Source: Flavobacterium marginilacus (GTDB taxonomy: Bacteria; Bacteroidota; Bacteroidia; Flavobacteriales; Flavobacteriaceae). Taken from it: a DNA stretch of 64,000 bases. The stretch spans positions 3,720,001 through 3,784,000 of the forward strand of contig NZ_CP113975.1 in the NCBI RefSeq assembly GCF_026870155.1, written 5' to 3'. Both the position numbers and the translations under genes were made by a program. Below the pieces are notes generated by a model. That model had not been told where the DNA came from and did no database searches. It saw only the letters and a program-made list of their open reading frames with translations. This document shows positions 1 to 64,000 of the stretch, piece by piece; the stretch's first letter is position 1, and each line of letters starts with the position of its first letter.

Positions 1-87
1 CATTGCTCGTTTTTTGTGCAACTCTAAGATACTATTTTAGATTAAAAACAGCAAAAAAAAGGCTGTCCTTACTTTTTGGACAGCCTC
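1..87 (-). mobile_element. End of an inverted IS1182-family copy (partial)
   Basis: These 87 bases are the exact reverse complement of 8762-8848, the left end of the complete IS1182-type element further on. They run from the terminal repeat GGACAGCCTC at 78-87 to the transposase start codon, which is the first three bases of the window read on the minus strand. The rest of the element lies outside the window. Confidence 0.9.
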
Positions 88-121
88 TTTGTTTTTTAAA
101 TTATTACAGAAGAATTAATAA

Positions 122-3100
122 TTACATATTTCGTCTATACTGTCCTCCTACTTCAAATAAAGCTTCGGTAATCTGCCCTAATGAACAAACCTTTGTTGCT
201 TCCATCAGATGTTCAAATAAATTATCTCCTTTTACTGCAGCTTCCTGCAGCGTCGCTAAATGTTCCTTTACCAAATCGGCATGGCACTGATGCAGATTTT
301 TCAGCATAGTAATCTGATATTGTTTTTCCTCTTCGGCAGCACGAATTACTTCTGCTGGAATAACCGTTGGAGAACCTTTCGAACTCAGGAATGTATTTAC
401 CCCCACAATCGGGAATTCTCCCGTATGTTTCAAGGTTTCATAATACAGACTCTCCTCTTGAATCTTAGAACGCTGGTACATCGTTTCCATGGCTCCAAGC
501 ACTCCGCCTCGCTCTGTAATTCTGTCAAATTCCTGTAAAACTGCCTCTTCAACTAAATCGGTCAGCTCTTCGATTATAAATGAGCCCTGAATAGGATTCT
601 CGTTTTTGGCCAGACCTAATTCTTTATTAATAATCAGCTGGATTGCCATTGCTCTTCGCACCGATTCCTCAGTTGGCGTTGTAATTGCTTCGTCATAAGC
701 ATTAGTGTGCAGTGAATTGCAGTTATCATATATTGCATACAGCGCCTGTAAAGTCGTACGAATATCATTGAAATCGATTTCCTGCGCATGCAGTGAACGT
801 CCCGAAGTCTGAATGTGATATTTCAGCATCTGGGCTCTTTCATTGGCACCGTATTTATTTTTCATGGCTTTCGCCCAAATTTTACGAGCAACACGACCAA
901 TTACAGCATATTCCGGATCGACACCATTGGAAAAAAAGAACGACAGATTAGGTCCGAAATCGTTGATATCCATTCCACGGCTCAAATAATATTCTACATA
1001 AGTAAAACCGTTTGAAAGTGTGAAAGCCAGCTGCGTAATTGGATTCGCACCAGCCTCGGCAATATGATAACCCGAAATTGAAACCGAATAAAAGTTTCTG
1101 ACATTTTGGGCAATAAAATATTCCTGAACATCACCCATCAATCGCAATGCAAATTCGGTTGAAAAAATACAGGTATTCTGTGCCTGATCTTCTTTTAAAA
1201 TATCAGCCTGAACCGTTCCTCTGACTTTTTTGAGCGTTTTAGCTTTTATCTTTTCATAAACCTCCAGAGGTAAAACCTGATCTCCCGTTACTCCCAGAAG
1301 AAACAGACCTAATCCGTTATTCCCTTCAGGCAAATCGCCTTGATAGTGCGGGCGCTCTACTCCTTTTGCTGCATAAATTTTATTGATTTTATCTAAAACC
1401 TCATCTTCCAGATTGTTTTCATGGATATAATGCTCACACTGCTGATCAATAGCAGCATTCATAAAAAAACCGAGCAGCATTGGTGCCGGACCATTAATCG
1501 TCATACTCACAGATGTCATTGCGTGAACCAAATCAAATCCCGAGTATAATTTTTTAGCATCATCCAGACAGCAGATTGAAACTCCGGCATTTCCAATTTT
1601 CCCATAAATATCAGGACGCAGATGCGGATCATTTCCATACAAAGTAACACTGTCAAAAGCAGTCGAAAGTCTTTTTGCCGGCAGTCCTGCACTTACATAA
1701 TGAAACCGTTTGTTAGTTCTTTCAGGTCCGCCTTCGCCGGCAAACATTCTAGAAGGATCTTCTCCGTCACGTTTAAACGGGTACAAACCAGAAGCAAAAG
1801 GAAATTCTCCAGGAACATTCTCCTGCAGACACCAGCGCAGAATATCGCCCCAAGCTTTGTACTTTGGCATCGCGACTTTTGGAATTTGAGAATGGGACAG
1901 CGACTCCGTATGTGTTGCCATTTTTATTTCCTTGTCACGAACCTGAAAAGTATATACTGGATTTTTATATTTACTTACTTTTTCGTCCCAATTGAGAATC
2001 ATTTCCCAATTATAAGGATCCAGATCCATTTTTACTTTATCAAATTGATGCAGCAGAAGATTGATAAAAATTCTGTTATCATCATGTTCTGCCAATGCAC
2101 TTGGAAGAACTGAACTATCGTCAATTCCAGCTTTGTTAATCACGGGAACTTTTCCAGATACACTTTCGAGCGTTTTGAAAATTCCATATAATTTTTGAGC
2201 CACTTGCTCCTGACTCAAAGCTATAGTATCGTATTTCCTGTTATTTTCAGCAATTTCAGACAAATAACGGGTTCTATGAGGAGGAATCACAAAGATTTTC
2301 TCGCTCATTTCACGGGTAATTTCAAAAGTCGATTTCAAATCAGCATCCGTTTTTTCAACGATTTTGTCCATGATAGATTTATACAAAGTATTCATCCCTG
2401 GATCGTTGAACTGCGAAGCAATCGTTCCATAAACCGGCATTTGATCCGGGTTTACATCCCAAAGATTATGATTGCGCTGGTATTGTTTTTTCACGTCACG
2501 GATAGCATCCAAAGCACCGCGTTTGTCGAATTTATTAAGAGCTACCAGATCGGCAAAATCAAGCATATCAATTTTTTCCAATTGAGTAGCAGCACCAAAT
2601 TCGGGTGTCATTACATATAAAGAAACATCCGAATGATCCATAATTTCCGTATCCGATTGACCAATACCAGAAGTTTCCAGAATTATAATATCATATTTGG
2701 CCGCTTTTAAAACCTCAATAGCTTCGGCTACATATTTTGACAATGCCAGATTGGATTGGCGCGTAGCCAACGAACGCATATATACACGAGGATTGTTTAT
2801 CGCATTCATACGGATTCTGTCTCCCAATAATGCACCGCCAGTTTTACGCTTTGAAGGATCAACAGAAATTAATCCGATTGTTTTTTCTGGAAAATCGATT
2901 AAAAATCGGCGCACTAATTCGTCTACCAATGATGATTTTCCTGCGCCGCCGGTTCCTGTAATTCCAAGAACAGGAATCTTTGATGTTTTATTTTTTTCGT
3001 GAATTGTATCAAAAAAAGGCTTTGCTATTTCAGGAAAATTCTCAGCTGCCGAAATTAAACGTGCAATTGCAGTAGGGGTTTTATTTTCGATTAAATCCAA

Positions 3101-3562
3101 TTCATTTGTTAATTTATCTCCGATAGAAAAATCAGAACGTTCAACTAAATCGTTAATCATTCCCTGAAGTCCCATCGCACGTCCATCATCGGGAGCGTAT
3201 ATTCTGGTAATTCCGTAAGCCTGCAATTCTTCTATTTCAGATGGCAGAATAACACCTCCGCCACCGCCAAAAATCTTGATATGCCCCGCACCCTTTTCCT
3301 GAAGCAGATCATACATGTATTTAAAATATTCGTTGTGTCCTCCTTGATAAGAAGTCATCGCAATGGCATTAGCATCTTCCTGAATCGCGGTGTTCACCAC
3401 TTCTTCTACACTTCGGTCATGACCAAGATGAATTACTTCAACTCCTGTGGACTGAATAATCCTTCTCATTATGTTTATTGCAGCATCGTGACCGTCAAAG
3501 AGTGATGCGGCAGTTACGATTCGGACTTTATTTAAGGGCACGTAGGGTTTAACTAATTCCAT
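122..3562 (-). CDS. icmF: Fused isobutyryl-CoA mutase / methylmalonyl-CoA mutase family protein
   Basis: Adenosylcobalamin-dependent acyl-CoA mutase with its own G-protein chaperone, cytoplasmic, 1146 aa. Order of domains: B12-binding domain (about 10-140; DGHDAA at 23-28 supplies the axial histidine), MeaB/ArgK-like GTPase (Walker A GTGGAGKS at 203-210), then the mutase barrel from about 570. The order B12-GTPase-mutase is that of IcmF rather than of MutA/MutB. The motif [19 protein letters not shown] is also IcmF-like: it has Phe where methylmalonyl-CoA mutases have the substrate Tyr. The known IcmF reaction is interconversion of isobutyryl-CoA and n-butyryl-CoA, though some members prefer pivalyl or isovaleryl substrates, so the substrate is inferred. 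It is divergent from purU. A BtuF-like protein lies 3 kb away. Confidence 0.9.
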
Positions 3563-3889
3563 TTTATGAATATGATAATTTAAAAGCGCAATTTACATAA
3601 ATTTTAAAATAAAAATCAACAAAAACAATATAAAACACAAAATATGATAACGTTGTTTTTTCCTAAGAAAACAGGGCTGTTTTCACAAAAAATTGGTATT
3701 TTCGATGCCTAACCCAATAAAAATGATTTAAGATTTTTGATTAACTATATTCGATTTTTGAAGTTATAAAACTTATAAAAAACAATAATCTTTGCGTTCA
3801 GCAGTATAAAAATCTAAAATCAGAAATCGTTCATCATCATTCAAAAATCCATAGGAATTGCTCCTAATTATTTTAGAAAATTTAAACAA
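3563..3889. other. Divergent intergenic region icmF / purU
   Basis: 327 bp, very AT-rich, no ORF. It must hold the promoters of both divergent genes. I could not fit a convincing TTTG-N19-TAnnTTTG pair; TAATCTTTGCG at about 3786 is the nearest to a -7 element for purU. Confidence 0.5.
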
Positions 3890-4744
3890 ATGCAGAGAAT
3901 TACCATACTTATCCATTGTGAAGATAAAAAAGCGATTGTTGCCTCGGTAACGAATTATATCGCTTCAATTGATGGAAATATTATTTACCTTGACCAGCAT
4001 GTTGACGCAGATGAAAACGTATTTTTTATGCGGCTGGAATGTGAATTCAGTAAGCTTAATTGGAATATTGAATCTATAAAAAGCCATTTTCAGGAGAATC
4101 TTGCTTCTCCGTTTAATATGAATTGGGCAATGTATCCTCAAGACCAAAAATCCAGAATGGCTTTATTTATATCAAAATATGATCATTGCCTGTATGATAT
4201 TTTAGGACGCTACTGTGCTGGAGAACTCCCTCTTGAAATCCCTTTAATCATAAGCAATCACGAAGATTTAAAACCCGCTGCCGAACGTTTTGGCATTCCG
4301 TTTCATCATATTCCTTTTACGAAAGACAGCAAAGAAGAAGGCGAAAAAGCACAGATTGAACTATTAAAAGAATTTAATATTGATTTTATAGTTCTGGCCC
4401 GCTACATGCAGATTATCACTCCAAATTTAATATCCCTTTACAAAAACAGAATTATTAACATCCACCACTCTTTCCTTCCTGCTTTCCCGGGTGCAAAACC
4501 GTATCACTCCGCTTTTAAGCGCGGGGTAAAAATTATTGGTGCAACTAGCCATTATGTTACAGAGGAACTGGACGAAGGACCAATTATTGAACAAGATATC
4601 TCAAGAGTTTCCCACAGCCATTCTATTGAAGATTTTATCATGAAAGGACGTGATCTGGAACGTATCGTACTAGCTAGAGCCATAAAATTACATGCCGAAA
4701 GAAAAACGATGGTGTACAATAACAAAACGGTTGTGTTTTCTTAA
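3890..4744 (+). CDS. purU: Formyltetrahydrofolate deformylase
   Basis: Hydrolyses 10-formyl-tetrahydrofolate to formate and tetrahydrofolate, balancing one-carbon pools for purine synthesis. 284 aa, the usual length. An N-terminal ACT-type regulatory domain (about 1-80) is followed by a formyltransferase fold with the conserved segments INIHHSFLPAFPGAKPY and HYVTEELDEGPIIEQD, which carry the Asn/His/Asp catalytic set. The start ATGCAGAGAATT is the first in frame and begins the ACT strand directly. Confidence 0.93.
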   Translation: MQRITILIHCEDKKAIVASVTNYIASIDGNIIYLDQHVDADENVFFMRLECEFSKLNWNIESIKSHFQENLASPFNMNWAMYPQDQKSRMALFISKYDHCLYDILGRYCAGELPLEIPLIISNHEDLKPAAERFGIPFHHIPFTKDSKEEGEKAQIELLKEFNIDFIVLARYMQIITPNLISLYKNRIINIHHSFLPAFPGAKPYHSAFKRGVKIIGATSHYVTEELDEGPIIEQDISRVSHSHSIEDFIMKGRDLERIVLARAIKLHAERKTMVYNNKTVVFS

Positions 4745-4945
4745 TATCACTAATACGCATAGAGTCAGCCACAGATTAAAAAGATTTACACAGATTTTAA
4801 AAAAAAACTTTAATAATCAGTACAATAACTATCAAAAAAGATTCTTGATACAATTTTCGATTAGAAAAACAAAATCTAAACAAATAATACTTAAAAACTA
4901 AAGCTGGCTTATAAAACAATCAATCACAGCTAACTAAAAACAAAA

Positions 4946-5668
4946 ATGAAAAAAGCCCTACTCCTGTTCTTAATCCTGCCAGCAATCAGCAATGCACAAT
5001 TCAAAGACATTTTAAAAAAAGCGACAGATAAAATAAGCACTGCAGCAAGTTCCAACAGCAGCTTAGATATTGCTGCCGGATTAAAAGAAGCTCTCAACAA
5101 GGGCGTATCGGTACAGGTTTCGAAACTGACCGCTCTTGATGGTTTTTACAAAAACGAAGCTGTAAAAATCCTAATGCCCGAAGAATTAGCCAAACTAGAC
5201 AAAACACTTCGAAAAATGGGCATGTCAAAATTGGCAGATGAAGGCATACTGGCCATGAACAGAGCAGCTGAAGATGCTGTAAAAGAAGCTACTCCAATAT
5301 TTGTTACAGCAATTAAAAACATAACCATAACCGATGCAAAAAGTATTCTGCTTGGAAATGAAAATGCTGCAACTGTTTATCTGCAGTCATCGACACAGAC
5401 ACCGCTTTATGGAAAATTCAATCCCGTGGTGCAGCAGTCAATTGGTAAAGTTGGCGCCGATGTAATCTGGACCAAAATCATAAAACAGTACAATACTATT
5501 CCATTTGTTACCAAAGTAAATCCAGATCTTACGGATTATATTACACAGAAAGCACTTGAAGGAGTATTTAAAATGATTGCTGTTGAAGAAAAAAACATCA
5601 GAACCGACATCAATGCCAGAACATCAAATGTTCTTAAAAAAGTGTTTGCACTGCAGGACAAAAATTAA
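4946..5668 (+). CDS. DUF4197 domain-containing exported protein
   Basis: 240 aa. Signal peptide MKKALLLFLILPAISNAQ, then a mostly helical domain matching DUF4197 from memory (LKEALNKGVSVQVSKL near the start; VNPDLTDYITQKALEGVF near the end). DUF4197 proteins are secreted or periplasmic and of unknown function. The gene is single; its 3' end faces the convergent hydrolase across a hairpin at 5862-5893. Confidence 0.8.
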   Translation: MKKALLLFLILPAISNAQFKDILKKATDKISTAASSNSSLDIAAGLKEALNKGVSVQVSKLTALDGFYKNEAVKILMPEELAKLDKTLRKMGMSKLADEGILAMNRAAEDAVKEATPIFVTAIKNITITDAKSILLGNENAATVYLQSSTQTPLYGKFNPVVQQSIGKVGADVIWTKIIKQYNTIPFVTKVNPDLTDYITQKALEGVFKMIAVEEKNIRTDINARTSNVLKKVFALQDKN

Positions 5669-5861
5669 AATCAATACAAATCTAGAGAACAGCTTATTAA
5701 AAAAAAATAAGAATTTTAATATGTTAAAAACAAATCTCAAACCTTAACTTTTTAAGAATAACTAATAACAATTCCTTAACAGCAAAACATAAACATTATA
5801 CTGATCTTTGCAATGTAATAAACTGGTTATTTATTATTTTGGTTTTGGTTAGTCATAAAAT

Positions 5862-5893
5862 TGCCTGCATCAAGAATGGTGCAGGCATTTTTT
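5862..5893. terminator. Bidirectional hairpin terminator
   Basis: TGCCTGCA, a 10-base loop, then TGCAGGCA and a T-run. It lies between the convergent DUF4197 and hydrolase genes and ends right at the hydrolase stop codon. Confidence 0.75.
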
Positions 5894-5895
5894 AT

Positions 5896-6693
5896 TTACG
5901 CTCTGACCATTTTTGGTTTATTTATAAAAGATAAAACTGCAGTATTAAAAGCATTCGGCTGCTCAACATTTACTACATGTCCGCAATTTTCGATTACAAA
6001 TAACTGGGATGATCTATAATGACTTTCCACTACTTTACGGACAGCCGGCAGAAACATATAATCTTCTTCTCCCATAACATAAAGCGTAGGAATATTCAAT
6101 TCTACCTGACGAAACCACTTTAACACAGGATTTATCTCGGCTGTGAGTTTAAACCATTTTATAAATTCTTTCTGGTACAGCTTTTTGGCTTCGGTAATAA
6201 AAAGTGATCGGGACTGCTTATGATTTTTTTTAGGCATAATCACAAATGCGAAAAACTTATACAAAACCAAATAAGGCAGTACATATTTAAAAGTATTCCC
6301 CAAACGCATTAAAATCTGAGAACGAAAATTCATTTTTAAGATAGCGCCGCCCAGAATCATGCTCTGTACTCTGTCCGGGTACATTTCGGCCAGCTGTCTA
6401 ATTAGAATAGTTCCTAATGATATTCCGACAAAATGTGATTTTTCAATTTTCAGATGATCCAAAACTTCAAGAATATCATGAGCTAAGGCTGAAAAAGTAT
6501 ATTTTTGTTTGAATGCCGTTTTTAAAGTGGTTTTGGACTCTCCATGACCTCTTAAATCCAATAACAGAATATTGTAGCTTTTTTTAAAATCTCTAATCTG
6601 CTTGAACCAAATCGACGAACTTCCTCCTGCGCCATGCACAAACGTGACCCATTGATCGCTGTTTTCGTTCTTATATAATGTATAATTAATCAC
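5896..6693 (-). CDS. Alpha/beta hydrolase
   Basis: 265 aa, no signal peptide. Oxyanion motif HGAGG at 20-24, nucleophile elbow GISLG at 90-94 (Ser92), acid in the GEEDYMF segment, and catalytic His in ENCGHVVNVEQP. This is a complete triad for a hydrolase of the lipase/esterase/haloperoxidase type. The substrate cannot be told from sequence. It shares orientation with the next two minus genes, with about 110 bp between it and the binding-protein gene. Confidence 0.85.
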   Translation of the reverse strand: MINYTLYKNENSDQWVTFVHGAGGSSSIWFKQIRDFKKSYNILLLDLRGHGESKTTLKTAFKQKYTFSALAHDILEVLDHLKIEKSHFVGISLGTILIRQLAEMYPDRVQSMILGGAILKMNFRSQILMRLGNTFKYVLPYLVLYKFFAFVIMPKKNHKQSRSLFITEAKKLYQKEFIKWFKLTAEINPVLKWFRQVELNIPTLYVMGEEDYMFLPAVRKVVESHYRSSQLFVIENCGHVVNVEQPNAFNTAVLSFINKPKMVRA

Positions 6694-6801
6694 TTATGTT
6701 TTTTTTGCTGGACAAATATAGTTCTTTTTTAGGCTTCTGAATTGCAGGTTTTTCAGATTATTAGTTCATTCCGCTTTTGATTTGTTAGATTTCTAAACTT
6801 T

Positions 6802-7596
6802 TTAAATGCTATTATGTAAGTATTTAAAGTAATCAAAAGCCTTTAGCAATCGGGTGCCGTACCATGAAAACATTTCACCGTCCACTAAAACAGCTTGGGC
6901 ATTATCTGTAGATTTCACTATATCATAACCGTCCTCCGCTTTAAAAGGAAACGGTTCTGAAGAAAGCAGCACTAGATCCAAACTTCCATCAGCATCCATT
7001 TTTTCAAGATCAATTTCGGGATATCTTTCCTGCGAAGCATACTGATTCTGAAAATGATTCAGCTTTAACAATTCATCTATAAAAGTACCTGAACCAGCTG
7101 TCATATATGGATTTTTCCAAATAAAATAAGCCACGTTCCTGATTGGAAAATCTTGGATAAAATTTTTAAAATCGCTCAAGGCAAAAGCCAATTTATCGTT
7201 CCATTTTCTGGCTTCGGTTCTCTTATCAAAGAGCTGTCCAAAATCGGTTATCATTTGAAAATTGTCTTCTAAAGTAAAAATATCAGTCACCCACACTGTA
7301 CAGATTTTTTTTAATTCTTCGACTATTCCCTGAGTATTCTCTTCTTTATTACAAATAATAATATCGGGATTCAATAAACGGATTTTATCGTAATTCACTT
7401 TCTTGGTACCGCCAACTATTTTCTTGGTGGATTTGAGATGATAGGGATGCACACAAAACTTAGTGATTCCAGCAATATTTTCTTCCAAACCCAAATCATA
7501 AAGCAGTTCGGTTTGGGAAGGCACGAGAGAAACAATGCGTTTGGGAGTCGTTTCAAAAGAATGAGAAAAGCCGATCTGATCTTTTAATTGTTTCAT
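6802..7596 (-). CDS. BtuF-like helical-backbone metal/cobalamin-binding protein, no signal peptide
   Basis: 264 aa. The fold signature of periplasmic binding proteins for cobalamin or metal-siderophores is visible: KRIVSLVPSQTELLYDLGL at the start, then LLNPDIIIC, then a second lobe with TAGSGTFIDELLKLN. Unlike BtuF it starts at MKQLKDQIGF with no signal peptide or lipobox, so it appears cytoplasmic or its start is lost. Such leaderless homologues are common in Bacteroidota. A link to the B12 enzyme IcmF nearby is a guess. Confidence 0.75.
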   Translation of the reverse strand: MKQLKDQIGFSHSFETTPKRIVSLVPSQTELLYDLGLEENIAGITKFCVHPYHLKSTKKIVGGTKKVNYDKIRLLNPDIIICNKEENTQGIVEELKKICTVWVTDIFTLEDNFQMITDFGQLFDKRTEARKWNDKLAFALSDFKNFIQDFPIRNVAYFIWKNPYMTAGSGTFIDELLKLNHFQNQYASQERYPEIDLEKMDADGSLDLVLLSSEPFPFKAEDGYDIVKSTDNAQAVLVDGEMFSWYGTRLLKAFDYFKYLHNSI

Positions 7597-7637
7597 TTTT
7601 TACTTTTGGATTACTTTTTTTTAACACTAAGAAAAAA

Positions 7638-7690
7638 ACAAAGTTCACAAAAAACTTTGCGAACCCTGCGAAAGTCTTTGTGAACTTTGT
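7638..7690. repeat. 14-bp perfect inverted repeat, hairpin
   Basis: ACAAAGTTCACAAA at 7638-7651 pairs exactly with TTTGTGAACTTTGT at 7677-7690. It lies just after the pyrF stop, reading minus, so it may terminate pyrF. The same ACTTTGCGAACC wording recurs near 55560, so it may instead belong to a dispersed intergenic repeat family. Confidence 0.6.
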
Positions 7691-7735
7691 GTTTAAATTA
7701 TTCTCAAGCGAGAACTGCTTTAAACCTTAAACAAT

Positions 7736-8557
7736 TTAAGCTTTTAAACCAATAATAGCCTCCATTTCCTGCTGCATTTTCAAAGCTTCGGCTCTGGCTG
7801 CATCGGCAAAATCTGTTCCGTTTGAAGCATAAAGAATCGCTCGGGAAGAATTAATCAATAAACCTACATTATCATTCATTCCGTATTTACAAACTTCTGA
7901 AAGACTTCCTCCTTGTGCGCCTACACCAGGCACGAGCAGGAAACTGTCAGGAACAATTTTACGGACTTCTGTAAAATACTCGGCTTTGGTAGCACCAATC
8001 ACATACATTAAGTTTTCAGAATTTTTCCATGTTTTAGAAGTTTCCAATACCTGTTTGTACAATTCCTTTCCATTCACCTCCAAAGTCTGAAAATCAAAAG
8101 CACCATCATTAGAAGTCAGTGCCAGCATTATGGTATGTTTATTTTCGAAAGCAAGAAAAGGCTCAACAGAATCTTTTCCCATATATGGAGCGACAGTCAC
8201 ACTGTCAAATTTTAAATCCTCAAAAAAAGCTTTGGCATACATCGAAGACGTGTTCCCAATATCTCCTCTTTTGGCATCTGCGATAGTGAAAATTTCTGGG
8301 TGTTTTTCATTGATATACTCAATTGTTTTCTGCAGTGAAATCCATCCTTTTATTCCATAAGCCTCAAAGAATGCAGTATTAGGCTTATATGCCACTGCCA
8401 AATCATGAGTTGCATCGATAATAGCCTTATTAAATTCGAAAATTGGATCTTCTGTTTCTAATAAATGCTGCGGAATTTTATTCAAATCTACATCTAAGCC
8501 TACGCATAGAAATGATTTTTTGATTTTGATCTGTTCGCAAAGCTGTTGTGTTGTCAT
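7736..8557 (-). CDS. pyrF: Orotidine 5'-phosphate decarboxylase
   Basis: Last step of de novo UMP synthesis. 273 aa from the start [12 protein letters not shown] longer frame reaches 8623, but its first 22 residues resemble no family member. Motifs of the long (type 2) family are present: FLCVGLDVD, the catalytic [11 protein letters not shown] and [10 protein letters not shown]. In related flavobacteria I recall pyrF lying near prfA; here the IS1182 copy and ompA lie between them. Confidence 0.92.
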
Positions 8558-8761
8558 ATCAAGTTTAGTTCTGGGATGCAAATTTACAAAGTTGAATCTA
8601 AAAAACTTGAAATTTTGCAACATTACTGAGCAATTGTATAAGAGTTTTGAGCCTAAGCTGTGATAAAGTTGTAAATATCATAAAAGAAAAATGATTCAAT
8701 AAACGAATATATCAATTATTAATTTTTAAAGAAATATTATGAACACTACAAAACTAAACCA

Positions 8762-10543
8762 GAGGCTGTCCAAAAAGTAAGGACAGCCTTTTTTTTGCTG
8801 TTTTTAATCTAAAATAGTATCTTAGAGTTGCACAAAAAACGAGCAATGGCTAAAGTAATATTTAAATCGCAATCGATCAATACACCGGAACTTTTTCCGA
8901 TAAATATTTTTGATAAAATTTCAGAAAACCATCCTGTCCGCTTAGTGGATAAGATTGTCAATTCATTGGATATAAGTCATATACTTAAAATATATAAAGG
9001 AGGAGGCACCTCGGCCTATCATCCCAGAATGATGCTTAAGGTTTTGTTTTACAGTTATTTAAGCAACGCTTATTCCTGCCGAAAAATAGCAAAGGCACTT
9101 ACTGAGAACATTCATTTTATGTTTATTTCAGGCAACTCAACTCCTGATTTTAGAACCATTAACGATTTTAGAGGAAAGATTTTAAAAGAAAACATCAAAG
9201 ATTTATTTGCAGAGGTGGTCAAAATGCTTGTGGAAATGGGCTATGTCAGTCTGGATATCCAATACATTGATGGAACAAAAATAGAAGCCAAATCCAATAA
9301 ATACACCTTTGTCTGGCGGGGTTCTATTGAGAAATACAAAGAAAAGCTCGAAGTAAAAATCAACAGTATCTTATCCGACATTGAAAACAGTATTTTATCA
9401 GATAATCAAGAAGTCAACAAGGAAGAATTACCAAAAAAAATAAACTCGGAAGAGCTGAAAGAAAAATTATCAGAACTCAATAAAAAACTCAAAGAGCCCA
9501 ACAAGAAGATAACCAAAGAGCTTCAAAAGCTTCAGGAAGAGCACCTGCCAAAGCTTGAAAAATACGAAAAAGATTTAGTGATTTTAGGCAATAGAAACTC
9601 CTACAGTAAGACAGATCCTGACGCTACCTTTATGAGAATGAAGGAAGACCATATGAAAAACGGACAGTTAAAACCTGCATACAATCCTCAGATTTCTACT
9701 GAAAATCAATTCATTACCAACGTAACCATTCATCAGACACCTAACGACACTACGACTTTAAAATCCCATTTGGAGGAATTTGAAAAAATGTATCAAAAAC
9801 AAAGCAAAACAGTTGTAGCCGATGCTGGTTATGGAAGCGAAGAAAACTACGAAATGCTTGAAAATAAAGATATAACGGCCTATGTAAAGTATAATTATTT
9901 TCACAAAGAACAGAAGAAAAAAATGAAGGACAATCCGTTTCTTGTCCAGAATTTGTTCTACAATATACAGCAGGATTTTTATGTGTGTCCAATGGGACAA
10001 AGAATGGAAAACATTGGCAGTGGAAAACGGACATCGGCCAACGGATACGAATCACAAGTATCTTATTATCAAGTAAAAAGATGTCATGGATGTCCGCTAA
10101 GAGGTCTATGTCACCAAGCCAAAGGAAACAGGACAATAGAGATAAACCACCGCCTGAACCAATTAAGGGCTAAAGCCAAAGAGCTGCTCACAAGCGAAAA
10201 AGGACTCGAACACCGAAGCAAACGCCCAATAGAAGTTGAAGCAGTATTCGGACAGCTAAAAAACAACAATAAATTCAACCGGTTTACTTTCACAAGCATC
10301 GAAAAAGTGGAAATGGAATTTCTATTGATGGCTATCGGGCATAATTTTAGAAAAATGATAGCAAAGAACAATGATGCGTCGAAAACTCATCTAAAAATTT
10401 CCTTCAGAGTTCTAAATAGAGCCCTAAAAGACCATATTTACCTTTTAAATACTGTAACAGAATATTTTTTCATTAATCAACCAACCCAAAATCGATTCTT
10501 GAAATTTGCAGCATAAAAAAAGCTGTCCTTTTCGGACAGCCTC
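8762..10543 (+). mobile_element. IS1182-family insertion sequence (complete)
   Basis: 1782 bp bounded by GAGGCTGTCC at 8762-8771 and GGACAGCCTC at 10534-10543. Each end also folds on itself (GGCTGTCC...GGACAGCC), giving terminal hairpins. I found no target duplication. A second, inverted copy starts at position 87. Confidence 0.9.
8846..10516 (+). CDS. IS1182-family transposase
   Basis: 556 aa from the ATG at 8846; a TTG 18 bases upstream is less likely. N-terminal domain with the typical HPxxMLKVLFYSYL and TPDFRTINDFR, a lysine/glutamate-rich coiled coil (about 165-250), then a DDE nuclease core: YIDGTKIEA (first Asp), VVADAGYGSEENYE (second Asp) and a late Glu in RPIEVEAVFGQLKNN. A four-cysteine region lies in between (CHGCPLRGLCHQ). 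The gene appears intact. Confidence 0.93.
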   Translation: MAKVIFKSQSINTPELFPINIFDKISENHPVRLVDKIVNSLDISHILKIYKGGGTSAYHPRMMLKVLFYSYLSNAYSCRKIAKALTENIHFMFISGNSTPDFRTINDFRGKILKENIKDLFAEVVKMLVEMGYVSLDIQYIDGTKIEAKSNKYTFVWRGSIEKYKEKLEVKINSILSDIENSILSDNQEVNKEELPKKINSEELKEKLSELNKKLKEPNKKITKELQKLQEEHLPKLEKYEKDLVILGNRNSYSKTDPDATFMRMKEDHMKNGQLKPAYNPQISTENQFITNVTIHQTPNDTTTLKSHLEEFEKMYQKQSKTVVADAGYGSEENYEMLENKDITAYVKYNYFHKEQKKKMKDNPFLVQNLFYNIQQDFYVCPMGQRMENIGSGKRTSANGYESQVSYYQVKRCHGCPLRGLCHQAKGNRTIEINHRLNQLRAKAKELLTSEKGLEHRSKRPIEVEAVFGQLKNNNKFNRFTFTSIEKVEMEFLLMAIGHNFRKMIAKNNDASKTHLKISFRVLNRALKDHIYLLNTVTEYFFINQPTQNRFLKFAA

Positions 10544-10669
10544 ATTAGGTTAGGCAGACTGAAAGTGCAAGGTTGGATTGCAAAAATTGATGAAATTTTG
10601 CCACAGATTCATAGATAAAAAATGATTTTAAAATCTGTAATCTGTAGCAAAAACTTTTTTAGAAGCTAA

Positions 10670-10836
10670 AGCGAAAACTGGAATGAAATAAAGGGAAAAC
10701 TAAAACAGAAATATGCTGACCTTACGGATGATGATTTATTGTATGAAGAAGGTAAGAAGACGAAATGTATGGGGAAATCCAAAAAAGAATTGGTAAATCA
10801 AAAGATGAAATTACAAAATGGATTGCCGATTTGTAA
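10670..10836 (+). pseudogene. CsbD-like stress protein remnant
   Basis: Frame 1 reads [19 protein letters not shown] then DLLYEEGK; after one missing base the next frame continues [19 protein letters not shown] to TKWIADL and a stop at 10834. That is the core of the CsbD-like family, about 60 aa. A TAA at 10667 also cuts off the N-terminus. It lies 127 bp after the IS1182 element, so decay may have followed that insertion. Confidence 0.8.
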
Positions 10837-11157
10837 TAAATCCGTCCAATTTTTAATTTTTAGGGATTATTAATTTTATATAGGCAGTTCTTAACTCAGA
10901 CAGATGCTTATCTCAATTATTAACTGAAATAAAGAAAAAAAAATCCAGAAAGCAGCTAAAAAGTTAAAAATCACCAAAACTCAAAGCTCACAAAACCAAA
11001 ATATTATAACCTCTACTTAATAGTAAAAATTTTCTTAATATAAAAAAGTTTTATATTTTTACATAGCCTATATCTCACTGAATGACAACTATATAAAACT
11101 CCAATATAATATAACATAAGAATGAGGATTCTGATGTAACTATGAAAAACCAAAACT

Positions 11158-11811
11158 ATGAAAAATCAAATCGAATTTTTAACTGGACTACTTTTTACGG
11201 GATTATCATTGACCAATATTCATGCACAGACGGATCTAAGCGAATTCCAATTTTCAATAAAAGGAGGAGTAAATTTTTCTAAAATTTATGACACAGAAGT
11301 AAACCAAAATAATGCATTGACAAGTTTTAATGCTGGTTTTTATCTATCATTCCCTGTAACAGGTATTATTTCTGTACAGCCAGAGGCTTTATACACACAA
11401 AAAGGCGGAGAACTAACCTATAACAATCCAGTTTTCTCAGGAAAAACACAATTTCAGCTAAACTATATCGAAGTTCCTATTTTACTAAAAATAAATATAA
11501 CCAAAAACCTAACTGTTCACTCAGGCCCTTACTTTTCATATCTGATTGATGCCAAAGTCAGTAATAATGCAGACGGAAATCTAATAGACCTTAAAGACAC
11601 TTATAAAAATGATGATTTCAGCAAAACTGATATTGGTATTTCAGGAGGAATCGGTTTTGATTTTGATTCAATAGGAATTGGTGCCCGTTACAATTACGGA
11701 TTTTCAGCAATAGGCAAAGAAAGAGAATTTGCAGGCACTGCTTATACCATACCTGATGGAAAAAACAGCAGCATAAGTCTGTATCTGTCTTACAAAATGA
11801 ATAATAACTAA
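11158..11811 (+). CDS. Outer-membrane beta-barrel protein (porin/PorT-like family)
   Basis: 217 aa. Signal peptide ending in NIHAQ, then FSIKGGVNFSKIYD and alternating amphipathic strands (QPEALYTQKGGEL, LNYIEVPILLKINITKNL, GISGGIGFDFD, GARYNYGFS), ending in a barrel strand. It matches the small eight-stranded OMP_b-brl type common in Bacteroidota. Function unknown. An upstream ATG at 11142 is out of frame. Confidence 0.82.
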   Translation: MKNQIEFLTGLLFTGLSLTNIHAQTDLSEFQFSIKGGVNFSKIYDTEVNQNNALTSFNAGFYLSFPVTGIISVQPEALYTQKGGELTYNNPVFSGKTQFQLNYIEVPILLKINITKNLTVHSGPYFSYLIDAKVSNNADGNLIDLKDTYKNDDFSKTDIGISGGIGFDFDSIGIGARYNYGFSAIGKEREFAGTAYTIPDGKNSSISLYLSYKMNNN

Positions 11812-12046
11812 TACCAAATGAAATATAAAATAGTTTGATTATTTTTCCTCCCCCCAATCCTCTCCAAAGGAGAGGAAGTAAAGATTAGATTATTTTATAT
11901 TTTCATTTCGTATAATAGCTAAGAAACAGGAATCATTTCATTCATTGTACAAACTGCAGTCTTTCTAATATCGCAGACTCTGAACTCTTTGTTTATAGTG
12001 CAGGATTAATAATACCATTTATGAAAAAAAAGTATTTTACAAAAAA
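11812..12046. other. Intergenic region with a small palindrome
   Basis: No ORF. It contains CCTCTCCAAAGGAGAGG (about 11859-11875), a perfect short hairpin of the type scattered between Flavobacterium genes. Otherwise nothing recognisable. Confidence 0.5.
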
Positions 12047-12070
12047 AATGAGGTCTTTGCAGACCTCATT
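12047..12070. terminator. Hairpin terminator after ompA-family gene
   Basis: AATGAGGTCT-TTGC-AGACCTCATT followed by T-runs on both strands. It sits between the convergent barrel gene and the OmpA-family gene. Confidence 0.8.
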
Positions 12071-12097
12071 TTTTATATATAAAAAACAAAAGTTTAA

Positions 12098-14296
12098 TTA
12101 TAATTTCCCTTCATAAATAGTCCCTACGTGGATTACTTCAGTTCTTCTGTTTTGAGCTCTTCCTGCAGCAGTTTTATTGCTGGCAACAGGTTTTGATGCT
12201 CCAAATCCTTTATATGATAAATTTTCAGGATTAACACCTTTAGCAATTAATGCATCCATAACTGCTTTTGCTCTCGCTTCAGAAAGTTTTTGATTAGCTG
12301 CTGCATTTCCTACATTATCAGTATGTCCTTCGATAGAGAATTTTGCATTTGGATAATTTTTGATGATTTCCTTAATGGCATCAAGTCTTCCGTCTGTCTG
12401 ACCTTTATCAGCTGTCTGTAAAACTGCTTTTCCTGTAACAAAGAATACTGCTCTTGCCTGAACTTTAAGTTCTTTCAAAGCTTCTTGAGTTACTTCAGGA
12501 CAGCCTTTATTGCTTTCTGGTCCAGGAACAGTAGGACATTCATCGTTTTTATCAAGAACTCCATCTTTGTCAGCATCTCTCTCCGGACAGCCGTTATTTG
12601 CTGCCAATCCTTTTTCATCAGGACATTTATCATCTTTATCTAACACTGAATCGCCATCAGTATCTACCCAAGGGCATCCTTTGTTTTCAATCGATCCAGC
12701 AACAGAAGGACAATTATCAACGTTATCCAAAACAGTATCTTTATCGGTATCTCCCCAAGGACATCCTTTATTTTCGGCTGGTCCTGCTTCTTTTGGACAG
12801 GCATCATCCTGATCCAATACAGAATCTCCGTCGCTGTCAGGCCATGGACATCCTTTATTTTCGATAGGTCCGGCAAGTTTTGGACATTTATCATCATTAT
12901 CAAAGATTCCGTCTTCGTCTGTATCTTTAAATTTGTGCTGATAAACCGGGATTTTAATACCAAAATATACATCAGCCGCTTTTGACTCTTTTGAAACCAA
13001 ATTAGTAATCACTGAACTAGATCCCACAAACAAAGGTCCAAAACGCAATCCAGCACCTACTTGTGTTCCGCTGTATTCCATGTAATTTACAGGAACTGAA
13101 AATGTAAACCATTTTGTTTCATAACGAGGAGTCAAAGCCCATACATTTGCTGTGCTTGTCTGGTTCAAACCTGCTTTATCAACTAAGCTGAGGTTTCCGT
13201 TAAGATTCAAATAGAATTTATTATGAATGTTCCAGTCGGCATCCAAATGCAAAGCTGTCGGCATCGCAACATTTATATCTTTATAAGTTATAACCGAATT
13301 AGTATAAAATGCTAAAAACTCTTTAATATCTTCAGCCGATTCAACCTGAGCCTGAGAAAGCGTATTATTAAAATTATAAACTTCTTCTTTTACATGTTTA
13401 TATTTAATTGATCCAATGTCGGTAATAGACACCCCAAAACGCAATTTGTATTTATTCAGATCTTTAAAGTTATTATCAACTGCTTTGGCTTTACTCAAAT
13501 CATAAGACTCGTAATCTGGTCTCCATTCGTAAATCAAACCAAAATCGGCACCATATCCTTTTGAATCCGGGTCGAATTTCACATCATCATCACCAGTAAT
13601 AAAATCCTGACTGCTTCCAAGTGTTAATTCTCCTGTTGTAGTAAGTCTGCTGGTTAAAGGATTATTTGTTCTGGTAAATCTTGCAGTTACATTCGACCCT
13701 TTAGCATAACTGTTAACCCCTCCTACTAAATATTTAGCTGTCAAACCTCCTTTTAGAAAATGCTGTTTGCTCTGCCATAACACCGCTGCGTAAGAAGCAC
13801 CAACTTCTCCCCAAGTATGTCCTACTAAATTTGGGTGGCCAACAGGAATATTGAAACTATTAGCATCATCGATACCGTCTTTTAGCTCGTCATAAAGCTC
13901 ACCGTTTACTTCAGTAGCATTTACAATTGCTCTTGCTCTGGTAAAAATGGCAATCGAATGTTTTGGAGCAATATTAAACATGAACGAAGGCCCCATTACA
14001 TCAGCAAAAACAATTCCTCCGTTATTTTTTTTAGGAGTCCTAACCCCGTCTTTTTCTACATCATAAGAATCTTTCGATAAATCAAACAGACTTATACCAT
14101 AAAAATCATTAGTTAAAGTACCACTGGCAGAAAAAAGATTGATATCTGATTTAAAACGAGAATCTGCAATCGAAGCAGGATTGAACAATACTCCCTGCAC
14201 ACCGGCATAATTATCCTGAAAATATCCAGTATAAGATTGGGCCGTGGCCTTAATCGCTGAAAACAGTACAATAACAAAAAATAAATATTTTTTCAT
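12098..14296 (-). CDS. OmpA-family protein with DUF5723 domain and thrombospondin type 3 repeats
   Basis: 732 aa from MKKYLFFVIVLFSAIKATAQ, a signal peptide; the frame extends 28 codons upstream but those do not look like a leader. The N-terminal ~430 residues look like a DUF5723 beta-barrel (GVLFNPASIADSRFK). Then come five acidic repeats of about 33 aa (DxDxDGxxDxxDxCP...GPxxNKGCP), which are calcium-binding thrombospondin type 3 repeats. The OmpA peptidoglycan-binding domain has FSIEGHTDNVG, LSEARAKAV and GRAQNRRTEV. The likely role is an outer-membrane to cell-wall anchor. Confidence 0.88.
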   Translation of the reverse strand: MKKYLFFVIVLFSAIKATAQSYTGYFQDNYAGVQGVLFNPASIADSRFKSDINLFSASGTLTNDFYGISLFDLSKDSYDVEKDGVRTPKKNNGGIVFADVMGPSFMFNIAPKHSIAIFTRARAIVNATEVNGELYDELKDGIDDANSFNIPVGHPNLVGHTWGEVGASYAAVLWQSKQHFLKGGLTAKYLVGGVNSYAKGSNVTARFTRTNNPLTSRLTTTGELTLGSSQDFITGDDDVKFDPDSKGYGADFGLIYEWRPDYESYDLSKAKAVDNNFKDLNKYKLRFGVSITDIGSIKYKHVKEEVYNFNNTLSQAQVESAEDIKEFLAFYTNSVITYKDINVAMPTALHLDADWNIHNKFYLNLNGNLSLVDKAGLNQTSTANVWALTPRYETKWFTFSVPVNYMEYSGTQVGAGLRFGPLFVGSSSVITNLVSKESKAADVYFGIKIPVYQHKFKDTDEDGIFDNDDKCPKLAGPIENKGCPWPDSDGDSVLDQDDACPKEAGPAENKGCPWGDTDKDTVLDNVDNCPSVAGSIENKGCPWVDTDGDSVLDKDDKCPDEKGLAANNGCPERDADKDGVLDKNDECPTVPGPESNKGCPEVTQEALKELKVQARAVFFVTGKAVLQTADKGQTDGRLDAIKEIIKNYPNAKFSIEGHTDNVGNAAANQKLSEARAKAVMDALIAKGVNPENLSYKGFGASKPVASNKTAAGRAQNRRTEVIHVGTIYEGKL

Positions 14297-14376
14297 TAAA
14301 TTGGCTTTTAGATTAGAATTAATAAAGGTTATATAAATGTTAATTTTAAAATTCAGTACGAAAATAACATAAAAAA

Positions 14377-14409
14377 ACACTTAATCGATCTTAATCCAAT
14401 TAAGTGTTT
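14377..14409. terminator. Hairpin terminator after prfA
   Basis: AACACTTAA pairs with TTAAGTGTT across a 15-base loop, flanked by A- and T-rich tracts. It lies between the prfA stop and the ompA-family promoter. Confidence 0.65.
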
Positions 14410-14430
14410 ATTATTTTTAAGTAATCTATA

Positions 14431-15507
14431 TTAGAAAACTTCGCTGGCTTCTTTCAATTTCTCCATATTGTTCACCAGCTGCAGTTCGGCAACAATTTTC
14501 TGAATATCACCATTCATTATATTACCTAAATCATACAAAGTCAAACCAACACGGTGGTCAGTCACACGGCCTTGTGCATAGTTGTATGTACGAATCTTAG
14601 CCGAACGGTCACCTGAACTTACCTGAGAAGTACGCTTTGTAGCATCTTCTTCCTGTTTTTTGGCCAATTCCATTTCGTACAGACGGGAACGTAAAACCGT
14701 CAAAGCTTTGTCCTTATTTTTGTGCTGTGATTTCTGATCCTGACACTGCGCTACCAATCCCGTTGGAATGTGTGTCAAACGCACAGCCGATTTAGTAGTA
14801 TTTACCGATTGTCCTCCTGGTCCTGATGAACAGAAGAAATCCACACGAACATCGTTCATATCAATCTGTACATCAAATTCCTCTGCTTCCGGAAGTACCA
14901 TAACTGTCGCGGCAGATGTATGCACGCGTCCCTGAGTTTCCGTCTGCGGTACACGCTGTACACGGTGTACACCCGCTTCAAACTTCAGTGTTCCGTAAAC
15001 ATCTTCTCCGGAAACTTCAAAAATCACCTCTTTGAAACCGCCCGAAGTCCCTTCGTTCATATCCACAACCGAAGTTCTCCAGCCTTGGCTTTCGCAATAT
15101 TTTGTGTACATTCTGAATAAATCTCCGGCAAAAATACTGGCTTCATCTCCACCCGTACCTGCACGAATCTCCACCATCACGTTTTTGGCATCTTCAGGAT
15201 CTTTCGGAATCAGCATGAACTTAATCTCTTCTTCAAGCTGAGGCAGTCTTTCCTTAGCTTCGTCCAATTGCATTTTGGCCATTTCCACCATATCAGCATC
15301 ACTTCCATCAGCAATAATTTCATTGGCTTCCTCTATATTGGCCAAAACCAAAATATATTCTTCACGCTTTTCAACCAAGGCTTTGATACTTTTATATTCC
15401 TGGTTAAGCAGCACATAGCGTTTTTGATCAGCGATAACATCCGGCTGAATAATCAAATCCGAAATCTCATCAAAACGCTGTTTTACATATTGAAGTCTAT
15501 CTAACAT
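14431..15507 (-). CDS. prfA: Peptide chain release factor 1
   Basis: Recognises UAA/UAG in the ribosomal A site and triggers peptide release. 358 aa, normal length. GGQ at 231-233 in [16 protein letters not shown] is the catalytic loop. The stop-codon reading tripeptide is PQT at 187-189 in [14 protein letters not shown], against PxT (PAT/PVT) in other RF1 proteins. Its 5' end faces the recombinase gene. Confidence 0.95.
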
Positions 15508-15794
15508 TTTTCTTTTTCCTTTTAATGGACTGCAAAATTACAATATTTTTTTGTAAAGATTCAAGTTTAAAACTCACAGATTTTATAGTGCCGCTAGTCA
15601 CTAAATTTCAGCTTAATTATAGTGTCTTTTTTTGGAAGCTGATTCCTGCTGTCCCCTATATCTGTGGTCCTGAACCACAGGACCACAGGATGCCGCTCCC
15701 ATCAAGGATAGGTTTTTGCGTTTCAGAAAAATAACACAAATCAAAACTATTTCACTAAAAATCAATACCTTTAAAACCATCAACTATACGCCTT
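15508..15794. other. Divergent region upstream of the recombinase
   Basis: 287 bp, no ORF. A short palindromic stretch GTGGTCCTGAACCACAGG lies at about 15664-15682. It must carry the prfA and recombinase promoters; no clear consensus pair was found. Confidence 0.45.
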
Positions 15795-16832
15795 ATGAAC
15801 TGGAAAGCACAAGCCATTACGCACAAAAAAGAAAAACGGATAGCCGTTTATTTTGAAAAAAATGCCGATTTAATAACTAGAATCAAACAATTAGATGGAG
15901 CCCGATGGAGTCAGACTTTAGGTGTCTGGCATTTACCGGATACTGAAGAAAACCGGATCAGGTTCAAAATCCCTACCCTATTCCCGACTATTCCTTCTGC
16001 TGAAGGGATTGAAAACATAGAAAAATTCAAACAATGGCTTCGCTCCAAACGTTATAGCGAAAATACACTTATTACTTACAGCGAAGCCTTGAAATCGTTT
16101 TTGATTTTCTATCGGGAAAAACCAATTGCTGAAATCACCAATGAAGATATAACGATCTTCAATAACGAATATATTTTAAAAAATGATTTGTCAGCTTCTT
16201 ATCAAAACCAAATTATCAATGCTGTTAAATTATTTTTTCAAACTATTCGGGAAACCAAAATTGAGATTGATAAAATTTACCGTCCCAAAAATGCAAAAAG
16301 ACTGCCTAATGTTTTGAGTAAAGAAGAAACCTTTAGGCTTATTGATCTGACGGCTAATATAAAACATAAAACCTTATTGGCTTTAATTTACTCTTCCGGA
16401 CTCCGCATCAGTGAAGCTATAAACATGAAAATCATTGATGTTGACAGTCAAAGAATGCTGATTCATATTAAAAATGCAAAAGGCAAAAAAGACCGGTACA
16501 CCTTATTATCTAACAGAGTTTTAGGATTACTGCGTGAATATTACACTATTTATAAACCTAAAACCTTTTTATTTGAAGGACAGCATGGCGGTCAATACAG
16601 TAGCAGAAGTGCTCAATCAATATTACAGCAATCTGCAAAAAAGGCTGGAATTACAAAACCGATTAGTCTGCATACCCTTCGCCATAGTTTTGCCACCCAT
16701 TTATTAGAAAGCGGAACCGATTTACGCTACATTCAAGATTTATTAGGACACAATAGTCCCAAGACAACAATGATATATACCCACGTAAGCAGTACATCGC
16801 TGAAAAAAATCATAAACCCTTTCGATATGTAA
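15795..16832 (+). CDS. Integron-integrase-like tyrosine recombinase
   Basis: 345 aa, intact. A 70-residue N-terminal extension with ARWSQTLGVWHLP is not part of a standard Xer/IntI protein. Then a SAM-like core-binding domain (about 72-155) and the catalytic domain with Arg204 (SGLRISEA), Lys229, His293/Arg296 (HTLRHSFATHLL), His319 (LLGH) and nucleophile Tyr328 (TTMIYTHV). TTMIYTHV is typical of IntI, but the ~20-residue insertion that IntI carries between box I and box II is absent, so by sequence it sits between XerC/D and IntI. It lies directly before the attI-like site and array, and is co-directional with the cassettes, unlike most integrons but as in the 'reversed' type. It is the natural candidate for moving the cassettes; that is inference from position and catalytic residues. 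Confidence 0.85.
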   Translation: MNWKAQAITHKKEKRIAVYFEKNADLITRIKQLDGARWSQTLGVWHLPDTEENRIRFKIPTLFPTIPSAEGIENIEKFKQWLRSKRYSENTLITYSEALKSFLIFYREKPIAEITNEDITIFNNEYILKNDLSASYQNQIINAVKLFFQTIRETKIEIDKIYRPKNAKRLPNVLSKEETFRLIDLTANIKHKTLLALIYSSGLRISEAINMKIIDVDSQRMLIHIKNAKGKKDRYTLLSNRVLGLLREYYTIYKPKTFLFEGQHGGQYSSRSAQSILQQSAKKAGITKPISLHTLRHSFATHLLESGTDLRYIQDLLGHNSPKTTMIYTHVSSTSLKKIINPFDM

Positions 16833-16850
16833 GAAATAATTTTAAATTTG
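16820..16850 (+). promoter_or_regulatory. Candidate array promoter (Pc-like)
   Basis: TTTC at 16820-16823, 19 bp, TAAATTTG at 16843-16850. The second element fits the Bacteroidota -7 TAnnTTTG and the spacing is canonical; the first is one base off TTTG. It overlaps the recombinase stop and points into the first cassette, where an integron Pc would be. Confidence 0.45.
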
Positions 16851-16896
16851 TGCAAAGCGAATAAAAATAAAATGCATAAGTTAAACTAAAAACATG

Positions 16897-16958
16897 CGCA
16901 TAACATACCAATTGAGAATAAAAAGAGTTGGCTTTATTCGTGTATAAGATAGTTATGC
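16897..16958 (+). other. attI-like primary recombination site
   Basis: The junction core GTTATGCC starts at 16952, and GCGCATAAC lies about 55 bp upstream as an imperfect partner. Two small hairpins lie between (GAATAAA...TTTATTC; CCAATT...AGTTGG). The core equals the first bases of cassette 1, whose own end carries GGCATAAC, so 16952/16953 is where cassette 1 joins the platform. It lacks the long conserved hairpin of the attC sites, as expected of attI. Confidence 0.65.
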
Positions 16959-17019
16959 CTCAGTTCAACAGAACTGACGCAGAAAAAAGAACGTTTTTCA
17001 TAATACTTAAATTTAAAAG

Positions 17020-17529
17020 ATGATTAAAAAGGCAACAGCATCATTAATGTTACTCTTATGTTTTTATTCTTGCGGTAAACAAGAAGCAAGTACCGTAACA
17101 CCAGAACCAAAATACGAGTACGACCCAAATTCTGAACAATATTCAAAAGCTTCAGATACTTTATCACAGTATGAAAACACAGTCGTAAAAAAAGCAGAAC
17201 CAACGACCGATGAACAATTTGAAGTATATCATTATATATACTCTAATGGGAATGTTACAAAAGCAGAAGTTAATGTACTCTTTGTTGATGGCAAAAAAGA
17301 CGAATTACAAATAATTATTGATAAGCCTGATGGACAAAGTGCTGAAATTAATCTTATTAATCCAGTAAGTTTAGGTATGATAAAAGGGATGGATAGCTAT
17401 ATATACACCTCTCCTTCTGACAATAATAAACAAGTGAACGTGTTTTTTCATAATGGACGTAAAATGATGGGTATGACTTTAGGTAACCAAAGTGTTGTTT
17501 TTATGAATACTCCAAATTACAAGGAATAA
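17020..17529 (+). CDS. Cassette 1 lipoprotein, hypothetical
   Basis: 169 aa. Lipoprotein signal with lipobox FYSC-G at about 18-22, then a low-complexity linker (EASTVTPEPKYEYDPNSEQ) and a beta-rich domain ending MTLGNQSVVFMNTPNYKE. No family recognised. First gene of the first cassette (16953-18220), the position nearest the candidate Pc; 14 bp before the second gene. Confidence 0.75.
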   Translation: MIKKATASLMLLLCFYSCGKQEASTVTPEPKYEYDPNSEQYSKASDTLSQYENTVVKKAEPTTDEQFEVYHYIYSNGNVTKAEVNVLFVDGKKDELQIIIDKPDGQSAEINLINPVSLGMIKGMDSYIYTSPSDNNKQVNVFFHNGRKMMGMTLGNQSVVFMNTPNYKE

Positions 17530-17543
17530 TAAAGTATAATTTT

Positions 17544-17984
17544 ATGGAACTCGAAATATTAGACGCTCTTTTAAAATATCTCAAAGACACTAACCATAAT
17601 ACATTCCAACACATAAAAAGTGATGTCAAAAATAAATCTGCATTTTTAAAAGAAATTGATGACAAAACACTTTATTCCGCTTTATTGAAATTAGTTAAAG
17701 ATGATTATGTTTATGAAGATTTTCAAAAAATGGGCACATTAAGTGGTAACTTATATAATATATCATTTGAAGGGCTTTCATTTATTGCCGAGGGCGGTTA
17801 TGTTTCACGAAAGGAAAGAAACCAATCACAGGATAAAAAACTGAACGATATTGCAATTGTACAATCTTTTCAGCAAAAGTGGATTCATCGCTTGACTTGG
17901 ATAATAGGGCTTGGGACTTTGGTTGCAGGTGTATATTATCTGATAGAGATTTTAAAGTTTTTTGGCGTTTTAAAAGCCTGTTAA
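17544..17984 (+). CDS. Cassette 1 winged-helix-like protein with C-terminal membrane helix
   Basis: 146 aa. The N-terminal ~90 residues look like a small winged-helix domain (DDKTLYSALLKLVKDDYVYED, then a beta wing NLYNISFEGLSFIAEGGYV). One hydrophobic helix near the C-terminus (RLTWIIGLGTLVAGVYYLIEIL). The same architecture appears in the minus-strand gene of cassette 13. Function unknown. Confidence 0.7.
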   Translation: MELEILDALLKYLKDTNHNTFQHIKSDVKNKSAFLKEIDDKTLYSALLKLVKDDYVYEDFQKMGTLSGNLYNISFEGLSFIAEGGYVSRKERNQSQDKKLNDIAIVQSFQQKWIHRLTWIIGLGTLVAGVYYLIEILKFFGVLKAC

Positions 17985-18093
17985 AATTAAATAAGTTTTC
18001 AAAAGAGATCATAATATTAAAGTTTAAATTGTGTTTCTGACTTTAAAATGGTGCAGAAACTAAACCGAAAATTGGAATAAATAAAGAACCGAA

Positions 18094-18226
18094 GGCATAA
18101 CAGCCACTACAACGGATTTGGGCAATTGGCTTAATGGAAAAATGGTTTTGTATTTGAAAGATTTTGCAAATCCGAAAACAGGGCTTAATTTAACCCCAAA
18201 CCCGCTGTAGTGCCAAGACGTTATGC
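18094..18226 (+). other. attC site, cassette 1
   Basis: R'' GGCATAAC at 18094-18101 pairs with the cassette's own first bases GTTATGCC at 16952. Hairpin arms GCCACTACAACGGATTTGGG and CCCAAACCCGCTGTAGTGCC. Crossover CG^TT at 18220/18221. Confidence 0.85.
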
Positions 18227-18747
18227 GTAATTGGCAGTAGACTACGGAGTTTCTTGCACAATGAATTTTCGGGATATTTTTTTTGTGATTTTAAAGAATA
18301 AAGCATTTAGGCTTCAAGTCTTTCGATTGGGAATCGTAGAAAGTTCACTTTCAATACGTTTGACAACGTACAAGACTTGGCTAAGTTATTAAAAATAAAT
18401 GACAAAGTCAATACATAGGATAAATCATTTAGTTTCACTAACTTAAAATCACAAAAAAATAGAGCCCTAAAAGCCCATTATTAACTTCGCCTAGCAGGTT
18501 TGCTAAGCACAATAAATAATTTGGTTTCATTGATTTTGATTGCGGTTAGAAAAGATAAGATAGTCTATCCAACTCCGTTACTGAGTAAAAATATAGATTG
18601 TAAATAGATCAGTAACTACGCATAACACGGGCTAAGCAAAATGCCTTCCGCTTCTATGGATAAAATAGTACAAATTAAAAAATTTGGCTATTTTAGCAAT
18701 TATTAGTGAAGCGGGCTAAAGAAGGCACTTCGCCTAGCCCGATCACG
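18221..18747 (+). other. Cassette 2: ORF-less 527-bp type A cassette, copy 1
   Basis: No credible ORF. Starts TTATGCGTAATTGG, R'' TACGCATAAC at 18617. Its attC (18617-18753) differs from all coding cassettes: arms CGGGCTAAGC and GCCTAGCCCG with inner pairing of TGCCTTC to GAAGGCA. The body has a hairpin CTTTCGATTgggAATCGTAGAAAG (about 18320), GCCTAGCAggttTGCTAAGC, and an isolated TACGTTTG resembling a -7 element. Candidate roles are a promoter or small-RNA cassette; neither is proven. Confidence 0.85.
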
Positions 18748-18779
18748 TTAGCGGTAATCCTACAAAAAACGAAATTACG

Positions 18780-19238
18780 ATGAAATCAAAAATTTTCGGA
18801 GATTTAAAAGAAACTGAATATGATTCCGATTGGTTGGAAGCTTCTCCTTTAGAAATTCCATATTTTAGTAATGAAAAAATAAAAATTACATTAGTAGAAA
18901 AAGATTCTGAATATATTCAAAATGCAGAAATAGCCTTTGAAAATTTTTTGAAATTAACGGAAACTGATAAAAATAAAGATTCAGAAAAAGTATATGAATA
19001 TTATGCAGAAATTCTAAAAGCGGGTTATACGAAAAACCTAAACTTGAAAACTAAAAGTGAAATATGGAATTTCGTTACAGTTGGAGAAATAGTTTTGCAT
19101 TGGAGTGAAAATGGAACAATATATTTATGTGTTTCTTGTGAATGCGAATGGGAAATTGAACACGGATTACAATTATCATTTAAAAATGGAGAAAAGCTTA
19201 TAAAAGCAAATTCACATTCAGATGATTTTGAAGAGTAA
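18780..19238 (+). CDS. Cassette 3 protein, DUF6985-like (copy 1 of 2)
   Basis: 152 aa, soluble. C-terminal CVSCECEWEIEHGLQLSFKNGE resembles the DUF6985 group of small proteins often found beside toxins, recalled from memory and not certain. Cassette 18748-19391. An identical protein in an identical 644-bp cassette lies at 29139-29597. Confidence 0.72.
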   Translation: MKSKIFGDLKETEYDSDWLEASPLEIPYFSNEKIKITLVEKDSEYIQNAEIAFENFLKLTETDKNKDSEKVYEYYAEILKAGYTKNLNLKTKSEIWNFVTVGEIVLHWSENGTIYLCVSCECEWEIEHGLQLSFKNGEKLIKANSHSDDFEE

Positions 19239-19262
19239 ATAATCAGAATAAATAGAAAGGAC

Positions 19263-19397
19263 TACCGCTAACAGCCGTTTGTAGCAATTGGGGTTTTAGG
19301 CTGAATTTAAAGATGGTTTTGTACTTGGAAAATTGTGCATAATGGAAAAATCTCGCATCTTTAATCCCCAACTGCTACAAGCGCCAGAACGTTATGC
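19263..19397 (+). other. attC site, cassette 3
   Basis: R'' TACCGCTAAC matches own start GTTAGCGGTA at 18747. Arms GTTTGTAGCAATTGGGG and CCCCAACTGCTACAAGC (second arm family). Crossover 19391/19392. Confidence 0.85.
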
Positions 19398-19918
19398 GTA
19401 ATTGGCAGTAGACTACGGAGTTTCTTGCACAATGAATTTTCGGGATATTTTTTTTGTGATTTTAAAGAATAAAGCATTTAGGCTTCAAGTCTTTCGATTG
19501 GGAATCGTAGAAAGTTCACTTTCAATACGTTTGACAACGTACAAGACTTGGCTAAGTTATTAAAAATAAATGACAAAGTCAATACATAGGATAAATCATT
19601 TAGTTTCACTAACTTAAAATCACAAAAAAATAGAGCCCTAAAAGCCCATTATTAACTTCGCCTAGCAGGTTTGCTAAGCACAATAAATAATTTGGTTTCA
19701 TTGATTTTGATTGCGGTTAGAAAAGATAAGATAGTCTATCCAACTCCGTTACTGAGTAAAAATATAGATTGTAAATAGATCAGTAACTACGCATAACACG
19801 GGCTAAGCAAAATGCCTTCCGCTTCTATGGATAAAATAGTACAAATTAAAAAATTTGGCTATTTTAGCAATTATTAGTGAAGCGGGCTAAAGAAGGCACT
19901 TCGCCTAGCCCGATCACG
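19392..19918 (+). other. Cassette 4: type A cassette, copy 2
   Basis: Same 527 bp as 18221-18747 with no difference seen by eye; attC at 19788-19924. Lies between cassettes 3 and 5. Confidence 0.88.
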
Positions 19919-19967
19919 TTAGTGGCAAGCGTTGAAGAACGTTCAACATAGAAATCCAACTTAAAAA

Positions 19968-20699
19968 ATGGAGAAAGAAAAAAAATACACGATTACACAA
20001 GAAGAAACTCAAAATCAAAAGTCAAAAAACCAGTTTTCAAATATTTGGAAAGATTCTGTTTTTAGTAAAGTAATAGCTAATGGAATTTTACTTTTATTTA
20101 CATTGTTAGCCATAATTATTGGTCAATTAATTAATGTTTCAACAGCAGAAGAGTTTATCAAGTATTTTTTCAATTTTGAAGTTAAACTATATGTATTATT
20201 GCTCACTGCAGGAATTATATTCATTGGATATTACTTATATTTAAAATTTTTGAAAAAGAAAGATGACGGTTATAAATCATTTTTATCTCAAATAGTTGGC
20301 GATTATAAATTTGCTAATTTGAATAATATCCTATTGACATCATATGAAGAAATACCACCTGTTTTGCAAAAAGAAATGGGTTCAAAAGAGTTAGATTTAT
20401 TAACTCTATTTAAAATAACAATTCCTCTTTACAGTTCTGGAATGGATTGGGATAATACTAACGACGAATCTGGATTTTTATATTATAGATTAGGTCCAAG
20501 GTTAATAAGTTACGGACTTTTAGAAAGAGTACCTTCTATTGACAATAATACAGAAGGAAATATAAATGCGTTTACAATTCAACCAAGTCAAAACGGTTTC
20601 AAATTTTTTGCTCTACTCGAAAGCTTTGAAAGAATTGAAAACTCAGAAAGCTATGAAAAAGAGTTTGATGAAAGACAGAAAAAAAACGCCAGCCACTAA
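19968..20699 (+). CDS. Cassette 5 membrane protein, hypothetical
   Basis: 243 aa. Charged N-terminus, two membrane helices (about 38-56 and 72-93), then a ~150-residue soluble domain (LPPR-free, with GSKELDLLTLFKITIPLYSS). No family recognised. The stop codon TAA is the TAA of the attC R'' box GCCACTAAC, so gene and recombination site overlap. Cassette 19919-20820. Confidence 0.75.
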   Translation: MEKEKKYTITQEETQNQKSKNQFSNIWKDSVFSKVIANGILLLFTLLAIIIGQLINVSTAEEFIKYFFNFEVKLYVLLLTAGIIFIGYYLYLKFLKKKDDGYKSFLSQIVGDYKFANLNNILLTSYEEIPPVLQKEMGSKELDLLTLFKITIPLYSSGMDWDNTNDESGFLYYRLGPRLISYGLLERVPSIDNNTEGNINAFTIQPSQNGFKFFALLESFERIENSESYEKEFDERQKKNASH

Positions 20700-20826
20700 C
20701 AGCCGTTTGGCGAGATTGGGGTTTTAGGCTTAATGGAAAGTTGGTTTTGTATTTGAGAAATTTGTGTTTAACCGAAAAATCTCGCATCTTTAATCCCCAA
20801 CCTCGCCAAGCGCCAGAACGTTATGC
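20692..20826 (+). other. attC site, cassette 5
   Basis: R'' GCCACTAAC matches own start GTTAGTGGC. Arms GTTTGGCGAGATTGGGG and CCCCAACCTCGCCAAGC; the second arm contains CCTCGCCAAGCGCC, the intact form of the site interrupted by the IS110 element at 39957. Confidence 0.85.
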
Positions 20827-21347
20827 GTAATTGGCAGTAGACTACGGAGTTTCTTGCACAATGAATTTTCGGGATATTTTTTTTGTGATTTTAAAGAATA
20901 AAGCATTTAGGCTTCAAGTCTTTCGATTGGGAATCGTAGAAAGTTCACTTTCAATACGTTTGACAACGTACAAGACTTGGCTAAGTTATTAAAAATAAAT
21001 GACAAAGTCAATACATAGGATAAATCATTTAGTTTCACTAACTTAAAATCACAAAAAAATAGAGCCCTAAAAGCCCATTATTAACTTCGCCTAGCAGGTT
21101 TGCTAAGCACAATAAATAATTTGGTTTCATTGATTTTGATTGCGGTTAGAAAAGATAAGATAGTCTATCCAACTCCGTTACTGAGTAAAAATATAGATTG
21201 TAAATAGATCAGTAACTACGCATAACACGGGCTAAGCAAAATGCCTTCCGCTTCTATGGATAAAATAGTACAAATTAAAAAATTTGGCTATTTTAGCAAT
21301 TATTAGTGAAGCGGGCTAAAGAAGGCACTTCGCCTAGCCCGATCACG
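20821..21347 (+). other. Cassette 6: type A cassette, copy 3
   Basis: Same 527 bp as cassette 2; attC at 21217-21353. Confidence 0.88.
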
Positions 21348-21779
21348 TTATAGGGCAGTTGTGCCGAAATTACGCAGATAAAAACAATTTGAAAATAAGC
21401 ATTTGTTTCCGCAGGAAGTTTACAAAGCAGAAGCGTGAAAATTGGAATGGAAATGCGGAAACTTGAAAGTTGGAATGGAAATGTGAAAGCTTGAAAAGCA
21501 GAAGCGTGAAAGTTGGAACTTGTCTACAGAAACTTGAAAAGTAAATAATTGAAAATAATAAACCGAAAAGCAGAAACGCAAAAATTGGATTTTGCCAACA
21601 GAAGCGTGAAAGTTTTAGGTGAAAAACCGTAATTTCGACAAAAACAACCGCCCTATAACACTTGCTACAAGAGATTTGGGCATTTGGCTTAATTTAAAAA
21701 TAGTCTTGTATTTGGGAAGTTTAGGCAAATCCGAAAATAAGGCTTAATTTAACCCCAAACCTCTTGTAGCAAGGGAACG
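21348..21779 (+). other. Cassette 7: ORF-less 432-bp type B cassette, copy 1
   Basis: No credible ORF. The body is built of degenerate ~20-bp units (GCAGAAGCGTGAAAGTTGGA and variants). Cassette ends are complementary over more than 25 bp: GTTATAGGGCAGTTGT...CGAAATTACG at the start against CGTAATTTCG...ACAACCGCCCTATAAC at 21630-21659. attC 21650-21785 with arms CTTGCTACAAGAG and CTCTTGTAGCAAG. Confidence 0.85.
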
Positions 21780-21793
21780 TTGGTGGTAACCGT

Positions 21794-22666
21794 ATGAAGA
21801 AGACAACGAACATATTAACATTAGTAATTTTGACGATAATTTTGGGTTGTGGACAGACCGCAAACCAAGACGGAAATTCTATTACTAAAAATGACAGTAT
21901 TCCAAAAACAACCTCTAAAAACGAGCTAACGAAAGAAGAAAGACAAAAACAAATTGAAGAAGATAATAGAATTGATAGCTTACGTCTTAACATAGCATTA
22001 AAAGACGCTTTCAAAATTGCACAAACAGAATTCAAAACTGATAATTTCAAAAAAGAATACGAAATTCAACCTGATGACAGTTCCTACACAATCAAAATAG
22101 AAATTTTAATCGGCAGACTTTTCAAAGACAATCAAAAGTATTTTCTATTACGCAGACACATTCCTTGGGCAACTTACCTTGACTTATACAAAGTACAAGA
22201 CGACAAAGCTGAACAACTTATTAACAGAGAACAAGACGGAATGACTTATATCCGAGACACAATATTTGATGCAAATGGAGACGGACATAAAGACTTTCTT
22301 GTTCATTGGTATCCTTCTTCAGGTTGTTGTAGACGTGACGTTTACAATGTTTATTTAAACCAACCCGACAAAGGAAATTTTACTAATGACTATGAATTTA
22401 TCAATCCGACATTTTCAGCGAAAGAGAAAATAATTCGTGGCGTAGAATATGGACACCCCGGAGAAGTAGGACTTTATAAGTATAAATGGAATGGACTTCA
22501 AGTCGATACAATTGAATTCATTTATCCAGATGCAAACAATAAAGGACAATTTATCAAAACAAAAAAAGGAACATATAGACCGACAGAAAAGGAGGGCGTT
22601 GTTTTAAAAACAGTTCCAAAGGAGTATCAAAAAATTGAAAGCTATGAATGGTTTTCGGACTTTTAA
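21794..22666 (+). CDS. Cassette 8 lipoprotein with DxNGDGxKD calcium-loop motif
   Basis: 290 aa. Lipobox ILGC-G at about 13-17, a Lys/Glu-rich linker, then a globular domain with DANGDGHKDFLVHWYP, an EF-hand/FG-GAP-like acidic loop, and a CC pair (SGCCRRD). Function unknown; surface-exposed or periplasmic. Cassette 21780-22817. Confidence 0.78.
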   Translation: MKKTTNILTLVILTIILGCGQTANQDGNSITKNDSIPKTTSKNELTKEERQKQIEEDNRIDSLRLNIALKDAFKIAQTEFKTDNFKKEYEIQPDDSSYTIKIEILIGRLFKDNQKYFLLRRHIPWATYLDLYKVQDDKAEQLINREQDGMTYIRDTIFDANGDGHKDFLVHWYPSSGCCRRDVYNVYLNQPDKGNFTNDYEFINPTFSAKEKIIRGVEYGHPGEVGLYKYKWNGLQVDTIEFIYPDANNKGQFIKTKKGTYRPTEKEGVVLKTVPKEYQKIESYEWFSDF

Positions 22667-22687
22667 CTAACTGACGACAAGAACGGC

Positions 22688-22823
22688 TACCACCAACCGT
22701 CGTTTGGCAATATGGCGGGATTAGGCTTAATTTGAAGATGGTTTTGTACTTGGAAAATTAGTCATTAACCGAAAGATTAGGCTTCCTTAGTCCGCCACAT
22801 CGCCAAGCGACCAAACGTTAGTG
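22688..22823 (+). other. attC site, cassette 8
   Basis: R'' TACCACCAAC matches own start GTTGGTGGTA. Arms GTCGTTTGGCAATATGGCGGG and CCGCCACATCGCCAAGCGAC, a variant pairing. Confidence 0.82.
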
Positions 22824-23546
22824 GCAAGCAAAAAAGAAAACGTGAAACTCAAAAAAATTACAGATAAAGGAAAAACAGGAAACTTTGACATTGGACAAGG
22901 GGAAATTTTAATTTGTAGCTGGAATAACGGCGTAAATCCCGACTTCTATGCGTTTGACATTTCAAAGATTATAAGAAAAGTAGATGAAGAATATTTTGCG
23001 AAAGCAGTTGTTGGAGAAAACTATAAAAAAATTGAAGAAATATTACCTGAAAAAGTTCATAATTATAGAATAACCAAAAGTAATAATGGAGAAATTTATT
23101 TCTGTACGTTCCAAGAAGGAATAATTTATGGTTTTGACAACTTTGGAAATTCAATTTTAAATTGGGATATAGAAGTTGGAGAAGGACATCCAATTTATGA
23201 TATAAAATTCCAAGAACCTGATTTTTTATGGCTTGCTTTTCCGACAGGACAAACAGTAACTCAAGTAAGTCTAACTGACAAACAAGAAGTTTTTAAAATT
23301 GGCGAATACAGTTGGGAAGACAATTATGAACCTCTTAGTTATCCAGAAAGTGTTTTTGTAGACGAAAATAATTTATACATTCCAAATATGGGTAACAAAA
23401 AACTCTTTAAATTAGACTTAAAAACTAAAGAGATAAATTTAACAGCAACATTTGAAGAGAAAATTTGGCAATATGGAAAAACTGAAATTGGAACTTTTAT
23501 AGTAACAGATACAGGAATTTATGAACTTGAAAACGAAGCCGAATAA
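22821..23546 (+). CDS. Cassette 9 beta-propeller-like protein
   Basis: 241 aa, cytoplasmic by absence of a leader. Repeating blade-like units (GEIYFCTFQEGIIYGFDNFGN, ESVFVDENNLYIPNMGNKKL, FKLDLKTKEINL) suggest an NHL/YncE-type propeller. The start is uncertain: GTG at 22821 lies inside the core site GTTAGTGGC, and a second GTG at 22842 gives VKLKKITDKGKTGN. If the first is used, the 5' core of the cassette is translated. Cassette 22818-23683. Confidence 0.65.
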   Translation: MASKKENVKLKKITDKGKTGNFDIGQGEILICSWNNGVNPDFYAFDISKIIRKVDEEYFAKAVVGENYKKIEEILPEKVHNYRITKSNNGEIYFCTFQEGIIYGFDNFGNSILNWDIEVGEGHPIYDIKFQEPDFLWLAFPTGQTVTQVSLTDKQEVFKIGEYSWEDNYEPLSYPESVFVDENNLYIPNMGNKKLFKLDLKTKEINLTATFEEKIWQYGKTEIGTFIVTDTGIYELENEAE

Positions 23547-23553
23547 ATTGCCA

Positions 23554-23689
23554 GCCACTAACACTTGCTACAAGAGATTTGGGCATTTGGCTTAATTTGA
23601 AAATGGTCTTGTATTTGGGATGTTTTGGCAAATCCGAAAATAAGGCTTTAATTAAACCCCAAACCTCTTGTAGCAAGGGAACGTTATAG
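23554..23689 (+). other. attC site, cassette 9
   Basis: R'' GCCACTAAC; arms CTTGCTACAAGAGATTTGGG and CCCAAACCTCTTGTAGCAAG with the single A/C mismatch typical of this arm family. Crossover 23683/23684. Confidence 0.87.
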
Positions 23690-23721
23690 GCTATACTACC
23701 AAAAATCGTAAGAAGAAAAAT

Positions 23722-24255
23722 ATGAAAATTTACTATTTGCTTTTCTTAACTATTTCAACTTTGAGTTTTTCACAAAACAATTCAGAATCTGACGTTTTTA
23801 AAAAAATCATTGATGAACAAATTGGAAAGGGTACATTAGGAATATATGTTCAATGTGAAAAATATAAAACTTTTTTTGACCTAAAAGAGTTTAAAGAAGA
23901 AGTTGGTCTTGATGTTCCTGAAAAAATACTAAATGAAATTGAAGCAAACGTCGCAAAAAGCAATAATGGAATTTGGAATTCAGAATTAATAAAAGAATTG
24001 AATTACAGCTCTGATCTTATAAAAAGCATAAAATGTTTGACTAAAAAAGAAGCTGAAGAAATTTTTATAAAAACAAAGAAAAGACAAAAAATAATCTCTA
24101 TAAGTGAGCCTATTTTTGACAATAATTACGAAAATTGCATTGTTTCAGTTATTTACTCGACATTTACACACAGCGCGAGTGGACATAGTTATTTTCTTAA
24201 AAAAGTTTACGGAAGTTGGACAGTAATCGCTGTATATGGAATTTGGATGACCTAA
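23722..24255 (+). CDS. Cassette 10 exported protein, hypothetical
   Basis: 177 aa. Signal peptide MKIYYLLFLTISTLSFSQ. The C-terminal domain HSASGHSYFLKKVYGSWTV looks like a small alpha+beta fold that ends in a strand (IAVYGIWMT). No family recognised. Cassette 23684-24393. Confidence 0.72.
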   Translation: MKIYYLLFLTISTLSFSQNNSESDVFKKIIDEQIGKGTLGIYVQCEKYKTFFDLKEFKEEVGLDVPEKILNEIEANVAKSNNGIWNSELIKELNYSSDLIKSIKCLTKKEAEEIFIKTKKRQKIISISEPIFDNNYENCIVSVIYSTFTHSASGHSYFLKKVYGSWTVIAVYGIWMT

Positions 24256-24263
24256 AAAAGTAC

Positions 24264-24399
24264 AGCCTATAACCGCTAGTAAGCGATAGTCGGGAATTAG
24301 GCTTAATTTAAAGATAGTTTTGTACTTGGAAAAATAGTGATTAACCGAAATATTACGCATATTTAACCCCGACCATCGCCTACTAGCCAAACGTTACCA
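24264..24399 (+). other. attC site, cassette 10
   Basis: R'' AGCCTATAAC matches own start GTTATAGGCT. Distinct arms CGCTAGTAAGCGATAGTCGGG and CCCGACCATCGCCTACTAGC, with compensating changes against the common arm. Confidence 0.85.
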
Positions 24400-24429
24400 G
24401 CAATTTTACTAAAAATAAGAAATAATACG

Positions 24430-25026
24430 ATGAGAAAACAAAAATTAATTTTTAAATTATTAACTTCAATTATTCTATTTTCATCTTGCTCAAAAAGTGA
24501 TGATAATCCAATAAATAACATTCCAACAAATAGTGGAAAACTAATTGTAAACGGTATAGAAAAAAATCTAACAAAAGGATTTATAAAACCAAATTATACT
24601 GGTACTGACGTGACTTATGACAAGAGAAGCTTTTATCTTATTTTGACAAATGACGAGGTAACAATTCAAAATAATAATTTCATTTATTCAGACAAAATAA
24701 CCCAGCTAATAGATTTTAATATGTATTGTTCAAGTCTAAATCCTGGAAGCGTTCAATACACAACATACAATGTCAAAAATTCCCATACTAATGTGAATTT
24801 TAATGATCCATTTATTGACCATACCGGCATAAATACAAATGTTGTGATTAAAAATGGAGCATTAGTTTCGAGGACTTCTCTAAGTTCTGATGATATGACA
24901 AGTGGACAAACAAGCATTTCATATAATAATGGAATTTATACAATCAATTTTTCTTTTTCAAATGCACAAAATACTATTACAGGAACATATACAGGAACTC
25001 TAACAACCCTAAATTATCAATATTAA
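24430..25026 (+). CDS. Cassette 11 lipoprotein, hypothetical (copy 1 of 2)
   Basis: 198 aa. Lipobox LFSSC-S, then an all-beta domain (YKxGxx-like strands ending FSNAQNTITGTYTGTLTTL). Similar in layout to small surface lipoproteins of flavobacteria. An identical copy in an identical 782-bp cassette lies at 29787-30383. Cassette 24394-25175. Confidence 0.76.
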   Translation: MRKQKLIFKLLTSIILFSSCSKSDDNPINNIPTNSGKLIVNGIEKNLTKGFIKPNYTGTDVTYDKRSFYLILTNDEVTIQNNNFIYSDKITQLIDFNMYCSSLNPGSVQYTTYNVKNSHTNVNFNDPFIDHTGINTNVVIKNGALVSRTSLSSDDMTSGQTSISYNNGIYTINFSFSNAQNTITGTYTGTLTTLNYQY

Positions 25027-25045
25027 CAAAGCAAAACAAAAAAAC

Positions 25046-25181
25046 TACTGGTAACACTTGCTACAAGAGATTTGGGTATTTGGCTTAATTTAAAAATGGT
25101 CTTGTATTTGGGAAGTTTAGGCAAATCCGAAAATAAGGCTTAATTTAATCCCAAACCTCTTGTAGCAAGGGGACGTTATGC
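25046..25181 (+). other. attC site, cassette 11
   Basis: R'' TACTGGTAAC against own start GTTACCAGCA (one G-T type mismatch). Common arm family; ends GCAAGGGGACGTT. Confidence 0.85.
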
Positions 25182-25702
25182 GTAATTGGCAGTAGACTAC
25201 GGAGTTTCTTGCACAATGAATTTTCGGGATATTTTTTTTGTGATTTTAAAGAATAAAGCATTTAGGCTTCAAGTCTTTCGATTGGGAATCGTAGAAAGTT
25301 CACTTTCAATACGTTTGACAACGTACAAGACTTGGCTAAGTTATTAAAAATAAATGACAAAGTCAATACATAGGATAAATCATTTAGTTTCACTAACTTA
25401 AAATCACAAAAAAATAGAGCCCTAAAAGCCCATTATTAACTTCGCCTAGCAGGTTTGCTAAGCACAATAAATAATTTGGTTTCATTGATTTTGATTGCGG
25501 TTAGAAAAGATAAGATAGTCTATCCAACTCCGTTACTGAGTAAAAATATAGATTGTAAATAGATCAGTAACTACGCATAACACGGGCTAAGCAAAATGCC
25601 TTCCGCTTCTATGGATAAAATAGTACAAATTAAAAAATTTGGCTATTTTAGCAATTATTAGTGAAGCGGGCTAAAGAAGGCACTTCGCCTAGCCCGATCA
25701 CG
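25176..25702 (+). other. Cassette 12: type A cassette, copy 4
   Basis: Same 527 bp as cassette 2; attC at 25572-25708. Confidence 0.88.
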
Positions 25703-25834
25703 TTACCTGCTATTTTAACAGAAAATCCGCAGAAAAAGTAACGTTATTAAAAACTGAAAATAACGTGGAAAAATCAAAAATAGATTGGTTTGATATTGTA
25801 AATCTAATATTGTCTGTTTCTGTTTTAATTGCCT

Positions 25835-26212
25835 CTATTTTTTTATAAAGTCAAAAATAGAATTAAGCAGACCTAAAACTGCAATTATAAGAGTAATTAC
25901 TTTAATAATATTGTCAGCTTTATAAATCCAAACAAAGTCCTTACTTGCAAAAGCCTTTTTACCTTTATTGGTAATACAATAGAAAGTAATTCCGACTTTG
26001 CCGTGTAAATTATAAGGTTCAATAAGTTCAGCTTCTAAAAGAGAGGCTAAAATTAAATTAATATCATCCAAAGAATACGAAGTTCTTCTGTGTAATTCTT
26101 CAGCACTTAGTGATTTACCAGCTTCTGTTACATTTGAAGTTGTATGACTTTTATCATTATAGTTTTTAAGAAGAACTTTTAAAACTCTGTGCTGTTTATA
26201 ACTAAAAAACAT
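25835..26212 (-). CDS. Cassette 13 minus-strand winged-helix-like protein with membrane helix
   Basis: 125 aa. Winged-helix-like N-terminus (SLSAEELHRRTSYSLDDINLILASLLEAELIEP, then wing KVGITFYCITNKGKKAF) and a C-terminal hydrophobic helix (VITLIIAVLGLLNSIFDF). It opposes the array direction, so it cannot use Pc and should have its own promoter. Cassette 25703-26734. Confidence 0.7.
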   Translation of the reverse strand: MFFSYKQHRVLKVLLKNYNDKSHTTSNVTEAGKSLSAEELHRRTSYSLDDINLILASLLEAELIEPYNLHGKVGITFYCITNKGKKAFASKDFVWIYKADNIIKVITLIIAVLGLLNSIFDFIKK

Positions 26213-26215
26213 AAA

Positions 26216-26359
26216 ATGGAAAATAAAATTAACGAAAAATCAAACGACGAAATAGTAAGTGAAATTGTCGAAAAACTAAAAGGTAAAAATTACGCAACTA
26301 TTATTGGAATACTAGAACGTGTAAAAGCGAATGTAGAAATTTACTTGACTTTAAACTAA
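26216..26359 (+). CDS. Cassette 13 small plus-strand ORF, 47 aa
   Basis: Reads MENKINEKSNDEIVSEIVEK then LKGKNYATIIGILERVKANV and EIYLTLN. Amphipathic and charged, a plausible small helical protein. It begins 4 bases from the divergent start of the 125-aa gene and its end overlaps the convergent 60-aa gene by 4 bases. This packing suggests a real three-gene module, possibly a toxin-antitoxin-like set; unproven. Confidence 0.5.
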   Translation: MENKINEKSNDEIVSEIVEKLKGKNYATIIGILERVKANVEIYLTLN

Positions 26360-26538
26360 TCCTCTCCTTTGAGCATTTTAGTAAGAGTTTTGATTTCAAT
26401 CATTGTATGAACTCTAATTCCTGTACTTAACATAATAAAAGTTCCACCATCTTGTTTGTTAGAAGATAACCAAACAACGTGTTTAGAAAATATAACGTAT
26501 TCAAAATTATCGGAAAGAGTAATTGTAATTGTTTTCAT
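26356..26538 (-). CDS. Cassette 13 minus-strand small protein, 60 aa
   Basis: Starts MKTITITLSDNFEYVIFSKH (the frame extends 7 codons further upstream, less likely) and ends IKTLTKMLKGED. Beta-beta-alpha pattern, no family recognised. Convergent with the 47-aa ORF. Confidence 0.55.
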   Translation of the reverse strand: MKTITITLSDNFEYVIFSKHVVWLSSNKQDGGTFIMLSTGIRVHTMIEIKTLTKMLKGED

Positions 26539-26603
26539 AATTAAATATTTAGAAACCAAACATACAAAAAAAGATTACTAAATTGCAACGTAAAAATAAA
26601 AAC

Positions 26604-26740
26604 AGCAGGTAACAGCTACTAAGCAATATAGCGGTTTTAGGCTTAATTTAAAAATAATTTTGTATCTGTTGAATTTGGCGCAAAACAGATAAAATAGTGA
26701 ATATTAACCCGCTACATCGCCTAGTAGCAAAACGTTATAT
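26604..26740 (+). other. attC site, cassette 13
   Basis: R'' AGCAGGTAAC matches own start GTTACCTGCT. Arms GCTACTAAGCAATATAGCGG and CCGCTACATCGCCTAGTAGC, again a compensated variant. Confidence 0.85.
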
Positions 26741-26888
26741 GAGAGCTAAAATCCGAAAATCCGCAGAAAAATTATAAATCAGACGTTTTAAATTGAAATT
26801 TAACTGTAAAACTAAATGCGGAAACTTGAAAAAACAGAAACTTAAAATTAGCGGAAAACAAACCACAAATACTGAAAATTAATAATTT

Positions 26889-27272
26889 ATGAGATTTAAC
26901 GAACAAGATTCTGAAGTTAGATTAGGTTTATTCGTATTGCTTATGCTTATAATTGGCATTTGTTTTATGATTAAAATAATTAACAAATATTATTCTTTTT
27001 ACAGATATTTAGAATATATAAAGTCCGAATCTTTTTCAAAAATTATATTCATTTTGCATTTGACAATTACTGTAGTATCTGCTTTGCTGTTATCAAATTA
27101 TTTAGGAAAATATAATTTTTATAATGATATTATTAAACAAAGTCAAATTTGGGATTATATAACTCTTCTATTTTTATTTATTTTTTTCCTATTAGCTTAC
27201 GGAATATGTTTAAATTTTATTTTTTGTGAAAAAGAAATGCAAAAAAATGAACATAAAATTGGTAACAACTAA
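26889..27272 (+). CDS. Cassette 14 small membrane protein
   Basis: 127 aa, three hydrophobic helices (about 14-30, 48-70, 92-112), lysine-rich C-terminus. No family recognised. The non-coding flanks of this cassette (26735-27471) carry the same GCGGAAACTTGAAAA-like units as the type B cassettes, so a type B body and this gene may share ancestry. Confidence 0.68.
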   Translation: MRFNEQDSEVRLGLFVLLMLIIGICFMIKIINKYYSFYRYLEYIKSESFSKIIFILHLTITVVSALLLSNYLGKYNFYNDIIKQSQIWDYITLLFLFIFFLLAYGICLNFIFCEKEMQKNEHKIGNN

Positions 27273-27341
27273 AAAAGTTGGAATCTAAAAATAGAAGTGT
27301 GTAAAGTTCACGGTGAAAATTAAAGTCCGTTTAAAATAGCC

Positions 27342-27477
27342 CTCATATAACACTTGCTACAAGAGATTTGAGCATTTGGCTTAATTTGAAAATGGTCTTG
27401 TATTTGGGAAGTTTAGGCAAATCCGAAAGATTATGCATTTTTAACCCCAAACCTCTTGTAGCAAGGGAACGTTAGCG
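27342..27477 (+). other. attC site, cassette 14
   Basis: R'' CTCATATAAC matches own start GTTATATGAG. Common arms. Confidence 0.86.
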
Positions 27478-27554
27478 GTCAGCTCCATTGGAATCAGGAA
27501 AATCCGAAGAATAAATCAAAAAAAAAATTATTCAGTAATCAAAGCTCTTTTAAA

Positions 27555-28280
27555 ATGTATAATGAAAGTTTTAAAAATTTAGTGAATTTAGCCTTCGATA
27601 AAAGTACTCAATTCTATAAAGATGAAAATAATTTAAACAAACCTAACCCCTATTTTGTCGGTTTTGGCAATCCAAACTCCAAAATTTTGATATTAGGAAA
27701 AGAAAAAGGTTTTGATGAAAGCAATCTGAAACAATTACAATATGAAAGTATTGAAAACCCAAATGAATGGAAAAACTATATTGAAAATGGAATTATATCT
27801 AATAGAACCAAATTTTACGATTCAGAACATTATATAAATGTATTCCGTCCATATTTAGCAAAAATGAAAGGTGGACACACTTGGACTAAATATTACACAT
27901 TATTGAAAAACATTTATCCTCAAATTGAGAAAAATGAAAATGAGTTTTTAGACTATGCTTTTTTAAGTGAAATTAATTTTGAACCATCGAAATTAAGTAA
28001 AATCAAAGCTTTCAACAATTCTAATAGAATCGAATTACTGAAAAATGATTATTACAAATCGTTTAATGTAATAATATGTGCTTGTGCCGACTATTTAACA
28101 GATAATCAAATAGAAGATTTTTTTGACGTGAAATTTGAATCTGATTTATCAAATCCAAGTGAAAAATTAAAAATATTCAAAAATGAAAATCGAGTATTAA
28201 TCAACACAAGACAATTAAGTATGAATATCAAAAATGATTATTTAATTAGAATATCAGAAGTTGCGAAAAAGTACTTGTAA
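27555..28280 (+). CDS. Cassette 15 protein, possibly uracil-DNA-glycosylase-like fold
   Basis: 241 aa, no leader. NPYFVGFGNPNSKILILGKE resembles the opening strand of UDG-superfamily proteins (GNPxAxILIIGxE), and YKSFNVIICACADYL may be the second strand. No catalytic His motif can be named with confidence. Could be a nucleic-acid enzyme or a degenerate relative. Cassette 27472-28431. Confidence 0.6.
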   Translation: MYNESFKNLVNLAFDKSTQFYKDENNLNKPNPYFVGFGNPNSKILILGKEKGFDESNLKQLQYESIENPNEWKNYIENGIISNRTKFYDSEHYINVFRPYLAKMKGGHTWTKYYTLLKNIYPQIEKNENEFLDYAFLSEINFEPSKLSKIKAFNNSNRIELLKNDYYKSFNVIICACADYLTDNQIEDFFDVKFESDLSNPSEKLKIFKNENRVLINTRQLSMNIKNDYLIRISEVAKKYL

Positions 28281-28302
28281 AGCATTATGAATAAAGAGCC
28301 GA

Positions 28303-28437
28303 ACCGCTAACACTTGCTACAAGAGATTTGGGCATTTGGCTTAATTTGAAAATGGTCTTGTATTTGGGATGTTTAGGCAAATCCGAAAATAAGGCTTAAT
28401 TTAATCTCAAACCTCTTGTAGCAAGGGAACGTTAGGC
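28303..28437 (+). other. attC site, cassette 15
   Basis: R'' ACCGCTAAC matches own start GTTAGCGGT. Common arms. Confidence 0.86.
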
Positions 28438-28495
28438 GACATTAACTCACGAAATCAAAGAATCTAACTTAAAAATTGAAAAAGAAAACATACAA

Positions 28496-28975
28496 ATGAA
28501 AAAACTGTTTTTGATAATTATTGTTTTCCACAACTTGCTTTTTAGCCAAAATTCTGATGGAAATGTTTCTGCAGAAACTATTAGCGATAAAATTCAAACA
28601 CATTGTTTTGAAAATTTGAAACCTTTTAAAGAATTAGATAGTTTACCAAATTGGAAAAATCACACTTGTACTATACTTGACAATTTAGTTTTACTTCAAA
28701 TTAATACTAAAAATAAGTCTTTTGATGAGGAATTACATAAATCAGTTATTAGTAGATTACGTGAAATTTCGAACCTTTTTTATTTAGATAAAACGCCAAT
28801 AATTTTAACATCAGGAATGGATAGTTTTTTAGAAACTGAGGAAAAAAACAAAAATCTTGAAGATGACAATAAAATCATTTATGTAAGTATTGGAGAATGT
28901 ATAATGCCTAGAACTTGGTATGAAGCAAAAGAAATTTTTAATTCAGAAACGAGAAAATTGATAAACAACAAATAA
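28496..28975 (+). CDS. Cassette 16 exported protein, hypothetical
   Basis: 159 aa. Signal peptide MKKLFLIIIVFHNLLFSQ. Acidic, alpha-rich mature part with a Cys near each end. No family recognised. Cassette 28432-29106. Confidence 0.7.
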   Translation: MKKLFLIIIVFHNLLFSQNSDGNVSAETISDKIQTHCFENLKPFKELDSLPNWKNHTCTILDNLVLLQINTKNKSFDEELHKSVISRLREISNLFYLDKTPIILTSGMDSFLETEEKNKNLEDDNKIIYVSIGECIMPRTWYEAKEIFNSETRKLINNK

Positions 28976-28976
28976 C

Positions 28977-29112
28977 GCCGCCTAACACTTGCTACAAGAG
29001 ATTTGGGCATTTGGCTTAATTTAAAAATGGTCTTGTATTTGGGATGTTTAGGCAAATCCGAAAATAAGGCTTAATTTAATCCCAAACCTCTTGTAGCAAG
29101 GGAACGTTAGCG
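28977..29112 (+). other. attC site, cassette 16
   Basis: R'' GCCTAAC, which fits the canonical integron RYYYAAC exactly, with own start GTTAGGC (canonical GTTRRRY). Common arms. Confidence 0.88.
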
Positions 29113-29138
29113 GTAATCCTACAAAAAACGAAATTACG

Positions 29139-29597
29139 ATGAAATCAAAAATTTTCGGAGATTTAAAAGAAACTGAATATGATTCCGATTGGTTGGAAGC
29201 TTCTCCTTTAGAAATTCCATATTTTAGTAATGAAAAAATAAAAATTACATTAGTAGAAAAAGATTCTGAATATATTCAAAATGCAGAAATAGCCTTTGAA
29301 AATTTTTTGAAATTAACGGAAACTGATAAAAATAAAGATTCAGAAAAAGTATATGAATATTATGCAGAAATTCTAAAAGCGGGTTATACGAAAAACCTAA
29401 ACTTGAAAACTAAAAGTGAAATATGGAATTTCGTTACAGTTGGAGAAATAGTTTTGCATTGGAGTGAAAATGGAACAATATATTTATGTGTTTCTTGTGA
29501 ATGCGAATGGGAAATTGAACACGGATTACAATTATCATTTAAAAATGGAGAAAAGCTTATAAAAGCAAATTCACATTCAGATGATTTTGAAGAGTAA
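29139..29597 (+). CDS. Cassette 17 protein, DUF6985-like (copy 2 of 2)
   Basis: Identical 152-aa product to 18780-19238, in cassette 29107-29750 of the same 644 bp. Here it follows cassette 16 and precedes the second lipoprotein copy, whereas copy 1 follows and precedes type A cassettes. Confidence 0.72.
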   Translation: MKSKIFGDLKETEYDSDWLEASPLEIPYFSNEKIKITLVEKDSEYIQNAEIAFENFLKLTETDKNKDSEKVYEYYAEILKAGYTKNLNLKTKSEIWNFVTVGEIVLHWSENGTIYLCVSCECEWEIEHGLQLSFKNGEKLIKANSHSDDFEE

Positions 29598-29621
29598 ATA
29601 ATCAGAATAAATAGAAAGGAC

Positions 29622-29756
29622 TACCGCTAACAGCCGTTTGTAGCAATTGGGGTTTTAGGCTGAATTTAAAGATGGTTTTGTACTTGGAAAATTGTGCATA
29701 ATGGAAAAATCTCGCATCTTTAATCCCCAACTGCTACAAGCGCCAGAACGTTACCA
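29622..29756 (+). other. attC site, cassette 17
   Basis: Same as attC of cassette 3; crossover 29750/29751. Confidence 0.85.
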
Positions 29757-29786
29757 GCAATTTTACTAAAAATAAGAAATAATACG

Positions 29787-30383
29787 ATGAGAAAACAAAA
29801 ATTAATTTTTAAATTATTAACTTCAATTATTCTATTTTCATCTTGCTCAAAAAGTGATGATAATCCAATAAATAACATTCCAACAAATAGTGGAAAACTA
29901 ATTGTAAACGGTATAGAAAAAAATCTAACAAAAGGATTTATAAAACCAAATTATACTGGTACTGACGTGACTTATGACAAGAGAAGCTTTTATCTTATTT
30001 TGACAAATGACGAGGTAACAATTCAAAATAATAATTTCATTTATTCAGACAAAATAACCCAGCTAATAGATTTTAATATGTATTGTTCAAGTCTAAATCC
30101 TGGAAGCGTTCAATACACAACATACAATGTCAAAAATTCCCATACTAATGTGAATTTTAATGATCCATTTATTGACCATACCGGCATAAATACAAATGTT
30201 GTGATTAAAAATGGAGCATTAGTTTCGAGGACTTCTCTAAGTTCTGATGATATGACAAGTGGACAAACAAGCATTTCATATAATAATGGAATTTATACAA
30301 TCAATTTTTCTTTTTCAAATGCACAAAATACTATTACAGGAACATATACAGGAACTCTAACAACCCTAAATTATCAATATTAA
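29787..30383 (+). CDS. Cassette 18 lipoprotein, hypothetical (copy 2 of 2)
   Basis: Identical 198-aa product to 24430-25026; cassette 29751-30532, again 782 bp. In copy 1 the neighbours are cassettes 10 and a type A cassette; here they are cassette 17 and the IS110-bearing cassette. Confidence 0.76.
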   Translation: MRKQKLIFKLLTSIILFSSCSKSDDNPINNIPTNSGKLIVNGIEKNLTKGFIKPNYTGTDVTYDKRSFYLILTNDEVTIQNNNFIYSDKITQLIDFNMYCSSLNPGSVQYTTYNVKNSHTNVNFNDPFIDHTGINTNVVIKNGALVSRTSLSSDDMTSGQTSISYNNGIYTINFSFSNAQNTITGTYTGTLTTLNYQY

Positions 30384-30402
30384 CAAAGCAAAACAAAAAA
30401 AC

Positions 30403-30538
30403 TACTGGTAACACTTGCTACAAGAGATTTGGGTATTTGGCTTAATTTAAAAATGGTCTTGTATTTGGGAAGTTTAGGCAAATCCGAAAATAAGGCTTAA
30501 TTTAATCCCAAACCTCTTGTAGCAAGGGGACGTTAGCA
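30403..30538 (+). other. attC site, cassette 18
   Basis: Same as attC of cassette 11; followed by GTTAGCAGTA, the start of the cassette interrupted by an IS110 element. Confidence 0.85.
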
Positions 30539-30542
30539 GTAA

Positions 30543-30784
30543 TCCCTCATAGTCCGCCTGCCTTACCTCCCGAAGCTAACGGCCATTGCATAAAAAATCA
30601 AAAAAACATAAATTAGCTACGCTCATTGCAAGGCCGATTTGTAAACTGTTGCGTAATAGCACGAGTGTAATCCTGGTTGGGAAGTGTGTGATACCTCCAG
30701 TGGTGGTACATTTTTTTTGTAACCCCGATTAGAATATTTTATTTATCCGAAAGAACTTCCTCTTTGAGTATTTTTTTAATTTAA
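30543..30784 (+). ncRNA. Candidate bridge (seek) RNA region of the IS110 element, copy 1
   Basis: 242 bp of non-coding left end before the transposase, where IS110-group elements encode a bridge RNA. TGGTGGTA at 30701-30708 matches the left target GGTGGTA of copy 2 and pairs with GCAGTA of copy 1 through G-T wobbles. TTAGAA at 30729-30734 matches the element's right end. I could not assign the two antisense guides, so this is tentative. Confidence 0.4.
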
Positions 30785-32161
30785 ATGTTCAGAATCAGAA
30801 TGAAAGAACAAAATCAAATTTTGATGGAGATTGTCAATCCTCAAGCAGCAGGAATAGACATCGGAAGCAGGAGTCATTTTGTAGCTATTGGTCAAAAAGA
30901 AGAACACGTAAGAGAGTTTGGTGTTTATAATGAAGACCTCAAAGCAATATCAGATTGGCTCAAAGGAAATGGCATCCAAACTGTAGCAATGGAAAGTACA
31001 GGCACTTATTGGCAAGCATTATATGCTGTTTTGATAAACGATGGTTTTCAAGTGATATTGTGCAATGGAAAATTTACCAAAAACATCAAAGGAAAGAAAA
31101 CCGATGTACAAGACTGCCAATGGATACAAAAATTACATTCCATAGGCCTATTATCTGGAAGTTTTTTGCCAGATTTACAAACTGAACAACTCCGAACTTA
31201 TTGCCGACACAGAGCCGGTTTAATTGATGTTGCTGCTGACACAAGCAAGAAAATGCAAAAATACCTTCGTTTACTCAACCTTCGTCTGGATATAATTGTT
31301 AAAGATATTTGTGGTTTGACAGGACTTAAGATGATAGAAGCCATTTGTAATGGCGAAACTGATTCTCAGAAATTAGCCTCCCTGAGAAACGGAAACTGTA
31401 AAAAAAGTGAAGCAGAAATGCAAAAAGCACTCCAAAGCAACGGCCGTAAAGATTATCTATTTGCCCTAAAGCAGGAATACCAGATGTATCAAAATCTGCA
31501 AAATCAGATCAAAGACTGCGATATAGAAATAAAAAAATTACTTCAAGACCAGATTGACAGCAGCAACAATAAAAAGCAACATTACGCGGATCCGAAAGTT
31601 CATAAAAGAGTTAATAAAAATACACCTAAAAATATTGATTTAAACCTCATTGGCTATCAATACTTCGAAGGAGTAGATTTATTAAAGATAGAAGGATTCA
31701 GCCATCAAACCTTACTTACATTAATGAGCGAAGTGGGGTTAGAAGGGATTAAAAAATTCGGTACAGCCAAACAATTTGCAAGCTGGCTCAGACTTACTCC
31801 GAACAATAAAATAAGTGGCGGAAAAGTACTCAGTTCTCGCGTGCCAAAAGGGAGTAACCGCTTGAAAATAGCCCTGAGGAATGCTGCCAATGCCATCGGA
31901 AATTTAAAAGAATCAACACCTCTGAGAGACTTTTTTCATCGAATTAATTTTCGAAAAGGAAGAGTATCTGCCATAAGCGCAACAGCAAGAAAATTAGGTA
32001 TAATCATTTGGAATATGATTGTAAAAAACACCTCCTACTATAATCCGGAAAATTACTTATATTTAGACGAAAAAAGAAAACTAGCGGTACAAAGAAGAAT
32101 ACAAAAACAAATGGAAAAACATCAATTCAAAGTCGATGATTTTAACTTTGTAACAATTTAG
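30785..32161 (+). CDS. IS110-family transposase (copy 1)
   Basis: 458 aa (or 452 from the ATG at 30803). N-terminal RuvC-like DEDD domain (AAGIDIGSRSHFVAIG; AMESTGTYWQAL; KTDVQDCQWI) and C-terminal Transposase_20 domain with the serine region (FASWLRLTPNNKISGGKVLSS). It catalyses site-specific integration of a circular intermediate with a guide RNA. Differs from copy 2 at one residue (HYADPK against HYTDPK). Confidence 0.93.
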   Translation: MFRIRMKEQNQILMEIVNPQAAGIDIGSRSHFVAIGQKEEHVREFGVYNEDLKAISDWLKGNGIQTVAMESTGTYWQALYAVLINDGFQVILCNGKFTKNIKGKKTDVQDCQWIQKLHSIGLLSGSFLPDLQTEQLRTYCRHRAGLIDVAADTSKKMQKYLRLLNLRLDIIVKDICGLTGLKMIEAICNGETDSQKLASLRNGNCKKSEAEMQKALQSNGRKDYLFALKQEYQMYQNLQNQIKDCDIEIKKLLQDQIDSSNNKKQHYADPKVHKRVNKNTPKNIDLNLIGYQYFEGVDLLKIEGFSHQTLLTLMSEVGLEGIKKFGTAKQFASWLRLTPNNKISGGKVLSSRVPKGSNRLKIALRNAANAIGNLKESTPLRDFFHRINFRKGRVSAISATARKLGIIIWNMIVKNTSYYNPENYLYLDEKRKLAVQRRIQKQMEKHQFKVDDFNFVTI

Positions 32162-32222
32162 TTTTTAGATATTTACAAAAACGTTAGTTAGAACCATCCA
32201 AAAATCACAAAACATTAAAAGA

Positions 32223-32663
32223 ATGAGTGAAATTGATAAAATTCTTAAAAAGTATTTTTGGCCAAAAAATGAAATAGTTAAAAACTTAGATTTTAAAGAA
32301 ATTGAAAATCAAATAGGATTTGAATTGCCGAACGATTATAAAGAATTCCTTTTAAATTATTCCTTTTACGAAACTCAAATTGGCGAAGAATCATTCAAAC
32401 TTTGGGACTTCAGTAAATTACTGGAATATAATATGGGTTATGAAATAATTGCCAACCTTAAAATGACTATAGGAATCGGAGATAATGGTGGTGGAGAATT
32501 TATCGGACTTGAAAAACTTGTTGACGGTAAAATCAGAATAATGCTAACTCCTTATATTGACCTAGACAAAGAGCATCATATTGAAATTGGAAATTCATTC
32601 ACTGACTTTCTGATGAGAATGGATAACGGGGAAAAATGGTTTAAAGAAGAACAAACTGAATAA
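32223..32663 (+). CDS. Cassette 19 SMI1/KNR4 (SUKH) family protein
   Basis: 146 aa, soluble. IENQIGFELPNDYKEFLLNYS is the SUKH opening; TIGIGDNGGGEFIGLEKL and IEIGNSFTDFLMRM are its middle and end. SUKH proteins are commonly immunity proteins to polymorphic toxins; no toxin gene is in the cassette. The IS110 element separates it from the cassette's original 5' end (cassette 30533-32799). Confidence 0.85.
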   Translation: MSEIDKILKKYFWPKNEIVKNLDFKEIENQIGFELPNDYKEFLLNYSFYETQIGEESFKLWDFSKLLEYNMGYEIIANLKMTIGIGDNGGGEFIGLEKLVDGKIRIMLTPYIDLDKEHHIEIGNSFTDFLMRMDNGEKWFKEEQTE

Positions 32664-32669
32664 AATGGC

Positions 32670-32805
32670 TACTGCTAACACTTGCTACAATAGATTTGGG
32701 CATTTGGCTTAATTTGAAAATGGTCTTGTATTTGGGATGTTTAGGCAAATCCGAAAATAAGGCTTAATTTAACCCCAAACCTCTTGTAGCAAGGGGACGT
32801 TATAG
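32670..32805 (+). other. attC site, cassette 19
   Basis: R'' TACTGCTAAC matches the cassette start GTTAGCAGTA on the other side of the IS. First arm has one extra change (CTACAATAG). Confidence 0.85.
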
Positions 32806-33231
32806 GGCAGTTGTGCCGAAATTACGCAGATAAAAACAATTTGAAAATAAGCATTTGTTTCCGCAGGAAGTTTACAAAGCAGAAGCGTGAAAATTGGAAT
32901 GGAAATGCGGAAACTTGAAAGTTGGAATGGAAATGTGAAAGCTTGAAAAGCAGAAGCGTGAAAGTTGGAACTTGTCTACAGAAACTTGAAAAGTAAATAA
33001 TTGAAAATAATAAACCGAAAAGCAGAAACGCAAAAATTGGATTTTGCCAACAGAAGCGTGAAAGTTTTAGGTGAAAAACCGTAATTTCGACAAAAACAAC
33101 CGCCCTATAACACTTGCTACAAGAGATTTGGGCATTTGGCTTAATTTAAAAATAGTCTTGTATTTGGGAAGTTTAGGCAAATCCGAAAATAAGGCTTAAT
33201 TTAACCCCAAACCTCTTGTAGCAAGGGAACG
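32800..33231 (+). other. Cassette 20: type B cassette, copy 2
   Basis: Same 432 bp as 21348-21779; attC at 33102-33237. Confidence 0.87.
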
Positions 33232-33260
33232 TTGGCAGAAACCCATAAGAAAAATTCTGA

Positions 33261-33758
33261 ATGGAAAATAGAATTCTAAATATTTATAATGAGTTGATAA
33301 AATTCTCTAATTCACTTTTGAATTTAGAAACTTCGATAACAGACAATCGAATTGAAGATTTCGAAAATAATCTCGGATATAAACTACCGAAAGATTTTAA
33401 ATACTTACTTAAAAAACATAATGGATTTTCTTTAAGCGCAACTGAAATTTATGGAATTGGAAAAGAGTTTGGAGAAAATTCCCTTGACAAAATATATGAT
33501 TTTGAACATAACGAAGTAGGAAATCCGATGCCAAAATATTTTCTTCCATTTTCACCTGACGGTTATGGAAATCATTATTGCTTAGATTTATTGAGAATTG
33601 AAAATGAAATATGTCCTATTGTATTTTGGCAACACGATTGCAATTACGAAAATATCACTGAAGTTGAAACTTGTAATATAGATTTTGCTGAATGGATTAA
33701 CGAAGTAATGATTGAATGGACTCTTGAAGAATATAATTATGATGGAACAGAAAAATAA
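33261..33758 (+). CDS. Cassette 21 SMI1/KNR4 (SUKH) family protein
   Basis: 165 aa. IEDFENNLGYKLPKDFKYLL, KKHNGFSLSATEIYGIGKE, then YFLPFSPDGYGNHYCLDLL and SEWINEVM-like end are the SUKH layout. A different subgroup from the cassette 19 protein. Possible immunity protein without its toxin. Cassette 33232-33897. Confidence 0.87.
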   Translation: MENRILNIYNELIKFSNSLLNLETSITDNRIEDFENNLGYKLPKDFKYLLKKHNGFSLSATEIYGIGKEFGENSLDKIYDFEHNEVGNPMPKYFLPFSPDGYGNHYCLDLLRIENEICPIVFWQHDCNYENITEVETCNIDFAEWINEVMIEWTLEEYNYDGTEK

Positions 33759-33768
33759 AAATGGGCTA

Positions 33769-33903
33769 TCTGCCAACACTTGCTACAAGAGATTTAGGCA
33801 ATTGGCTTAATTTAAAAATGGTCTTGTATTTGGGAAGTTCAGGCAAATCCGAAAATAAGGCTTAATTTAATCCCAAACCTCTTGTAGCAAGGGAACGTTG
33901 GCG
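33769..33903 (+). other. attC site, cassette 21
   Basis: R'' TCTGCCAAC matches own start GTTGGCAGA. Common arms. Confidence 0.85.
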
Positions 33904-33929
33904 GTCAGCTTGAAAAACCGAAATCAATT

Positions 33930-34394
33930 ATGAGAACTATTATTTATACATCTATTTTATTTATAATATCAAATTTTTGTTTTTCTCAAAACGTGAATTT
34001 CATTATTGAAGTGAATGATAGACTTTTAAATTATGGCGAAATCGCTAATTTATACTTAACTACAGGAAAAGAAAAAGATGATAAAAAATATTATATAAAT
34101 TATTATCCTGGCGACTTAGTTTTAAATGAAGAAGTGTTATCTGAAATTAATTCAGGCACCTTTAAAAAAATTTATCTTCATTTTGATTATTACACATACA
34201 AAAAAGACAACCAAGAGATTGCTAACTTTGACATCGAAATTAATTCTGGTTTGTTGAATGAACCATATTTAATTGCAAATATCTTTGATTTCAGAGACAA
34301 AAAATATAAACACTGGTATCAATGGTTAACAGAAGAAAATTATCTTACGGAACTAACATATCCCAATAGTGGAAAGTATATTAGACGGAAATAA
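33930..34394 (+). CDS. Cassette 22 exported protein, hypothetical
   Basis: 154 aa. Signal peptide ending in FCFSQ, beta-rich mature part with tyrosine-rich stretches. No family recognised. Cassette 33898-34529. Confidence 0.7.
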   Translation: MRTIIYTSILFIISNFCFSQNVNFIIEVNDRLLNYGEIANLYLTTGKEKDDKKYYINYYPGDLVLNEEVLSEINSGTFKKIYLHFDYYTYKKDNQEIANFDIEINSGLLNEPYLIANIFDFRDKKYKHWYQWLTEENYLTELTYPNSGKYIRRK

Positions 34395-34400
34395 AGCCGA

Positions 34401-34535
34401 ACCGCCAACACTTGCTACAAGAGATTTGGGCATTTTGCTTAATTTAAAAATGGTCTTGTATTTGGGAAGTTTAGGCAAATCCGAAAGATTACGTATTTTT
34501 AATCCCAAACCTCTTGTAGCAAGGGAACGTTATGG
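34401..34535 (+). other. attC site, cassette 22
   Basis: R'' ACCGCCAAC matches own start GTTGGCGGT. Common arms. Confidence 0.85.
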
Positions 34536-34982
34536 TGTATAGCTCCGACGATCAACAGACAATTTTTATCAGGAGTTTTAATCCGAAAAATACAAACCGA
34601 AACAGAAACCGAGCCGACGAAAATCTGAACCGAAATTCGACGCTTAATTGTTGCGGACAAACAAACGTTAAACCGCTTTGTGGAAAACCGAAAGCGGATT
34701 TTTTTTGTCGCTTTTTTTTGAGAATTAACCGAAATTGAAACTTAAAAGCGTGAAACTATTTGGAACGGAAAATCGGAAGGCAGAAAAGCTACCGAAATAG
34801 GAATCGATAATTGAAATGTCAAATCGTTCGTGCTCAGCAATCGTCAAGCTACACACCATAACACACGCTACAAGCGATTTGGGCAATTGGCTTAATTGAA
34901 ATATGGTTTTGTATTTGCAAGAATTTGGCTAAACCGAAAAATAACGCTAATTTAGTCCCAAACCGCTTGTAGCGCGAGAACG
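34530..34982 (+). other. Cassette 23: ORF-less 453-bp cassette (type C)
   Basis: A 68-codon frame from 34532 has no homologue and overlaps the core, so I do not call it. The body contains TTGTTGCGGACAAACAAACG and a terminator-like hairpin at 34673-34706. Ends are complementary over about 25 bp (GTTATGGTGTATAGCT...GACGAT against ATCGTCAAGCTACACACCATAAC). attC 34853-34988 with arms CGCTACAAGCG and CGCTTGTAGCG. Diverged relative of cassette 25. Confidence 0.75.
34673..34706 (+). terminator. Terminator-like hairpin inside ORF-less cassette 23
   Basis: CCGCTTT, 11-base loop, AAAGCGG, then TTTTTTTT. An intrinsic terminator in a gene-less cassette suggests that a small RNA ends here. Confidence 0.6.
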
Positions 34983-35035
34983 TTGTAGGCAATGTTAAAA
35001 AAAATCGTAGTAAAAAATAACTTATAAATATATAA

Positions 35036-35842
35036 ATGGCTAATAATTTTATAGACCAAAAAGACAGATGGCTTCAAATTGCAAACGGTGATTTTGAATA
35101 TTCTATATTATTTATTAAGTGTTGGTTACCTTTTAATGCTTGGTATTGTAACAACTATCCTCAATTTAAAAATCAAGATAGCGCAATCTTAAGAGAAGTG
35201 AAAACTGATGATAATCTTTTTAGAACAAGATTAATTTCTTTACTCGAAAACGACGACGAGGATTCTATCTTTTTTAGAAATCAGCTAATAATACTCCATA
35301 AGCAATTAGAAAGATGTAAAGTTCCCAATATAGCTAATTCTATAAGTTTCAAATCAATAAATTTCAGAACTAATCCTAACCCAATTTTTACAAAAGATTA
35401 TAACAAGTTTAATTTTAAAATTGAATTATTAGTTCCTATTCAACCACATAACATAAAAATTCGTGTAGATGTTTTAAAAAATAGAAGAGCAACAATTTAT
35501 ACCTATCAACATACAAAATATGATTTTGAGCATTTTATAAATGACGCATCTTTTTTAGCGTTGAGTGAAAAAAATAAAGAAATCTTAAAAGATGGGTTCA
35601 AACAAATAAATCCTAAAATAAAAGAATCCTTAATTGTAGAAAAAAAGAAGGATTCAATGCAAAATATTGTAAGTGTATTTTTTAAAAATGACACAGATTT
35701 ATTATCACAAGCTATAATAGAAATAATATATAATTTACGATGTATTTTATTTCACGGAGAAATTCAACCCAATAAAGACAACTTAAAAATATATGAGCCA
35801 GCATATTATATGCTAAAACTATTAATCAAATCTTTAGATTAA
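35036..35842 (+). CDS. Cassette 24 HEPN-like protein, first gene of a defence-like pair
   Basis: 268 aa, no leader. The C-terminal helical region has YNLRCILFHGEI, an R-x4-H motif in the position of the HEPN RNase motif. The N-terminal part (FEYSILFIKCWLPFNAWYCN) is of unknown fold. Six bases separate it from the DUF262 gene, so they are translated together. Likely an RNase-type partner or sensor; inferred from the motif only. Confidence 0.62.
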   Translation: MANNFIDQKDRWLQIANGDFEYSILFIKCWLPFNAWYCNNYPQFKNQDSAILREVKTDDNLFRTRLISLLENDDEDSIFFRNQLIILHKQLERCKVPNIANSISFKSINFRTNPNPIFTKDYNKFNFKIELLVPIQPHNIKIRVDVLKNRRATIYTYQHTKYDFEHFINDASFLALSEKNKEILKDGFKQINPKIKESLIVEKKKDSMQNIVSVFFKNDTDLLSQAIIEIIYNLRCILFHGEIQPNKDNLKIYEPAYYMLKLLIKSLD

Positions 35843-35848
35843 AATATT

Positions 35849-37672
35849 ATGAGCTTAAGCAACAACATACAAGCAAACGCTAGAAAATTATTTGAATTAC
35901 TTCAAAACAAATATATTGTCGATTATTTCCAAAGAGAATACAAATGGGAATACAAACATATTGAACAATTATTAGTGGATTTAGAAGCGTCTTTTTTATC
36001 TAATTATGAAATAGGCAATACAATTCAAGATATAAATAGCAAATATAATTCCTATTATCTTGGTCCTGTAGTAATCTGTGAAAAAGGTAGCATTCGCTCG
36101 ATTGTTGATGGTCAACAAAGACTAACTTCTATTACATTGTTACTTATTTATCTTCATAATCTTCAAAAAGATAGTAATGATCCAGAAGACATTATTCCAT
36201 TAATATATTCGAAAAAAGGAGGTAGAAAAACTTATAATATTGAAGTTCCAGACAGAACTAGAATTTTAGAAGCTCTTTTTAATAGTGAAGACTATGATAT
36301 AAGTAGTGAAACTGACGAATCCATTAAAAATATGTTTGAAAGATATACTGATATTTCTAATATATTTTCGGAAGAGTTAAAAAATGACAAACTACCTTTA
36401 TTTATTGAGTGGCTAAAAGAAAAAGTTGTTTTTGTAGAAATTCTAGCATATAGTGATGAAAATGCTTATACTATTTTTGAAACAATGAACGATAGAGGAT
36501 TAAATCTAACTCCAACTGAAATGTTAAAAGGTTACTTGTTAACACATCTAAAAGACCCAATTAAAATAGATGAACTAAATGTAATTTGGAAAGAAAAAAT
36601 TTCAAACTTGCATAAATACTCAACTCAAGAAGATTTAGAATTTATTAGAGCTTGGTTAAGAAGTCAATATGCAGACACAATTCGAAGTGGTGCTCGTGGT
36701 GCTGAAAATGAAGATTTTGAAAAAATAGGAACAAGATTTCATACTTGGGTAAAAGATAACCACAAAAAGATTGGACTTTCTAGTTCTGATGAATTCTATT
36801 ACTTCATAAAAGGGGATTTTGAATTTTATTCAACATTATATGAGAAAATAAAAATATATGAAAGTTCATATACAAATGGAATTGAAAGACTTTATCTAAC
36901 TTCATATTGGGGTATTGCATCTTCATTAAGCTATCCTTTATTGATGTCATCAATAAATAAACTTGATAATGAAGAAACAATTTTGCAAAAACTTAAAGCG
37001 GTTTCAACATTTATCGATATTCTTATAGTAACAAGAGCAATCAATTATAAAGGTAGTTCTCAATCATTTTTAAGATACATAATTTATACTTTAGTTAAAG
37101 ACATACGTAATACAAGTGTAAGTGAATTAAAAACGATTTTGAAAGAGAGATTAGCATCAAGTAAAGAAAGTATTAATGAAGTAGATAAATTTTTCTACAA
37201 CAATGGTAATAGAAAGTTTATTCATTACCTTTTAGCACGTTGTACCCTTTTTGTTGAAAATAATATCTATTCTAACAACGACATTGAAATGTATGATTTA
37301 ATGGCAACAAGAAAATATAATAGATTTGTTTTAACACCAATTATTTGGGAATTCAACAAGTATAATAATCATTTTGAAAATGAAGAAACTTATTATGCAA
37401 CTGAAAAAAAATTAGGAAATTTTTTACTCATTCCAAATCCAACCTCAATTGAATTTATGCCTGATAACAAATTAACTAAAGTCAGTAAACTCAAAAAAGA
37501 ATTAAAGTTATCAAATTGTTTAACTAATAATTATTACAATAATCTAGATAATCAAGATTATTTAATTCAAAAAGGTTTTTCTTCATTAACAAACTTTAAA
37601 GAAGGAATTGACAACAGAACTATAGCAATAAATAACTTAATTAAAGAAATTTGGAGTATAGAGAATATATAG
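35849..37672 (+). CDS. Cassette 24 DUF262 (GmrSD-type) protein
   Basis: 607 aa. DUF262 domain at the N-terminus (FQREYKWEYKHIEQLLVDLE; YYLGPVVICEKG; IVDGQQRLTSITLLLIYL). This ParB/Srx-like NTPase domain is found in type IV restriction GmrSD and other phage-defence proteins. FETMNDRGLNLTPTEMLKGYL is also typical. At the C-terminus the DUF1524 HNH region is recognisable (YATEKKLGNFLLIP), but its usual EHI histidine segment reads LTPIIWEF, so nuclease activity is doubtful. Largest cassette in the array (34983-37807). Confidence 0.82.
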   Translation: MSLSNNIQANARKLFELLQNKYIVDYFQREYKWEYKHIEQLLVDLEASFLSNYEIGNTIQDINSKYNSYYLGPVVICEKGSIRSIVDGQQRLTSITLLLIYLHNLQKDSNDPEDIIPLIYSKKGGRKTYNIEVPDRTRILEALFNSEDYDISSETDESIKNMFERYTDISNIFSEELKNDKLPLFIEWLKEKVVFVEILAYSDENAYTIFETMNDRGLNLTPTEMLKGYLLTHLKDPIKIDELNVIWKEKISNLHKYSTQEDLEFIRAWLRSQYADTIRSGARGAENEDFEKIGTRFHTWVKDNHKKIGLSSSDEFYYFIKGDFEFYSTLYEKIKIYESSYTNGIERLYLTSYWGIASSLSYPLLMSSINKLDNEETILQKLKAVSTFIDILIVTRAINYKGSSQSFLRYIIYTLVKDIRNTSVSELKTILKERLASSKESINEVDKFFYNNGNRKFIHYLLARCTLFVENNIYSNNDIEMYDLMATRKYNRFVLTPIIWEFNKYNNHFENEETYYATEKKLGNFLLIPNPTSIEFMPDNKLTKVSKLKKELKLSNCLTNNYYNNLDNQDYLIQKGFSSLTNFKEGIDNRTIAINNLIKEIWSIENI

Positions 37673-37678
37673 AAACAC

Positions 37679-37813
37679 TGCCTACAACACTTGCTACAAG
37701 AGATTTGGGCATTTGGCTTAATTTAAAAATGATCTTGTATTTGGGAAGTTTAGGCAAATCCGAAAATAAGGCTTAATTTATCCCAAACCTCTTGTAGCAA
37801 GGGGACGTTAGGA
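37679..37813 (+). other. attC site, cassette 24
   Basis: R'' TGCCTACAAC matches own start GTTGTAGGCA. Common arms, one base shorter on the 3' arm (TTATCCCAAAC). Confidence 0.85.
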
Positions 37814-38265
37814 GGCATTGCTCCGTGAACGAGACGCAGACGGTTTTAATTAGGATTTTAGGAACGAAAATATTGAACTGACGCAGAAACCGAGCTGGCG
37901 AAAAATTGAAGCGCAACTTGATGTTTAATAGTTGCGGACAAGCAAATGTTAATCACTTTATGGACATGCAAAGCGGAAAATTTTTGTCGATTTTTTTTGA
38001 GGTTTAATTGAAGATTTTTGAAGTGGAAATACAGAAATAAATTGAAACGGAATATTGGAAGGCGGAAAAACTTTGCGCAATTGGAATAGATAATTGGAAT
38101 AGAGTTTCTGCCGTGCTTATCGTTCGTGTCACAACACCTCCTAACAGCCGTTACACGAGATTTGGGCATTAGGCTGAATTTAAAGATGGTTTTGTACTTT
38201 GGAAATTTGTGCATATCCGAAAAAACTCGCATCTTTAATCCCAAACCTCGTGTAGCGCCAAGACG
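37808..38265 (+). other. Cassette 25: ORF-less 458-bp cassette (type C relative)
   Basis: Shares with cassette 23 the order CTCCG...ACGCAGA...GTTGCGGACAA...AAGCGGA...TTTTTTTTGA...GGAAGGC...CGTTCGTG, with many differences. The terminator hairpin is degraded. A minus-strand frame at 37858-38244 crosses the attC and is rejected. Ends complementary (GTTAGGAGG...GTGAACGA against CGTTCGTGTCACAACACCTCCTAAC). attC 38136-38271, arms GTTACACGAGATTTGGG and CCCAAACCTCGTGTAGCG. Confidence 0.72.
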
Positions 38266-38306
38266 TTAGCCGTCAGTTTAGTAGAACGCAGATATAACAA
38301 CAAATA

Positions 38307-38828
38307 ATGAAGAATTATAAATCAGTTTTCTTAGCATTTTTTACATTAATTTCTTGTAACCAAATAGTAAATCACAAAGAAGACAATCTGGATAGCGTAA
38401 CAACAATTTCGGAAAAAAAAGTTGAAATTAAAAAAAATGATAATGCTGAAATTTCTAAAAATAGAATCGATACAATTGTAGTAAAAAATCAAACTGCAAT
38501 TATTATCGAACCAACGGACAAGCAAATTGAAAAACGTAAAAAAGAAGTTGGTGAGGAAGATTTTTATATTGGAGCTGACGATTATATGTGGTACTTGAAT
38601 GAGTCAACTGAAACTTTTCGTAAAAACAAACTGAATGTTTTAAACATTAAAAATGGTAAAACAATCAAGTTTGAAATGGAGAACGGAAATAATGCAATTT
38701 TAGAATTAAACGGACAAGACGAATTATGGCAAATATATTTGTTTGACCCAAAATTGAAGCCGAAAAAAATCGATATGACAGATTCGGAAAATGAATACAA
38801 AACTTATTTCAAACCTGAACTCGATTAA
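38307..38828 (+). CDS. Cassette 26 lipoprotein, C-terminus altered by IS982
   Basis: 173 aa as it stands. Lipobox LISC-N. A Lys/Asp-rich linker, then a domain with EEDFYIGADDYMWYLNESTE. The last four residues (PELD) are encoded by the IS982 terminal repeat. Rejoining the TTCAA duplication gives TTC AAG TGA, so the original protein ended ...NEYKTYFK at 169 aa. Function is probably little affected. Cassette 38266-41224. Confidence 0.75.
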   Translation: MKNYKSVFLAFFTLISCNQIVNHKEDNLDSVTTISEKKVEIKKNDNAEISKNRIDTIVVKNQTAIIIEPTDKQIEKRKKEVGEEDFYIGADDYMWYLNESTETFRKNKLNVLNIKNGKTIKFEMENGNNAILELNGQDELWQIYLFDPKLKPKKIDMTDSENEYKTYFKPELD

Positions 38829-39824
38829 TAATTTTGGTTGAAAATTTTGTAGAAAAAGGTAAAATTTAGTATATTTAAATTTCTGACAATTAAATATTTA
38901 ACTAAACTCTACCTTATGATTTGTTTTGATAAAATTACAGATATTTTTTCTATTGTTGATGAATTTTGCAAAGATTTTGATAAAACCACACAGTCTTTTC
39001 TGCTAGGAAAACCTTCCAAACGTCCTTCGATTATGTCAAAATCAGAAGTAATTACAATTTATTTACTTTTTCATTTGAGTGGTTTTCGCTGTTTCAAGCA
39101 TTATTACATTTTTTATGTCCAAAAGCATATGCAAAATGAATTTCCTAATACAGTTTCTTATAATCGCTTTTTAGAACTAATGCAAAGTGTTCTTTTGCCA
39201 ATGACAATTTTTGCCAAAACCTGTTGCTTAGGCAATTGCACAGGCATTTCGTTTGTAGACTCAACACCAATTAGAGTTTGTAAAAACAAACGAATCAGTA
39301 GAAACAAAGTTTTTAAAGGTATTGCCACTACAGGGAAATCTACAATGGGCTGGTTTCATGGGTTTAAACTCCACATCATCATTAATGACAAAGGAGAATT
39401 GTTAAGTTTTGCTGTAACTCAAGCCAACGTAGATGATAGAGAGCCACTGAAAAATGAGGGCTTTTTGAATGCTATTTTCGGAAAACTATTTGGTGATAAA
39501 GGATATATAAGCGAGAAACTCTCTCAATTATTATTTGTTGATGGAATCCAATTAATTACAAGTATTCGAAATAATATGAAAAATAGTTTGATGGAAATGA
39601 GTGATAAAATTTTACTCCGTAAACGTTCAATAATAGAAACGGTTAACGATGAACTTAAAAATATTTGCCAAGTTGAACATTCTAGACATCGTTCATTTAC
39701 CAACTTTTTGTCAAATCTTATCGCTGGAATAATTGCTTATAATTTTCTGCCTAAAAAACCTTCTTTGAAATACGAAACGATTAAAACTAACCAATTGGCT
39801 GTATTTTATTAATCGAGTTCAGGT
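38813..39824 (+). mobile_element. IS982-family insertion sequence
   Basis: 1012 bp with perfect 18-bp inverted repeats ACCTGAACTCGATTAATA (38813-38830 and 39807-39824), flanked by the duplicated target TTCAA (38808-38812, 39825-39829). Confidence 0.92.
38916..39812 (+). CDS. IS982-family transposase
   Basis: 298 aa, intact. DDE residues in FVDSTPIRVC, TQANVDDREPLK and IETVNDELKN; KGIATTGKSTMGWFHGFKLH is the family signature. The stop lies in the right terminal repeat. Confidence 0.93.
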   Translation: MICFDKITDIFSIVDEFCKDFDKTTQSFLLGKPSKRPSIMSKSEVITIYLLFHLSGFRCFKHYYIFYVQKHMQNEFPNTVSYNRFLELMQSVLLPMTIFAKTCCLGNCTGISFVDSTPIRVCKNKRISRNKVFKGIATTGKSTMGWFHGFKLHIIINDKGELLSFAVTQANVDDREPLKNEGFLNAIFGKLFGDKGYISEKLSQLLFVDGIQLITSIRNNMKNSLMEMSDKILLRKRSIIETVNDELKNICQVEHSRHRSFTNFLSNLIAGIIAYNFLPKKPSLKYETIKTNQLAVFY

Positions 39825-39990
39825 TTCAAGTGAAAAAACCGAACGGCTAACAGGCGTTTGGCGAGATTGCGAATTATGTGGTAAATTCAAGTTTACGTTT
39901 CGCAAGAAATTTTTAATTTAACCGAAAATAAACGGTTCCGAAGCTCGCAACCTCGCATTCTATGGCAAAATCCAAGTAAAAAATGCTAAA

Positions 39991-40998
39991 TTACGCTGCA
40001 AATTTTTTAATGTTGACATAAGGTGTTCCGCGGTTAATGGTTGCAAAAATTCGTCCTAATAGTTTGCATCTTATATTATTTAAAACCAACATTTTTGATT
40101 TTCCTTCGGCTACTTTTCGTTCGTAATATTGTTTAAGTTCTGTGTCGTGTTTTTTGCTGTTTAAAGCGCACATATTCAGTAACGATTTTAGTTTTTTATC
40201 TGCCAGATGATTGACCTTTGTCCTTCCTTTAATAGAACTGCCCGAACTGTATTCAAATGGAGCCACTCCTGCATAACAAGCCACTTGTCGCCAGTTTTCG
40301 AAGGACTGAAACGATTTGGTAACTAAGATAATATACAAGGCAGTTTGTGGTCCAACTCCTGGGATACTTTGGATGAGTTCATTCTGCAATTTGAGCTGCT
40401 CATTGGATTGAATGATTTCTTTCATTTTCTGTTCAACTTTTTCGATTGCTTTTTGAAGCTGTTTAACAACTACTTTGTTAATTTTTAAAACATCATCCAT
40501 AGCTTCTTTGGGGATGTAGCCGATTCCTTCACTGGTACTTCCTATGATACGCAGGGTTTTAAGTAGTTTTTCACGCTCTGTAAAAAGTAATTTAAGTTCC
40601 ATTAATGATAACTCTGGAAGCTGTGTTAATCGTAGCTTGTGCAAATGTGTTAAGGCATAAAACGCAATATCCTTAGAGTCATTTTTATCAGTTTTCCCTC
40701 TGGAGATTCCTTTACTGCGTTTGATTTCAATGGCTGGAATCATCCAATAATCGATCTTGTACTGAGTCAAATAACATCCCAAAGGAAGTGAATAAACACC
40801 AGTGTCTTCAAAACTAACCAATACGTTTTCCAAAGCAATTTTCCGGCTGTTTAATTGCTTTACAATCTCTTTAATCCCTTTGACGTCATTGCTTACTAAA
40901 AAGTGAAATGTTTTCTTTCCTAATGGTTTTTCAAGAAAAGTAACATCTAATTTTAACTTAGAAACATCAATCCCTACAAAAAATAAATAGTTTTTCAT
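39991..40998 (-). CDS. IS110-family transposase
   Basis: 335 aa. DEDD domain (FFVGIDVSKLKLDVTF; SFEDTGVYSLPLG; KTDKNDSKDIAFYAL), a coiled coil (about 165-200), and Transposase_20 with IPGVGPQTALYIIL and CYAGVAPFEYSSGSSIKG, the latter holding the catalytic serines. Only distantly similar to the 458-aa IS110 protein in this window. Confidence 0.93.
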   Translation of the reverse strand: MKNYLFFVGIDVSKLKLDVTFLEKPLGKKTFHFLVSNDVKGIKEIVKQLNSRKIALENVLVSFEDTGVYSLPLGCYLTQYKIDYWMIPAIEIKRSKGISRGKTDKNDSKDIAFYALTHLHKLRLTQLPELSLMELKLLFTEREKLLKTLRIIGSTSEGIGYIPKEAMDDVLKINKVVVKQLQKAIEKVEQKMKEIIQSNEQLKLQNELIQSIPGVGPQTALYIILVTKSFQSFENWRQVACYAGVAPFEYSSGSSIKGRTKVNHLADKKLKSLLNMCALNSKKHDTELKQYYERKVAEGKSKMLVLNNIRCKLLGRIFATINRGTPYVNIKKFAA

Positions 40999-41024
40999 AC
41001 ATTTGATTTTAAGTGAAATAAAAA

Positions 41025-41165
41025 GTTGAATTTGCTTTAAAGCCTTTATTAGACCCGTCGTCTATCATTCTATTTGAAGCCATTCAACAAAACTCAAGGA
41101 GGAGCAGAAGACTAATGCGAGGTATGGATCATGAGTCTGGCCAAGCGCGTAGTTCACTTCTGCTT
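41025..41165 (-). ncRNA. Bridge RNA of the IS110 element, both guide loops readable
   Basis: Read on the minus strand. Target loop: stem GCAGAAG/CTTCTGC (41157-41163 with 41104-41110) encloses CGCGCTTGGCC, same sense as the left target GGCGCTTGGC, and ACCTCGC, complementary to the right target GCGAGGT. Donor loop: stem TTGAAT...ATTCAA (41026-41087) encloses ATAGAATG, same sense as the element's right end CATAGAATGC, and TAAAGGC, complementary to its left end GCCTTTA. This is the sense/antisense guide arrangement known for IS110 bridge RNAs, seen here directly. Confidence 0.8.
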
Positions 41166-41257
41166 TCCTTTGAGAAATTTACAAAATTTATGCTTTTACA
41201 AAGTAAAGGCCAAGCGCCGGAACGTTAGTGGCTATTTTGCAAACAAAAAAAATACTA

Positions 41258-41716
41258 ATGAAAAAAATAATCTTCTTGACATTCATACTAACACTTGTTT
41301 CTTGTTCAAAAGAAAGTAAAATCTATTACGAATATGACGGATTAGTAGTTACTCGATTTACAGATTATCCAAAGGACTATTTTTTATTAGGGAAACACCA
41401 AAATATTTCAGACACTTTAAATTCAACATTTATTAAATCTTCATTTAGTGGATTTAATTCTTCAATGGATGCGTATATGGTTTTCCGACCTGATAGAAAA
41501 ATAGATATAATTCGACTTGATGCTTCTTTTGAAAAATTTGGTGCAAATGATTCAATTAACCTAAAAGAGTTCAATAACAACACTAAGTTGGCAAAATGGG
41601 AAGATGATGCGAAATTGAATTTTAAGAATATAATTCGTTTATCAGATGTACTAGAACTAGAAAAAAAACGAAATTTAAAATATAAAACAGAAGTAATAAC
41701 GAGCTACGAAAACTAA
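41258..41716 (+). CDS. Cassette 27 lipoprotein, hypothetical
   Basis: 152 aa from MKKIIFLTFILTLVSC-S (lipobox). The open frame reaches a GTG at 41228 inside the core site, but the leader fixes the start at 41258. The mature part has YYEYDGLVVTRFTDYPKDYF. No family recognised. Cassette 41225-41852. Confidence 0.74.
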   Translation: MKKIIFLTFILTLVSCSKESKIYYEYDGLVVTRFTDYPKDYFLLGKHQNISDTLNSTFIKSSFSGFNSSMDAYMVFRPDRKIDIIRLDASFEKFGANDSINLKEFNNNTKLAKWEDDAKLNFKNIIRLSDVLELEKKRNLKYKTEVITSYEN

Positions 41717-41723
41717 AAAAAAC

Positions 41724-41858
41724 AGCCACTAACAGCCGTTACACGAGATTTGGGCATTTGGCTGAATTTGAAAATGGTCTTGTATTTGGAAGATTTGGCA
41801 AATCCGAAAAATAGGCTTAATTTAATCCCAAACCTCGTGTAGCGGCGGGACGTTACTG
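41724..41858 (+). other. attC site, cassette 27
   Basis: R'' AGCCACTAAC matches own start GTTAGTGGCT. Arms GTTACACGAGATTTGGG and CCCAAACCTCGTGTAGCG (third arm family). Confidence 0.86.
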
Positions 41859-42363
41859 GAGACTTGTGCCGAAATTACGCAGAAGAAAACAATTAGAAAA
41901 TAGGCGTTTTGATTCCGCAAGAAAATTTAAAAAGCAGAAGCGTGAAAATTGGAATTTGAAAAAGCAGAAAACCGAAAAACGTTGCGCCGAAAATTGCAAA
42001 CCGAAAAGCAGAAACGTCAAAATTGGAATGTGAAAAGCAGAAGCGTGAAAGTTGGATTTGCTGACAGAAACTTAAAAAGCGGAAATGTGAAAATTGGAAT
42101 CGAAAATAAAAATAGAAGAGCAAAATAATAAGCCGAAAATTACGAACCGAAAAGCAGAAACGTGAAGGTTGGAATCTGCCAACAGAAACGTGAAAAGTCA
42201 GCGGTTAAATTCATAATTTCGGTCAAAAACAAGCCTCCAGTAACACTTGCTACAAGAGATTTGGGCATTTGGCATAATTTAAAAATGGTCTTGTACTTGG
42301 AAGTTTAGGCAAATCCGAAAATAAGGCTTAATTTAACCCCAAACCTCTTGTAGCAAGGGAACG
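41853..42363 (+). other. Cassette 28: ORF-less 511-bp cassette, diverged type B
   Basis: Opens GACTTGTGCCGAAATTACGC like type B (GCAGTTGTGCCGAAATTACGC) after its own core GTTACTGGAG. The body has about eight degenerate units around AAGCAGAAACGTGAAAATTG. Ends are complementary over about 25 bp. attC 42235-42369, common arms. A minus-strand frame at 41893-42123 is just the complement of the repeats. Confidence 0.8.
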
Positions 42364-42401
42364 TTATGTGCTAGTTTGACAGAACGCAACGAAAAAGAAT
42401 T

Positions 42402-42842
42402 ATGAAAAAAATTTTGCTACTATTGTTAATCATTTTATTTCAAAGTTGTTGGATTTGTCCCGAAAGACATAATTTAGAATTTGATAATAATACTAAAATC
42501 ATCAAAGTATTATCTGAAGGATATTACTTTGAATCTATTAAAATAACTGAATATATTCCAAAAGAGGGATATGTTGAATTTATAGATTCAAATTATGTTG
42601 AAATTAAACAAAAAGGTAAATTGTTGAATAATCTCATAGATTTTCGAAACTTAAATAATAACTATAATATTAAAGGAATAGATATTGAAAAAATACTATC
42701 GAAAAGGGAAATAGCATTTGAAATTATGGTCAAAAATCCAAAATTAAAAACAGAAGATGAAGATTCAAGGTCATTCATTTATTTCGTCACAGATAGTCTA
42801 ACAAAAGGCAAATTAATTGCGGAATCAAATGGCTGTAAATAA
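42402..42842 (+). CDS. Cassette 29 lipoprotein, hypothetical
   Basis: 146 aa. Leader MKKILLLLLIILFQSC-W. Mature part starts CPERHNLEFDNNTKIIKVL; a second Cys is near the C-terminus (ESNGCK). No family recognised. Cassette 42364-42976. Confidence 0.74.
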   Translation: MKKILLLLLIILFQSCWICPERHNLEFDNNTKIIKVLSEGYYFESIKITEYIPKEGYVEFIDSNYVEIKQKGKLLNNLIDFRNLNNNYNIKGIDIEKILSKREIAFEIMVKNPKLKTEDEDSRSFIYFVTDSLTKGKLIAESNGCK

Positions 42843-42846
42843 AACC

Positions 42847-42982
42847 AGCACATAACAGCCGTTTGTAGCGATTGGGGTTTTAGGCTGAATTTAAAGATGG
42901 TTTTGTACTTGAAAAGTTTGTGTTTAATGGAAAAACCTCGCATCTTTATTCCCCAACCGCTACAAGCGCCAGAACGTTATGC
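42847..42982 (+). other. attC site, cassette 29
   Basis: R'' AGCACATAAC matches own start GTTATGTGCT. Arms GTTTGTAGCGATTGGGG and CCCCAACCGCTACAAGC. Confidence 0.86.
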
Positions 42983-43503
42983 GTAATTGGCAGTAGACTA
43001 CGGAGTTTCTTGCACAATGAATTTTCGGGATATTTTTTTTGTGATTTTAAAGAATAAAGCATTTAGGCTTCAAGTCTTTCGATTGGGAATCGTAGAAAGT
43101 TCACTTTCAATACGTTTGACAACGTACAAGACTTGGCTAAGTTATTAAAAATAAATGACAAAGTCAATACATAGGATAAATCATTTAGTTTCACTAACTT
43201 AAAATCACAAAAAAATAGAGCCCTAAAAGCCCATTATTAACTTCGCCTAGCAGGTTTGCTAAGCACAATAAATAATTTGGTTTCATTGATTTTGATTGCG
43301 GTTAGAAAAGATAAGATAGTCTATCCAACTCCGTTACTGAGTAAAAATATAGATTGTAAATAGATCAGTAACTACGCATAACACGGGCTAAGCAAAATGC
43401 CTTCCGCTTCTATGGATAAAATAGTACAAATTAAAAAATTTGGCTATTTTAGCAATTATTAGTGAAGCGGGCTAAAGAAGGCACTTCGCCTAGCCCGATC
43501 ACG
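42977..43503 (+). other. Cassette 30: type A cassette, copy 5
   Basis: Same 527 bp as cassette 2; attC at 43373-43509. Confidence 0.88.
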
Positions 43504-43534
43504 TTGGTGGCAATAATTCACAAATATCACTAAA

Positions 43535-44356
43535 ATGAAACCATTAGAATTCTCACACATATTTGTTATCGAAAGTTTGCGTCCAGAAGATGAGCTTACA
43601 GGAACCAGATTGTTTAATCGAGCGATATATCCTGGAATGGCCAACAAGAATTTGGAAGCTAACTGTGACCATATTACCGTTGTTTCCAAGCAGGATTTTT
43701 TTAATGCAATTTCAAGTATAAGAACCAAAGTAATATCAGAGAATATTTCTCCGATAATCCATCTTGAAATGCACGGCTCGAAAACTGGATTACAACTCAC
43801 TAGTTACGAAAGAATAACTTGGGAAGAATTGCAACCAATATTGATTGAACTAAATGTTCTATGCAAGAATAATTTATTCTTAACAATGGCTACATGTTTT
43901 GGTGGCTACATATACAACGCAATATCTCCAAAACTTCAAGCTCCTTTTTGGGGATTTGTTGGACCTTTCGATAAGGTTGATGAAGATGAAGTTTTAGCAG
44001 ACTTTACAAACTTCTATTTTGAGTTTCTTAATACATTAGACCTAAATGTCGCTGAAACTGCTCTACATAGACAAAATGCACCAAATGCTTCAAAATTTAG
44101 ATTCCAAAATACTGAATTTGCCTTCAGAAAAGTCTACAACAACTATGAACAAAATCATTTAACTCCTGAACGCATTGAAGAAAGACTTATGCAAGTAGAA
44201 GAAGAATTCCGAAAAACTAGAGAATATCAGGATTGGTCATCCAAGAAGATTAAAGACTTTGCCAGAAGTATAATTGTGGATCAAAATGATGCAATTAAAG
44301 AAAGATTGATGACGCGATTCTTTATGCTAGATATATACCCAGAACTAAGAGAATAA
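43535..44356 (+). CDS. Cassette 31 caspase-like (clan CD) protein with His/Cys dyad
   Basis: 273 aa, no leader. IIHLEMHGSKTGLQLTS (His80-Gly) and FLTMATCFGGYIYNAI (Cys121) follow strands as in the caspase/CHAT fold, with ITWEELQPILIELN in between, as in many bacterial caspase-like effectors. The C-terminal ~100 residues are charged and helical. Predicted cysteine protease; possible defence effector or stress protease. The fold call is from motifs only. Cassette 43504-44496. Confidence 0.65.
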   Translation: MKPLEFSHIFVIESLRPEDELTGTRLFNRAIYPGMANKNLEANCDHITVVSKQDFFNAISSIRTKVISENISPIIHLEMHGSKTGLQLTSYERITWEELQPILIELNVLCKNNLFLTMATCFGGYIYNAISPKLQAPFWGFVGPFDKVDEDEVLADFTNFYFEFLNTLDLNVAETALHRQNAPNASKFRFQNTEFAFRKVYNNYEQNHLTPERIEERLMQVEEEFRKTREYQDWSSKKIKDFARSIIVDQNDAIKERLMTRFFMLDIYPELRE

Positions 44357-44366
44357 TTAATATTAC

Positions 44367-44502
44367 TGCCACCAACACTTGCTACAAGAGATTTGGGCAT
44401 TTGGCTTAATTTAAAAATGGTCTTGTATTTGGGAAGTTTAGGCAAATCCGAAAATAAGACTTAATTTAATCCCAAACCTCTTGTAGCAAGGGAACGTTAG
44501 TG
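44367..44502 (+). other. attC site, cassette 31
   Basis: R'' TGCCACCAAC matches own start GTTGGTGGCA. Common arms. Confidence 0.86.
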
Positions 44503-44515
44503 GTTATGCTAGAAA

Positions 44516-45166
44516 ATGAAGAACTTTATGAAAATACCGAATAAAACAAAACTTATCTTCTTTTTAGTTTTCTGTTCTTTAAAAATTATCGGACAGAATA
44601 AAATTGCGGTTACTAAAATTGATATAAACAAAATTCCAAAAGAAGTTAAATATAACGGTAAAGTTAAAAACGTAATAACTTGGAATGACAAATTAGGCGA
44701 AAACTTTGTCTTGACTTGTGAAACAGGAGAATTTAAAACCAAAAACTCAGAAAATGACGGTCGTGATTCTGAAATTTACGCATATCATTACATTCGTTCT
44801 AAAAGCGGTATTAAACAGAATTGGAAAATATACGATTTCGTAAAGGATTGTCCTGTCGATATTGAAGCTAGTTTCTTGAAAAACACATTGACTATTACAG
44901 ACTTAAACAATGACGGAATTGGCGAAATTTGGATAATGTACAAAACCGCATGCACCGGTGATGTAAGTCCTTGCGAAATGAAAATTATAATGTACCAAGA
45001 AAAATTAAAATTAGCAATGCGAGGTCAAAATCGTGTAAAAGTTTCGGATAAAGAATATTATGGTGGAAATTACACTTTTGACAAAGCATTTAATGAAGCC
45101 CCAAATTATTACAGAGATTACGCAAAAAGATTGTGGAATAAAAATATAAATCAGAAATGGCAATAA
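44516..45166 (+). CDS. Cassette 32 exported protein, M949_RS01915-like family
   Basis: 216 aa. N-terminal leader (LIFFLVFCSLKIIGQ). DLNNDGIGEIWIMYKTAC and MKIIMYQEKLKLAMRGQN recall a flavobacterial family annotated in databases as surface-polysaccharide-related (M949_RS01915); from memory and not certain. The DxNxDGxxE loop suggests calcium binding. Cassette 44497-45301. Confidence 0.62.
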   Translation: MKNFMKIPNKTKLIFFLVFCSLKIIGQNKIAVTKIDINKIPKEVKYNGKVKNVITWNDKLGENFVLTCETGEFKTKNSENDGRDSEIYAYHYIRSKSGIKQNWKIYDFVKDCPVDIEASFLKNTLTITDLNNDGIGEIWIMYKTACTGDVSPCEMKIIMYQEKLKLAMRGQNRVKVSDKEYYGGNYTFDKAFNEAPNYYRDYAKRLWNKNINQKWQ

Positions 45167-45170
45167 GCAC

Positions 45171-45307
45171 AACCACTAACACTTGCTACAAGAGATTTGG
45201 GCATTTGGCTTAATTTTAAAAATGGTCTTGTACTTGGGAAGTTTTGGCAAATCCGAAAATAAGGCTTAATTTAATCCCAAACCTCTTGTAGCAAGGGAAC
45301 GTTAGGC
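45171..45307 (+). other. attC site, cassette 32
   Basis: R'' AACCACTAAC matches own start GTTAGTGGTT. Common arms. Confidence 0.86.
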
Positions 45308-45366
45308 GTCACTTTAGCGGAAATCGTGAAAATACATTTTGTAATTTCAATATAACAAATTGAAAA

Positions 45367-45858
45367 ATGAAAAGAATATTATTGATTTTAATGATTTTAT
45401 TGTTTCTTAACTGCGCAAAGAAAGTGGAAAAAGAGAAAAGCTTTGAACCAACTATACTTCTAAAAGAAATAATTAAAAATGAAAGAGTTAAAAATATAAT
45501 TTGGGATTTTAGACTCACTAATATTGAAATTAATCGAAGTGGAAAACAAAACAAAAAATATGAAGTATTTCGTAACGAATTAACTGAAGAAGAATTAATA
45601 CAAATCACAGAATGTGAAATTCCTTTGTTACGCTGTATTGCTTTTAAAACTTTAGTCGAAAGAGATTACATAAATATTAGAAAAATATTGAATAAACATA
45701 AAAATGACAATGATTTAGTTAAAGGACATTATTACGACGTACTTAGAAGCGAACAAGTTAAAAGCTTTATGTTAAATCAATTAAGTCCATTTTCGAATTC
45801 AGAATTTAAATTTTCAAAAAAAGAGTTTACGAAACTACAAGATGAATTTTATAAGTAG
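45367..45858 (+). CDS. Cassette 33 lipoprotein, hypothetical
   Basis: 163 aa. Leader MKRILLILMILLFLNC-A. The helical mature part includes TECEIPLLRCIAFKTLVERD, reminiscent of HEAT-like repeats (proteins of this kind lose one helix pair per repeat). Uncertain. Cassette 45302-46011. Confidence 0.7.
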   Translation: MKRILLILMILLFLNCAKKVEKEKSFEPTILLKEIIKNERVKNIIWDFRLTNIEINRSGKQNKKYEVFRNELTEEELIQITECEIPLLRCIAFKTLVERDYINIRKILNKHKNDNDLVKGHYYDVLRSEQVKSFMLNQLSPFSNSEFKFSKKEFTKLQDEFYK

Positions 45859-45882
45859 AAATTAATTACACGAAAAAAAGCG

Positions 45883-46017
45883 AACGCCTAACAGCCGTTA
45901 CAAGAGATTTGGGTATTTGACTGAATTTAAAAATGGTTTTGTACTTGGAAAATTTGGCAAATCCGAAAGATTACGCATTCTTAATCCCAAACCTCGTGTA
46001 GCGCCAGAACGTTATAG
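45883..46017 (+). other. attC site, cassette 33
   Basis: R'' AACGCCTAAC matches own start GTTAGGCGT. First arm GTTACAAGAG, second arm CTCGTGTAGCG: one mismatch, a blend of arm families. Confidence 0.82.
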
Positions 46018-46443
46018 GGCAGTTGTGCCGAAATTACGCAGATAAAAACAATTTGAAAATAAGCATTTGTTTCCGCAGGAAGTTTACAAAGCAGAAGCGT
46101 GAAAATTGGAATGGAAATGCGGAAACTTGAAAGTTGGAATGGAAATGTGAAAGCTTGAAAAGCAGAAGCGTGAAAGTTGGAACTTGTCTACAGAAACTTG
46201 AAAAGTAAATAATTGAAAATAATAAACCGAAAAGCAGAAACGCAAAAATTGGATTTTGCCAACAGAAGCGTGAAAGTTTTAGGTGAAAAACCGTAATTTC
46301 GACAAAAACAACCGCCCTATAACACTTGCTACAAGAGATTTGGGCATTTGGCTTAATTTAAAAATAGTCTTGTATTTGGGAAGTTTAGGCAAATCCGAAA
46401 ATAAGGCTTAATTTAACCCCAAACCTCTTGTAGCAAGGGAACG
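46012..46443 (+). other. Cassette 34: type B cassette, copy 3
   Basis: Same 432 bp as 21348-21779; attC at 46314-46449. Confidence 0.87.
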
Positions 46444-46468
46444 TTACCTGCTATATCACATAACCAAA

Positions 46469-47050
46469 ATGAGAAAAACATTTCTAAAATTTCATATAAT
46501 TTCAGTTTCGTTCTTAATTGTAAATTTTTTATGTGGAAATTCTTTTGATATAAGTTTAAATTATAGAATTACATTATTTGTCAAAATATTATTTTATTTA
46601 TCCGGAATAGTTTTGTTTTTCTTTAATCTTAAACCATTTAAAAAAATTGCGTTTTATTTTTTGTTTTATCTTATTTCTCCCCTTTTACTTTTCTTTTCAA
46701 TACTAATTGACGGAATTTTTGGCGGAATCTTAATTTCATTTTTTGTGTTTTTCATCTCACCGCCCGACGTTAGATTTCAAGATGAAAATATTAAAATTTA
46801 TAAAGTTCATAGTGGATTGCTAGCAGGTTGCTGTCAATATGAAATTACTCAAAATGAATTCTTGCTTTTTGAGAAAAAAATTGGAGAATTTAGATTTGAG
46901 GAAAACCTACAATTCGAAAAGAGCAAAATAAAATATAACGACAAAAAACTAACTATAAAAATGTTACTGAAAGAATACAACGCAGAAACTGAAAATTACT
47001 ATGCTAAAGATTCTGTGATTAGTATTCCGCTAAAAAGATACAGCAGGTAA
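46469..47050 (+). CDS. Cassette 35 membrane protein, hypothetical
   Basis: 193 aa. Three to four hydrophobic helices in the first 105 residues, then a soluble domain starting FQDENIKIYKVHSGLLAGCC. The stop TAA lies in the R'' box AGCAGGTAAC, so the last codons are part of the recombination site. Cassette 46444-47170. Confidence 0.7.
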   Translation: MRKTFLKFHIISVSFLIVNFLCGNSFDISLNYRITLFVKILFYLSGIVLFFFNLKPFKKIAFYFLFYLISPLLLFFSILIDGIFGGILISFFVFFISPPDVRFQDENIKIYKVHSGLLAGCCQYEITQNEFLLFEKKIGEFRFEENLQFEKSKIKYNDKKLTIKMLLKEYNAETENYYAKDSVISIPLKRYSR

Positions 47051-47176
47051 CACTTGCTACAATAGATTTGGGCATTTGGCTTAATTTGAAAATGGTCTTG
47101 TATTTGGAAGATTTGGCAAATCCGAAAATAAGGCTTAATTTAACCCCAAACCTCTTGTAGCAAGGGAACGTTGTGC
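47042..47176 (+). other. attC site, cassette 35
   Basis: R'' AGCAGGTAAC matches own start GTTACCTGCT, the same core as cassette 13 although the genes differ. Confidence 0.85.
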
Positions 47177-47206
47177 GATATTTTGAACCGCCGTAAATCA
47201 TAAAAA

Positions 47207-47866
47207 ATGTTAGATATAAATGAATTCATAAATGCAATTTCAAAGTCCGTAGAGGAAATATTAGAAACGCAATTAAATATATTTCAACCTAAAAATGAAA
47301 TTGAAGACTATAAAAAGCTAATTTCTATTATAACTTTCTCTATTATTGAATCAATTGATAATCCAATTAATTTACAAGAAAAATTAATTGTGATTGAAAA
47401 TGAATCGTTTACAAAGCATTTAAATACTGAAAAGCTAAAAAACATATCTATCTTGTTGATAAACGCAAAAAATCAGCATCACTTTAACTTGTACAATAAA
47501 GCTAGAAAAGAAAAAAGAGAAAAAATAACTAAAGCATTAAAAGAAATTACAATTCCTTTTTTAAGAGCCAAAGGATTTAAAGGTTCATTCCCGAATTTTA
47601 AAAGAAATAATAACAATGATGTTCATTTACTAAGGTTTCTTTTTAGTCAGTTTGGTGCCCAATTTGCAGTTGAAATAGCAAAATCTAATATTGACAATAA
47701 AAACATATCATTTTTTAATGGACACCGATTAGGTAGTGAAAAGAATAAAAATGATTATTGGTATAATTATGAAAACACCGAAATTACTGAAGATATTTTT
47801 AACTTTAGGGCATCTGAAGTGATTGAAAATTGGAGTGAAGCTGAAAATTGGTGGACTGAGAATTAA
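47207..47866 (+). CDS. Cassette 36 DUF4304 domain protein
   Basis: 219 aa, soluble. N-terminal helical part (about 1-100), then a DUF4304-like domain: FLRAKGFKGSFPNFKRNN, VHLLRFLFSQFGAQFAVEIA. DUF4304 proteins are often immunity- or toxin-associated. Cassette 47171-48000. Confidence 0.75.
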   Translation: MLDINEFINAISKSVEEILETQLNIFQPKNEIEDYKKLISIITFSIIESIDNPINLQEKLIVIENESFTKHLNTEKLKNISILLINAKNQHHFNLYNKARKEKREKITKALKEITIPFLRAKGFKGSFPNFKRNNNNDVHLLRFLFSQFGAQFAVEIAKSNIDNKNISFFNGHRLGSEKNKNDYWYNYENTEITEDIFNFRASEVIENWSEAENWWTEN

Positions 47867-47871
47867 AAAAC

Positions 47872-48006
47872 ATCGCACAACAGCCGTTACACGAGATTTG
47901 GGCATTAGGCTGAATTTAAAGATGGTTTTGTACTTGGAAAATTTGGCAAATCCGAAAATAAGGCTTAATTTAATCACAAACCTCTTGTAGCAAGGGAACG
48001 TTATGC
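47872..48006 (+). other. attC site, cassette 36 (mosaic)
   Basis: R'' ATCGCACAAC matches own start GTTGTGCGAT. First arm GTTACACGAGATTTGGG is of the third family, second arm CACAAACCTCTTGTAGCAAG of the first, so the stem has extra mismatches. Confidence 0.82.
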
Positions 48007-48527
48007 GTAATTGGCAGTAGACTACGGAGTTTCTTGCACAATGAATTTTCGGGATATTTTTTTTGTGATTTTAAAGAATAAAGCATTTAGGCTTCAAGTC
48101 TTTCGATTGGGAATCGTAGAAAGTTCACTTTCAATACGTTTGACAACGTACAAGACTTGGCTAAGTTATTAAAAATAAATGACAAAGTCAATACATAGGA
48201 TAAATCATTTAGTTTCACTAACTTAAAATCACAAAAAAATAGAGCCCTAAAAGCCCATTATTAACTTCGCCTAGCAGGTTTGCTAAGCACAATAAATAAT
48301 TTGGTTTCATTGATTTTGATTGCGGTTAGAAAAGATAAGATAGTCTATCCAACTCCGTTACTGAGTAAAAATATAGATTGTAAATAGATCAGTAACTACG
48401 CATAACACGGGCTAAGCAAAATGCCTTCCGCTTCTATGGATAAAATAGTACAAATTAAAAAATTTGGCTATTTTAGCAATTATTAGTGAAGCGGGCTAAA
48501 GAAGGCACTTCGCCTAGCCCGATCACG
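48001..48527 (+). other. Cassette 37: type A cassette, copy 6
   Basis: Same 527 bp as cassette 2; attC at 48397-48533. Confidence 0.88.
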
Positions 48528-48537
48528 TTGGTGGTAA

Positions 48538-50188
48538 TCCCTCATAGTCCGCCTGCCTTACCTCCCGAAGCTAACGGCCATTGCATAAAAAATCAAAAAA
48601 ACATAAATTAGCTACGCTCATTGCAAGGCCGATTTGTAAACTGTTGCGTAATAGCACGAGTGTAATCCTGGTTGGGAAGTGTGTGATACCTCCAGTGGTG
48701 GTACATTTTTTTTGTAACCCCGATTAGAATATTTTATTTATCCGAAAGAACTTCCTCTTTGAGTATTTTTTTAATTTAAATGTTCAGAATCAGAATGAAA
48801 GAACAAAATCAAATTTTGATGGAGATTGTCAATCCTCAAGCAGCAGGAATAGACATCGGAAGCAGGAGTCATTTTGTAGCTATTGGTCAAAAAGAAGAAC
48901 ACGTAAGAGAGTTTGGTGTTTATAATGAAGACCTCAAAGCAATATCAGATTGGCTCAAAGGAAATGGCATCCAAACTGTAGCAATGGAAAGTACAGGCAC
49001 TTATTGGCAAGCATTATATGCTGTTTTGATAAACGATGGTTTTCAAGTGATATTGTGCAATGGAAAATTTACCAAAAACATCAAAGGAAAGAAAACCGAT
49101 GTACAAGACTGCCAATGGATACAAAAATTACATTCCATAGGCCTATTATCTGGAAGTTTTTTGCCAGATTTACAAACTGAACAACTCCGAACTTATTGCC
49201 GACACAGAGCCGGTTTAATTGATGTTGCTGCTGACACAAGCAAGAAAATGCAAAAATACCTTCGTTTACTCAACCTTCGTCTGGATATAATTGTTAAAGA
49301 TATTTGTGGTTTGACAGGACTTAAGATGATAGAAGCCATTTGTAATGGCGAAACTGATTCTCAGAAATTAGCCTCCCTGAGAAACGGAAACTGTAAAAAA
49401 AGTGAAGCAGAAATGCAAAAAGCACTCCAAAGCAACGGCCGTAAAGATTATCTATTTGCCCTAAAGCAGGAATACCAGATGTATCAAAATCTGCAAAATC
49501 AGATCAAAGACTGCGATATAGAAATAAAAAAATTACTTCAAGACCAGATTGACAGCAGCAACAATAAAAAGCAACATTACACGGATCCGAAAGTTCATAA
49601 AAGAGTTAATAAAAATACACCTAAAAATATTGATTTAAACCTCATTGGCTATCAATACTTCGAAGGAGTAGATTTATTAAAGATAGAAGGATTCAGCCAT
49701 CAAACCTTACTTACATTAATGAGCGAAGTGGGGTTAGAAGGGATTAAAAAATTCGGTACAGCCAAACAATTTGCAAGCTGGCTCAGACTTACTCCGAACA
49801 ATAAAATAAGTGGCGGAAAAGTACTCAGTTCTCGCGTGCCAAAAGGGAGTAACCGCTTGAAAATAGCCCTGAGGAATGCTGCCAATGCCATCGGAAATTT
49901 AAAAGAATCAACACCTCTGAGAGACTTTTTTCATCGAATTAATTTTCGAAAAGGAAGAGTATCTGCCATAAGCGCAACAGCAAGAAAATTAGGTATAATC
50001 ATTTGGAATATGATTGTAAAAAACACCTCCTACTATAATCCGGAAAATTACTTATATTTAGACGAAAAAAGAAAACTAGCGGTACAAAGAAGAATACAAA
50101 AACAAATGGAAAAACATCAATTCAAAGTCGATGATTTTAACTTTGTAACAATTTAGTTTTTAGATATTTACAAAAACGTTAGTTAGAA
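48538..50188 (+). mobile_element. IS110-family element, copy 2, in cassette 38
   Basis: 1651 bp, same ends and AA core as copy 1. The left flank is GTTGGTGGT but the cassette's far end (TACTACTGCTAA) predicts GTTAGCAGT; the right flank AATAACATACG does fit that end. Left and right flanks therefore come from different cassettes. The candidate bridge RNA region is 48538-48779. Confidence 0.85.
48780..50156 (+). CDS. IS110-family transposase (copy 2)
   Basis: 458 aa, same as the product of 30785-32161 except Thr for Ala in HYTDPK. Intact DEDD and Transposase_20 domains. Confidence 0.93.
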   Translation: MFRIRMKEQNQILMEIVNPQAAGIDIGSRSHFVAIGQKEEHVREFGVYNEDLKAISDWLKGNGIQTVAMESTGTYWQALYAVLINDGFQVILCNGKFTKNIKGKKTDVQDCQWIQKLHSIGLLSGSFLPDLQTEQLRTYCRHRAGLIDVAADTSKKMQKYLRLLNLRLDIIVKDICGLTGLKMIEAICNGETDSQKLASLRNGNCKKSEAEMQKALQSNGRKDYLFALKQEYQMYQNLQNQIKDCDIEIKKLLQDQIDSSNNKKQHYTDPKVHKRVNKNTPKNIDLNLIGYQYFEGVDLLKIEGFSHQTLLTLMSEVGLEGIKKFGTAKQFASWLRLTPNNKISGGKVLSSRVPKGSNRLKIALRNAANAIGNLKESTPLRDFFHRINFRKGRVSAISATARKLGIIIWNMIVKNTSYYNPENYLYLDEKRKLAVQRRIQKQMEKHQFKVDDFNFVTI

Positions 50189-50199
50189 TAACATACGAA

Positions 50200-50769
50200 A
50201 TGAGAGAAAATTCAGTCTTAAGTAGAATGTTTTGTATATTATTATCTTCTCTTTTTTTGATTAGTTGTGAAAATTCAACTCAAATAAAAGAAATTGAAAT
50301 ATTAACTTATTTTGATAATGCAAGAGATTTTCAAACTTATTCGAGCATTAACAAAAATGGATTTGCAGAAACTTTATTCAAATCAGAAACATCTAAAAAA
50401 ATTGATAATTGTCAAATGAGAATACGCAAAAGTTTATTAGATTCAATAATTGCAATTTGCAAAAATAAAAATGATGAAGATTTTATCTTTAAGAATTCAA
50501 AGCAAATACTATATTGTGGATTATCGAAAAATATAAGAATAACATATGAAAATAGAAAAACAATAACTTTTGCGTATCCATCTGCAAACAATGAAAACAA
50601 ACAATTTTTTCTATTTCAATCTTTGTTAAAACAAATCCAAAATGATTCTTTAAAAGCAACACGTCTAAATTTAAATCAAATTGGAAAAATATGCACAAAA
50701 CAAGAAGAATTTTCAAATATAATATTTAAAAAAGATTCAATATTTCTTATGAATTATTTGAAAAAATAG
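50200..50769 (+). CDS. Cassette 38 lipoprotein, hypothetical
   Basis: 189 aa. Leader MRENSVLSRMFCILLSSLFL with lipobox LISC-E. Mature part lysine-rich with ILTYFDNARDFQTYSSINK. No family recognised. Last cassette of the array; its attC is reduced to R'' TACTGCTAA at 50781-50789. Confidence 0.72.
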   Translation: MRENSVLSRMFCILLSSLFLISCENSTQIKEIEILTYFDNARDFQTYSSINKNGFAETLFKSETSKKIDNCQMRIRKSLLDSIIAICKNKNDEDFIFKNSKQILYCGLSKNIRITYENRKTITFAYPSANNENKQFFLFQSLLKQIQNDSLKATRLNLNQIGKICTKQEEFSNIIFKKDSIFLMNYLKK

Positions 50770-50788
50770 CGTAAAATTACTACTGCTA

Positions 50789-51028
50789 ATCGAGTAGACG
50801 GATCCGCCCCTAAAGGAACGGTGTGCGCCTCTCACACCACCGAGCGTCACGTACTCGGCGGTTCGCAAAGAGATGGGTTGAGTTCGATGTAAACATCGGT
50901 TAAGGATTGATAGCCACGGTGTTTGAGGCGTTTCAAAGTGATGGTGGTACTCAAAATCGGACTCTGTACAATTGCCCAGCCCCCTTTTCTCGTTCGGCTA
51001 AATACATAGGCATGACATACCACAATGG
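50789..51028 (-). pseudogene. Group II intron 3' remnant (C-terminus of reverse transcriptase plus ribozyme end)
   Basis: On the minus strand the frame reads AYVFSRTRKGGWAIVQSPIL then STTITLKRLKHRGYQSLTDV and stops at 50847, which resembles the tail of a group II intron-encoded protein. It is followed by GAACCGCCGAGTACG, GGTGGTGTGAGAGG and a 3' end CTACTCGAT. The 5' part of the intron is gone. The 3' end abuts TAGCAGTA, the bottom strand of the cassette 38 R'' box, in the orientation used by group IIC-attC introns. Confidence 0.8.
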
Positions 51029-51031
51029 CTT

Positions 51032-51214
51032 TATAAATTCGGGCTCTGGATTATTGCAGGAATTTTTACATTGCGGGCAATTGGAGATTTTAATTATGTT
51101 GGTTTTTTCAAAAAAATCAAGCTGGCCAAATTTGGCAAAAATGACACAAAATATTTTTCTCCTTTATGTCTGATAATTGGAATACTGACACTAATTTTAG
51201 AATTGATCAAATAA
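51032..51214 (+). pseudogene. DUF3995-type membrane protein, C-terminal fragment
   Basis: Frame 51032-51214 reads YKFGLWIIAGIFTLRAIGDF then NYVGFFKKIKLAKFGKNDTK and YFSPLCLIIGILTLILELIK to the stop. This is the last ~60 residues of the four-helix DUF3995 family. The N-terminal half is missing at the junction with the intron fragment, so a deletion joined the two. Confidence 0.75.
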
Positions 51215-51240
51215 AAAACAGCCAAGATTGGATTCAAAAT

Positions 51241-52002
51241 TCAGATAATCTTATTATCTATCGCAAAAGAAAGTGCTTCGGTAAAATTTTTAACATCAAA
51301 AATTTCAAAAATCTTTCTTCGGTAATATTTTATCGTATCGGGTGAAACAAACATTTTTTCGGCAATCTGGTTTATCGTTAATCCTTGGGCATACAAACGA
51401 AGTACTTCCAGTTCTTTGTCTTTAAGTTTCGATTTGTCTTTTACAATCCAGACTTCGTTTGATAAATCCAATTCCCAAAAAACTGCCGAGCCTTCTTTGT
51501 TTATAATAACATTCCCAGCATTTTTATTATGAGAAACCGACACTAAACACAATGATTTCCAAACTGCCCCTTTTTGATCAAGAAAAAGCGGTGTCAATTT
51601 ATGGTTAATGAGAATTGGTTTATTGTATTTCCCTTTTAAATGAAAGTCATACGAAATACTGTATAATTTTCGCTCCTCATTATTTGGCAGTTTATCATAA
51701 AAATCAAATCCAGCATTGTTGATTGTGTTCAATAACGCTAAATCCTCTTTGTAAACATTTTTAAAATAAAATTCATACCCCATTTCAAGTACTTCTTCGG
51801 ATGAATAACCGCATAAAAACAAAGGAGTATCTGAAACATATTCGAATTTCATTTTCTCATAATCGATCACATAAACACTTTGATACGTTATTTTTGCAAA
51901 AGATTTTACCACTTCCAAATAATTGCTCAGCTGAAGTTTGTCTTCATCAGTGACTGCTTTTATTTTGTTTCTGTTGAGCAATGAGTGTTTTTCATTTTCC
52001 AT
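51241..52002 (-). CDS. LuxR-type transcriptional regulator with PAS-like sensor domain
   Basis: 253 aa from MENEKHSLLNRNK; nine upstream codons are open but unlikely. PAS-like domain at about 40-120 (QSVYVIDYEKMKFEYVSDTP; LCGYSSEEVLEMGYEF) and a C-terminal LuxR helix-turn-helix (LRLYAQGLTINQIAEKMFVS, PDTIKYYRRKIFEI). Cytoplasmic. The signal is unknown. It is divergent from the DUF3667 gene. Confidence 0.85.
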   Translation of the reverse strand: MENEKHSLLNRNKIKAVTDEDKLQLSNYLEVVKSFAKITYQSVYVIDYEKMKFEYVSDTPLFLCGYSSEEVLEMGYEFYFKNVYKEDLALLNTINNAGFDFYDKLPNNEERKLYSISYDFHLKGKYNKPILINHKLTPLFLDQKGAVWKSLCLVSVSHNKNAGNVIINKEGSAVFWELDLSNEVWIVKDKSKLKDKELEVLRLYAQGLTINQIAEKMFVSPDTIKYYRRKIFEIFDVKNFTEALSFAIDNKII

Positions 52003-52148
52003 TTTATAAAAGTAGTAAAAACTACACAAAAGTGTAAAATGAAATTAAAAACGATTCGCTTTTTTTGCTTGGAACTTTCACTTTTTTGGATAAAGAAAAT
52101 CTTCATCCGAATCCGATTTAAAATAATTACCTGATAATTAAAAACAAA

Positions 52149-52865
52149 ATGACCTGTAAAAACTGCAATAGCGAGATAAATCACAACTTTTGTCCAAACT
52201 GCGGACAGCCGTCAAAACTAAAAAGAATTGATGCACATTATATTAGCCACGAAATTGAGCACGTTTTACATTTTGACCGCGGTATTTTATTCACCATCAA
52301 AGAACTTTTTTTAAATCCAGGACAAAATATCAGAAACTATATTTCCGAAAACCGAAGCCGTCTGGTTAAACCGGTTATCTTCATAATTTTAACATCCTTA
52401 ATTTATACGCTCATAAGCCATTTTTTTCACATTGAAGATGAATATATTAAATACGAAGGTTTAGATAAATCTGCATTTGTCAAAATTTTAGGCTGGCTTC
52501 AGGCAAATTATGGATATATGAATATTTTGACTGGCACATTCATTGCAATTTGGCTAAAAGTGTTCTTCAAAAAGTATGGTTATAACTTTTTTGAACTACT
52601 CATAATGTTATGTTTTACAATGGGAATTTCTATGCTGATTTTTGCTTTTTTTGCCATTATAGAAGGCGTTTTTCATTTTAAATTATTGAGCCTCGCAGGA
52701 ATGATTGGCATGATTTATTTAGTATGGGCAACAGGCAATTTCTTCGAAGAAAATAAGATAACTAATTATTCCAAAGCATTAATCAGTTATTTATTGGGAA
52801 TGATAACATTCTTTATTCTTACATTAGCAATAGGAATATCAATTGACTTACTAACAAAACATTAA
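52149..52865 (+). CDS. DUF3667 membrane protein with N-terminal zinc ribbon
   Basis: 238 aa. Zinc ribbon CKNCNSEINHNFCPNCGQPS (four Cys), then DUF3667 features (HEIEHVLHFDRGILFTIKEL; NPGQNIRNYI) and about five membrane helices. Function unknown; very common in Bacteroidota. Four bases separate it from the next small gene. Confidence 0.85.
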   Translation: MTCKNCNSEINHNFCPNCGQPSKLKRIDAHYISHEIEHVLHFDRGILFTIKELFLNPGQNIRNYISENRSRLVKPVIFIILTSLIYTLISHFFHIEDEYIKYEGLDKSAFVKILGWLQANYGYMNILTGTFIAIWLKVFFKKYGYNFFELLIMLCFTMGISMLIFAFFAIIEGVFHFKLLSLAGMIGMIYLVWATGNFFEENKITNYSKALISYLLGMITFFILTLAIGISIDLLTKH

Positions 52866-52869
52866 AACC

Positions 52870-53061
52870 ATGGAAAATAAAAAAATACCGTCATTTGCAT
52901 TTGCCATAGTAGCAATTATTTTAGGATCGGCATTGTTCAAGCATTTTAATTTTGAAGATATGAGTTTTCAAAAACCGCTGTTAGACGCACTATACTTAAT
53001 AATTTTTGTATTCTCAATTTACGCTCTGATCAAAAGCCGCAAAAACCGAACTGAGAAATAA
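52870..53061 (+). CDS. Small two-helix membrane protein
   Basis: 63 aa with two hydrophobic segments (FAFAIVAIILGSALF; LDALYLIIFVFSIYALI) and a basic tail. Probably co-transcribed with the DUF3667 gene. No family recognised. Confidence 0.6.
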   Translation: MENKKIPSFAFAIVAIILGSALFKHFNFEDMSFQKPLLDALYLIIFVFSIYALIKSRKNRTEK

Positions 53062-53210
53062 AAAATAGTTATAAACAGCAAATCATTGAAACGGATATAC
53101 TAAATGCGATTGCTTCGTTCCTCGCAAATAACTTACACAACTCAATAAAAAATTCATTTCAATACCAAATTCTAAATTCCTAATTTCGCCTTCAAATTAA
53201 GAAGAGAAAA

Positions 53211-55514
53211 ATGAAGGTCTGTATTGCCGAGAAACCAAGTGTAGCACGCGAAATTGCATCCGTTTTGGGTGCCAATACCAAGCACGATGGCTATTACGAA
53301 GGCAATGGTTATGCGGTGACCTACACTTTCGGGCATTTATGCACCTTAAAAGAACCGCATGATTACAAACCCAACTGGAAAAGCTGGGATCTAAACAATC
53401 TGCCGATGCTTCCTGAAAAATTCGAAACCAAGGTGGTGCAGAATTCGGGAATCCAAAAACAGTTCAAAATCATAAAAAGTCTGTTTGACAAAGCCGAAGT
53501 GGTCATCAACTGCGGGGATGCCGGACAGGAAGGAGAACTCATTCAGCGCTGGGTGATGAACGAAGCGCAATACAAAGGCGAGATACAGCGCCTTTGGATT
53601 TCGTCCCTAACCACAGAAGCCATAAAAGAGGGTTTCGAAAACCTGAAACCATCCGCCAATTACGACAATTTATACTATGCTGGATTTTCCAGAGCCATTG
53701 GTGACTGGTTATTGGGTATGAATGCCACTCGTTTGTACACTGTAAAACACGGCGGTTACAAACAAGTGTTATCTATCGGACGCGTACAAACACCTACGCT
53801 GGCAATGGTTGTGGACCGTTTTAAAGAAATCGAAAACTTTAAGCCACAGCCCTACTGGGAACTGCAGACCTTATACCGAGAAACACTTTTCAGTTATGAA
53901 GAGGGCCGTTTTCTAAAAAAGGAAGATGGAGAAATTCTGGCCGAAAAAGTTAAGGAAAGTGATTTCGAAATTGTTTCTGTCGAAAAAAAGAATGGTAACG
54001 AATATGCTCCAAAGCTTTTTGATTTAACGGGTTTGCAGGTATACTGCAACCAGAAGTTTGGTTTTTCGGCAGAAGAAACACTCAAGATTGCGCAGACTTT
54101 ATACGAACAAAAAGTAATTACGTATCCAAGAGTTGACACGACTTTTCTGCCAAATGACATTTACCCAAAAGTACCAGGAATTCTAAAAAATCTGACGAAT
54201 TACAGTCAATTAACTCAGTCGGTTTTAGAAAAAAAAATAAAAAAATCTCCGAAGGTTTTCAACGACAAAAAAGTAACAGACCACCATGCAATTATTCCAA
54301 CGGGAGTGCAAAACAATCTGCCGTACAACCAGCAGCAGGTTTATGATATTATTGTGAAGCGTTTTATCGCTGTGTTTTATGACGATTGCTTGGTTGCCAA
54401 TACGACTGTAATTGGGAAAGCGGCCGATGTTACTTTTAAAGCCACCGGAAAAGAAATCTTGAAAAAAGGGTTTCGCGTAGTTTTCGAAGATCCGAATGCC
54501 AAAGAAAAAGAAGCCGATATATTACCAAGTTTTACTGTGGGGGAAAAAGGTCCGCACCAGCCATCCTTTCTGCAGAAAGAGACCAAACCGCCCAATCAGT
54601 TTACCGAAGCTACTTTACTGCGCGCCATGGAAACAGCGGGCAAACAGGTAGATGATGAAGACCTGCGAGAACTGATGAAAGAAAACGGAATTGGCCGTCC
54701 GTCAACTCGGGCAAACATTATTGAAACGCTTTTTAAACGCCAGTATATTGTCCGGAACAAAAAACAGGTACTACCTACCCCAACCGGAATTCAGCTGATT
54801 GAAACCATTCAGAATGAATTAATAAAATCGGCAGAACTTACCGGTTCTTGGGAAAAGCAGCTGAAAGATATTGAAAAAGGCGAATTTACTGCTGGTGCAT
54901 TTATCAAAAACATGAAAAACATGGTCGAAGCTCTGATCTATGAAGTGCGGAGCGAGACCAGACGCGCCAATATTTCACATGCTGCAGCGGTTCATAAACC
55001 AGCTGTAAAAGCCGAAAAAAAGAAAGCCGATGGAATTTTGGCGGAAGCCTGCCCAAAATGCCAGAAAGGAAATATCCTAAAAGGGAAATCGGCCTACGGA
55101 TGCAGTGAATACAAATCGGGCTGTGATTTTGTGATGCCGTATGTCTTTGAAGGTAAAAAAATTTCCGAAAACCAATATTTACGGTTGGTCCAAAAAGGAT
55201 CAACTGTAAATATAAAAGGCTTCAAATTAGATTCTGAAACCGTTGAAGGCTTAATCCGTTTTGAAGAAAATTATAAACTTAAATTAGAACCAAAGAAAAC
55301 GGAACCAAAAGCTAAAACAGCATCCGATTCAGATTCATTGACCTGCCCAAAATGTAAAAAAGGAACTATTCTGAAAGGAAAAACCGCTTATGGCTGTGGT
55401 GAGTACAAATCCGGCTGTGATTTTAAAGTAACTTTTGACGAAGTCAGAGCAAAACTAAAAGATCAAAAACCAACGAAAGAATTGGTTTACGACATTTTAA
55501 CGAAAAGTGTTTAG
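53211..55514 (+). CDS. topB: DNA topoisomerase III
   Basis: Type IA topoisomerase, 767 aa. TOPRIM segment (CIAEKPSVAREIASVLG; NCGDAGQEGELIQRW, acidic residues at 103, 107, 109), IGRVQTPTLAMVV, and catalytic Tyr305 in VITYPRVDT. Two C-terminal topoisomerase zinc ribbons repeat CPKCxKGxILKGKxAYGC...GCDF. Resolves single-stranded entanglements. Not obviously mobile here. Confidence 0.95.
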   Translation: MKVCIAEKPSVAREIASVLGANTKHDGYYEGNGYAVTYTFGHLCTLKEPHDYKPNWKSWDLNNLPMLPEKFETKVVQNSGIQKQFKIIKSLFDKAEVVINCGDAGQEGELIQRWVMNEAQYKGEIQRLWISSLTTEAIKEGFENLKPSANYDNLYYAGFSRAIGDWLLGMNATRLYTVKHGGYKQVLSIGRVQTPTLAMVVDRFKEIENFKPQPYWELQTLYRETLFSYEEGRFLKKEDGEILAEKVKESDFEIVSVEKKNGNEYAPKLFDLTGLQVYCNQKFGFSAEETLKIAQTLYEQKVITYPRVDTTFLPNDIYPKVPGILKNLTNYSQLTQSVLEKKIKKSPKVFNDKKVTDHHAIIPTGVQNNLPYNQQQVYDIIVKRFIAVFYDDCLVANTTVIGKAADVTFKATGKEILKKGFRVVFEDPNAKEKEADILPSFTVGEKGPHQPSFLQKETKPPNQFTEATLLRAMETAGKQVDDEDLRELMKENGIGRPSTRANIIETLFKRQYIVRNKKQVLPTPTGIQLIETIQNELIKSAELTGSWEKQLKDIEKGEFTAGAFIKNMKNMVEALIYEVRSETRRANISHAAAVHKPAVKAEKKKADGILAEACPKCQKGNILKGKSAYGCSEYKSGCDFVMPYVFEGKKISENQYLRLVQKGSTVNIKGFKLDSETVEGLIRFEENYKLKLEPKKTEPKAKTASDSDSLTCPKCKKGTILKGKTAYGCGEYKSGCDFKVTFDEVRAKLKDQKPTKELVYDILTKSV

Positions 55515-55524
55515 ATTTATTTAA

Positions 55525-55600
55525 CCGCAAGGAACGCAAAGGAAGCGCAAGGAACGCAAAGCTTTGCGAACTTAGCATAATTCTTTGTACCCTTTGCGGT
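55525..55600. repeat. Short direct and inverted repeats
   Basis: GCAAGGAACGCAAAG occurs twice in tandem, followed by CGCAAAGCTTTGCG and CTTTGCGG. This type of low-copy repeat is common between flavobacterial genes. Confidence 0.55.
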
Positions 55601-55662
55601 TTAGAACGCAAACTATTTTTCATAAATTAGCATATCCAAAATAACACCTAAACACTCACAAT

Positions 55663-56151
55663 ATGTTTCAAAAAGCAACTCTAACACTTCTTTTATTAGC
55701 CATTGTTTCCTGCAAGAACTCTGAAACTGCAGAGAAAGACCAAATAAAATCTGCCAATTGGTTATTAGGGAAATGGGAATCCAAAATCGATGACGGCGAT
55801 CTTTCAGAAAACTGGAAACAAGTCAATGACAGTACTTTTCAAGGAGAATCATTTTTCATTAAAGGAAAAGACACCTTGCATTTTGAGTCCATAACACTGC
55901 AGCAAAAAGGAGAAGAATTATTTTATAACGCCACTGTAAAGGGACAGAACGAAAACAAAGCAGTTCCTTTTAGACTAACGTCCAAAACTGAAAAACAATT
56001 GGTTTTTGAAAATCCAAAACACGATTATCCTCAAAAAATCATTTATACACAAATAAGCAAAGACAGTCTTGTTGCTTCCATTTCGGGAGTCCAATTAGGC
56101 AAACCAAGCGCAGAAAAATTCGGAATGAAAAAGGCTGAGTCAGAAAAATAA
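55663..56151 (+). CDS. DUF6265 lipoprotein
   Basis: 162 aa. Lipobox AIVSC-K, then WLLGKWESKIDDGDLSENWK, the DUF6265 lipocalin-like opening, and FENPKHDYPQKIIYTQISKD typical of its middle. Binding role unknown. Followed by a strong terminator. Confidence 0.8.
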   Translation: MFQKATLTLLLLAIVSCKNSETAEKDQIKSANWLLGKWESKIDDGDLSENWKQVNDSTFQGESFFIKGKDTLHFESITLQQKGEELFYNATVKGQNENKAVPFRLTSKTEKQLVFENPKHDYPQKIIYTQISKDSLVASISGVQLGKPSAEKFGMKKAESEK

Positions 56152-56174
56152 CAGTCTTAATTTTACAAAAAAAG

Positions 56175-56204
56175 AAACCTTACCTCAAAAAGTAAGGTTT
56201 TTTT
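56175..56204 (+). terminator. Hairpin terminator
   Basis: AAACCTTAC-CTCAAAAA-GTAAGGTTT followed by T-run, right after the DUF6265 gene. Confidence 0.8.
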
Positions 56205-56241
56205 GTTTTATAAACACACGTAAATCACATACTTATCTTTT

Positions 56242-56264
56242 TTATTTGTAATTAATCTAAATAA
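56242..56264 (+). promoter_or_regulatory. Candidate iron operator, site 1
   Basis: TTATTTGTA-ATTAATCTAAATAA, an imperfect palindrome. Lies directly before the -33 element of the receptor gene. Confidence 0.55.
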
Positions 56265-56267
56265 ACA

Positions 56268-56297
56268 TTGTTAAATTAAGTATAATTTTTACATTTG
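56268..56297 (+). promoter_or_regulatory. Promoter of the first TonB receptor gene
   Basis: TTG at 56268-56270, 19 bp, TACATTTG at 56290-56297, fitting the Bacteroidota TTTG-N19-TAnnTTTG form. Confidence 0.7.
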
Positions 56298-56302
56298 CGC
56301 TG

Positions 56303-56325
56303 TTATTTTAAATTAATCTAAATAA
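56303..56325 (+). promoter_or_regulatory. Candidate iron operator, site 2
   Basis: TTATTTTAA-ATTAATCTAAATAA. Lies between the transcription start and the ATG, so a bound repressor would block elongation. Confidence 0.55.
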
Positions 56326-56327
56326 AA

Positions 56328-58457
56328 ATGAAGAATGTAATTTTAATCTCCACCATTATGCTTTTTTCAATAGCTGGTTATTCCCAGCAAACTGCTAAAG
56401 ACAGCATAAGTAAGTTAAATGAAGTACACATCACCAACAAGTACAAATACAAAAGAGAAAAAAGCACTACCGTTTCCAAAATGCCTCTAAAGGATATTGA
56501 AAACCCACAAGTTTACAACACCGTTACAAGTGAATTATTGAAAGAACAAGTGGTTACAAACCTTAACGATGCTCTTAAAAATGCAACAGGTATTACCCGT
56601 CTCTGGGAATCTACAGGCCGTGGTACTGATGGCGCTGAGTATTTTAGCATGAGAGGTTTTGCAGTACAGCCTACAATGACAAATGGATTGCCAGCTGTAA
56701 CAAATGCAACAGTAGATCCTATAAATGTTGATAATATTGAAGTAATGAAAGGACCGTCTGGAACTTTATACGGAAGCAGCTTAATCTCTTACGGCGGGCT
56801 GATTAATATTGTAACAAAAAAACCATATGATTTTTTTGGAGGTGAAATAAGTTACACTTCGGGAACTTATGGGCTTGACAGAGTTACGACAGATATAAAT
56901 GCTCCCTTAGGCCAAGGATTTTCTGTTCGCCTTAATGCCGCTTATCAAAATGAGAATTCATTCCAGGATGCAGGATTCAGTAAATCTTTTTTCTTTGCTC
57001 CTTCTTTGAGTTATAAAGTAAATGACAAATTATCATTCTTAGTAAATACTGAATTTTCAAGCAGAAACTCAGCAAATGCTCCAATGGTTTTCTTAAATAG
57101 ATATGTTCCTCTATCATTCCATTCTATGGATTTATTCGAACAAAATTATAAAAAATCATATACTTCAAATGATTTAACGATTAGCAACCCTTCATTTAAT
57201 ATGCAGACTCAGATGTTTTATAAAATATCTGACCAATGGACTTCGCAAACAGCTTTATCAAGAAGTACAACTAAATCTGAAGGTTATGGTTCTTATCTTT
57301 GGGATGGTGGAGATGGAGATCATTTTGGCAGATTCGTTAATGAAGCAAACAGCCAAACCAATACTACTGACATTCAGCAGAACTTTATTGGTGATTTCAA
57401 AATCGGTTCTCTAAGAAATCGAATAGTAGTTGGACTGGATTATTTTGGTTCAAAAATCCAAAGTGGAGGTTCTGGCTGGTTAGCCAATGGAGTAGTATCA
57501 CTTAAAGACCAAACTGATACCGGAGATTTAACTCAAGGCGGTATTGACGGAATACTAAAAGGATCTTTTCAAGGAAATTCAACGGCCGAAACACAAGTTT
57601 TAAGTGCTTATGCTTCAGATGTTCTTAATGTAACAGATCGTCTTTCTGCAATGGTAAGTTTAAGAATTGATAATTTTAAATCTATTACAGGAGACGAATC
57701 AAATGATCAAACAGCATTGTCTCCTAAACTTGGAATAGTGTATCAAGTAATTGAAGATAAGGTTTCATTATTTGGAAACTATATGAATGGTTTTACTAAT
57801 GTATTGCCAAAACAGATTACAATTGGCAGTGAAACAAGTGTGAGATCATTTGATCCTGAACATGCCAATCAATTTGAATTTGGATTAAAAACGAATTTAT
57901 ACAAAGACATCATTTCTGCAACAATAAGTTATTATGATATTGATGTAAAAGACAAAGTAATAACTGATCCTGTCACCTTTACTAACTTTATACAAGGCGG
58001 AGCCGTATATAGCAGAGGTTTTGAAGTTAGTCTTACTGCTAACCCAACCAAAGGTTTAAACTTAATTGCAGGTTTTAGCAACAACAAAAGTGAGATGACA
58101 AATGAAGTGTTTGAAGGCTCAGGATACTTAGACATGAGACCAGAAGAAGCAGGTCCAGAAACATTGATAAATTTTTGGGCAAATTATGCATTTCCTGAAG
58201 GCAGTTTAAAAGGATTTGCTCTTGGATTTGGAGGGAACTATGCTAGTGAATATGCAACTCTAAATAGGTCAAATATTGGGACATTCGAATTACCAAGTTA
58301 CACTATACTAAACTCTGTACTTTCATACAACACCAGTAAATTCGGTATCTCTTTAAAAGCCAATAATCTTTTAAATGAAAAATATTATTCAGGCTGGTCA
58401 ACAATAACGCCTCAACGTTTAAGAAGTGTATATGCTGGTTTAACTTATAAATTCTAG
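56328..58457 (+). CDS. TonB-dependent siderophore receptor 1
   Basis: 709 aa. Signal peptide ending in AGYSQQ. Plug domain (about 55-165) with LNDALKNATGITRLWES, YFSMRGFAVQPTMTNGLP and IEVMKGPSGTLYGSS; then a 22-strand barrel ending in YAGLTYKF with the C-terminal Phe. Imports a ferric siderophore through the outer membrane using TonB energy. Which siderophore is not readable. Followed after a terminator by a PepSY gene. Confidence 0.9.
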   Translation: MKNVILISTIMLFSIAGYSQQTAKDSISKLNEVHITNKYKYKREKSTTVSKMPLKDIENPQVYNTVTSELLKEQVVTNLNDALKNATGITRLWESTGRGTDGAEYFSMRGFAVQPTMTNGLPAVTNATVDPINVDNIEVMKGPSGTLYGSSLISYGGLINIVTKKPYDFFGGEISYTSGTYGLDRVTTDINAPLGQGFSVRLNAAYQNENSFQDAGFSKSFFFAPSLSYKVNDKLSFLVNTEFSSRNSANAPMVFLNRYVPLSFHSMDLFEQNYKKSYTSNDLTISNPSFNMQTQMFYKISDQWTSQTALSRSTTKSEGYGSYLWDGGDGDHFGRFVNEANSQTNTTDIQQNFIGDFKIGSLRNRIVVGLDYFGSKIQSGGSGWLANGVVSLKDQTDTGDLTQGGIDGILKGSFQGNSTAETQVLSAYASDVLNVTDRLSAMVSLRIDNFKSITGDESNDQTALSPKLGIVYQVIEDKVSLFGNYMNGFTNVLPKQITIGSETSVRSFDPEHANQFEFGLKTNLYKDIISATISYYDIDVKDKVITDPVTFTNFIQGGAVYSRGFEVSLTANPTKGLNLIAGFSNNKSEMTNEVFEGSGYLDMRPEEAGPETLINFWANYAFPEGSLKGFALGFGGNYASEYATLNRSNIGTFELPSYTILNSVLSYNTSKFGISLKANNLLNEKYYSGWSTITPQRLRSVYAGLTYKF

Positions 58458-58487
58458 TATTAGAAATTAGCATTGATTTTTAATCAG

Positions 58488-58514
58488 ACTCCTCATTTCG
58501 ATGGGGAGTTTTTT
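58488..58514 (+). terminator. Hairpin after receptor 1
   Basis: ACTCC...GGAGT with T6 run. It sits before the PepSY start, so it may attenuate rather than end transcription. It also shows that the longer open frame starting at 58473 is not the real start. Confidence 0.6.
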
Positions 58515-58526
58515 AACGTATTGCGA

Positions 58527-59720
58527 ATGAAAAGTAAGTTCAAAAAAACGATCGGAAAACTGCATTTATGGCTCGGACTATCAACGGGTCTCTTGGTATT
58601 TATCATTGCTATCACCGGCTGTCTGTATGTGTTTCAGGAAGAAATCACAAATTATCTTCGAAAAGATGCTATTTTTCATAAAGAACAAAATATAGCTTCC
58701 AAAAAAATACTTCCATTAAAAATTCTGGAAGATAAAGTAAACGCATTTACCAAGGAAAAATATCCTGTGCATTGGGCAAATATTCCAATGGATAAAAGCA
58801 GAAGTTATATTTTTTACTACTACGAACACAATACCGAAGCATGGAATTTCTTTGATGAATATGTAGTTTACAAATCCGTTTATGTAAATCCTTTTACAGG
58901 TAAAATTCTGGGTGTTTACGATGAAACTGCGGATTTTTTCAGCATTATTAAATCGTTACATTACAGCTTTTTGCTAAAATCCGAATGGGGAACCTATGTT
59001 ACAGGCATACCGACATTGATATTCGTTTTTATGCTCATTTCAGGCATAATTCTTTGGTGGCCAAAAAACAAGAATGCCCGAAAACAGCGTTTTTCTTTTC
59101 AATGGAGTAAAGTAAAAAACTGGAAAAGAAAGAATTATGATCTGCACAACATTTTAGGATTTTATGCTTCTTCATTAGCTTTTGTGATAGCATTTACAGG
59201 ATTATTTTATTCTTTCTTTTTTATCCAAGCCATTCTATATATTACATTTTCCGGCGGAAGTTTAGCCTATCCTGATTTTTCACATATTAAAACCAAAGCT
59301 CCTTTAGAAGCAAGAAATGACTACACTCTAGACAAAATCGGCAAAAAAGTCGAAGAATTATATCCAGATGCTTTTGCGTACAGTTTGGATTTTGGCCACG
59401 AGCACATTGATGATCACGAACATCCAAATTATTCCGTTTTTGTCAAACAATTGTCTTATTCGTATCATGTTAACCACAGTCTGATATTCGATGAAAACTC
59501 GGGCGAACTACTTCATGTTCATTCGCATAAAGATAAAAATTTAGGAGAGAAAGCAGTAGCAGCAAATTATGACATTCATGTTGGAGCAATTTTTGGATTT
59601 CCTGGAAAAATTTTAGCATTTATTCTTAGTTTAATCTGCGCTTCACTTCCTATAACTGGATTTTTGATTTGGTGGGGACGAAAGAAAAAGAAAAAAGAAA
59701 CAAATCCTGTAATTGAATAG
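58527..59720 (+). CDS. PepSY-associated membrane protein 1 (siderophore reductase-like)
   Basis: 397 aa from MKSKFKKTIGKLHLWLGLS. Four membrane helices: about 15-40 (GLLVFIIAITGCLYVFQEE), about 165 (LIFVFMLISGIILWWPK), about 215 and the last (SLPITGFLIWWGRKKKKK). Conserved histidines in YDLHNILGF, NYDIHVGAIFG. The PepSY_TM family includes inner-membrane reductases that release iron from siderophores. Pairs with receptor 1. Confidence 0.85.
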   Translation: MKSKFKKTIGKLHLWLGLSTGLLVFIIAITGCLYVFQEEITNYLRKDAIFHKEQNIASKKILPLKILEDKVNAFTKEKYPVHWANIPMDKSRSYIFYYYEHNTEAWNFFDEYVVYKSVYVNPFTGKILGVYDETADFFSIIKSLHYSFLLKSEWGTYVTGIPTLIFVFMLISGIILWWPKNKNARKQRFSFQWSKVKNWKRKNYDLHNILGFYASSLAFVIAFTGLFYSFFFIQAILYITFSGGSLAYPDFSHIKTKAPLEARNDYTLDKIGKKVEELYPDAFAYSLDFGHEHIDDHEHPNYSVFVKQLSYSYHVNHSLIFDENSGELLHVHSHKDKNLGEKAVAANYDIHVGAIFGFPGKILAFILSLICASLPITGFLIWWGRKKKKKETNPVIE

Positions 59721-59819
59721 TAATTAAAACTTTCTGAAATACATCTCAGCATCAAAAAACGCAGTTGAGACTTGAACAATCCAGTTATTACAGACTGGAT
59801 TTTTTTAGGACAAATTAAA

Positions 59820-59842
59820 TTATTTTTATTAATTCTAAATAA
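59820..59842 (+). promoter_or_regulatory. Candidate iron operator, site 3
   Basis: TTATTTTTA-TTAATTCTAAATAA, upstream of the 61-aa gene and receptor 2; TAATTTGC follows within 15 bp as a possible -7. Confidence 0.45.
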
Positions 59843-59906
59843 AAATAATTTGCTTGAAATTAATAAAACACAGACTTATGATAAATAACTTTTAATTCTA
59901 TACATC

Positions 59907-60092
59907 ATGTTTGATTATACCATATTAATATTAGAGAAAGTGAGTTTTGATACGCTGCTCTTTTCAAAGGAATTACAAAAGGCAATCCATACTTTGACAC
60001 CGTCAGATATTCAGAAATTAGAAAAATGGTTTATCGATTATTCTCAGTCACATACAGAATTAGACCAATTCAAAACTTATTTTTTGAATTAA
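59907..60092 (+). CDS. Small conserved-looking protein, 61 aa
   Basis: MFDYTILILEKVSFDTLLFS, then helical (SKELQKAIHTLTPSDIQKLE) to the C-terminus. Good length and position (operator upstream, 42 bp before receptor 2) make it a likely gene. No family recognised; perhaps a regulator or small partner of the uptake operon. Confidence 0.6.
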   Translation: MFDYTILILEKVSFDTLLFSKELQKAIHTLTPSDIQKLEKWFIDYSQSHTELDQFKTYFLN

Positions 60093-60134
60093 ATTTTTTC
60101 AGCTAAATAAAAATTAAATAAAATCTAAATTATA

Positions 60135-62462
60135 ATGAACAATTCAAAACTTCGAATAAAACATTTAATTCTTGTAATCTGCTTACTTCTCTTTTCGGCT
60201 GTTAGTCTTTTCGCTCAGCAGAATCACGGAAAAATAAAAGGAATCATAACTACCTCAGACGGACAGCCAGCCAGCGATGTAAATGTGGTTCTAAAAGATT
60301 CAAAATACTTTACGATTACCAATGAAACGGGTAATTTCGAATTTAACAGAGTAAAAACAGATACTTATACACTGCAGGTTTCGTTAACGGGTTACGAATC
60401 CATTGAAAAAGAAGTAACCATTACAGAACATGAAACAGCTGCACTTAATTTACAGCTGAAAGTTTCCAACAAAGAATTGCAGGAAGTTACCATCAACAGC
60501 AGAAAAAGCAGAGTTTCTAAAAAAACAGATTACGTTGCCAGAATGCCTCTGAAAAATCTGGAAAATCCACAGGTTTATAATCTGATACCCAAAGAACTTT
60601 TCCAAGAACAAATTGCTGTTGATATTGCCGGTGCCATGAGGAATGCGCCTGGTGTAGTACCGCTTAATTATCCTTCCGGCGGATTTGCGCTTATAATGAG
60701 AGGCTTTACTGTTGGTATTAACTCGCGAAATGGTATGGAAACATTATCAGGACGCTCTTCTGTAGGCATTGCCAATGTTGAACGCATTGAAGTTCTAAAA
60801 GGCCCTTCTGGAACTTTATTCGGGTCTTCGGCATCATCTTTTGGAGGTGTAGTCAATTTGGTTACCAAAAAACCTTTTGAAACTGCGTCAACAGAAATAG
60901 CATACACTGGAGGAAGTTTTGGTCTAAATCAGCTTACAGCCGACATAAATACACCGCTTACAAAAGAAAAAAATGTACTTTTTAGACTAAATGTCGGGGT
61001 TAATAAAGAAAAAAGCTTTTTGGATTATGGGTTTAATAACAGCCTGTCCTTCACTCCCAGCCTTACTTTTAAAGCAACAGAAAAACTTACTTTTAATGTT
61101 GATGCCGAATTATACAATGTTAAAAGTACTAAGCCTTTATACCCAAGTGCAGTAGCTGCATCTGGCATAACAAATCCTGAGGATGTAAAATTGGATTACA
61201 AAAAATCACTGGTTCATGAAGATGCTGATGCCAAATCATCTGCTTCAAAAGCATTTGTTCAGGCAGAATATCAGATAGCTGACCATTGGAAATCGACAAC
61301 TTTATTTTCTTATGTAAGCGAAAACGTAGAATACAGTTATCAGGTTCTGCCAACATGGACTTCGCCGACAGTTGTTACTGCACGTGCAACCGTTTTTGGA
61401 CCAATATCAAGTAATTATACCAATATTCAGGAAAATATAAATGGTGAGTTCGAAACCGGAATCCTTAAACATAAATTTTTAGCTGGTTTCAATTACAGAT
61501 ACTATAGCGATACTTTTTCGTCAACGCCAACTTCGGCAGTAATCAGAACGATTGATGTAACTACAAATTTTGCTCCAATCAGAAAAAAAGAAATCGATGC
61601 CTTGCTAGGAATTCCAGCAATAAGAGCTGGAAGAAACGAATATACTGCCAGCGGTTATGTTTCGGATGTAATAAGTTATGCTGACAGAATCTCGGTAATG
61701 CTGAGCCTTCGTTTAGATAATTTTGACCGTAAAGAAAGCGGTACCACACCAGCGTACAATCAAAATTCATTATCTCCAAAATTAGGCGTAGTTTATCAGG
61801 TTATTAAAAATCAGCTCTCAATATTCGGAAATTATATGAACGGTTTCCAAAACTTAGCACCAGTAAATCAGCCAAACGGTGAGCAGTTAATATTAGATCC
61901 TCTTTATGCAAATCAATACGAAGGAGGTATAAAAGCAGAACTTTTCAATAGAAAACTAAGCACCACTGTTAGTTATTATAATATTACAAATGACAATGCT
62001 GTAATGAGATATACTGATTTGACATACGAACAAGGCGGAAAGCAGGTAAGCAAAGGATATGAATTTGAACTGATTGCAAACCCAATTCCTGGTTTAGACA
62101 TTATAGCAGGCTATGGATATAATGACAACCGCATTGTAAAATCCACCACTTTTCAAGGCAATAAAGCAGCCGATGCTCCTGAAAATATGGTAAACTTTTG
62201 GGCTTCTTATAAATCGCAGAGTATTTTAAAAGGTTTAGGTATTGGTTTTGGCGCCAATTATGTGGATGAAAGTTTCATGGCAACCAGCAATACCTTTTAC
62301 ATTCCGTCATATACCATTTTCAACGGTACCGTTTTTTATGAACAGCCTGCGTGGAGAATCGGAATTAAACTGAATAATCTAACGAATGAAAAATACTGGA
62401 GTACTTGGGGAGCACCGCAGGCTCCTACGAACTTTTTAGCAAACTTAACATTCAAGTTTTAA
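60135..62462 (+). CDS. TonB-dependent siderophore receptor 2
   Basis: 775 aa. Signal peptide ending in LFAQQ, an N-terminal CarboxypepD_reg-like beta domain (about 30-110: GKIKGIITTSDGQPASDVNV; TLQVSLTGYESIEKEV), plug (IEVLKGPSGTLFGSSASSFG) and barrel ending in LANLTFKF. Compared with receptor 1 it has this extra domain. Overall both belong to the same clade (RMPLKNLENPQVYN against KMPLKDIENPQVYN). Confidence 0.9.
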   Translation: MNNSKLRIKHLILVICLLLFSAVSLFAQQNHGKIKGIITTSDGQPASDVNVVLKDSKYFTITNETGNFEFNRVKTDTYTLQVSLTGYESIEKEVTITEHETAALNLQLKVSNKELQEVTINSRKSRVSKKTDYVARMPLKNLENPQVYNLIPKELFQEQIAVDIAGAMRNAPGVVPLNYPSGGFALIMRGFTVGINSRNGMETLSGRSSVGIANVERIEVLKGPSGTLFGSSASSFGGVVNLVTKKPFETASTEIAYTGGSFGLNQLTADINTPLTKEKNVLFRLNVGVNKEKSFLDYGFNNSLSFTPSLTFKATEKLTFNVDAELYNVKSTKPLYPSAVAASGITNPEDVKLDYKKSLVHEDADAKSSASKAFVQAEYQIADHWKSTTLFSYVSENVEYSYQVLPTWTSPTVVTARATVFGPISSNYTNIQENINGEFETGILKHKFLAGFNYRYYSDTFSSTPTSAVIRTIDVTTNFAPIRKKEIDALLGIPAIRAGRNEYTASGYVSDVISYADRISVMLSLRLDNFDRKESGTTPAYNQNSLSPKLGVVYQVIKNQLSIFGNYMNGFQNLAPVNQPNGEQLILDPLYANQYEGGIKAELFNRKLSTTVSYYNITNDNAVMRYTDLTYEQGGKQVSKGYEFELIANPIPGLDIIAGYGYNDNRIVKSTTFQGNKAADAPENMVNFWASYKSQSILKGLGIGFGANYVDESFMATSNTFYIPSYTIFNGTVFYEQPAWRIGIKLNNLTNEKYWSTWGAPQAPTNFLANLTFKF

Positions 62463-62480
62463 ACCGATTAAATTTTATAA

Positions 62481-62514
62481 AACACCTCAATCTATTAAGC
62501 TATGAGGTGTTTTT
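62481..62514 (+). terminator. Hairpin after receptor 2
   Basis: AACACCTCA...TGAGGTGTT followed by TTTT, again between a receptor and its PepSY gene. Confidence 0.65.
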
Positions 62515-62547
62515 ACTTTTAAAATAAAAAAGCTATTCATATAAGCA

Positions 62548-63693
62548 ATGAAAATTAAAAAAACCATAGGAAAAATACATTTATGGCTGGGTCTGGCTTC
62601 AGGTCTTATCGTAATTATTTTGGGAATCACAGGCTGTTTGTATGTTTTTGAAGAAGAATTACGGCCTCTTGTTCACAAACATTATCATGTAGATGAAGTA
62701 AAAAAAACACCACTGCCCTTCAGTAAACTGTTAGCAATAGCAGAAACCCAATCTGAAAATCCAATTTCCGGATGCAAAATTTATAACAATAAAGACCGCA
62801 CCGTTGCTTTTTGGAGTTTTAATAAATTAGAAAATAACAGCATTTGGTACTGGGACGATTACGACAGACTGTACATCTACATAGACCCGTACACAGGAAA
62901 GGTTGAAAAGCTAGAAGACTATAATTTTGAGTTTTTTTTCGTGGTTAGAATGCTGCATCAGACTCTTTTTTTAAAACATGACATTGGCGATCCTATCGTA
63001 GGCACAGCAACAATTCTGTTTGTAATTTCACTTATAACAGGCCTTATTCTCTGGTGGCCAAAAAACAAAAGCGCAGCTAAACAGCGTTTTTGGTTTCGAT
63101 GGAAAGATACTACCAAATGGAAACGCAAAAATTATGACCTGCATAATATATTGGGCTATTATATGATGATTTTCGCTTTAATAATTGCGCTTACTGGTTT
63201 GATCTGGGCTTTTGAATGGTATGATTCTGGTCTGCAATGGGCTCTCAACGGAGGCCAAACAATTGAAAAAAGCGAAAAATCAGTATCTGATACTACTCAG
63301 GTTAATTCGAAAAACAGCTTTGATAAAATTTATAATACCACTAAACAGCTGCACCCAAAAGCTGACAATTATATTCTTTTTATACCTAAAGATTCGGCTG
63401 CAGCATTTAATACATTCATTAAATATGAAAACTGCTTTAACAATGCATCAATCGAATACGATCAATATTCTGGAAAAATTCTTAAAACAAATTCATTTGA
63501 TAACAAAAACACAGGGGAAAAATTTCGATCTATCAATTACGATTTACATGTTGGCAGTATATTAGGGCTTCCGGGTAAAGTGCTTGCGTTTTTTGCAAGT
63601 TTCGTTTCGGCTGGCTTACCAATTACCGGTTTTTTAATTTGGTGGGGACGCAATAAGAAAAAGAAAAAAGATCCTGCTGAAACTGGCGAATAA
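62548..63693 (+). CDS. PepSY-associated membrane protein 2 (siderophore reductase-like)
   Basis: 381 aa. Same layout as the first (KIHLWLGLASGLIVIILGIT; LILWWPKNKSAAKQRFWFRW; YDLHNILGYY; GFLIWWGRNKKKKK). Clear paralogue, so the receptor+PepSY unit was duplicated and diverged. Confidence 0.86.
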   Translation: MKIKKTIGKIHLWLGLASGLIVIILGITGCLYVFEEELRPLVHKHYHVDEVKKTPLPFSKLLAIAETQSENPISGCKIYNNKDRTVAFWSFNKLENNSIWYWDDYDRLYIYIDPYTGKVEKLEDYNFEFFFVVRMLHQTLFLKHDIGDPIVGTATILFVISLITGLILWWPKNKSAAKQRFWFRWKDTTKWKRKNYDLHNILGYYMMIFALIIALTGLIWAFEWYDSGLQWALNGGQTIEKSEKSVSDTTQVNSKNSFDKIYNTTKQLHPKADNYILFIPKDSAAAFNTFIKYENCFNNASIEYDQYSGKILKTNSFDNKNTGEKFRSINYDLHVGSILGLPGKVLAFFASFVSAGLPITGFLIWWGRNKKKKKDPAETGE

Positions 63694-63787
63694 AAATTGC
63701 AGCAGCAATTAGATCTTAATTCTCCCTCCTGCTGCCAATTATATCTATACCAGTAAACATTAACAGCGATAATTTTATTCAACAAAA

Positions 63788-63810
63788 TTATTCATAATTA
63801 ATCTAAATAA
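63788..63810 (+). promoter_or_regulatory. Candidate iron operator, site 4
   Basis: TTATTCATA-ATTAATCTAAATAA directly upstream of the next promoter, the same placement as site 1. A weaker relative ends at 63873 (ATTTATTCTAAATAA). Confidence 0.55.
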
Positions 63811-63812
63811 CA

Positions 63813-63843
63813 TTTGTTAAAGAATTATTAATTTTTATATTTG
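63813..63843 (+). promoter_or_regulatory. Promoter of the third receptor gene
   Basis: TTTG at 63813-63816, 19 bp, TATATTTG at 63836-63843: an exact match to the Bacteroidota consensus. Confidence 0.75.
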
Positions 63844-63901
63844 CTACAAAATAATTTTATTTATTCTAAATAAAAATAAACAACCTATATCTACTTTAAT
63901 C

Positions 63902-64000
63902 ATGAATTATTTAAAATTAAGAATGCCACGATTCTTATATCTAATGAGTTTCTTTTTACTATCAGCAGTAATAGTAAATGCACAGCAAAAAACCGCAGCA
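63902..64000 (+). CDS. Start of an exported protein, probably a third TonB receptor (partial)
   Basis: 33 codons to the window edge: MNYLKLRMPRFLYLMSFFLL followed by SAVIVNAQQKTAA, a signal peptide with the AQQ cleavage seen in the two receptors. Promoter and operator match those of receptor 1. The receptor identity is inferred from context. Confidence 0.6.
   Translation, partial: MNYLKLRMPRFLYLMSFFLLSAVIVNAQQKTAA

What the first reader, a model, noticed from the sequence alone, without database searches (positions are those of the whole stretch)
15795..50789. A ~35-kb integron-like array of 38 cassettes in a Bacteroidota chromosome
Seen: 37 hairpin sites of 120-137 bp, each ending CGTT, separate units of 430-2960 bp; each unit begins with bases complementary to its own end; all lie after a tyrosine recombinase and an attI-like site. 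Known: this is the attC/cassette logic of integrons. Large integrons are best described in Proteobacteria (Vibrio superintegrons) and a few others; I do not know of one of this size described in Flavobacterium. Inference: this is an active or recently active superintegron-like system.
Basis: partly seen in the sequence, partly recalled or inferred. Interest (0 to 1): 0.93.

Follow-up and report, generated by a model that had tools for sequence, protein, structure and literature searches.

The report
Integron-like gene-cassette array in Bacteroidota
This Flavobacterium-type chromosome carries a large array of swappable gene cassettes that looks and appears to move like an integron but is run by a different kind of recombinase, and the same kind of site turns up across much of the Bacteroidota, where it seems to have gone unnoticed.

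Summary
After a tyrosine recombinase lie 36 intact hairpin sites (124-126 bp, AAC...ACGTT, all + strand) and one split by an IS110-type element. Each unit's two ends match over 12 positions (8th excepted), a match completed only in an excised circle. Four unit types occur in several 100% identical copies here, cut at ACG|TT; exact copies of four types also sit in a second array 1.4 Mb away. In circle form the bottom strand is the better hairpin in 23 of 25 units, and in 66 of 69 units of other genomes. This is integron logic with recent movement.

By the defining tests it is not an integron: the recombinase lacks the IntI additional domain (region of 50-51 aa in 55 of 55 relatives, 92 aa in 20 of 20 IntI) and the sites lack canonical R boxes (2 of 36) and have another stem geometry. 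About 85 further sites lie elsewhere in the genome. A model built from other genomes' sites matches 134 of 198 genomes of the class. Ten literature searches found no description. Verdict: a new, class-wide variant of the integron; movement and catalyst are inferred from sequence, not shown by experiment.

The parts
15795..16832 (+). tyrosine recombinase (345 aa), inferred cassette integrase
   Evidence: Pfam Phage_integrase 1.3e-40; R204, K229, H293, R296, H319, Y328 invariant in alignments of relatives (that these are the catalytic residues is recalled knowledge); no IntI insert
16908..16966 (+). attI: crossover G16952|T16953, 120 bp after the recombinase gene (outer limits approximate)
   Evidence: best match to the end of the first cassette, 7/10 against 5/10 next best; 110-113 bp in 9 of 15 relatives; near-identical paralogue at the second array
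16953..48527 (+). array of closed cassettes
18099..18222 (+). attC-like site 1
18624..18749 (+). attC-like site 2 (527-bp cassette type)
19270..19393 (+). attC-like site 3 (644-bp type)
19795..19920 (+). attC-like site 4 (527-bp type)
20698..20822 (+). attC-like site 5
21224..21349 (+). attC-like site 6 (527-bp type)
21657..21781 (+). attC-like site 7 (432-bp type)
22695..22819 (+). attC-like site 8
23560..23685 (+). attC-like site 9
24271..24395 (+). attC-like site 10
25053..25177 (+). attC-like site 11 (782-bp type)
25579..25704 (+). attC-like site 12 (527-bp type)
26611..26736 (+). attC-like site 13
27349..27473 (+). attC-like site 14
28309..28433 (+). attC-like site 15
28984..29108 (+). 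attC-like site 16
29629..29752 (+). attC-like site 17 (644-bp type)
30410..30534 (+). attC-like site 18 (782-bp type)
32677..32801 (+). attC-like site 19
33109..33233 (+). attC-like site 20 (432-bp type)
33775..33899 (+). attC-like site 21
34407..34531 (+). attC-like site 22
34860..34984 (+). attC-like site 23 (453-bp type)
37686..37809 (+). attC-like site 24
38143..38267 (+). attC-like site 25
39849..41226 (+). attC-like site 26, split in its 3' arm by an IS110-type element (transposase 39991-40998, - strand)
   Evidence: partial model match 39861-39956; sequence and boundary GTT at 41224-41226; transposase Pfam
41731..41854 (+). attC-like site 27
42242..42365 (+). attC-like site 28
42854..42978 (+). 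attC-like site 29
43380..43505 (+). attC-like site 30 (527-bp type)
44374..44498 (+). attC-like site 31
45178..45303 (+). attC-like site 32
45890..46013 (+). attC-like site 33
46321..46445 (+). attC-like site 34 (432-bp type)
47049..47172 (+). attC-like site 35
47879..48002 (+). attC-like site 36
48404..48529 (+). attC-like site 37 (527-bp type), last of the array
   Evidence: no model match after 48529; sequence

Best explanation
A chromosomal gene-capture platform that works like an integron but is run by a non-IntI, Xer-like tyrosine recombinase family. Inferred mechanism: the recombinase encoded at 15795-16832 excises a cassette as a circle; in the circle the two cassette ends meet and complete a long hairpin site (outer arm of 12 positions, AAC/GTT, spacers of 1 and 5 nt, inner arm of 20 positions, then a variable loop); the bottom strand of that site folds and is recombined within ACG|TT with attI, 120 bp behind the recombinase gene, or with another site, so that cassettes can enter at the start of the array and also reach other arrays of the genome. 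Shown from sequence: sites, cassette ends, boundaries, exact copies in two arrays, attI position, strand bias of predicted folding in the circle form, link to the recombinase in other genomes. Inferred: that this protein is the catalyst, that the substrate is a folded single strand, that attI is the usual entry point, and that movement continues today.
For: 36+1 sites, one strand, found by a model from sites of other genomes. Identical cassettes with different flanks, the shared outer bases going down to ACG|TT; 527 bp x6 here and x2 in the second array, 453 bp x1 and x5, 644 bp x2 and x1, 782 bp x2 and x1. Own-end complementarity in the window and, in other genomes, at least 6 of 9 positions in 69 of 69 close unit pairs, against a same-site mean of 3.46 over 85. 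Outer arm paired at positions 1-6 and 9-12 with a fixed non-pair at 8 (Watson-Crick in 1 of 28 and 2 of 69) and near background from 13 on. Inner stem covariation score 0.771 against 0.181 +/- 0.012 shuffled, with A opposite C at stem position 14 (27 of 27; 50 of 54). Circle form: bottom strand more stable in 23 of 25 and 66 of 69. Sites downstream of the recombinase and on its strand in 15 of 20 genus loci and 13 of 20 class loci that I chose, one more class locus divergent; the other 6 class contigs end 0.1-1.4 kb after the gene. Co-occurrence in 198 genomes of the class: sites in 86 of 98 with and 48 of 100 without the recombinase (Fisher p 1e-9, no correction for relatedness).
Against: No experiment. 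48 of 100 class genomes and 22 of 30 genus genomes without a close recombinase still carry sites; of 8 such genus genomes checked, 2 show short C-terminal remnants and 1 a fuller distant relative. 12 of 98 class genomes have the recombinase without sites at that threshold. Several satellite sites of the own genome are decayed or lack the end logic (match of 6 or more in 47 of 67 consecutive pairs). In array form the strand bias of folding is weak (15 of 25; 52 of 69) and the site alone showed none (12 of 27). R2 also matches 35 genomes of the phylum outside the class, about equally with and without canonical IntI (17 of 39 and 18 of 50, my count); what these are was not examined. R2 is not wholly independent of the window, as its sites were found with R1. 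The structure model of the recombinase is poor (pTM 0.38).
Confidence: 0.85

Rival explanations
1. A canonical integron: the recombinase is a true IntI and the sites are true attC; only the host is unusual.
For: TIGR02249 (integron integrase) scores 202.5 bits; IntI4 of the PDB is among the best hits; same cassette logic; one classification reports that the IntI insertion is not fully conserved in its integron-like subgroup (PMC8138268, passages).
Against: TIGR02249 cut-off 265 not reached and the match is in two pieces; additional domain absent in 55 of 55, present in 20 of 20 canonical IntI of the same phylum; separate group 99/91 against IntI 100/99; RYYYAAC in 2 and GTTRRRY in 2 of 36 sites; R2 finds nothing near 8 canonical IntI genes (only one of these loci showed clear canonical sites).
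Confidence: 0.06
2. Dispersed hairpin repeats shuffled by ordinary homologous recombination between similar 125-bp sites; no dedicated recombinase.
For: Sites resemble one another (mean column identity 73%), some are identical, and they lie at many places in the genome; tandem 453-bp copies exist.
Against: Copies end at ACG|TT with different site types beside them rather than anywhere in the repeat; ends of one cassette covary over 12 positions although 0.4-3 kb apart; sites lie beside one recombinase family in many genomes.
Confidence: 0.05
3. Cassettes are moved by another enzyme acting on folded DNA (XerCD of the host, or an IS110-type transposase), and the neighbouring recombinase is only a passenger.
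For: IS110-type elements lie in the array, one inside a site; many genomes have sites without a close recombinase.
Against: The crossover sits 110-120 bp behind this gene in 10 of 16 loci; association in the class; the IS breaks a site instead of bounding units.
Confidence: 0.04

Closest known systems
Sedentary chromosomal integrons (Vibrio and others; intI, attI, attC)
   Same: Tyrosine recombinase gene, adjacent attI, tandem mostly one-gene cassettes in one orientation, hairpin sites, crossover at or next to G|TT, ends of a cassette complementary in the circle, bottom strand as better hairpin, many genes of unknown function
   Different: No IntI additional domain; no RYYYAAC/GTTRRRY boxes; outer arm of 12 positions instead of the 7-base R box; no extra bases in the 5' arm, 3' spacer 4 nt longer, fixed non-pairs at outer 8 and inner 14, where canonical sites have extruded bases (PMC2727003, passages; own example in L105)
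Treponema integrons
   Same: Recombinase transcribed towards attI, same direction as cassettes (PMC3607928, passages)
   Different: Described there as intI systems; I did not compare the sequences
CALIN (clusters of attC lacking an integrase)
   Same: The other site clusters of this genome
   Different: Sites of the new type; one cluster keeps a recombinase remnant and an attI
Complete integron of Salinibacter ruber M1 and IntI of the Bacteroidetes/Chlorobi group
   Same: Same phylum in the wide sense (PMC9024848, PMC2426708, passages)
   Different: Canonical IntI; in my phylum sample over the cut-off in 39 of 118 genomes, none of the 13 from the window's genus, family and order
XerA/XerC/XerD recombinases
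   Same: Best NCBIfam model is XerA-type, 219.9 bits against a cut-off of 220; no IntI insert
   Different: Own group in the tree; arrays of cassette sites instead of a single dif site (dif recalled)
IS1111/IS110 elements that target attC
   Same: An IS110-type element sits inside the 3' arm of site 26; IS1111 elements targeting attC are known (PMC11187229, passages)
   Different: One insertion only, target rule not tested

Membership tests
Integron | IntI-type integrase with the additional domain | tested here: not met
   Region is 50-51 aa in 55 of 55 family members, 92 aa in 20 of 20 IntI, 56-58 aa in 2 Xer (3 genus loci were not recovered by my filter); TIGR02249 below cut-off
Integron | attI beside the integrase gene, receiving the newest cassette | tested here: met
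   Crossover GTT 120 bp behind the gene, 110-113 bp in 9 relatives, 87-163 bp in 3, not resolved in 3 of 16 loci. That it receives new cassettes is inferred
Integron | attC sites with R boxes RYYYAAC and GTTRRRY | tested here: not met
   2 and 2 of 36 (the box consensus is recalled)
Integron | extra-helical bases in the 5' arm of attC | tested here: not met
   Ungapped inner stem of 20 positions with a fixed non-pair at 14 instead
Integron | Cassette ends complementary in the circle, crossover at G|TT | tested here: met
   the boundary is resolved to the 5 bases ACG|TT
Integron | Bottom strand of attC is the folded substrate | tested here: inconclusive
   Bottom strand is predicted to fold better in circle form (23 of 25, 66 of 69), less so in array form (15 of 25, 52 of 69); no substrate test possible
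Integron | Site-specific recombination by the integrase | not testable with these tools
   needs an assay
Integron | Cassette promoter Pc | not tested
   no promoter search made
CALIN | At least two attC within 4 kb without intI | tested here: met
   Own-genome clusters, with sites of the new type; the 4-kb rule is from PMC9668308 (passages)
XerCD/dif | Single-copy dif-type site for dimer resolution | tested here: not met
   Many 125-bp sites; two other Xer-like genes of the genome match the window's protein at 36% and 29%

The most novel reading that the evidence does not exclude
Bacteroidia have a second, separately equipped integron system: a Xer-like recombinase family without the IntI domain that recognises folded single-stranded cassette sites of another architecture, with sites in most genomes of the class and copies on plasmids. 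It would be a main, so far overlooked, gene-capture machine of a phylum dominant in guts, soils and water, and would show that the IntI additional domain is not the only way to recombine folded cassette DNA.
Probability: 0.55. Interest if true: 0.93.

Novelty: new variant of a known kind. Interest (0 to 1): 0.86.

Why it matters
Integron surveys look for the IntI domain and canonical attC. IntegronFinder 2.0 names one complete integron in Bacteroidetes proper, in Salinibacter ruber (PMC9024848, passages). A system of this size with sites in 134 of 198 sampled genomes of the class would therefore have been largely passed over. The sites give a searchable model, and the fixed non-pairs, the 12-position outer arm and the missing domain make a long-standing question testable: what in an integrase is needed to recombine a folded single strand, and how often did that ability arise?

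Tried and rejected
Strand bias of the site alone (AAC to GTT) showed nothing (bottom better in 12 of 27); only with the circle junction does it appear clearly. A motif scan for canonical attC around 8 IntI loci found clear sites in one only (L105), so a canonical covariance model for a head-to-head test was not built; whether IntegronFinder's own attC model finds these sites was not tested. The structure prediction was weak (pTM 0.38) and its fold comparison told nothing about the insert. prfA, the left neighbour, gave no match in 40 fetched relative loci, so the platform has no fixed address. A hairpin seen by eye in the attI of some relatives is absent in the window and was not pursued. Attempts to find an attI or cassette ends around tet(X3) and blaVEB-3 beside truncated relatives gave nothing convincing: no R2 match, best end match 9 of 12 where 6 of 200 random starts reach 9. 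Relatives in 16 phage records (best listed row 41.5%) were not pursued. One search was an uninformative query; the script failed and was rerun. An earlier count said 57 family members where the count is 55.

Literature: ten searches in a CC-licensed PMC library, without preprints and most subscription journals, listed no paper that I recognised as describing this system. I saw the listings and, of eight papers, passages only, no whole text. PMC8138268 (passages) says that the insertion typical of integron integrases is not fully conserved in its integron-like subgroup, so members without it may have been seen before. PMC8618304 (passages) lists Bacteroidota among phyla with integrons.

For one search I gave 64 of the 65 sites; 54 passed AAC/GTT and 8 of 13 pairs. 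In one search duplicate window cassettes were counted once (28 left), likewise (25). The tree used every second IntI and every second class row. The 20 genus and 20 class loci were chosen by me from the longer match lists.

Full report
Where it lies. The window is part of a 5.32-Mb genome (C1:3720001-3784000).

What is there. Between 18099 and 48529 lie 36 intact hairpin sites of 124-126 bp, all on the + strand, each from AAC to ACGTT, and one more split by an IS110-type element (39849-41226). A covariance model (R2) trained on 65 sites from 17 of 20 loci of other genomes of the genus (found and aligned with R1, the window's model) gives 37 rows in the window: these 36 and part of the split one. 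It gives no match at E up to 0.1 in 133 kb around eight canonical IntI genes and two Xer genes, but two of those IntI contigs are short and only one locus showed clear canonical sites.

Units. The stretch between two crossovers is a unit. Its start is complementary to its own end, not to its neighbour: 9.97 of 12 positions against 4.72 for shuffled ends. The profile is sharp: positions 1-6 pair in 26-28 of 28 distinct window units, 7 in 19, 8 in 1, 9-12 in 21-25, and from 13 on 3-7. The 69 close pairs from other genomes give the same picture (1-6: 66-69; 7: 39; 8: 2; 9-12: 48-57; from 13: 5-15). Two sequences 0.4-3 kb apart can keep such covariation only if they meet, that is, in an excised circle (inference).

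Movement. Units of 527 bp (six copies), 432 bp (three), 644 bp (two) and 782 bp (two) are identical letter by letter, while their neighbours differ. Outside the unit the shared sequence goes down to ACG on the left and TT on the right (longer, up to 18 and 7 bases, in pairs whose neighbours are of like type), so the exchange point lies within ACG|TT. A second array in the same chromosome, 1.4 Mb away on the other strand (28 sites in L046/L047), holds exact copies of four of the window's unit types: 527 bp (two), 453 bp (five, two of them in tandem), 644 bp (one) and 782 bp (one). The 782-bp unit is the first of that array, directly at its attI. The second array has only a C-terminal remnant of a recombinase gene, so the enzyme was lost there or acts in trans (inference).

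Genome-wide. R1 matches 122 places in the genome at E up to 0.1 (150 of 7661 candidates scored). In the 19 stretches fetched outside the window there are 87 matches at E up to 0.001. Many satellites are small or decayed; the end logic holds (6 of 9 or more) in 47 of 67 consecutive pairs outside the window.

The site. The inner stem covaries strongly in other genomes: 90.1% of cells paired, all 19 pairs with changes on both sides (shuffles 16.5), score 0.771 against 0.181 +/- 0.012; the number of further pair types does not stand out (52 against 48.7) (the alignment was fitted to a related model, which favours the structure). Read directly from the sequences, stem position 14 is A opposite C in 27 of 27 window sites and 50 of 54 others. 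At outer position 8 it is C opposite A in 22 of 28 and 49 of 69, G opposite A in 5 and 14. On the bottom strand A.C and C.A become T.G and G.T wobbles; inner position 5, often T.G on the top strand (40 of 65), goes the other way. In circle form the bottom strand is predicted to fold better in 23 of 25 distinct window units and 66 of 69 others, and the circle form is more stable than the array form in 25 of 25 and 68 of 69. In array form the bias is 15 of 25 and 52 of 69. Canonical attC also favours the bottom strand, by extra-helical bases (PMC2727003, passages), which these sites lack.

attI. The GTT whose following bases best fit the end of the first unit lies 120 bp behind the recombinase gene here and 110-113 bp in nine relatives; two more have 163 bp, one 87 bp, and three of the 16 were not resolved. 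The second own array has the same attI with another first unit.

The recombinase. It has the tyrosine-recombinase domain; best NCBIfam model XerA-type at 219.9 bits (cut-off 220), integron integrase 202.5 (cut-off 265) in two pieces. Between the KGKKDR motif and the HxLRH box it has 50 residues; 55 of 55 family members have 50-51, 20 of 20 canonical IntI from the same phylum 92, two Xer 56-58. In a tree of 53 rows the family is one group (99/91) and IntI another (100/99); with only two long Xer rows the root, and so the question of sisterhood with IntI, stays open.

Distribution. Class: R2 in 134 of 198 genomes and 89 of 120 genera (a few are training genomes), recombinase in 98 of 198; 86 of 98 against 48 of 100. 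Phylum sample: R2 in 59 of 118, 35 of them outside the class, so the model or the system reaches further; canonical IntI over the cut-off in 39 of 118. Outside the class R2 is not tied to IntI (17 of 39 with, 18 of 50 without; my count from the two listings). Of 80 named loci around relatives of the recombinase from many phyla, R2 matches 12 at E up to 0.05, all titled to Bacteroidota (among them Winogradskyella ursingii, Aquiflexum, Alkalitalea saponilacus), of roughly 28 so titled, and none of those titled to other phyla (assignment by title is mine).

Position. Sites lie downstream of the gene and on its strand in 15 of 20 genus loci; two more have one weak match on the other side and strand, three none. 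Of 20 class loci, 13 have them downstream on the same strand, one (L169) has the divergent order usual for integrons, and in the other six the contig ends 0.1-1.4 kb after the gene. prfA, the left neighbour here, is found in none of the 40.

Cargo. The unit genes are mostly new to Pfam: of 24 + strand non-transposase ORFs of the closed array that I scanned, 5 reach a curated cut-off (SUKH twice, GmrSD restriction nuclease, DUF6985, DUF4304). Of 10 scanned against PADLOC, the GmrSD protein alone matches.

Judgement. It works like an integron; by the protein and site definitions it is not a member. I rate the reading 0.85 and call it a new variant of a known kind.

Noticed in passing
L261 (NZ_CP041688.1, Chryseobacterium plasmid): A plasmid carries a full-length relative of the recombinase (59%) followed by four R2 sites on the same strand: the system is also on plasmids. 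A second Chryseobacterium plasmid (L262, NZ_CP094530.1, 58.8%) showed no R2 site in the stretch fetched.
   Followed up: partly
L263 (NZ_CP041297.1) and L264 (NZ_CP084417.1): 5'-truncated relatives of this recombinase (52% and 48%) lie just upstream of tet(X3) and of blaVEB-3 on an Acinetobacter and a Klebsiella plasmid, in the order expected of recombinase and first cassette. No attI or cassette end could be shown.
   Followed up: partly
L265 (NZ_CP092416.1, Flagellimonas plasmid): Two R2 sites on the - strand frame a gene annotated as dihydrofolate reductase family protein, beside a divergent relative of the recombinase (45.8%).
   Followed up: no
window 18221-18747 and seven copies: The most copied unit (527 bp, eight copies in the stretches searched) has no ORF of 80 aa or more at 18221-18747 and no Rfam match at gathering score; it or parts of it are found in 10 other genomes of 299 searched, own included, at 73-97%. 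Its use is unknown.
   Followed up: partly
window 39991-40998: An IS110-type element sits inside the 3' arm of a site; two copies of another IS110-type transposase ORF (30785-32161, 48780-50156) sit near unit starts.
   Followed up: partly
window 15638-15713, - strand: Flavo-1 RNA (RF01705, 53.3 bits) lies just upstream of the recombinase gene.
   Followed up: no
L169; also L082, L083, L205: A 41% relative of the recombinase (L169) lies divergent from its array, the usual integron order; single weak matches in L082 and L083 and two in L205 would fit the same order.
   Followed up: no
G118, G073, G082, G093: Outside the class, four genomes with no IntI match listed have 10-19 R2 matches; not examined.
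   Followed up: no
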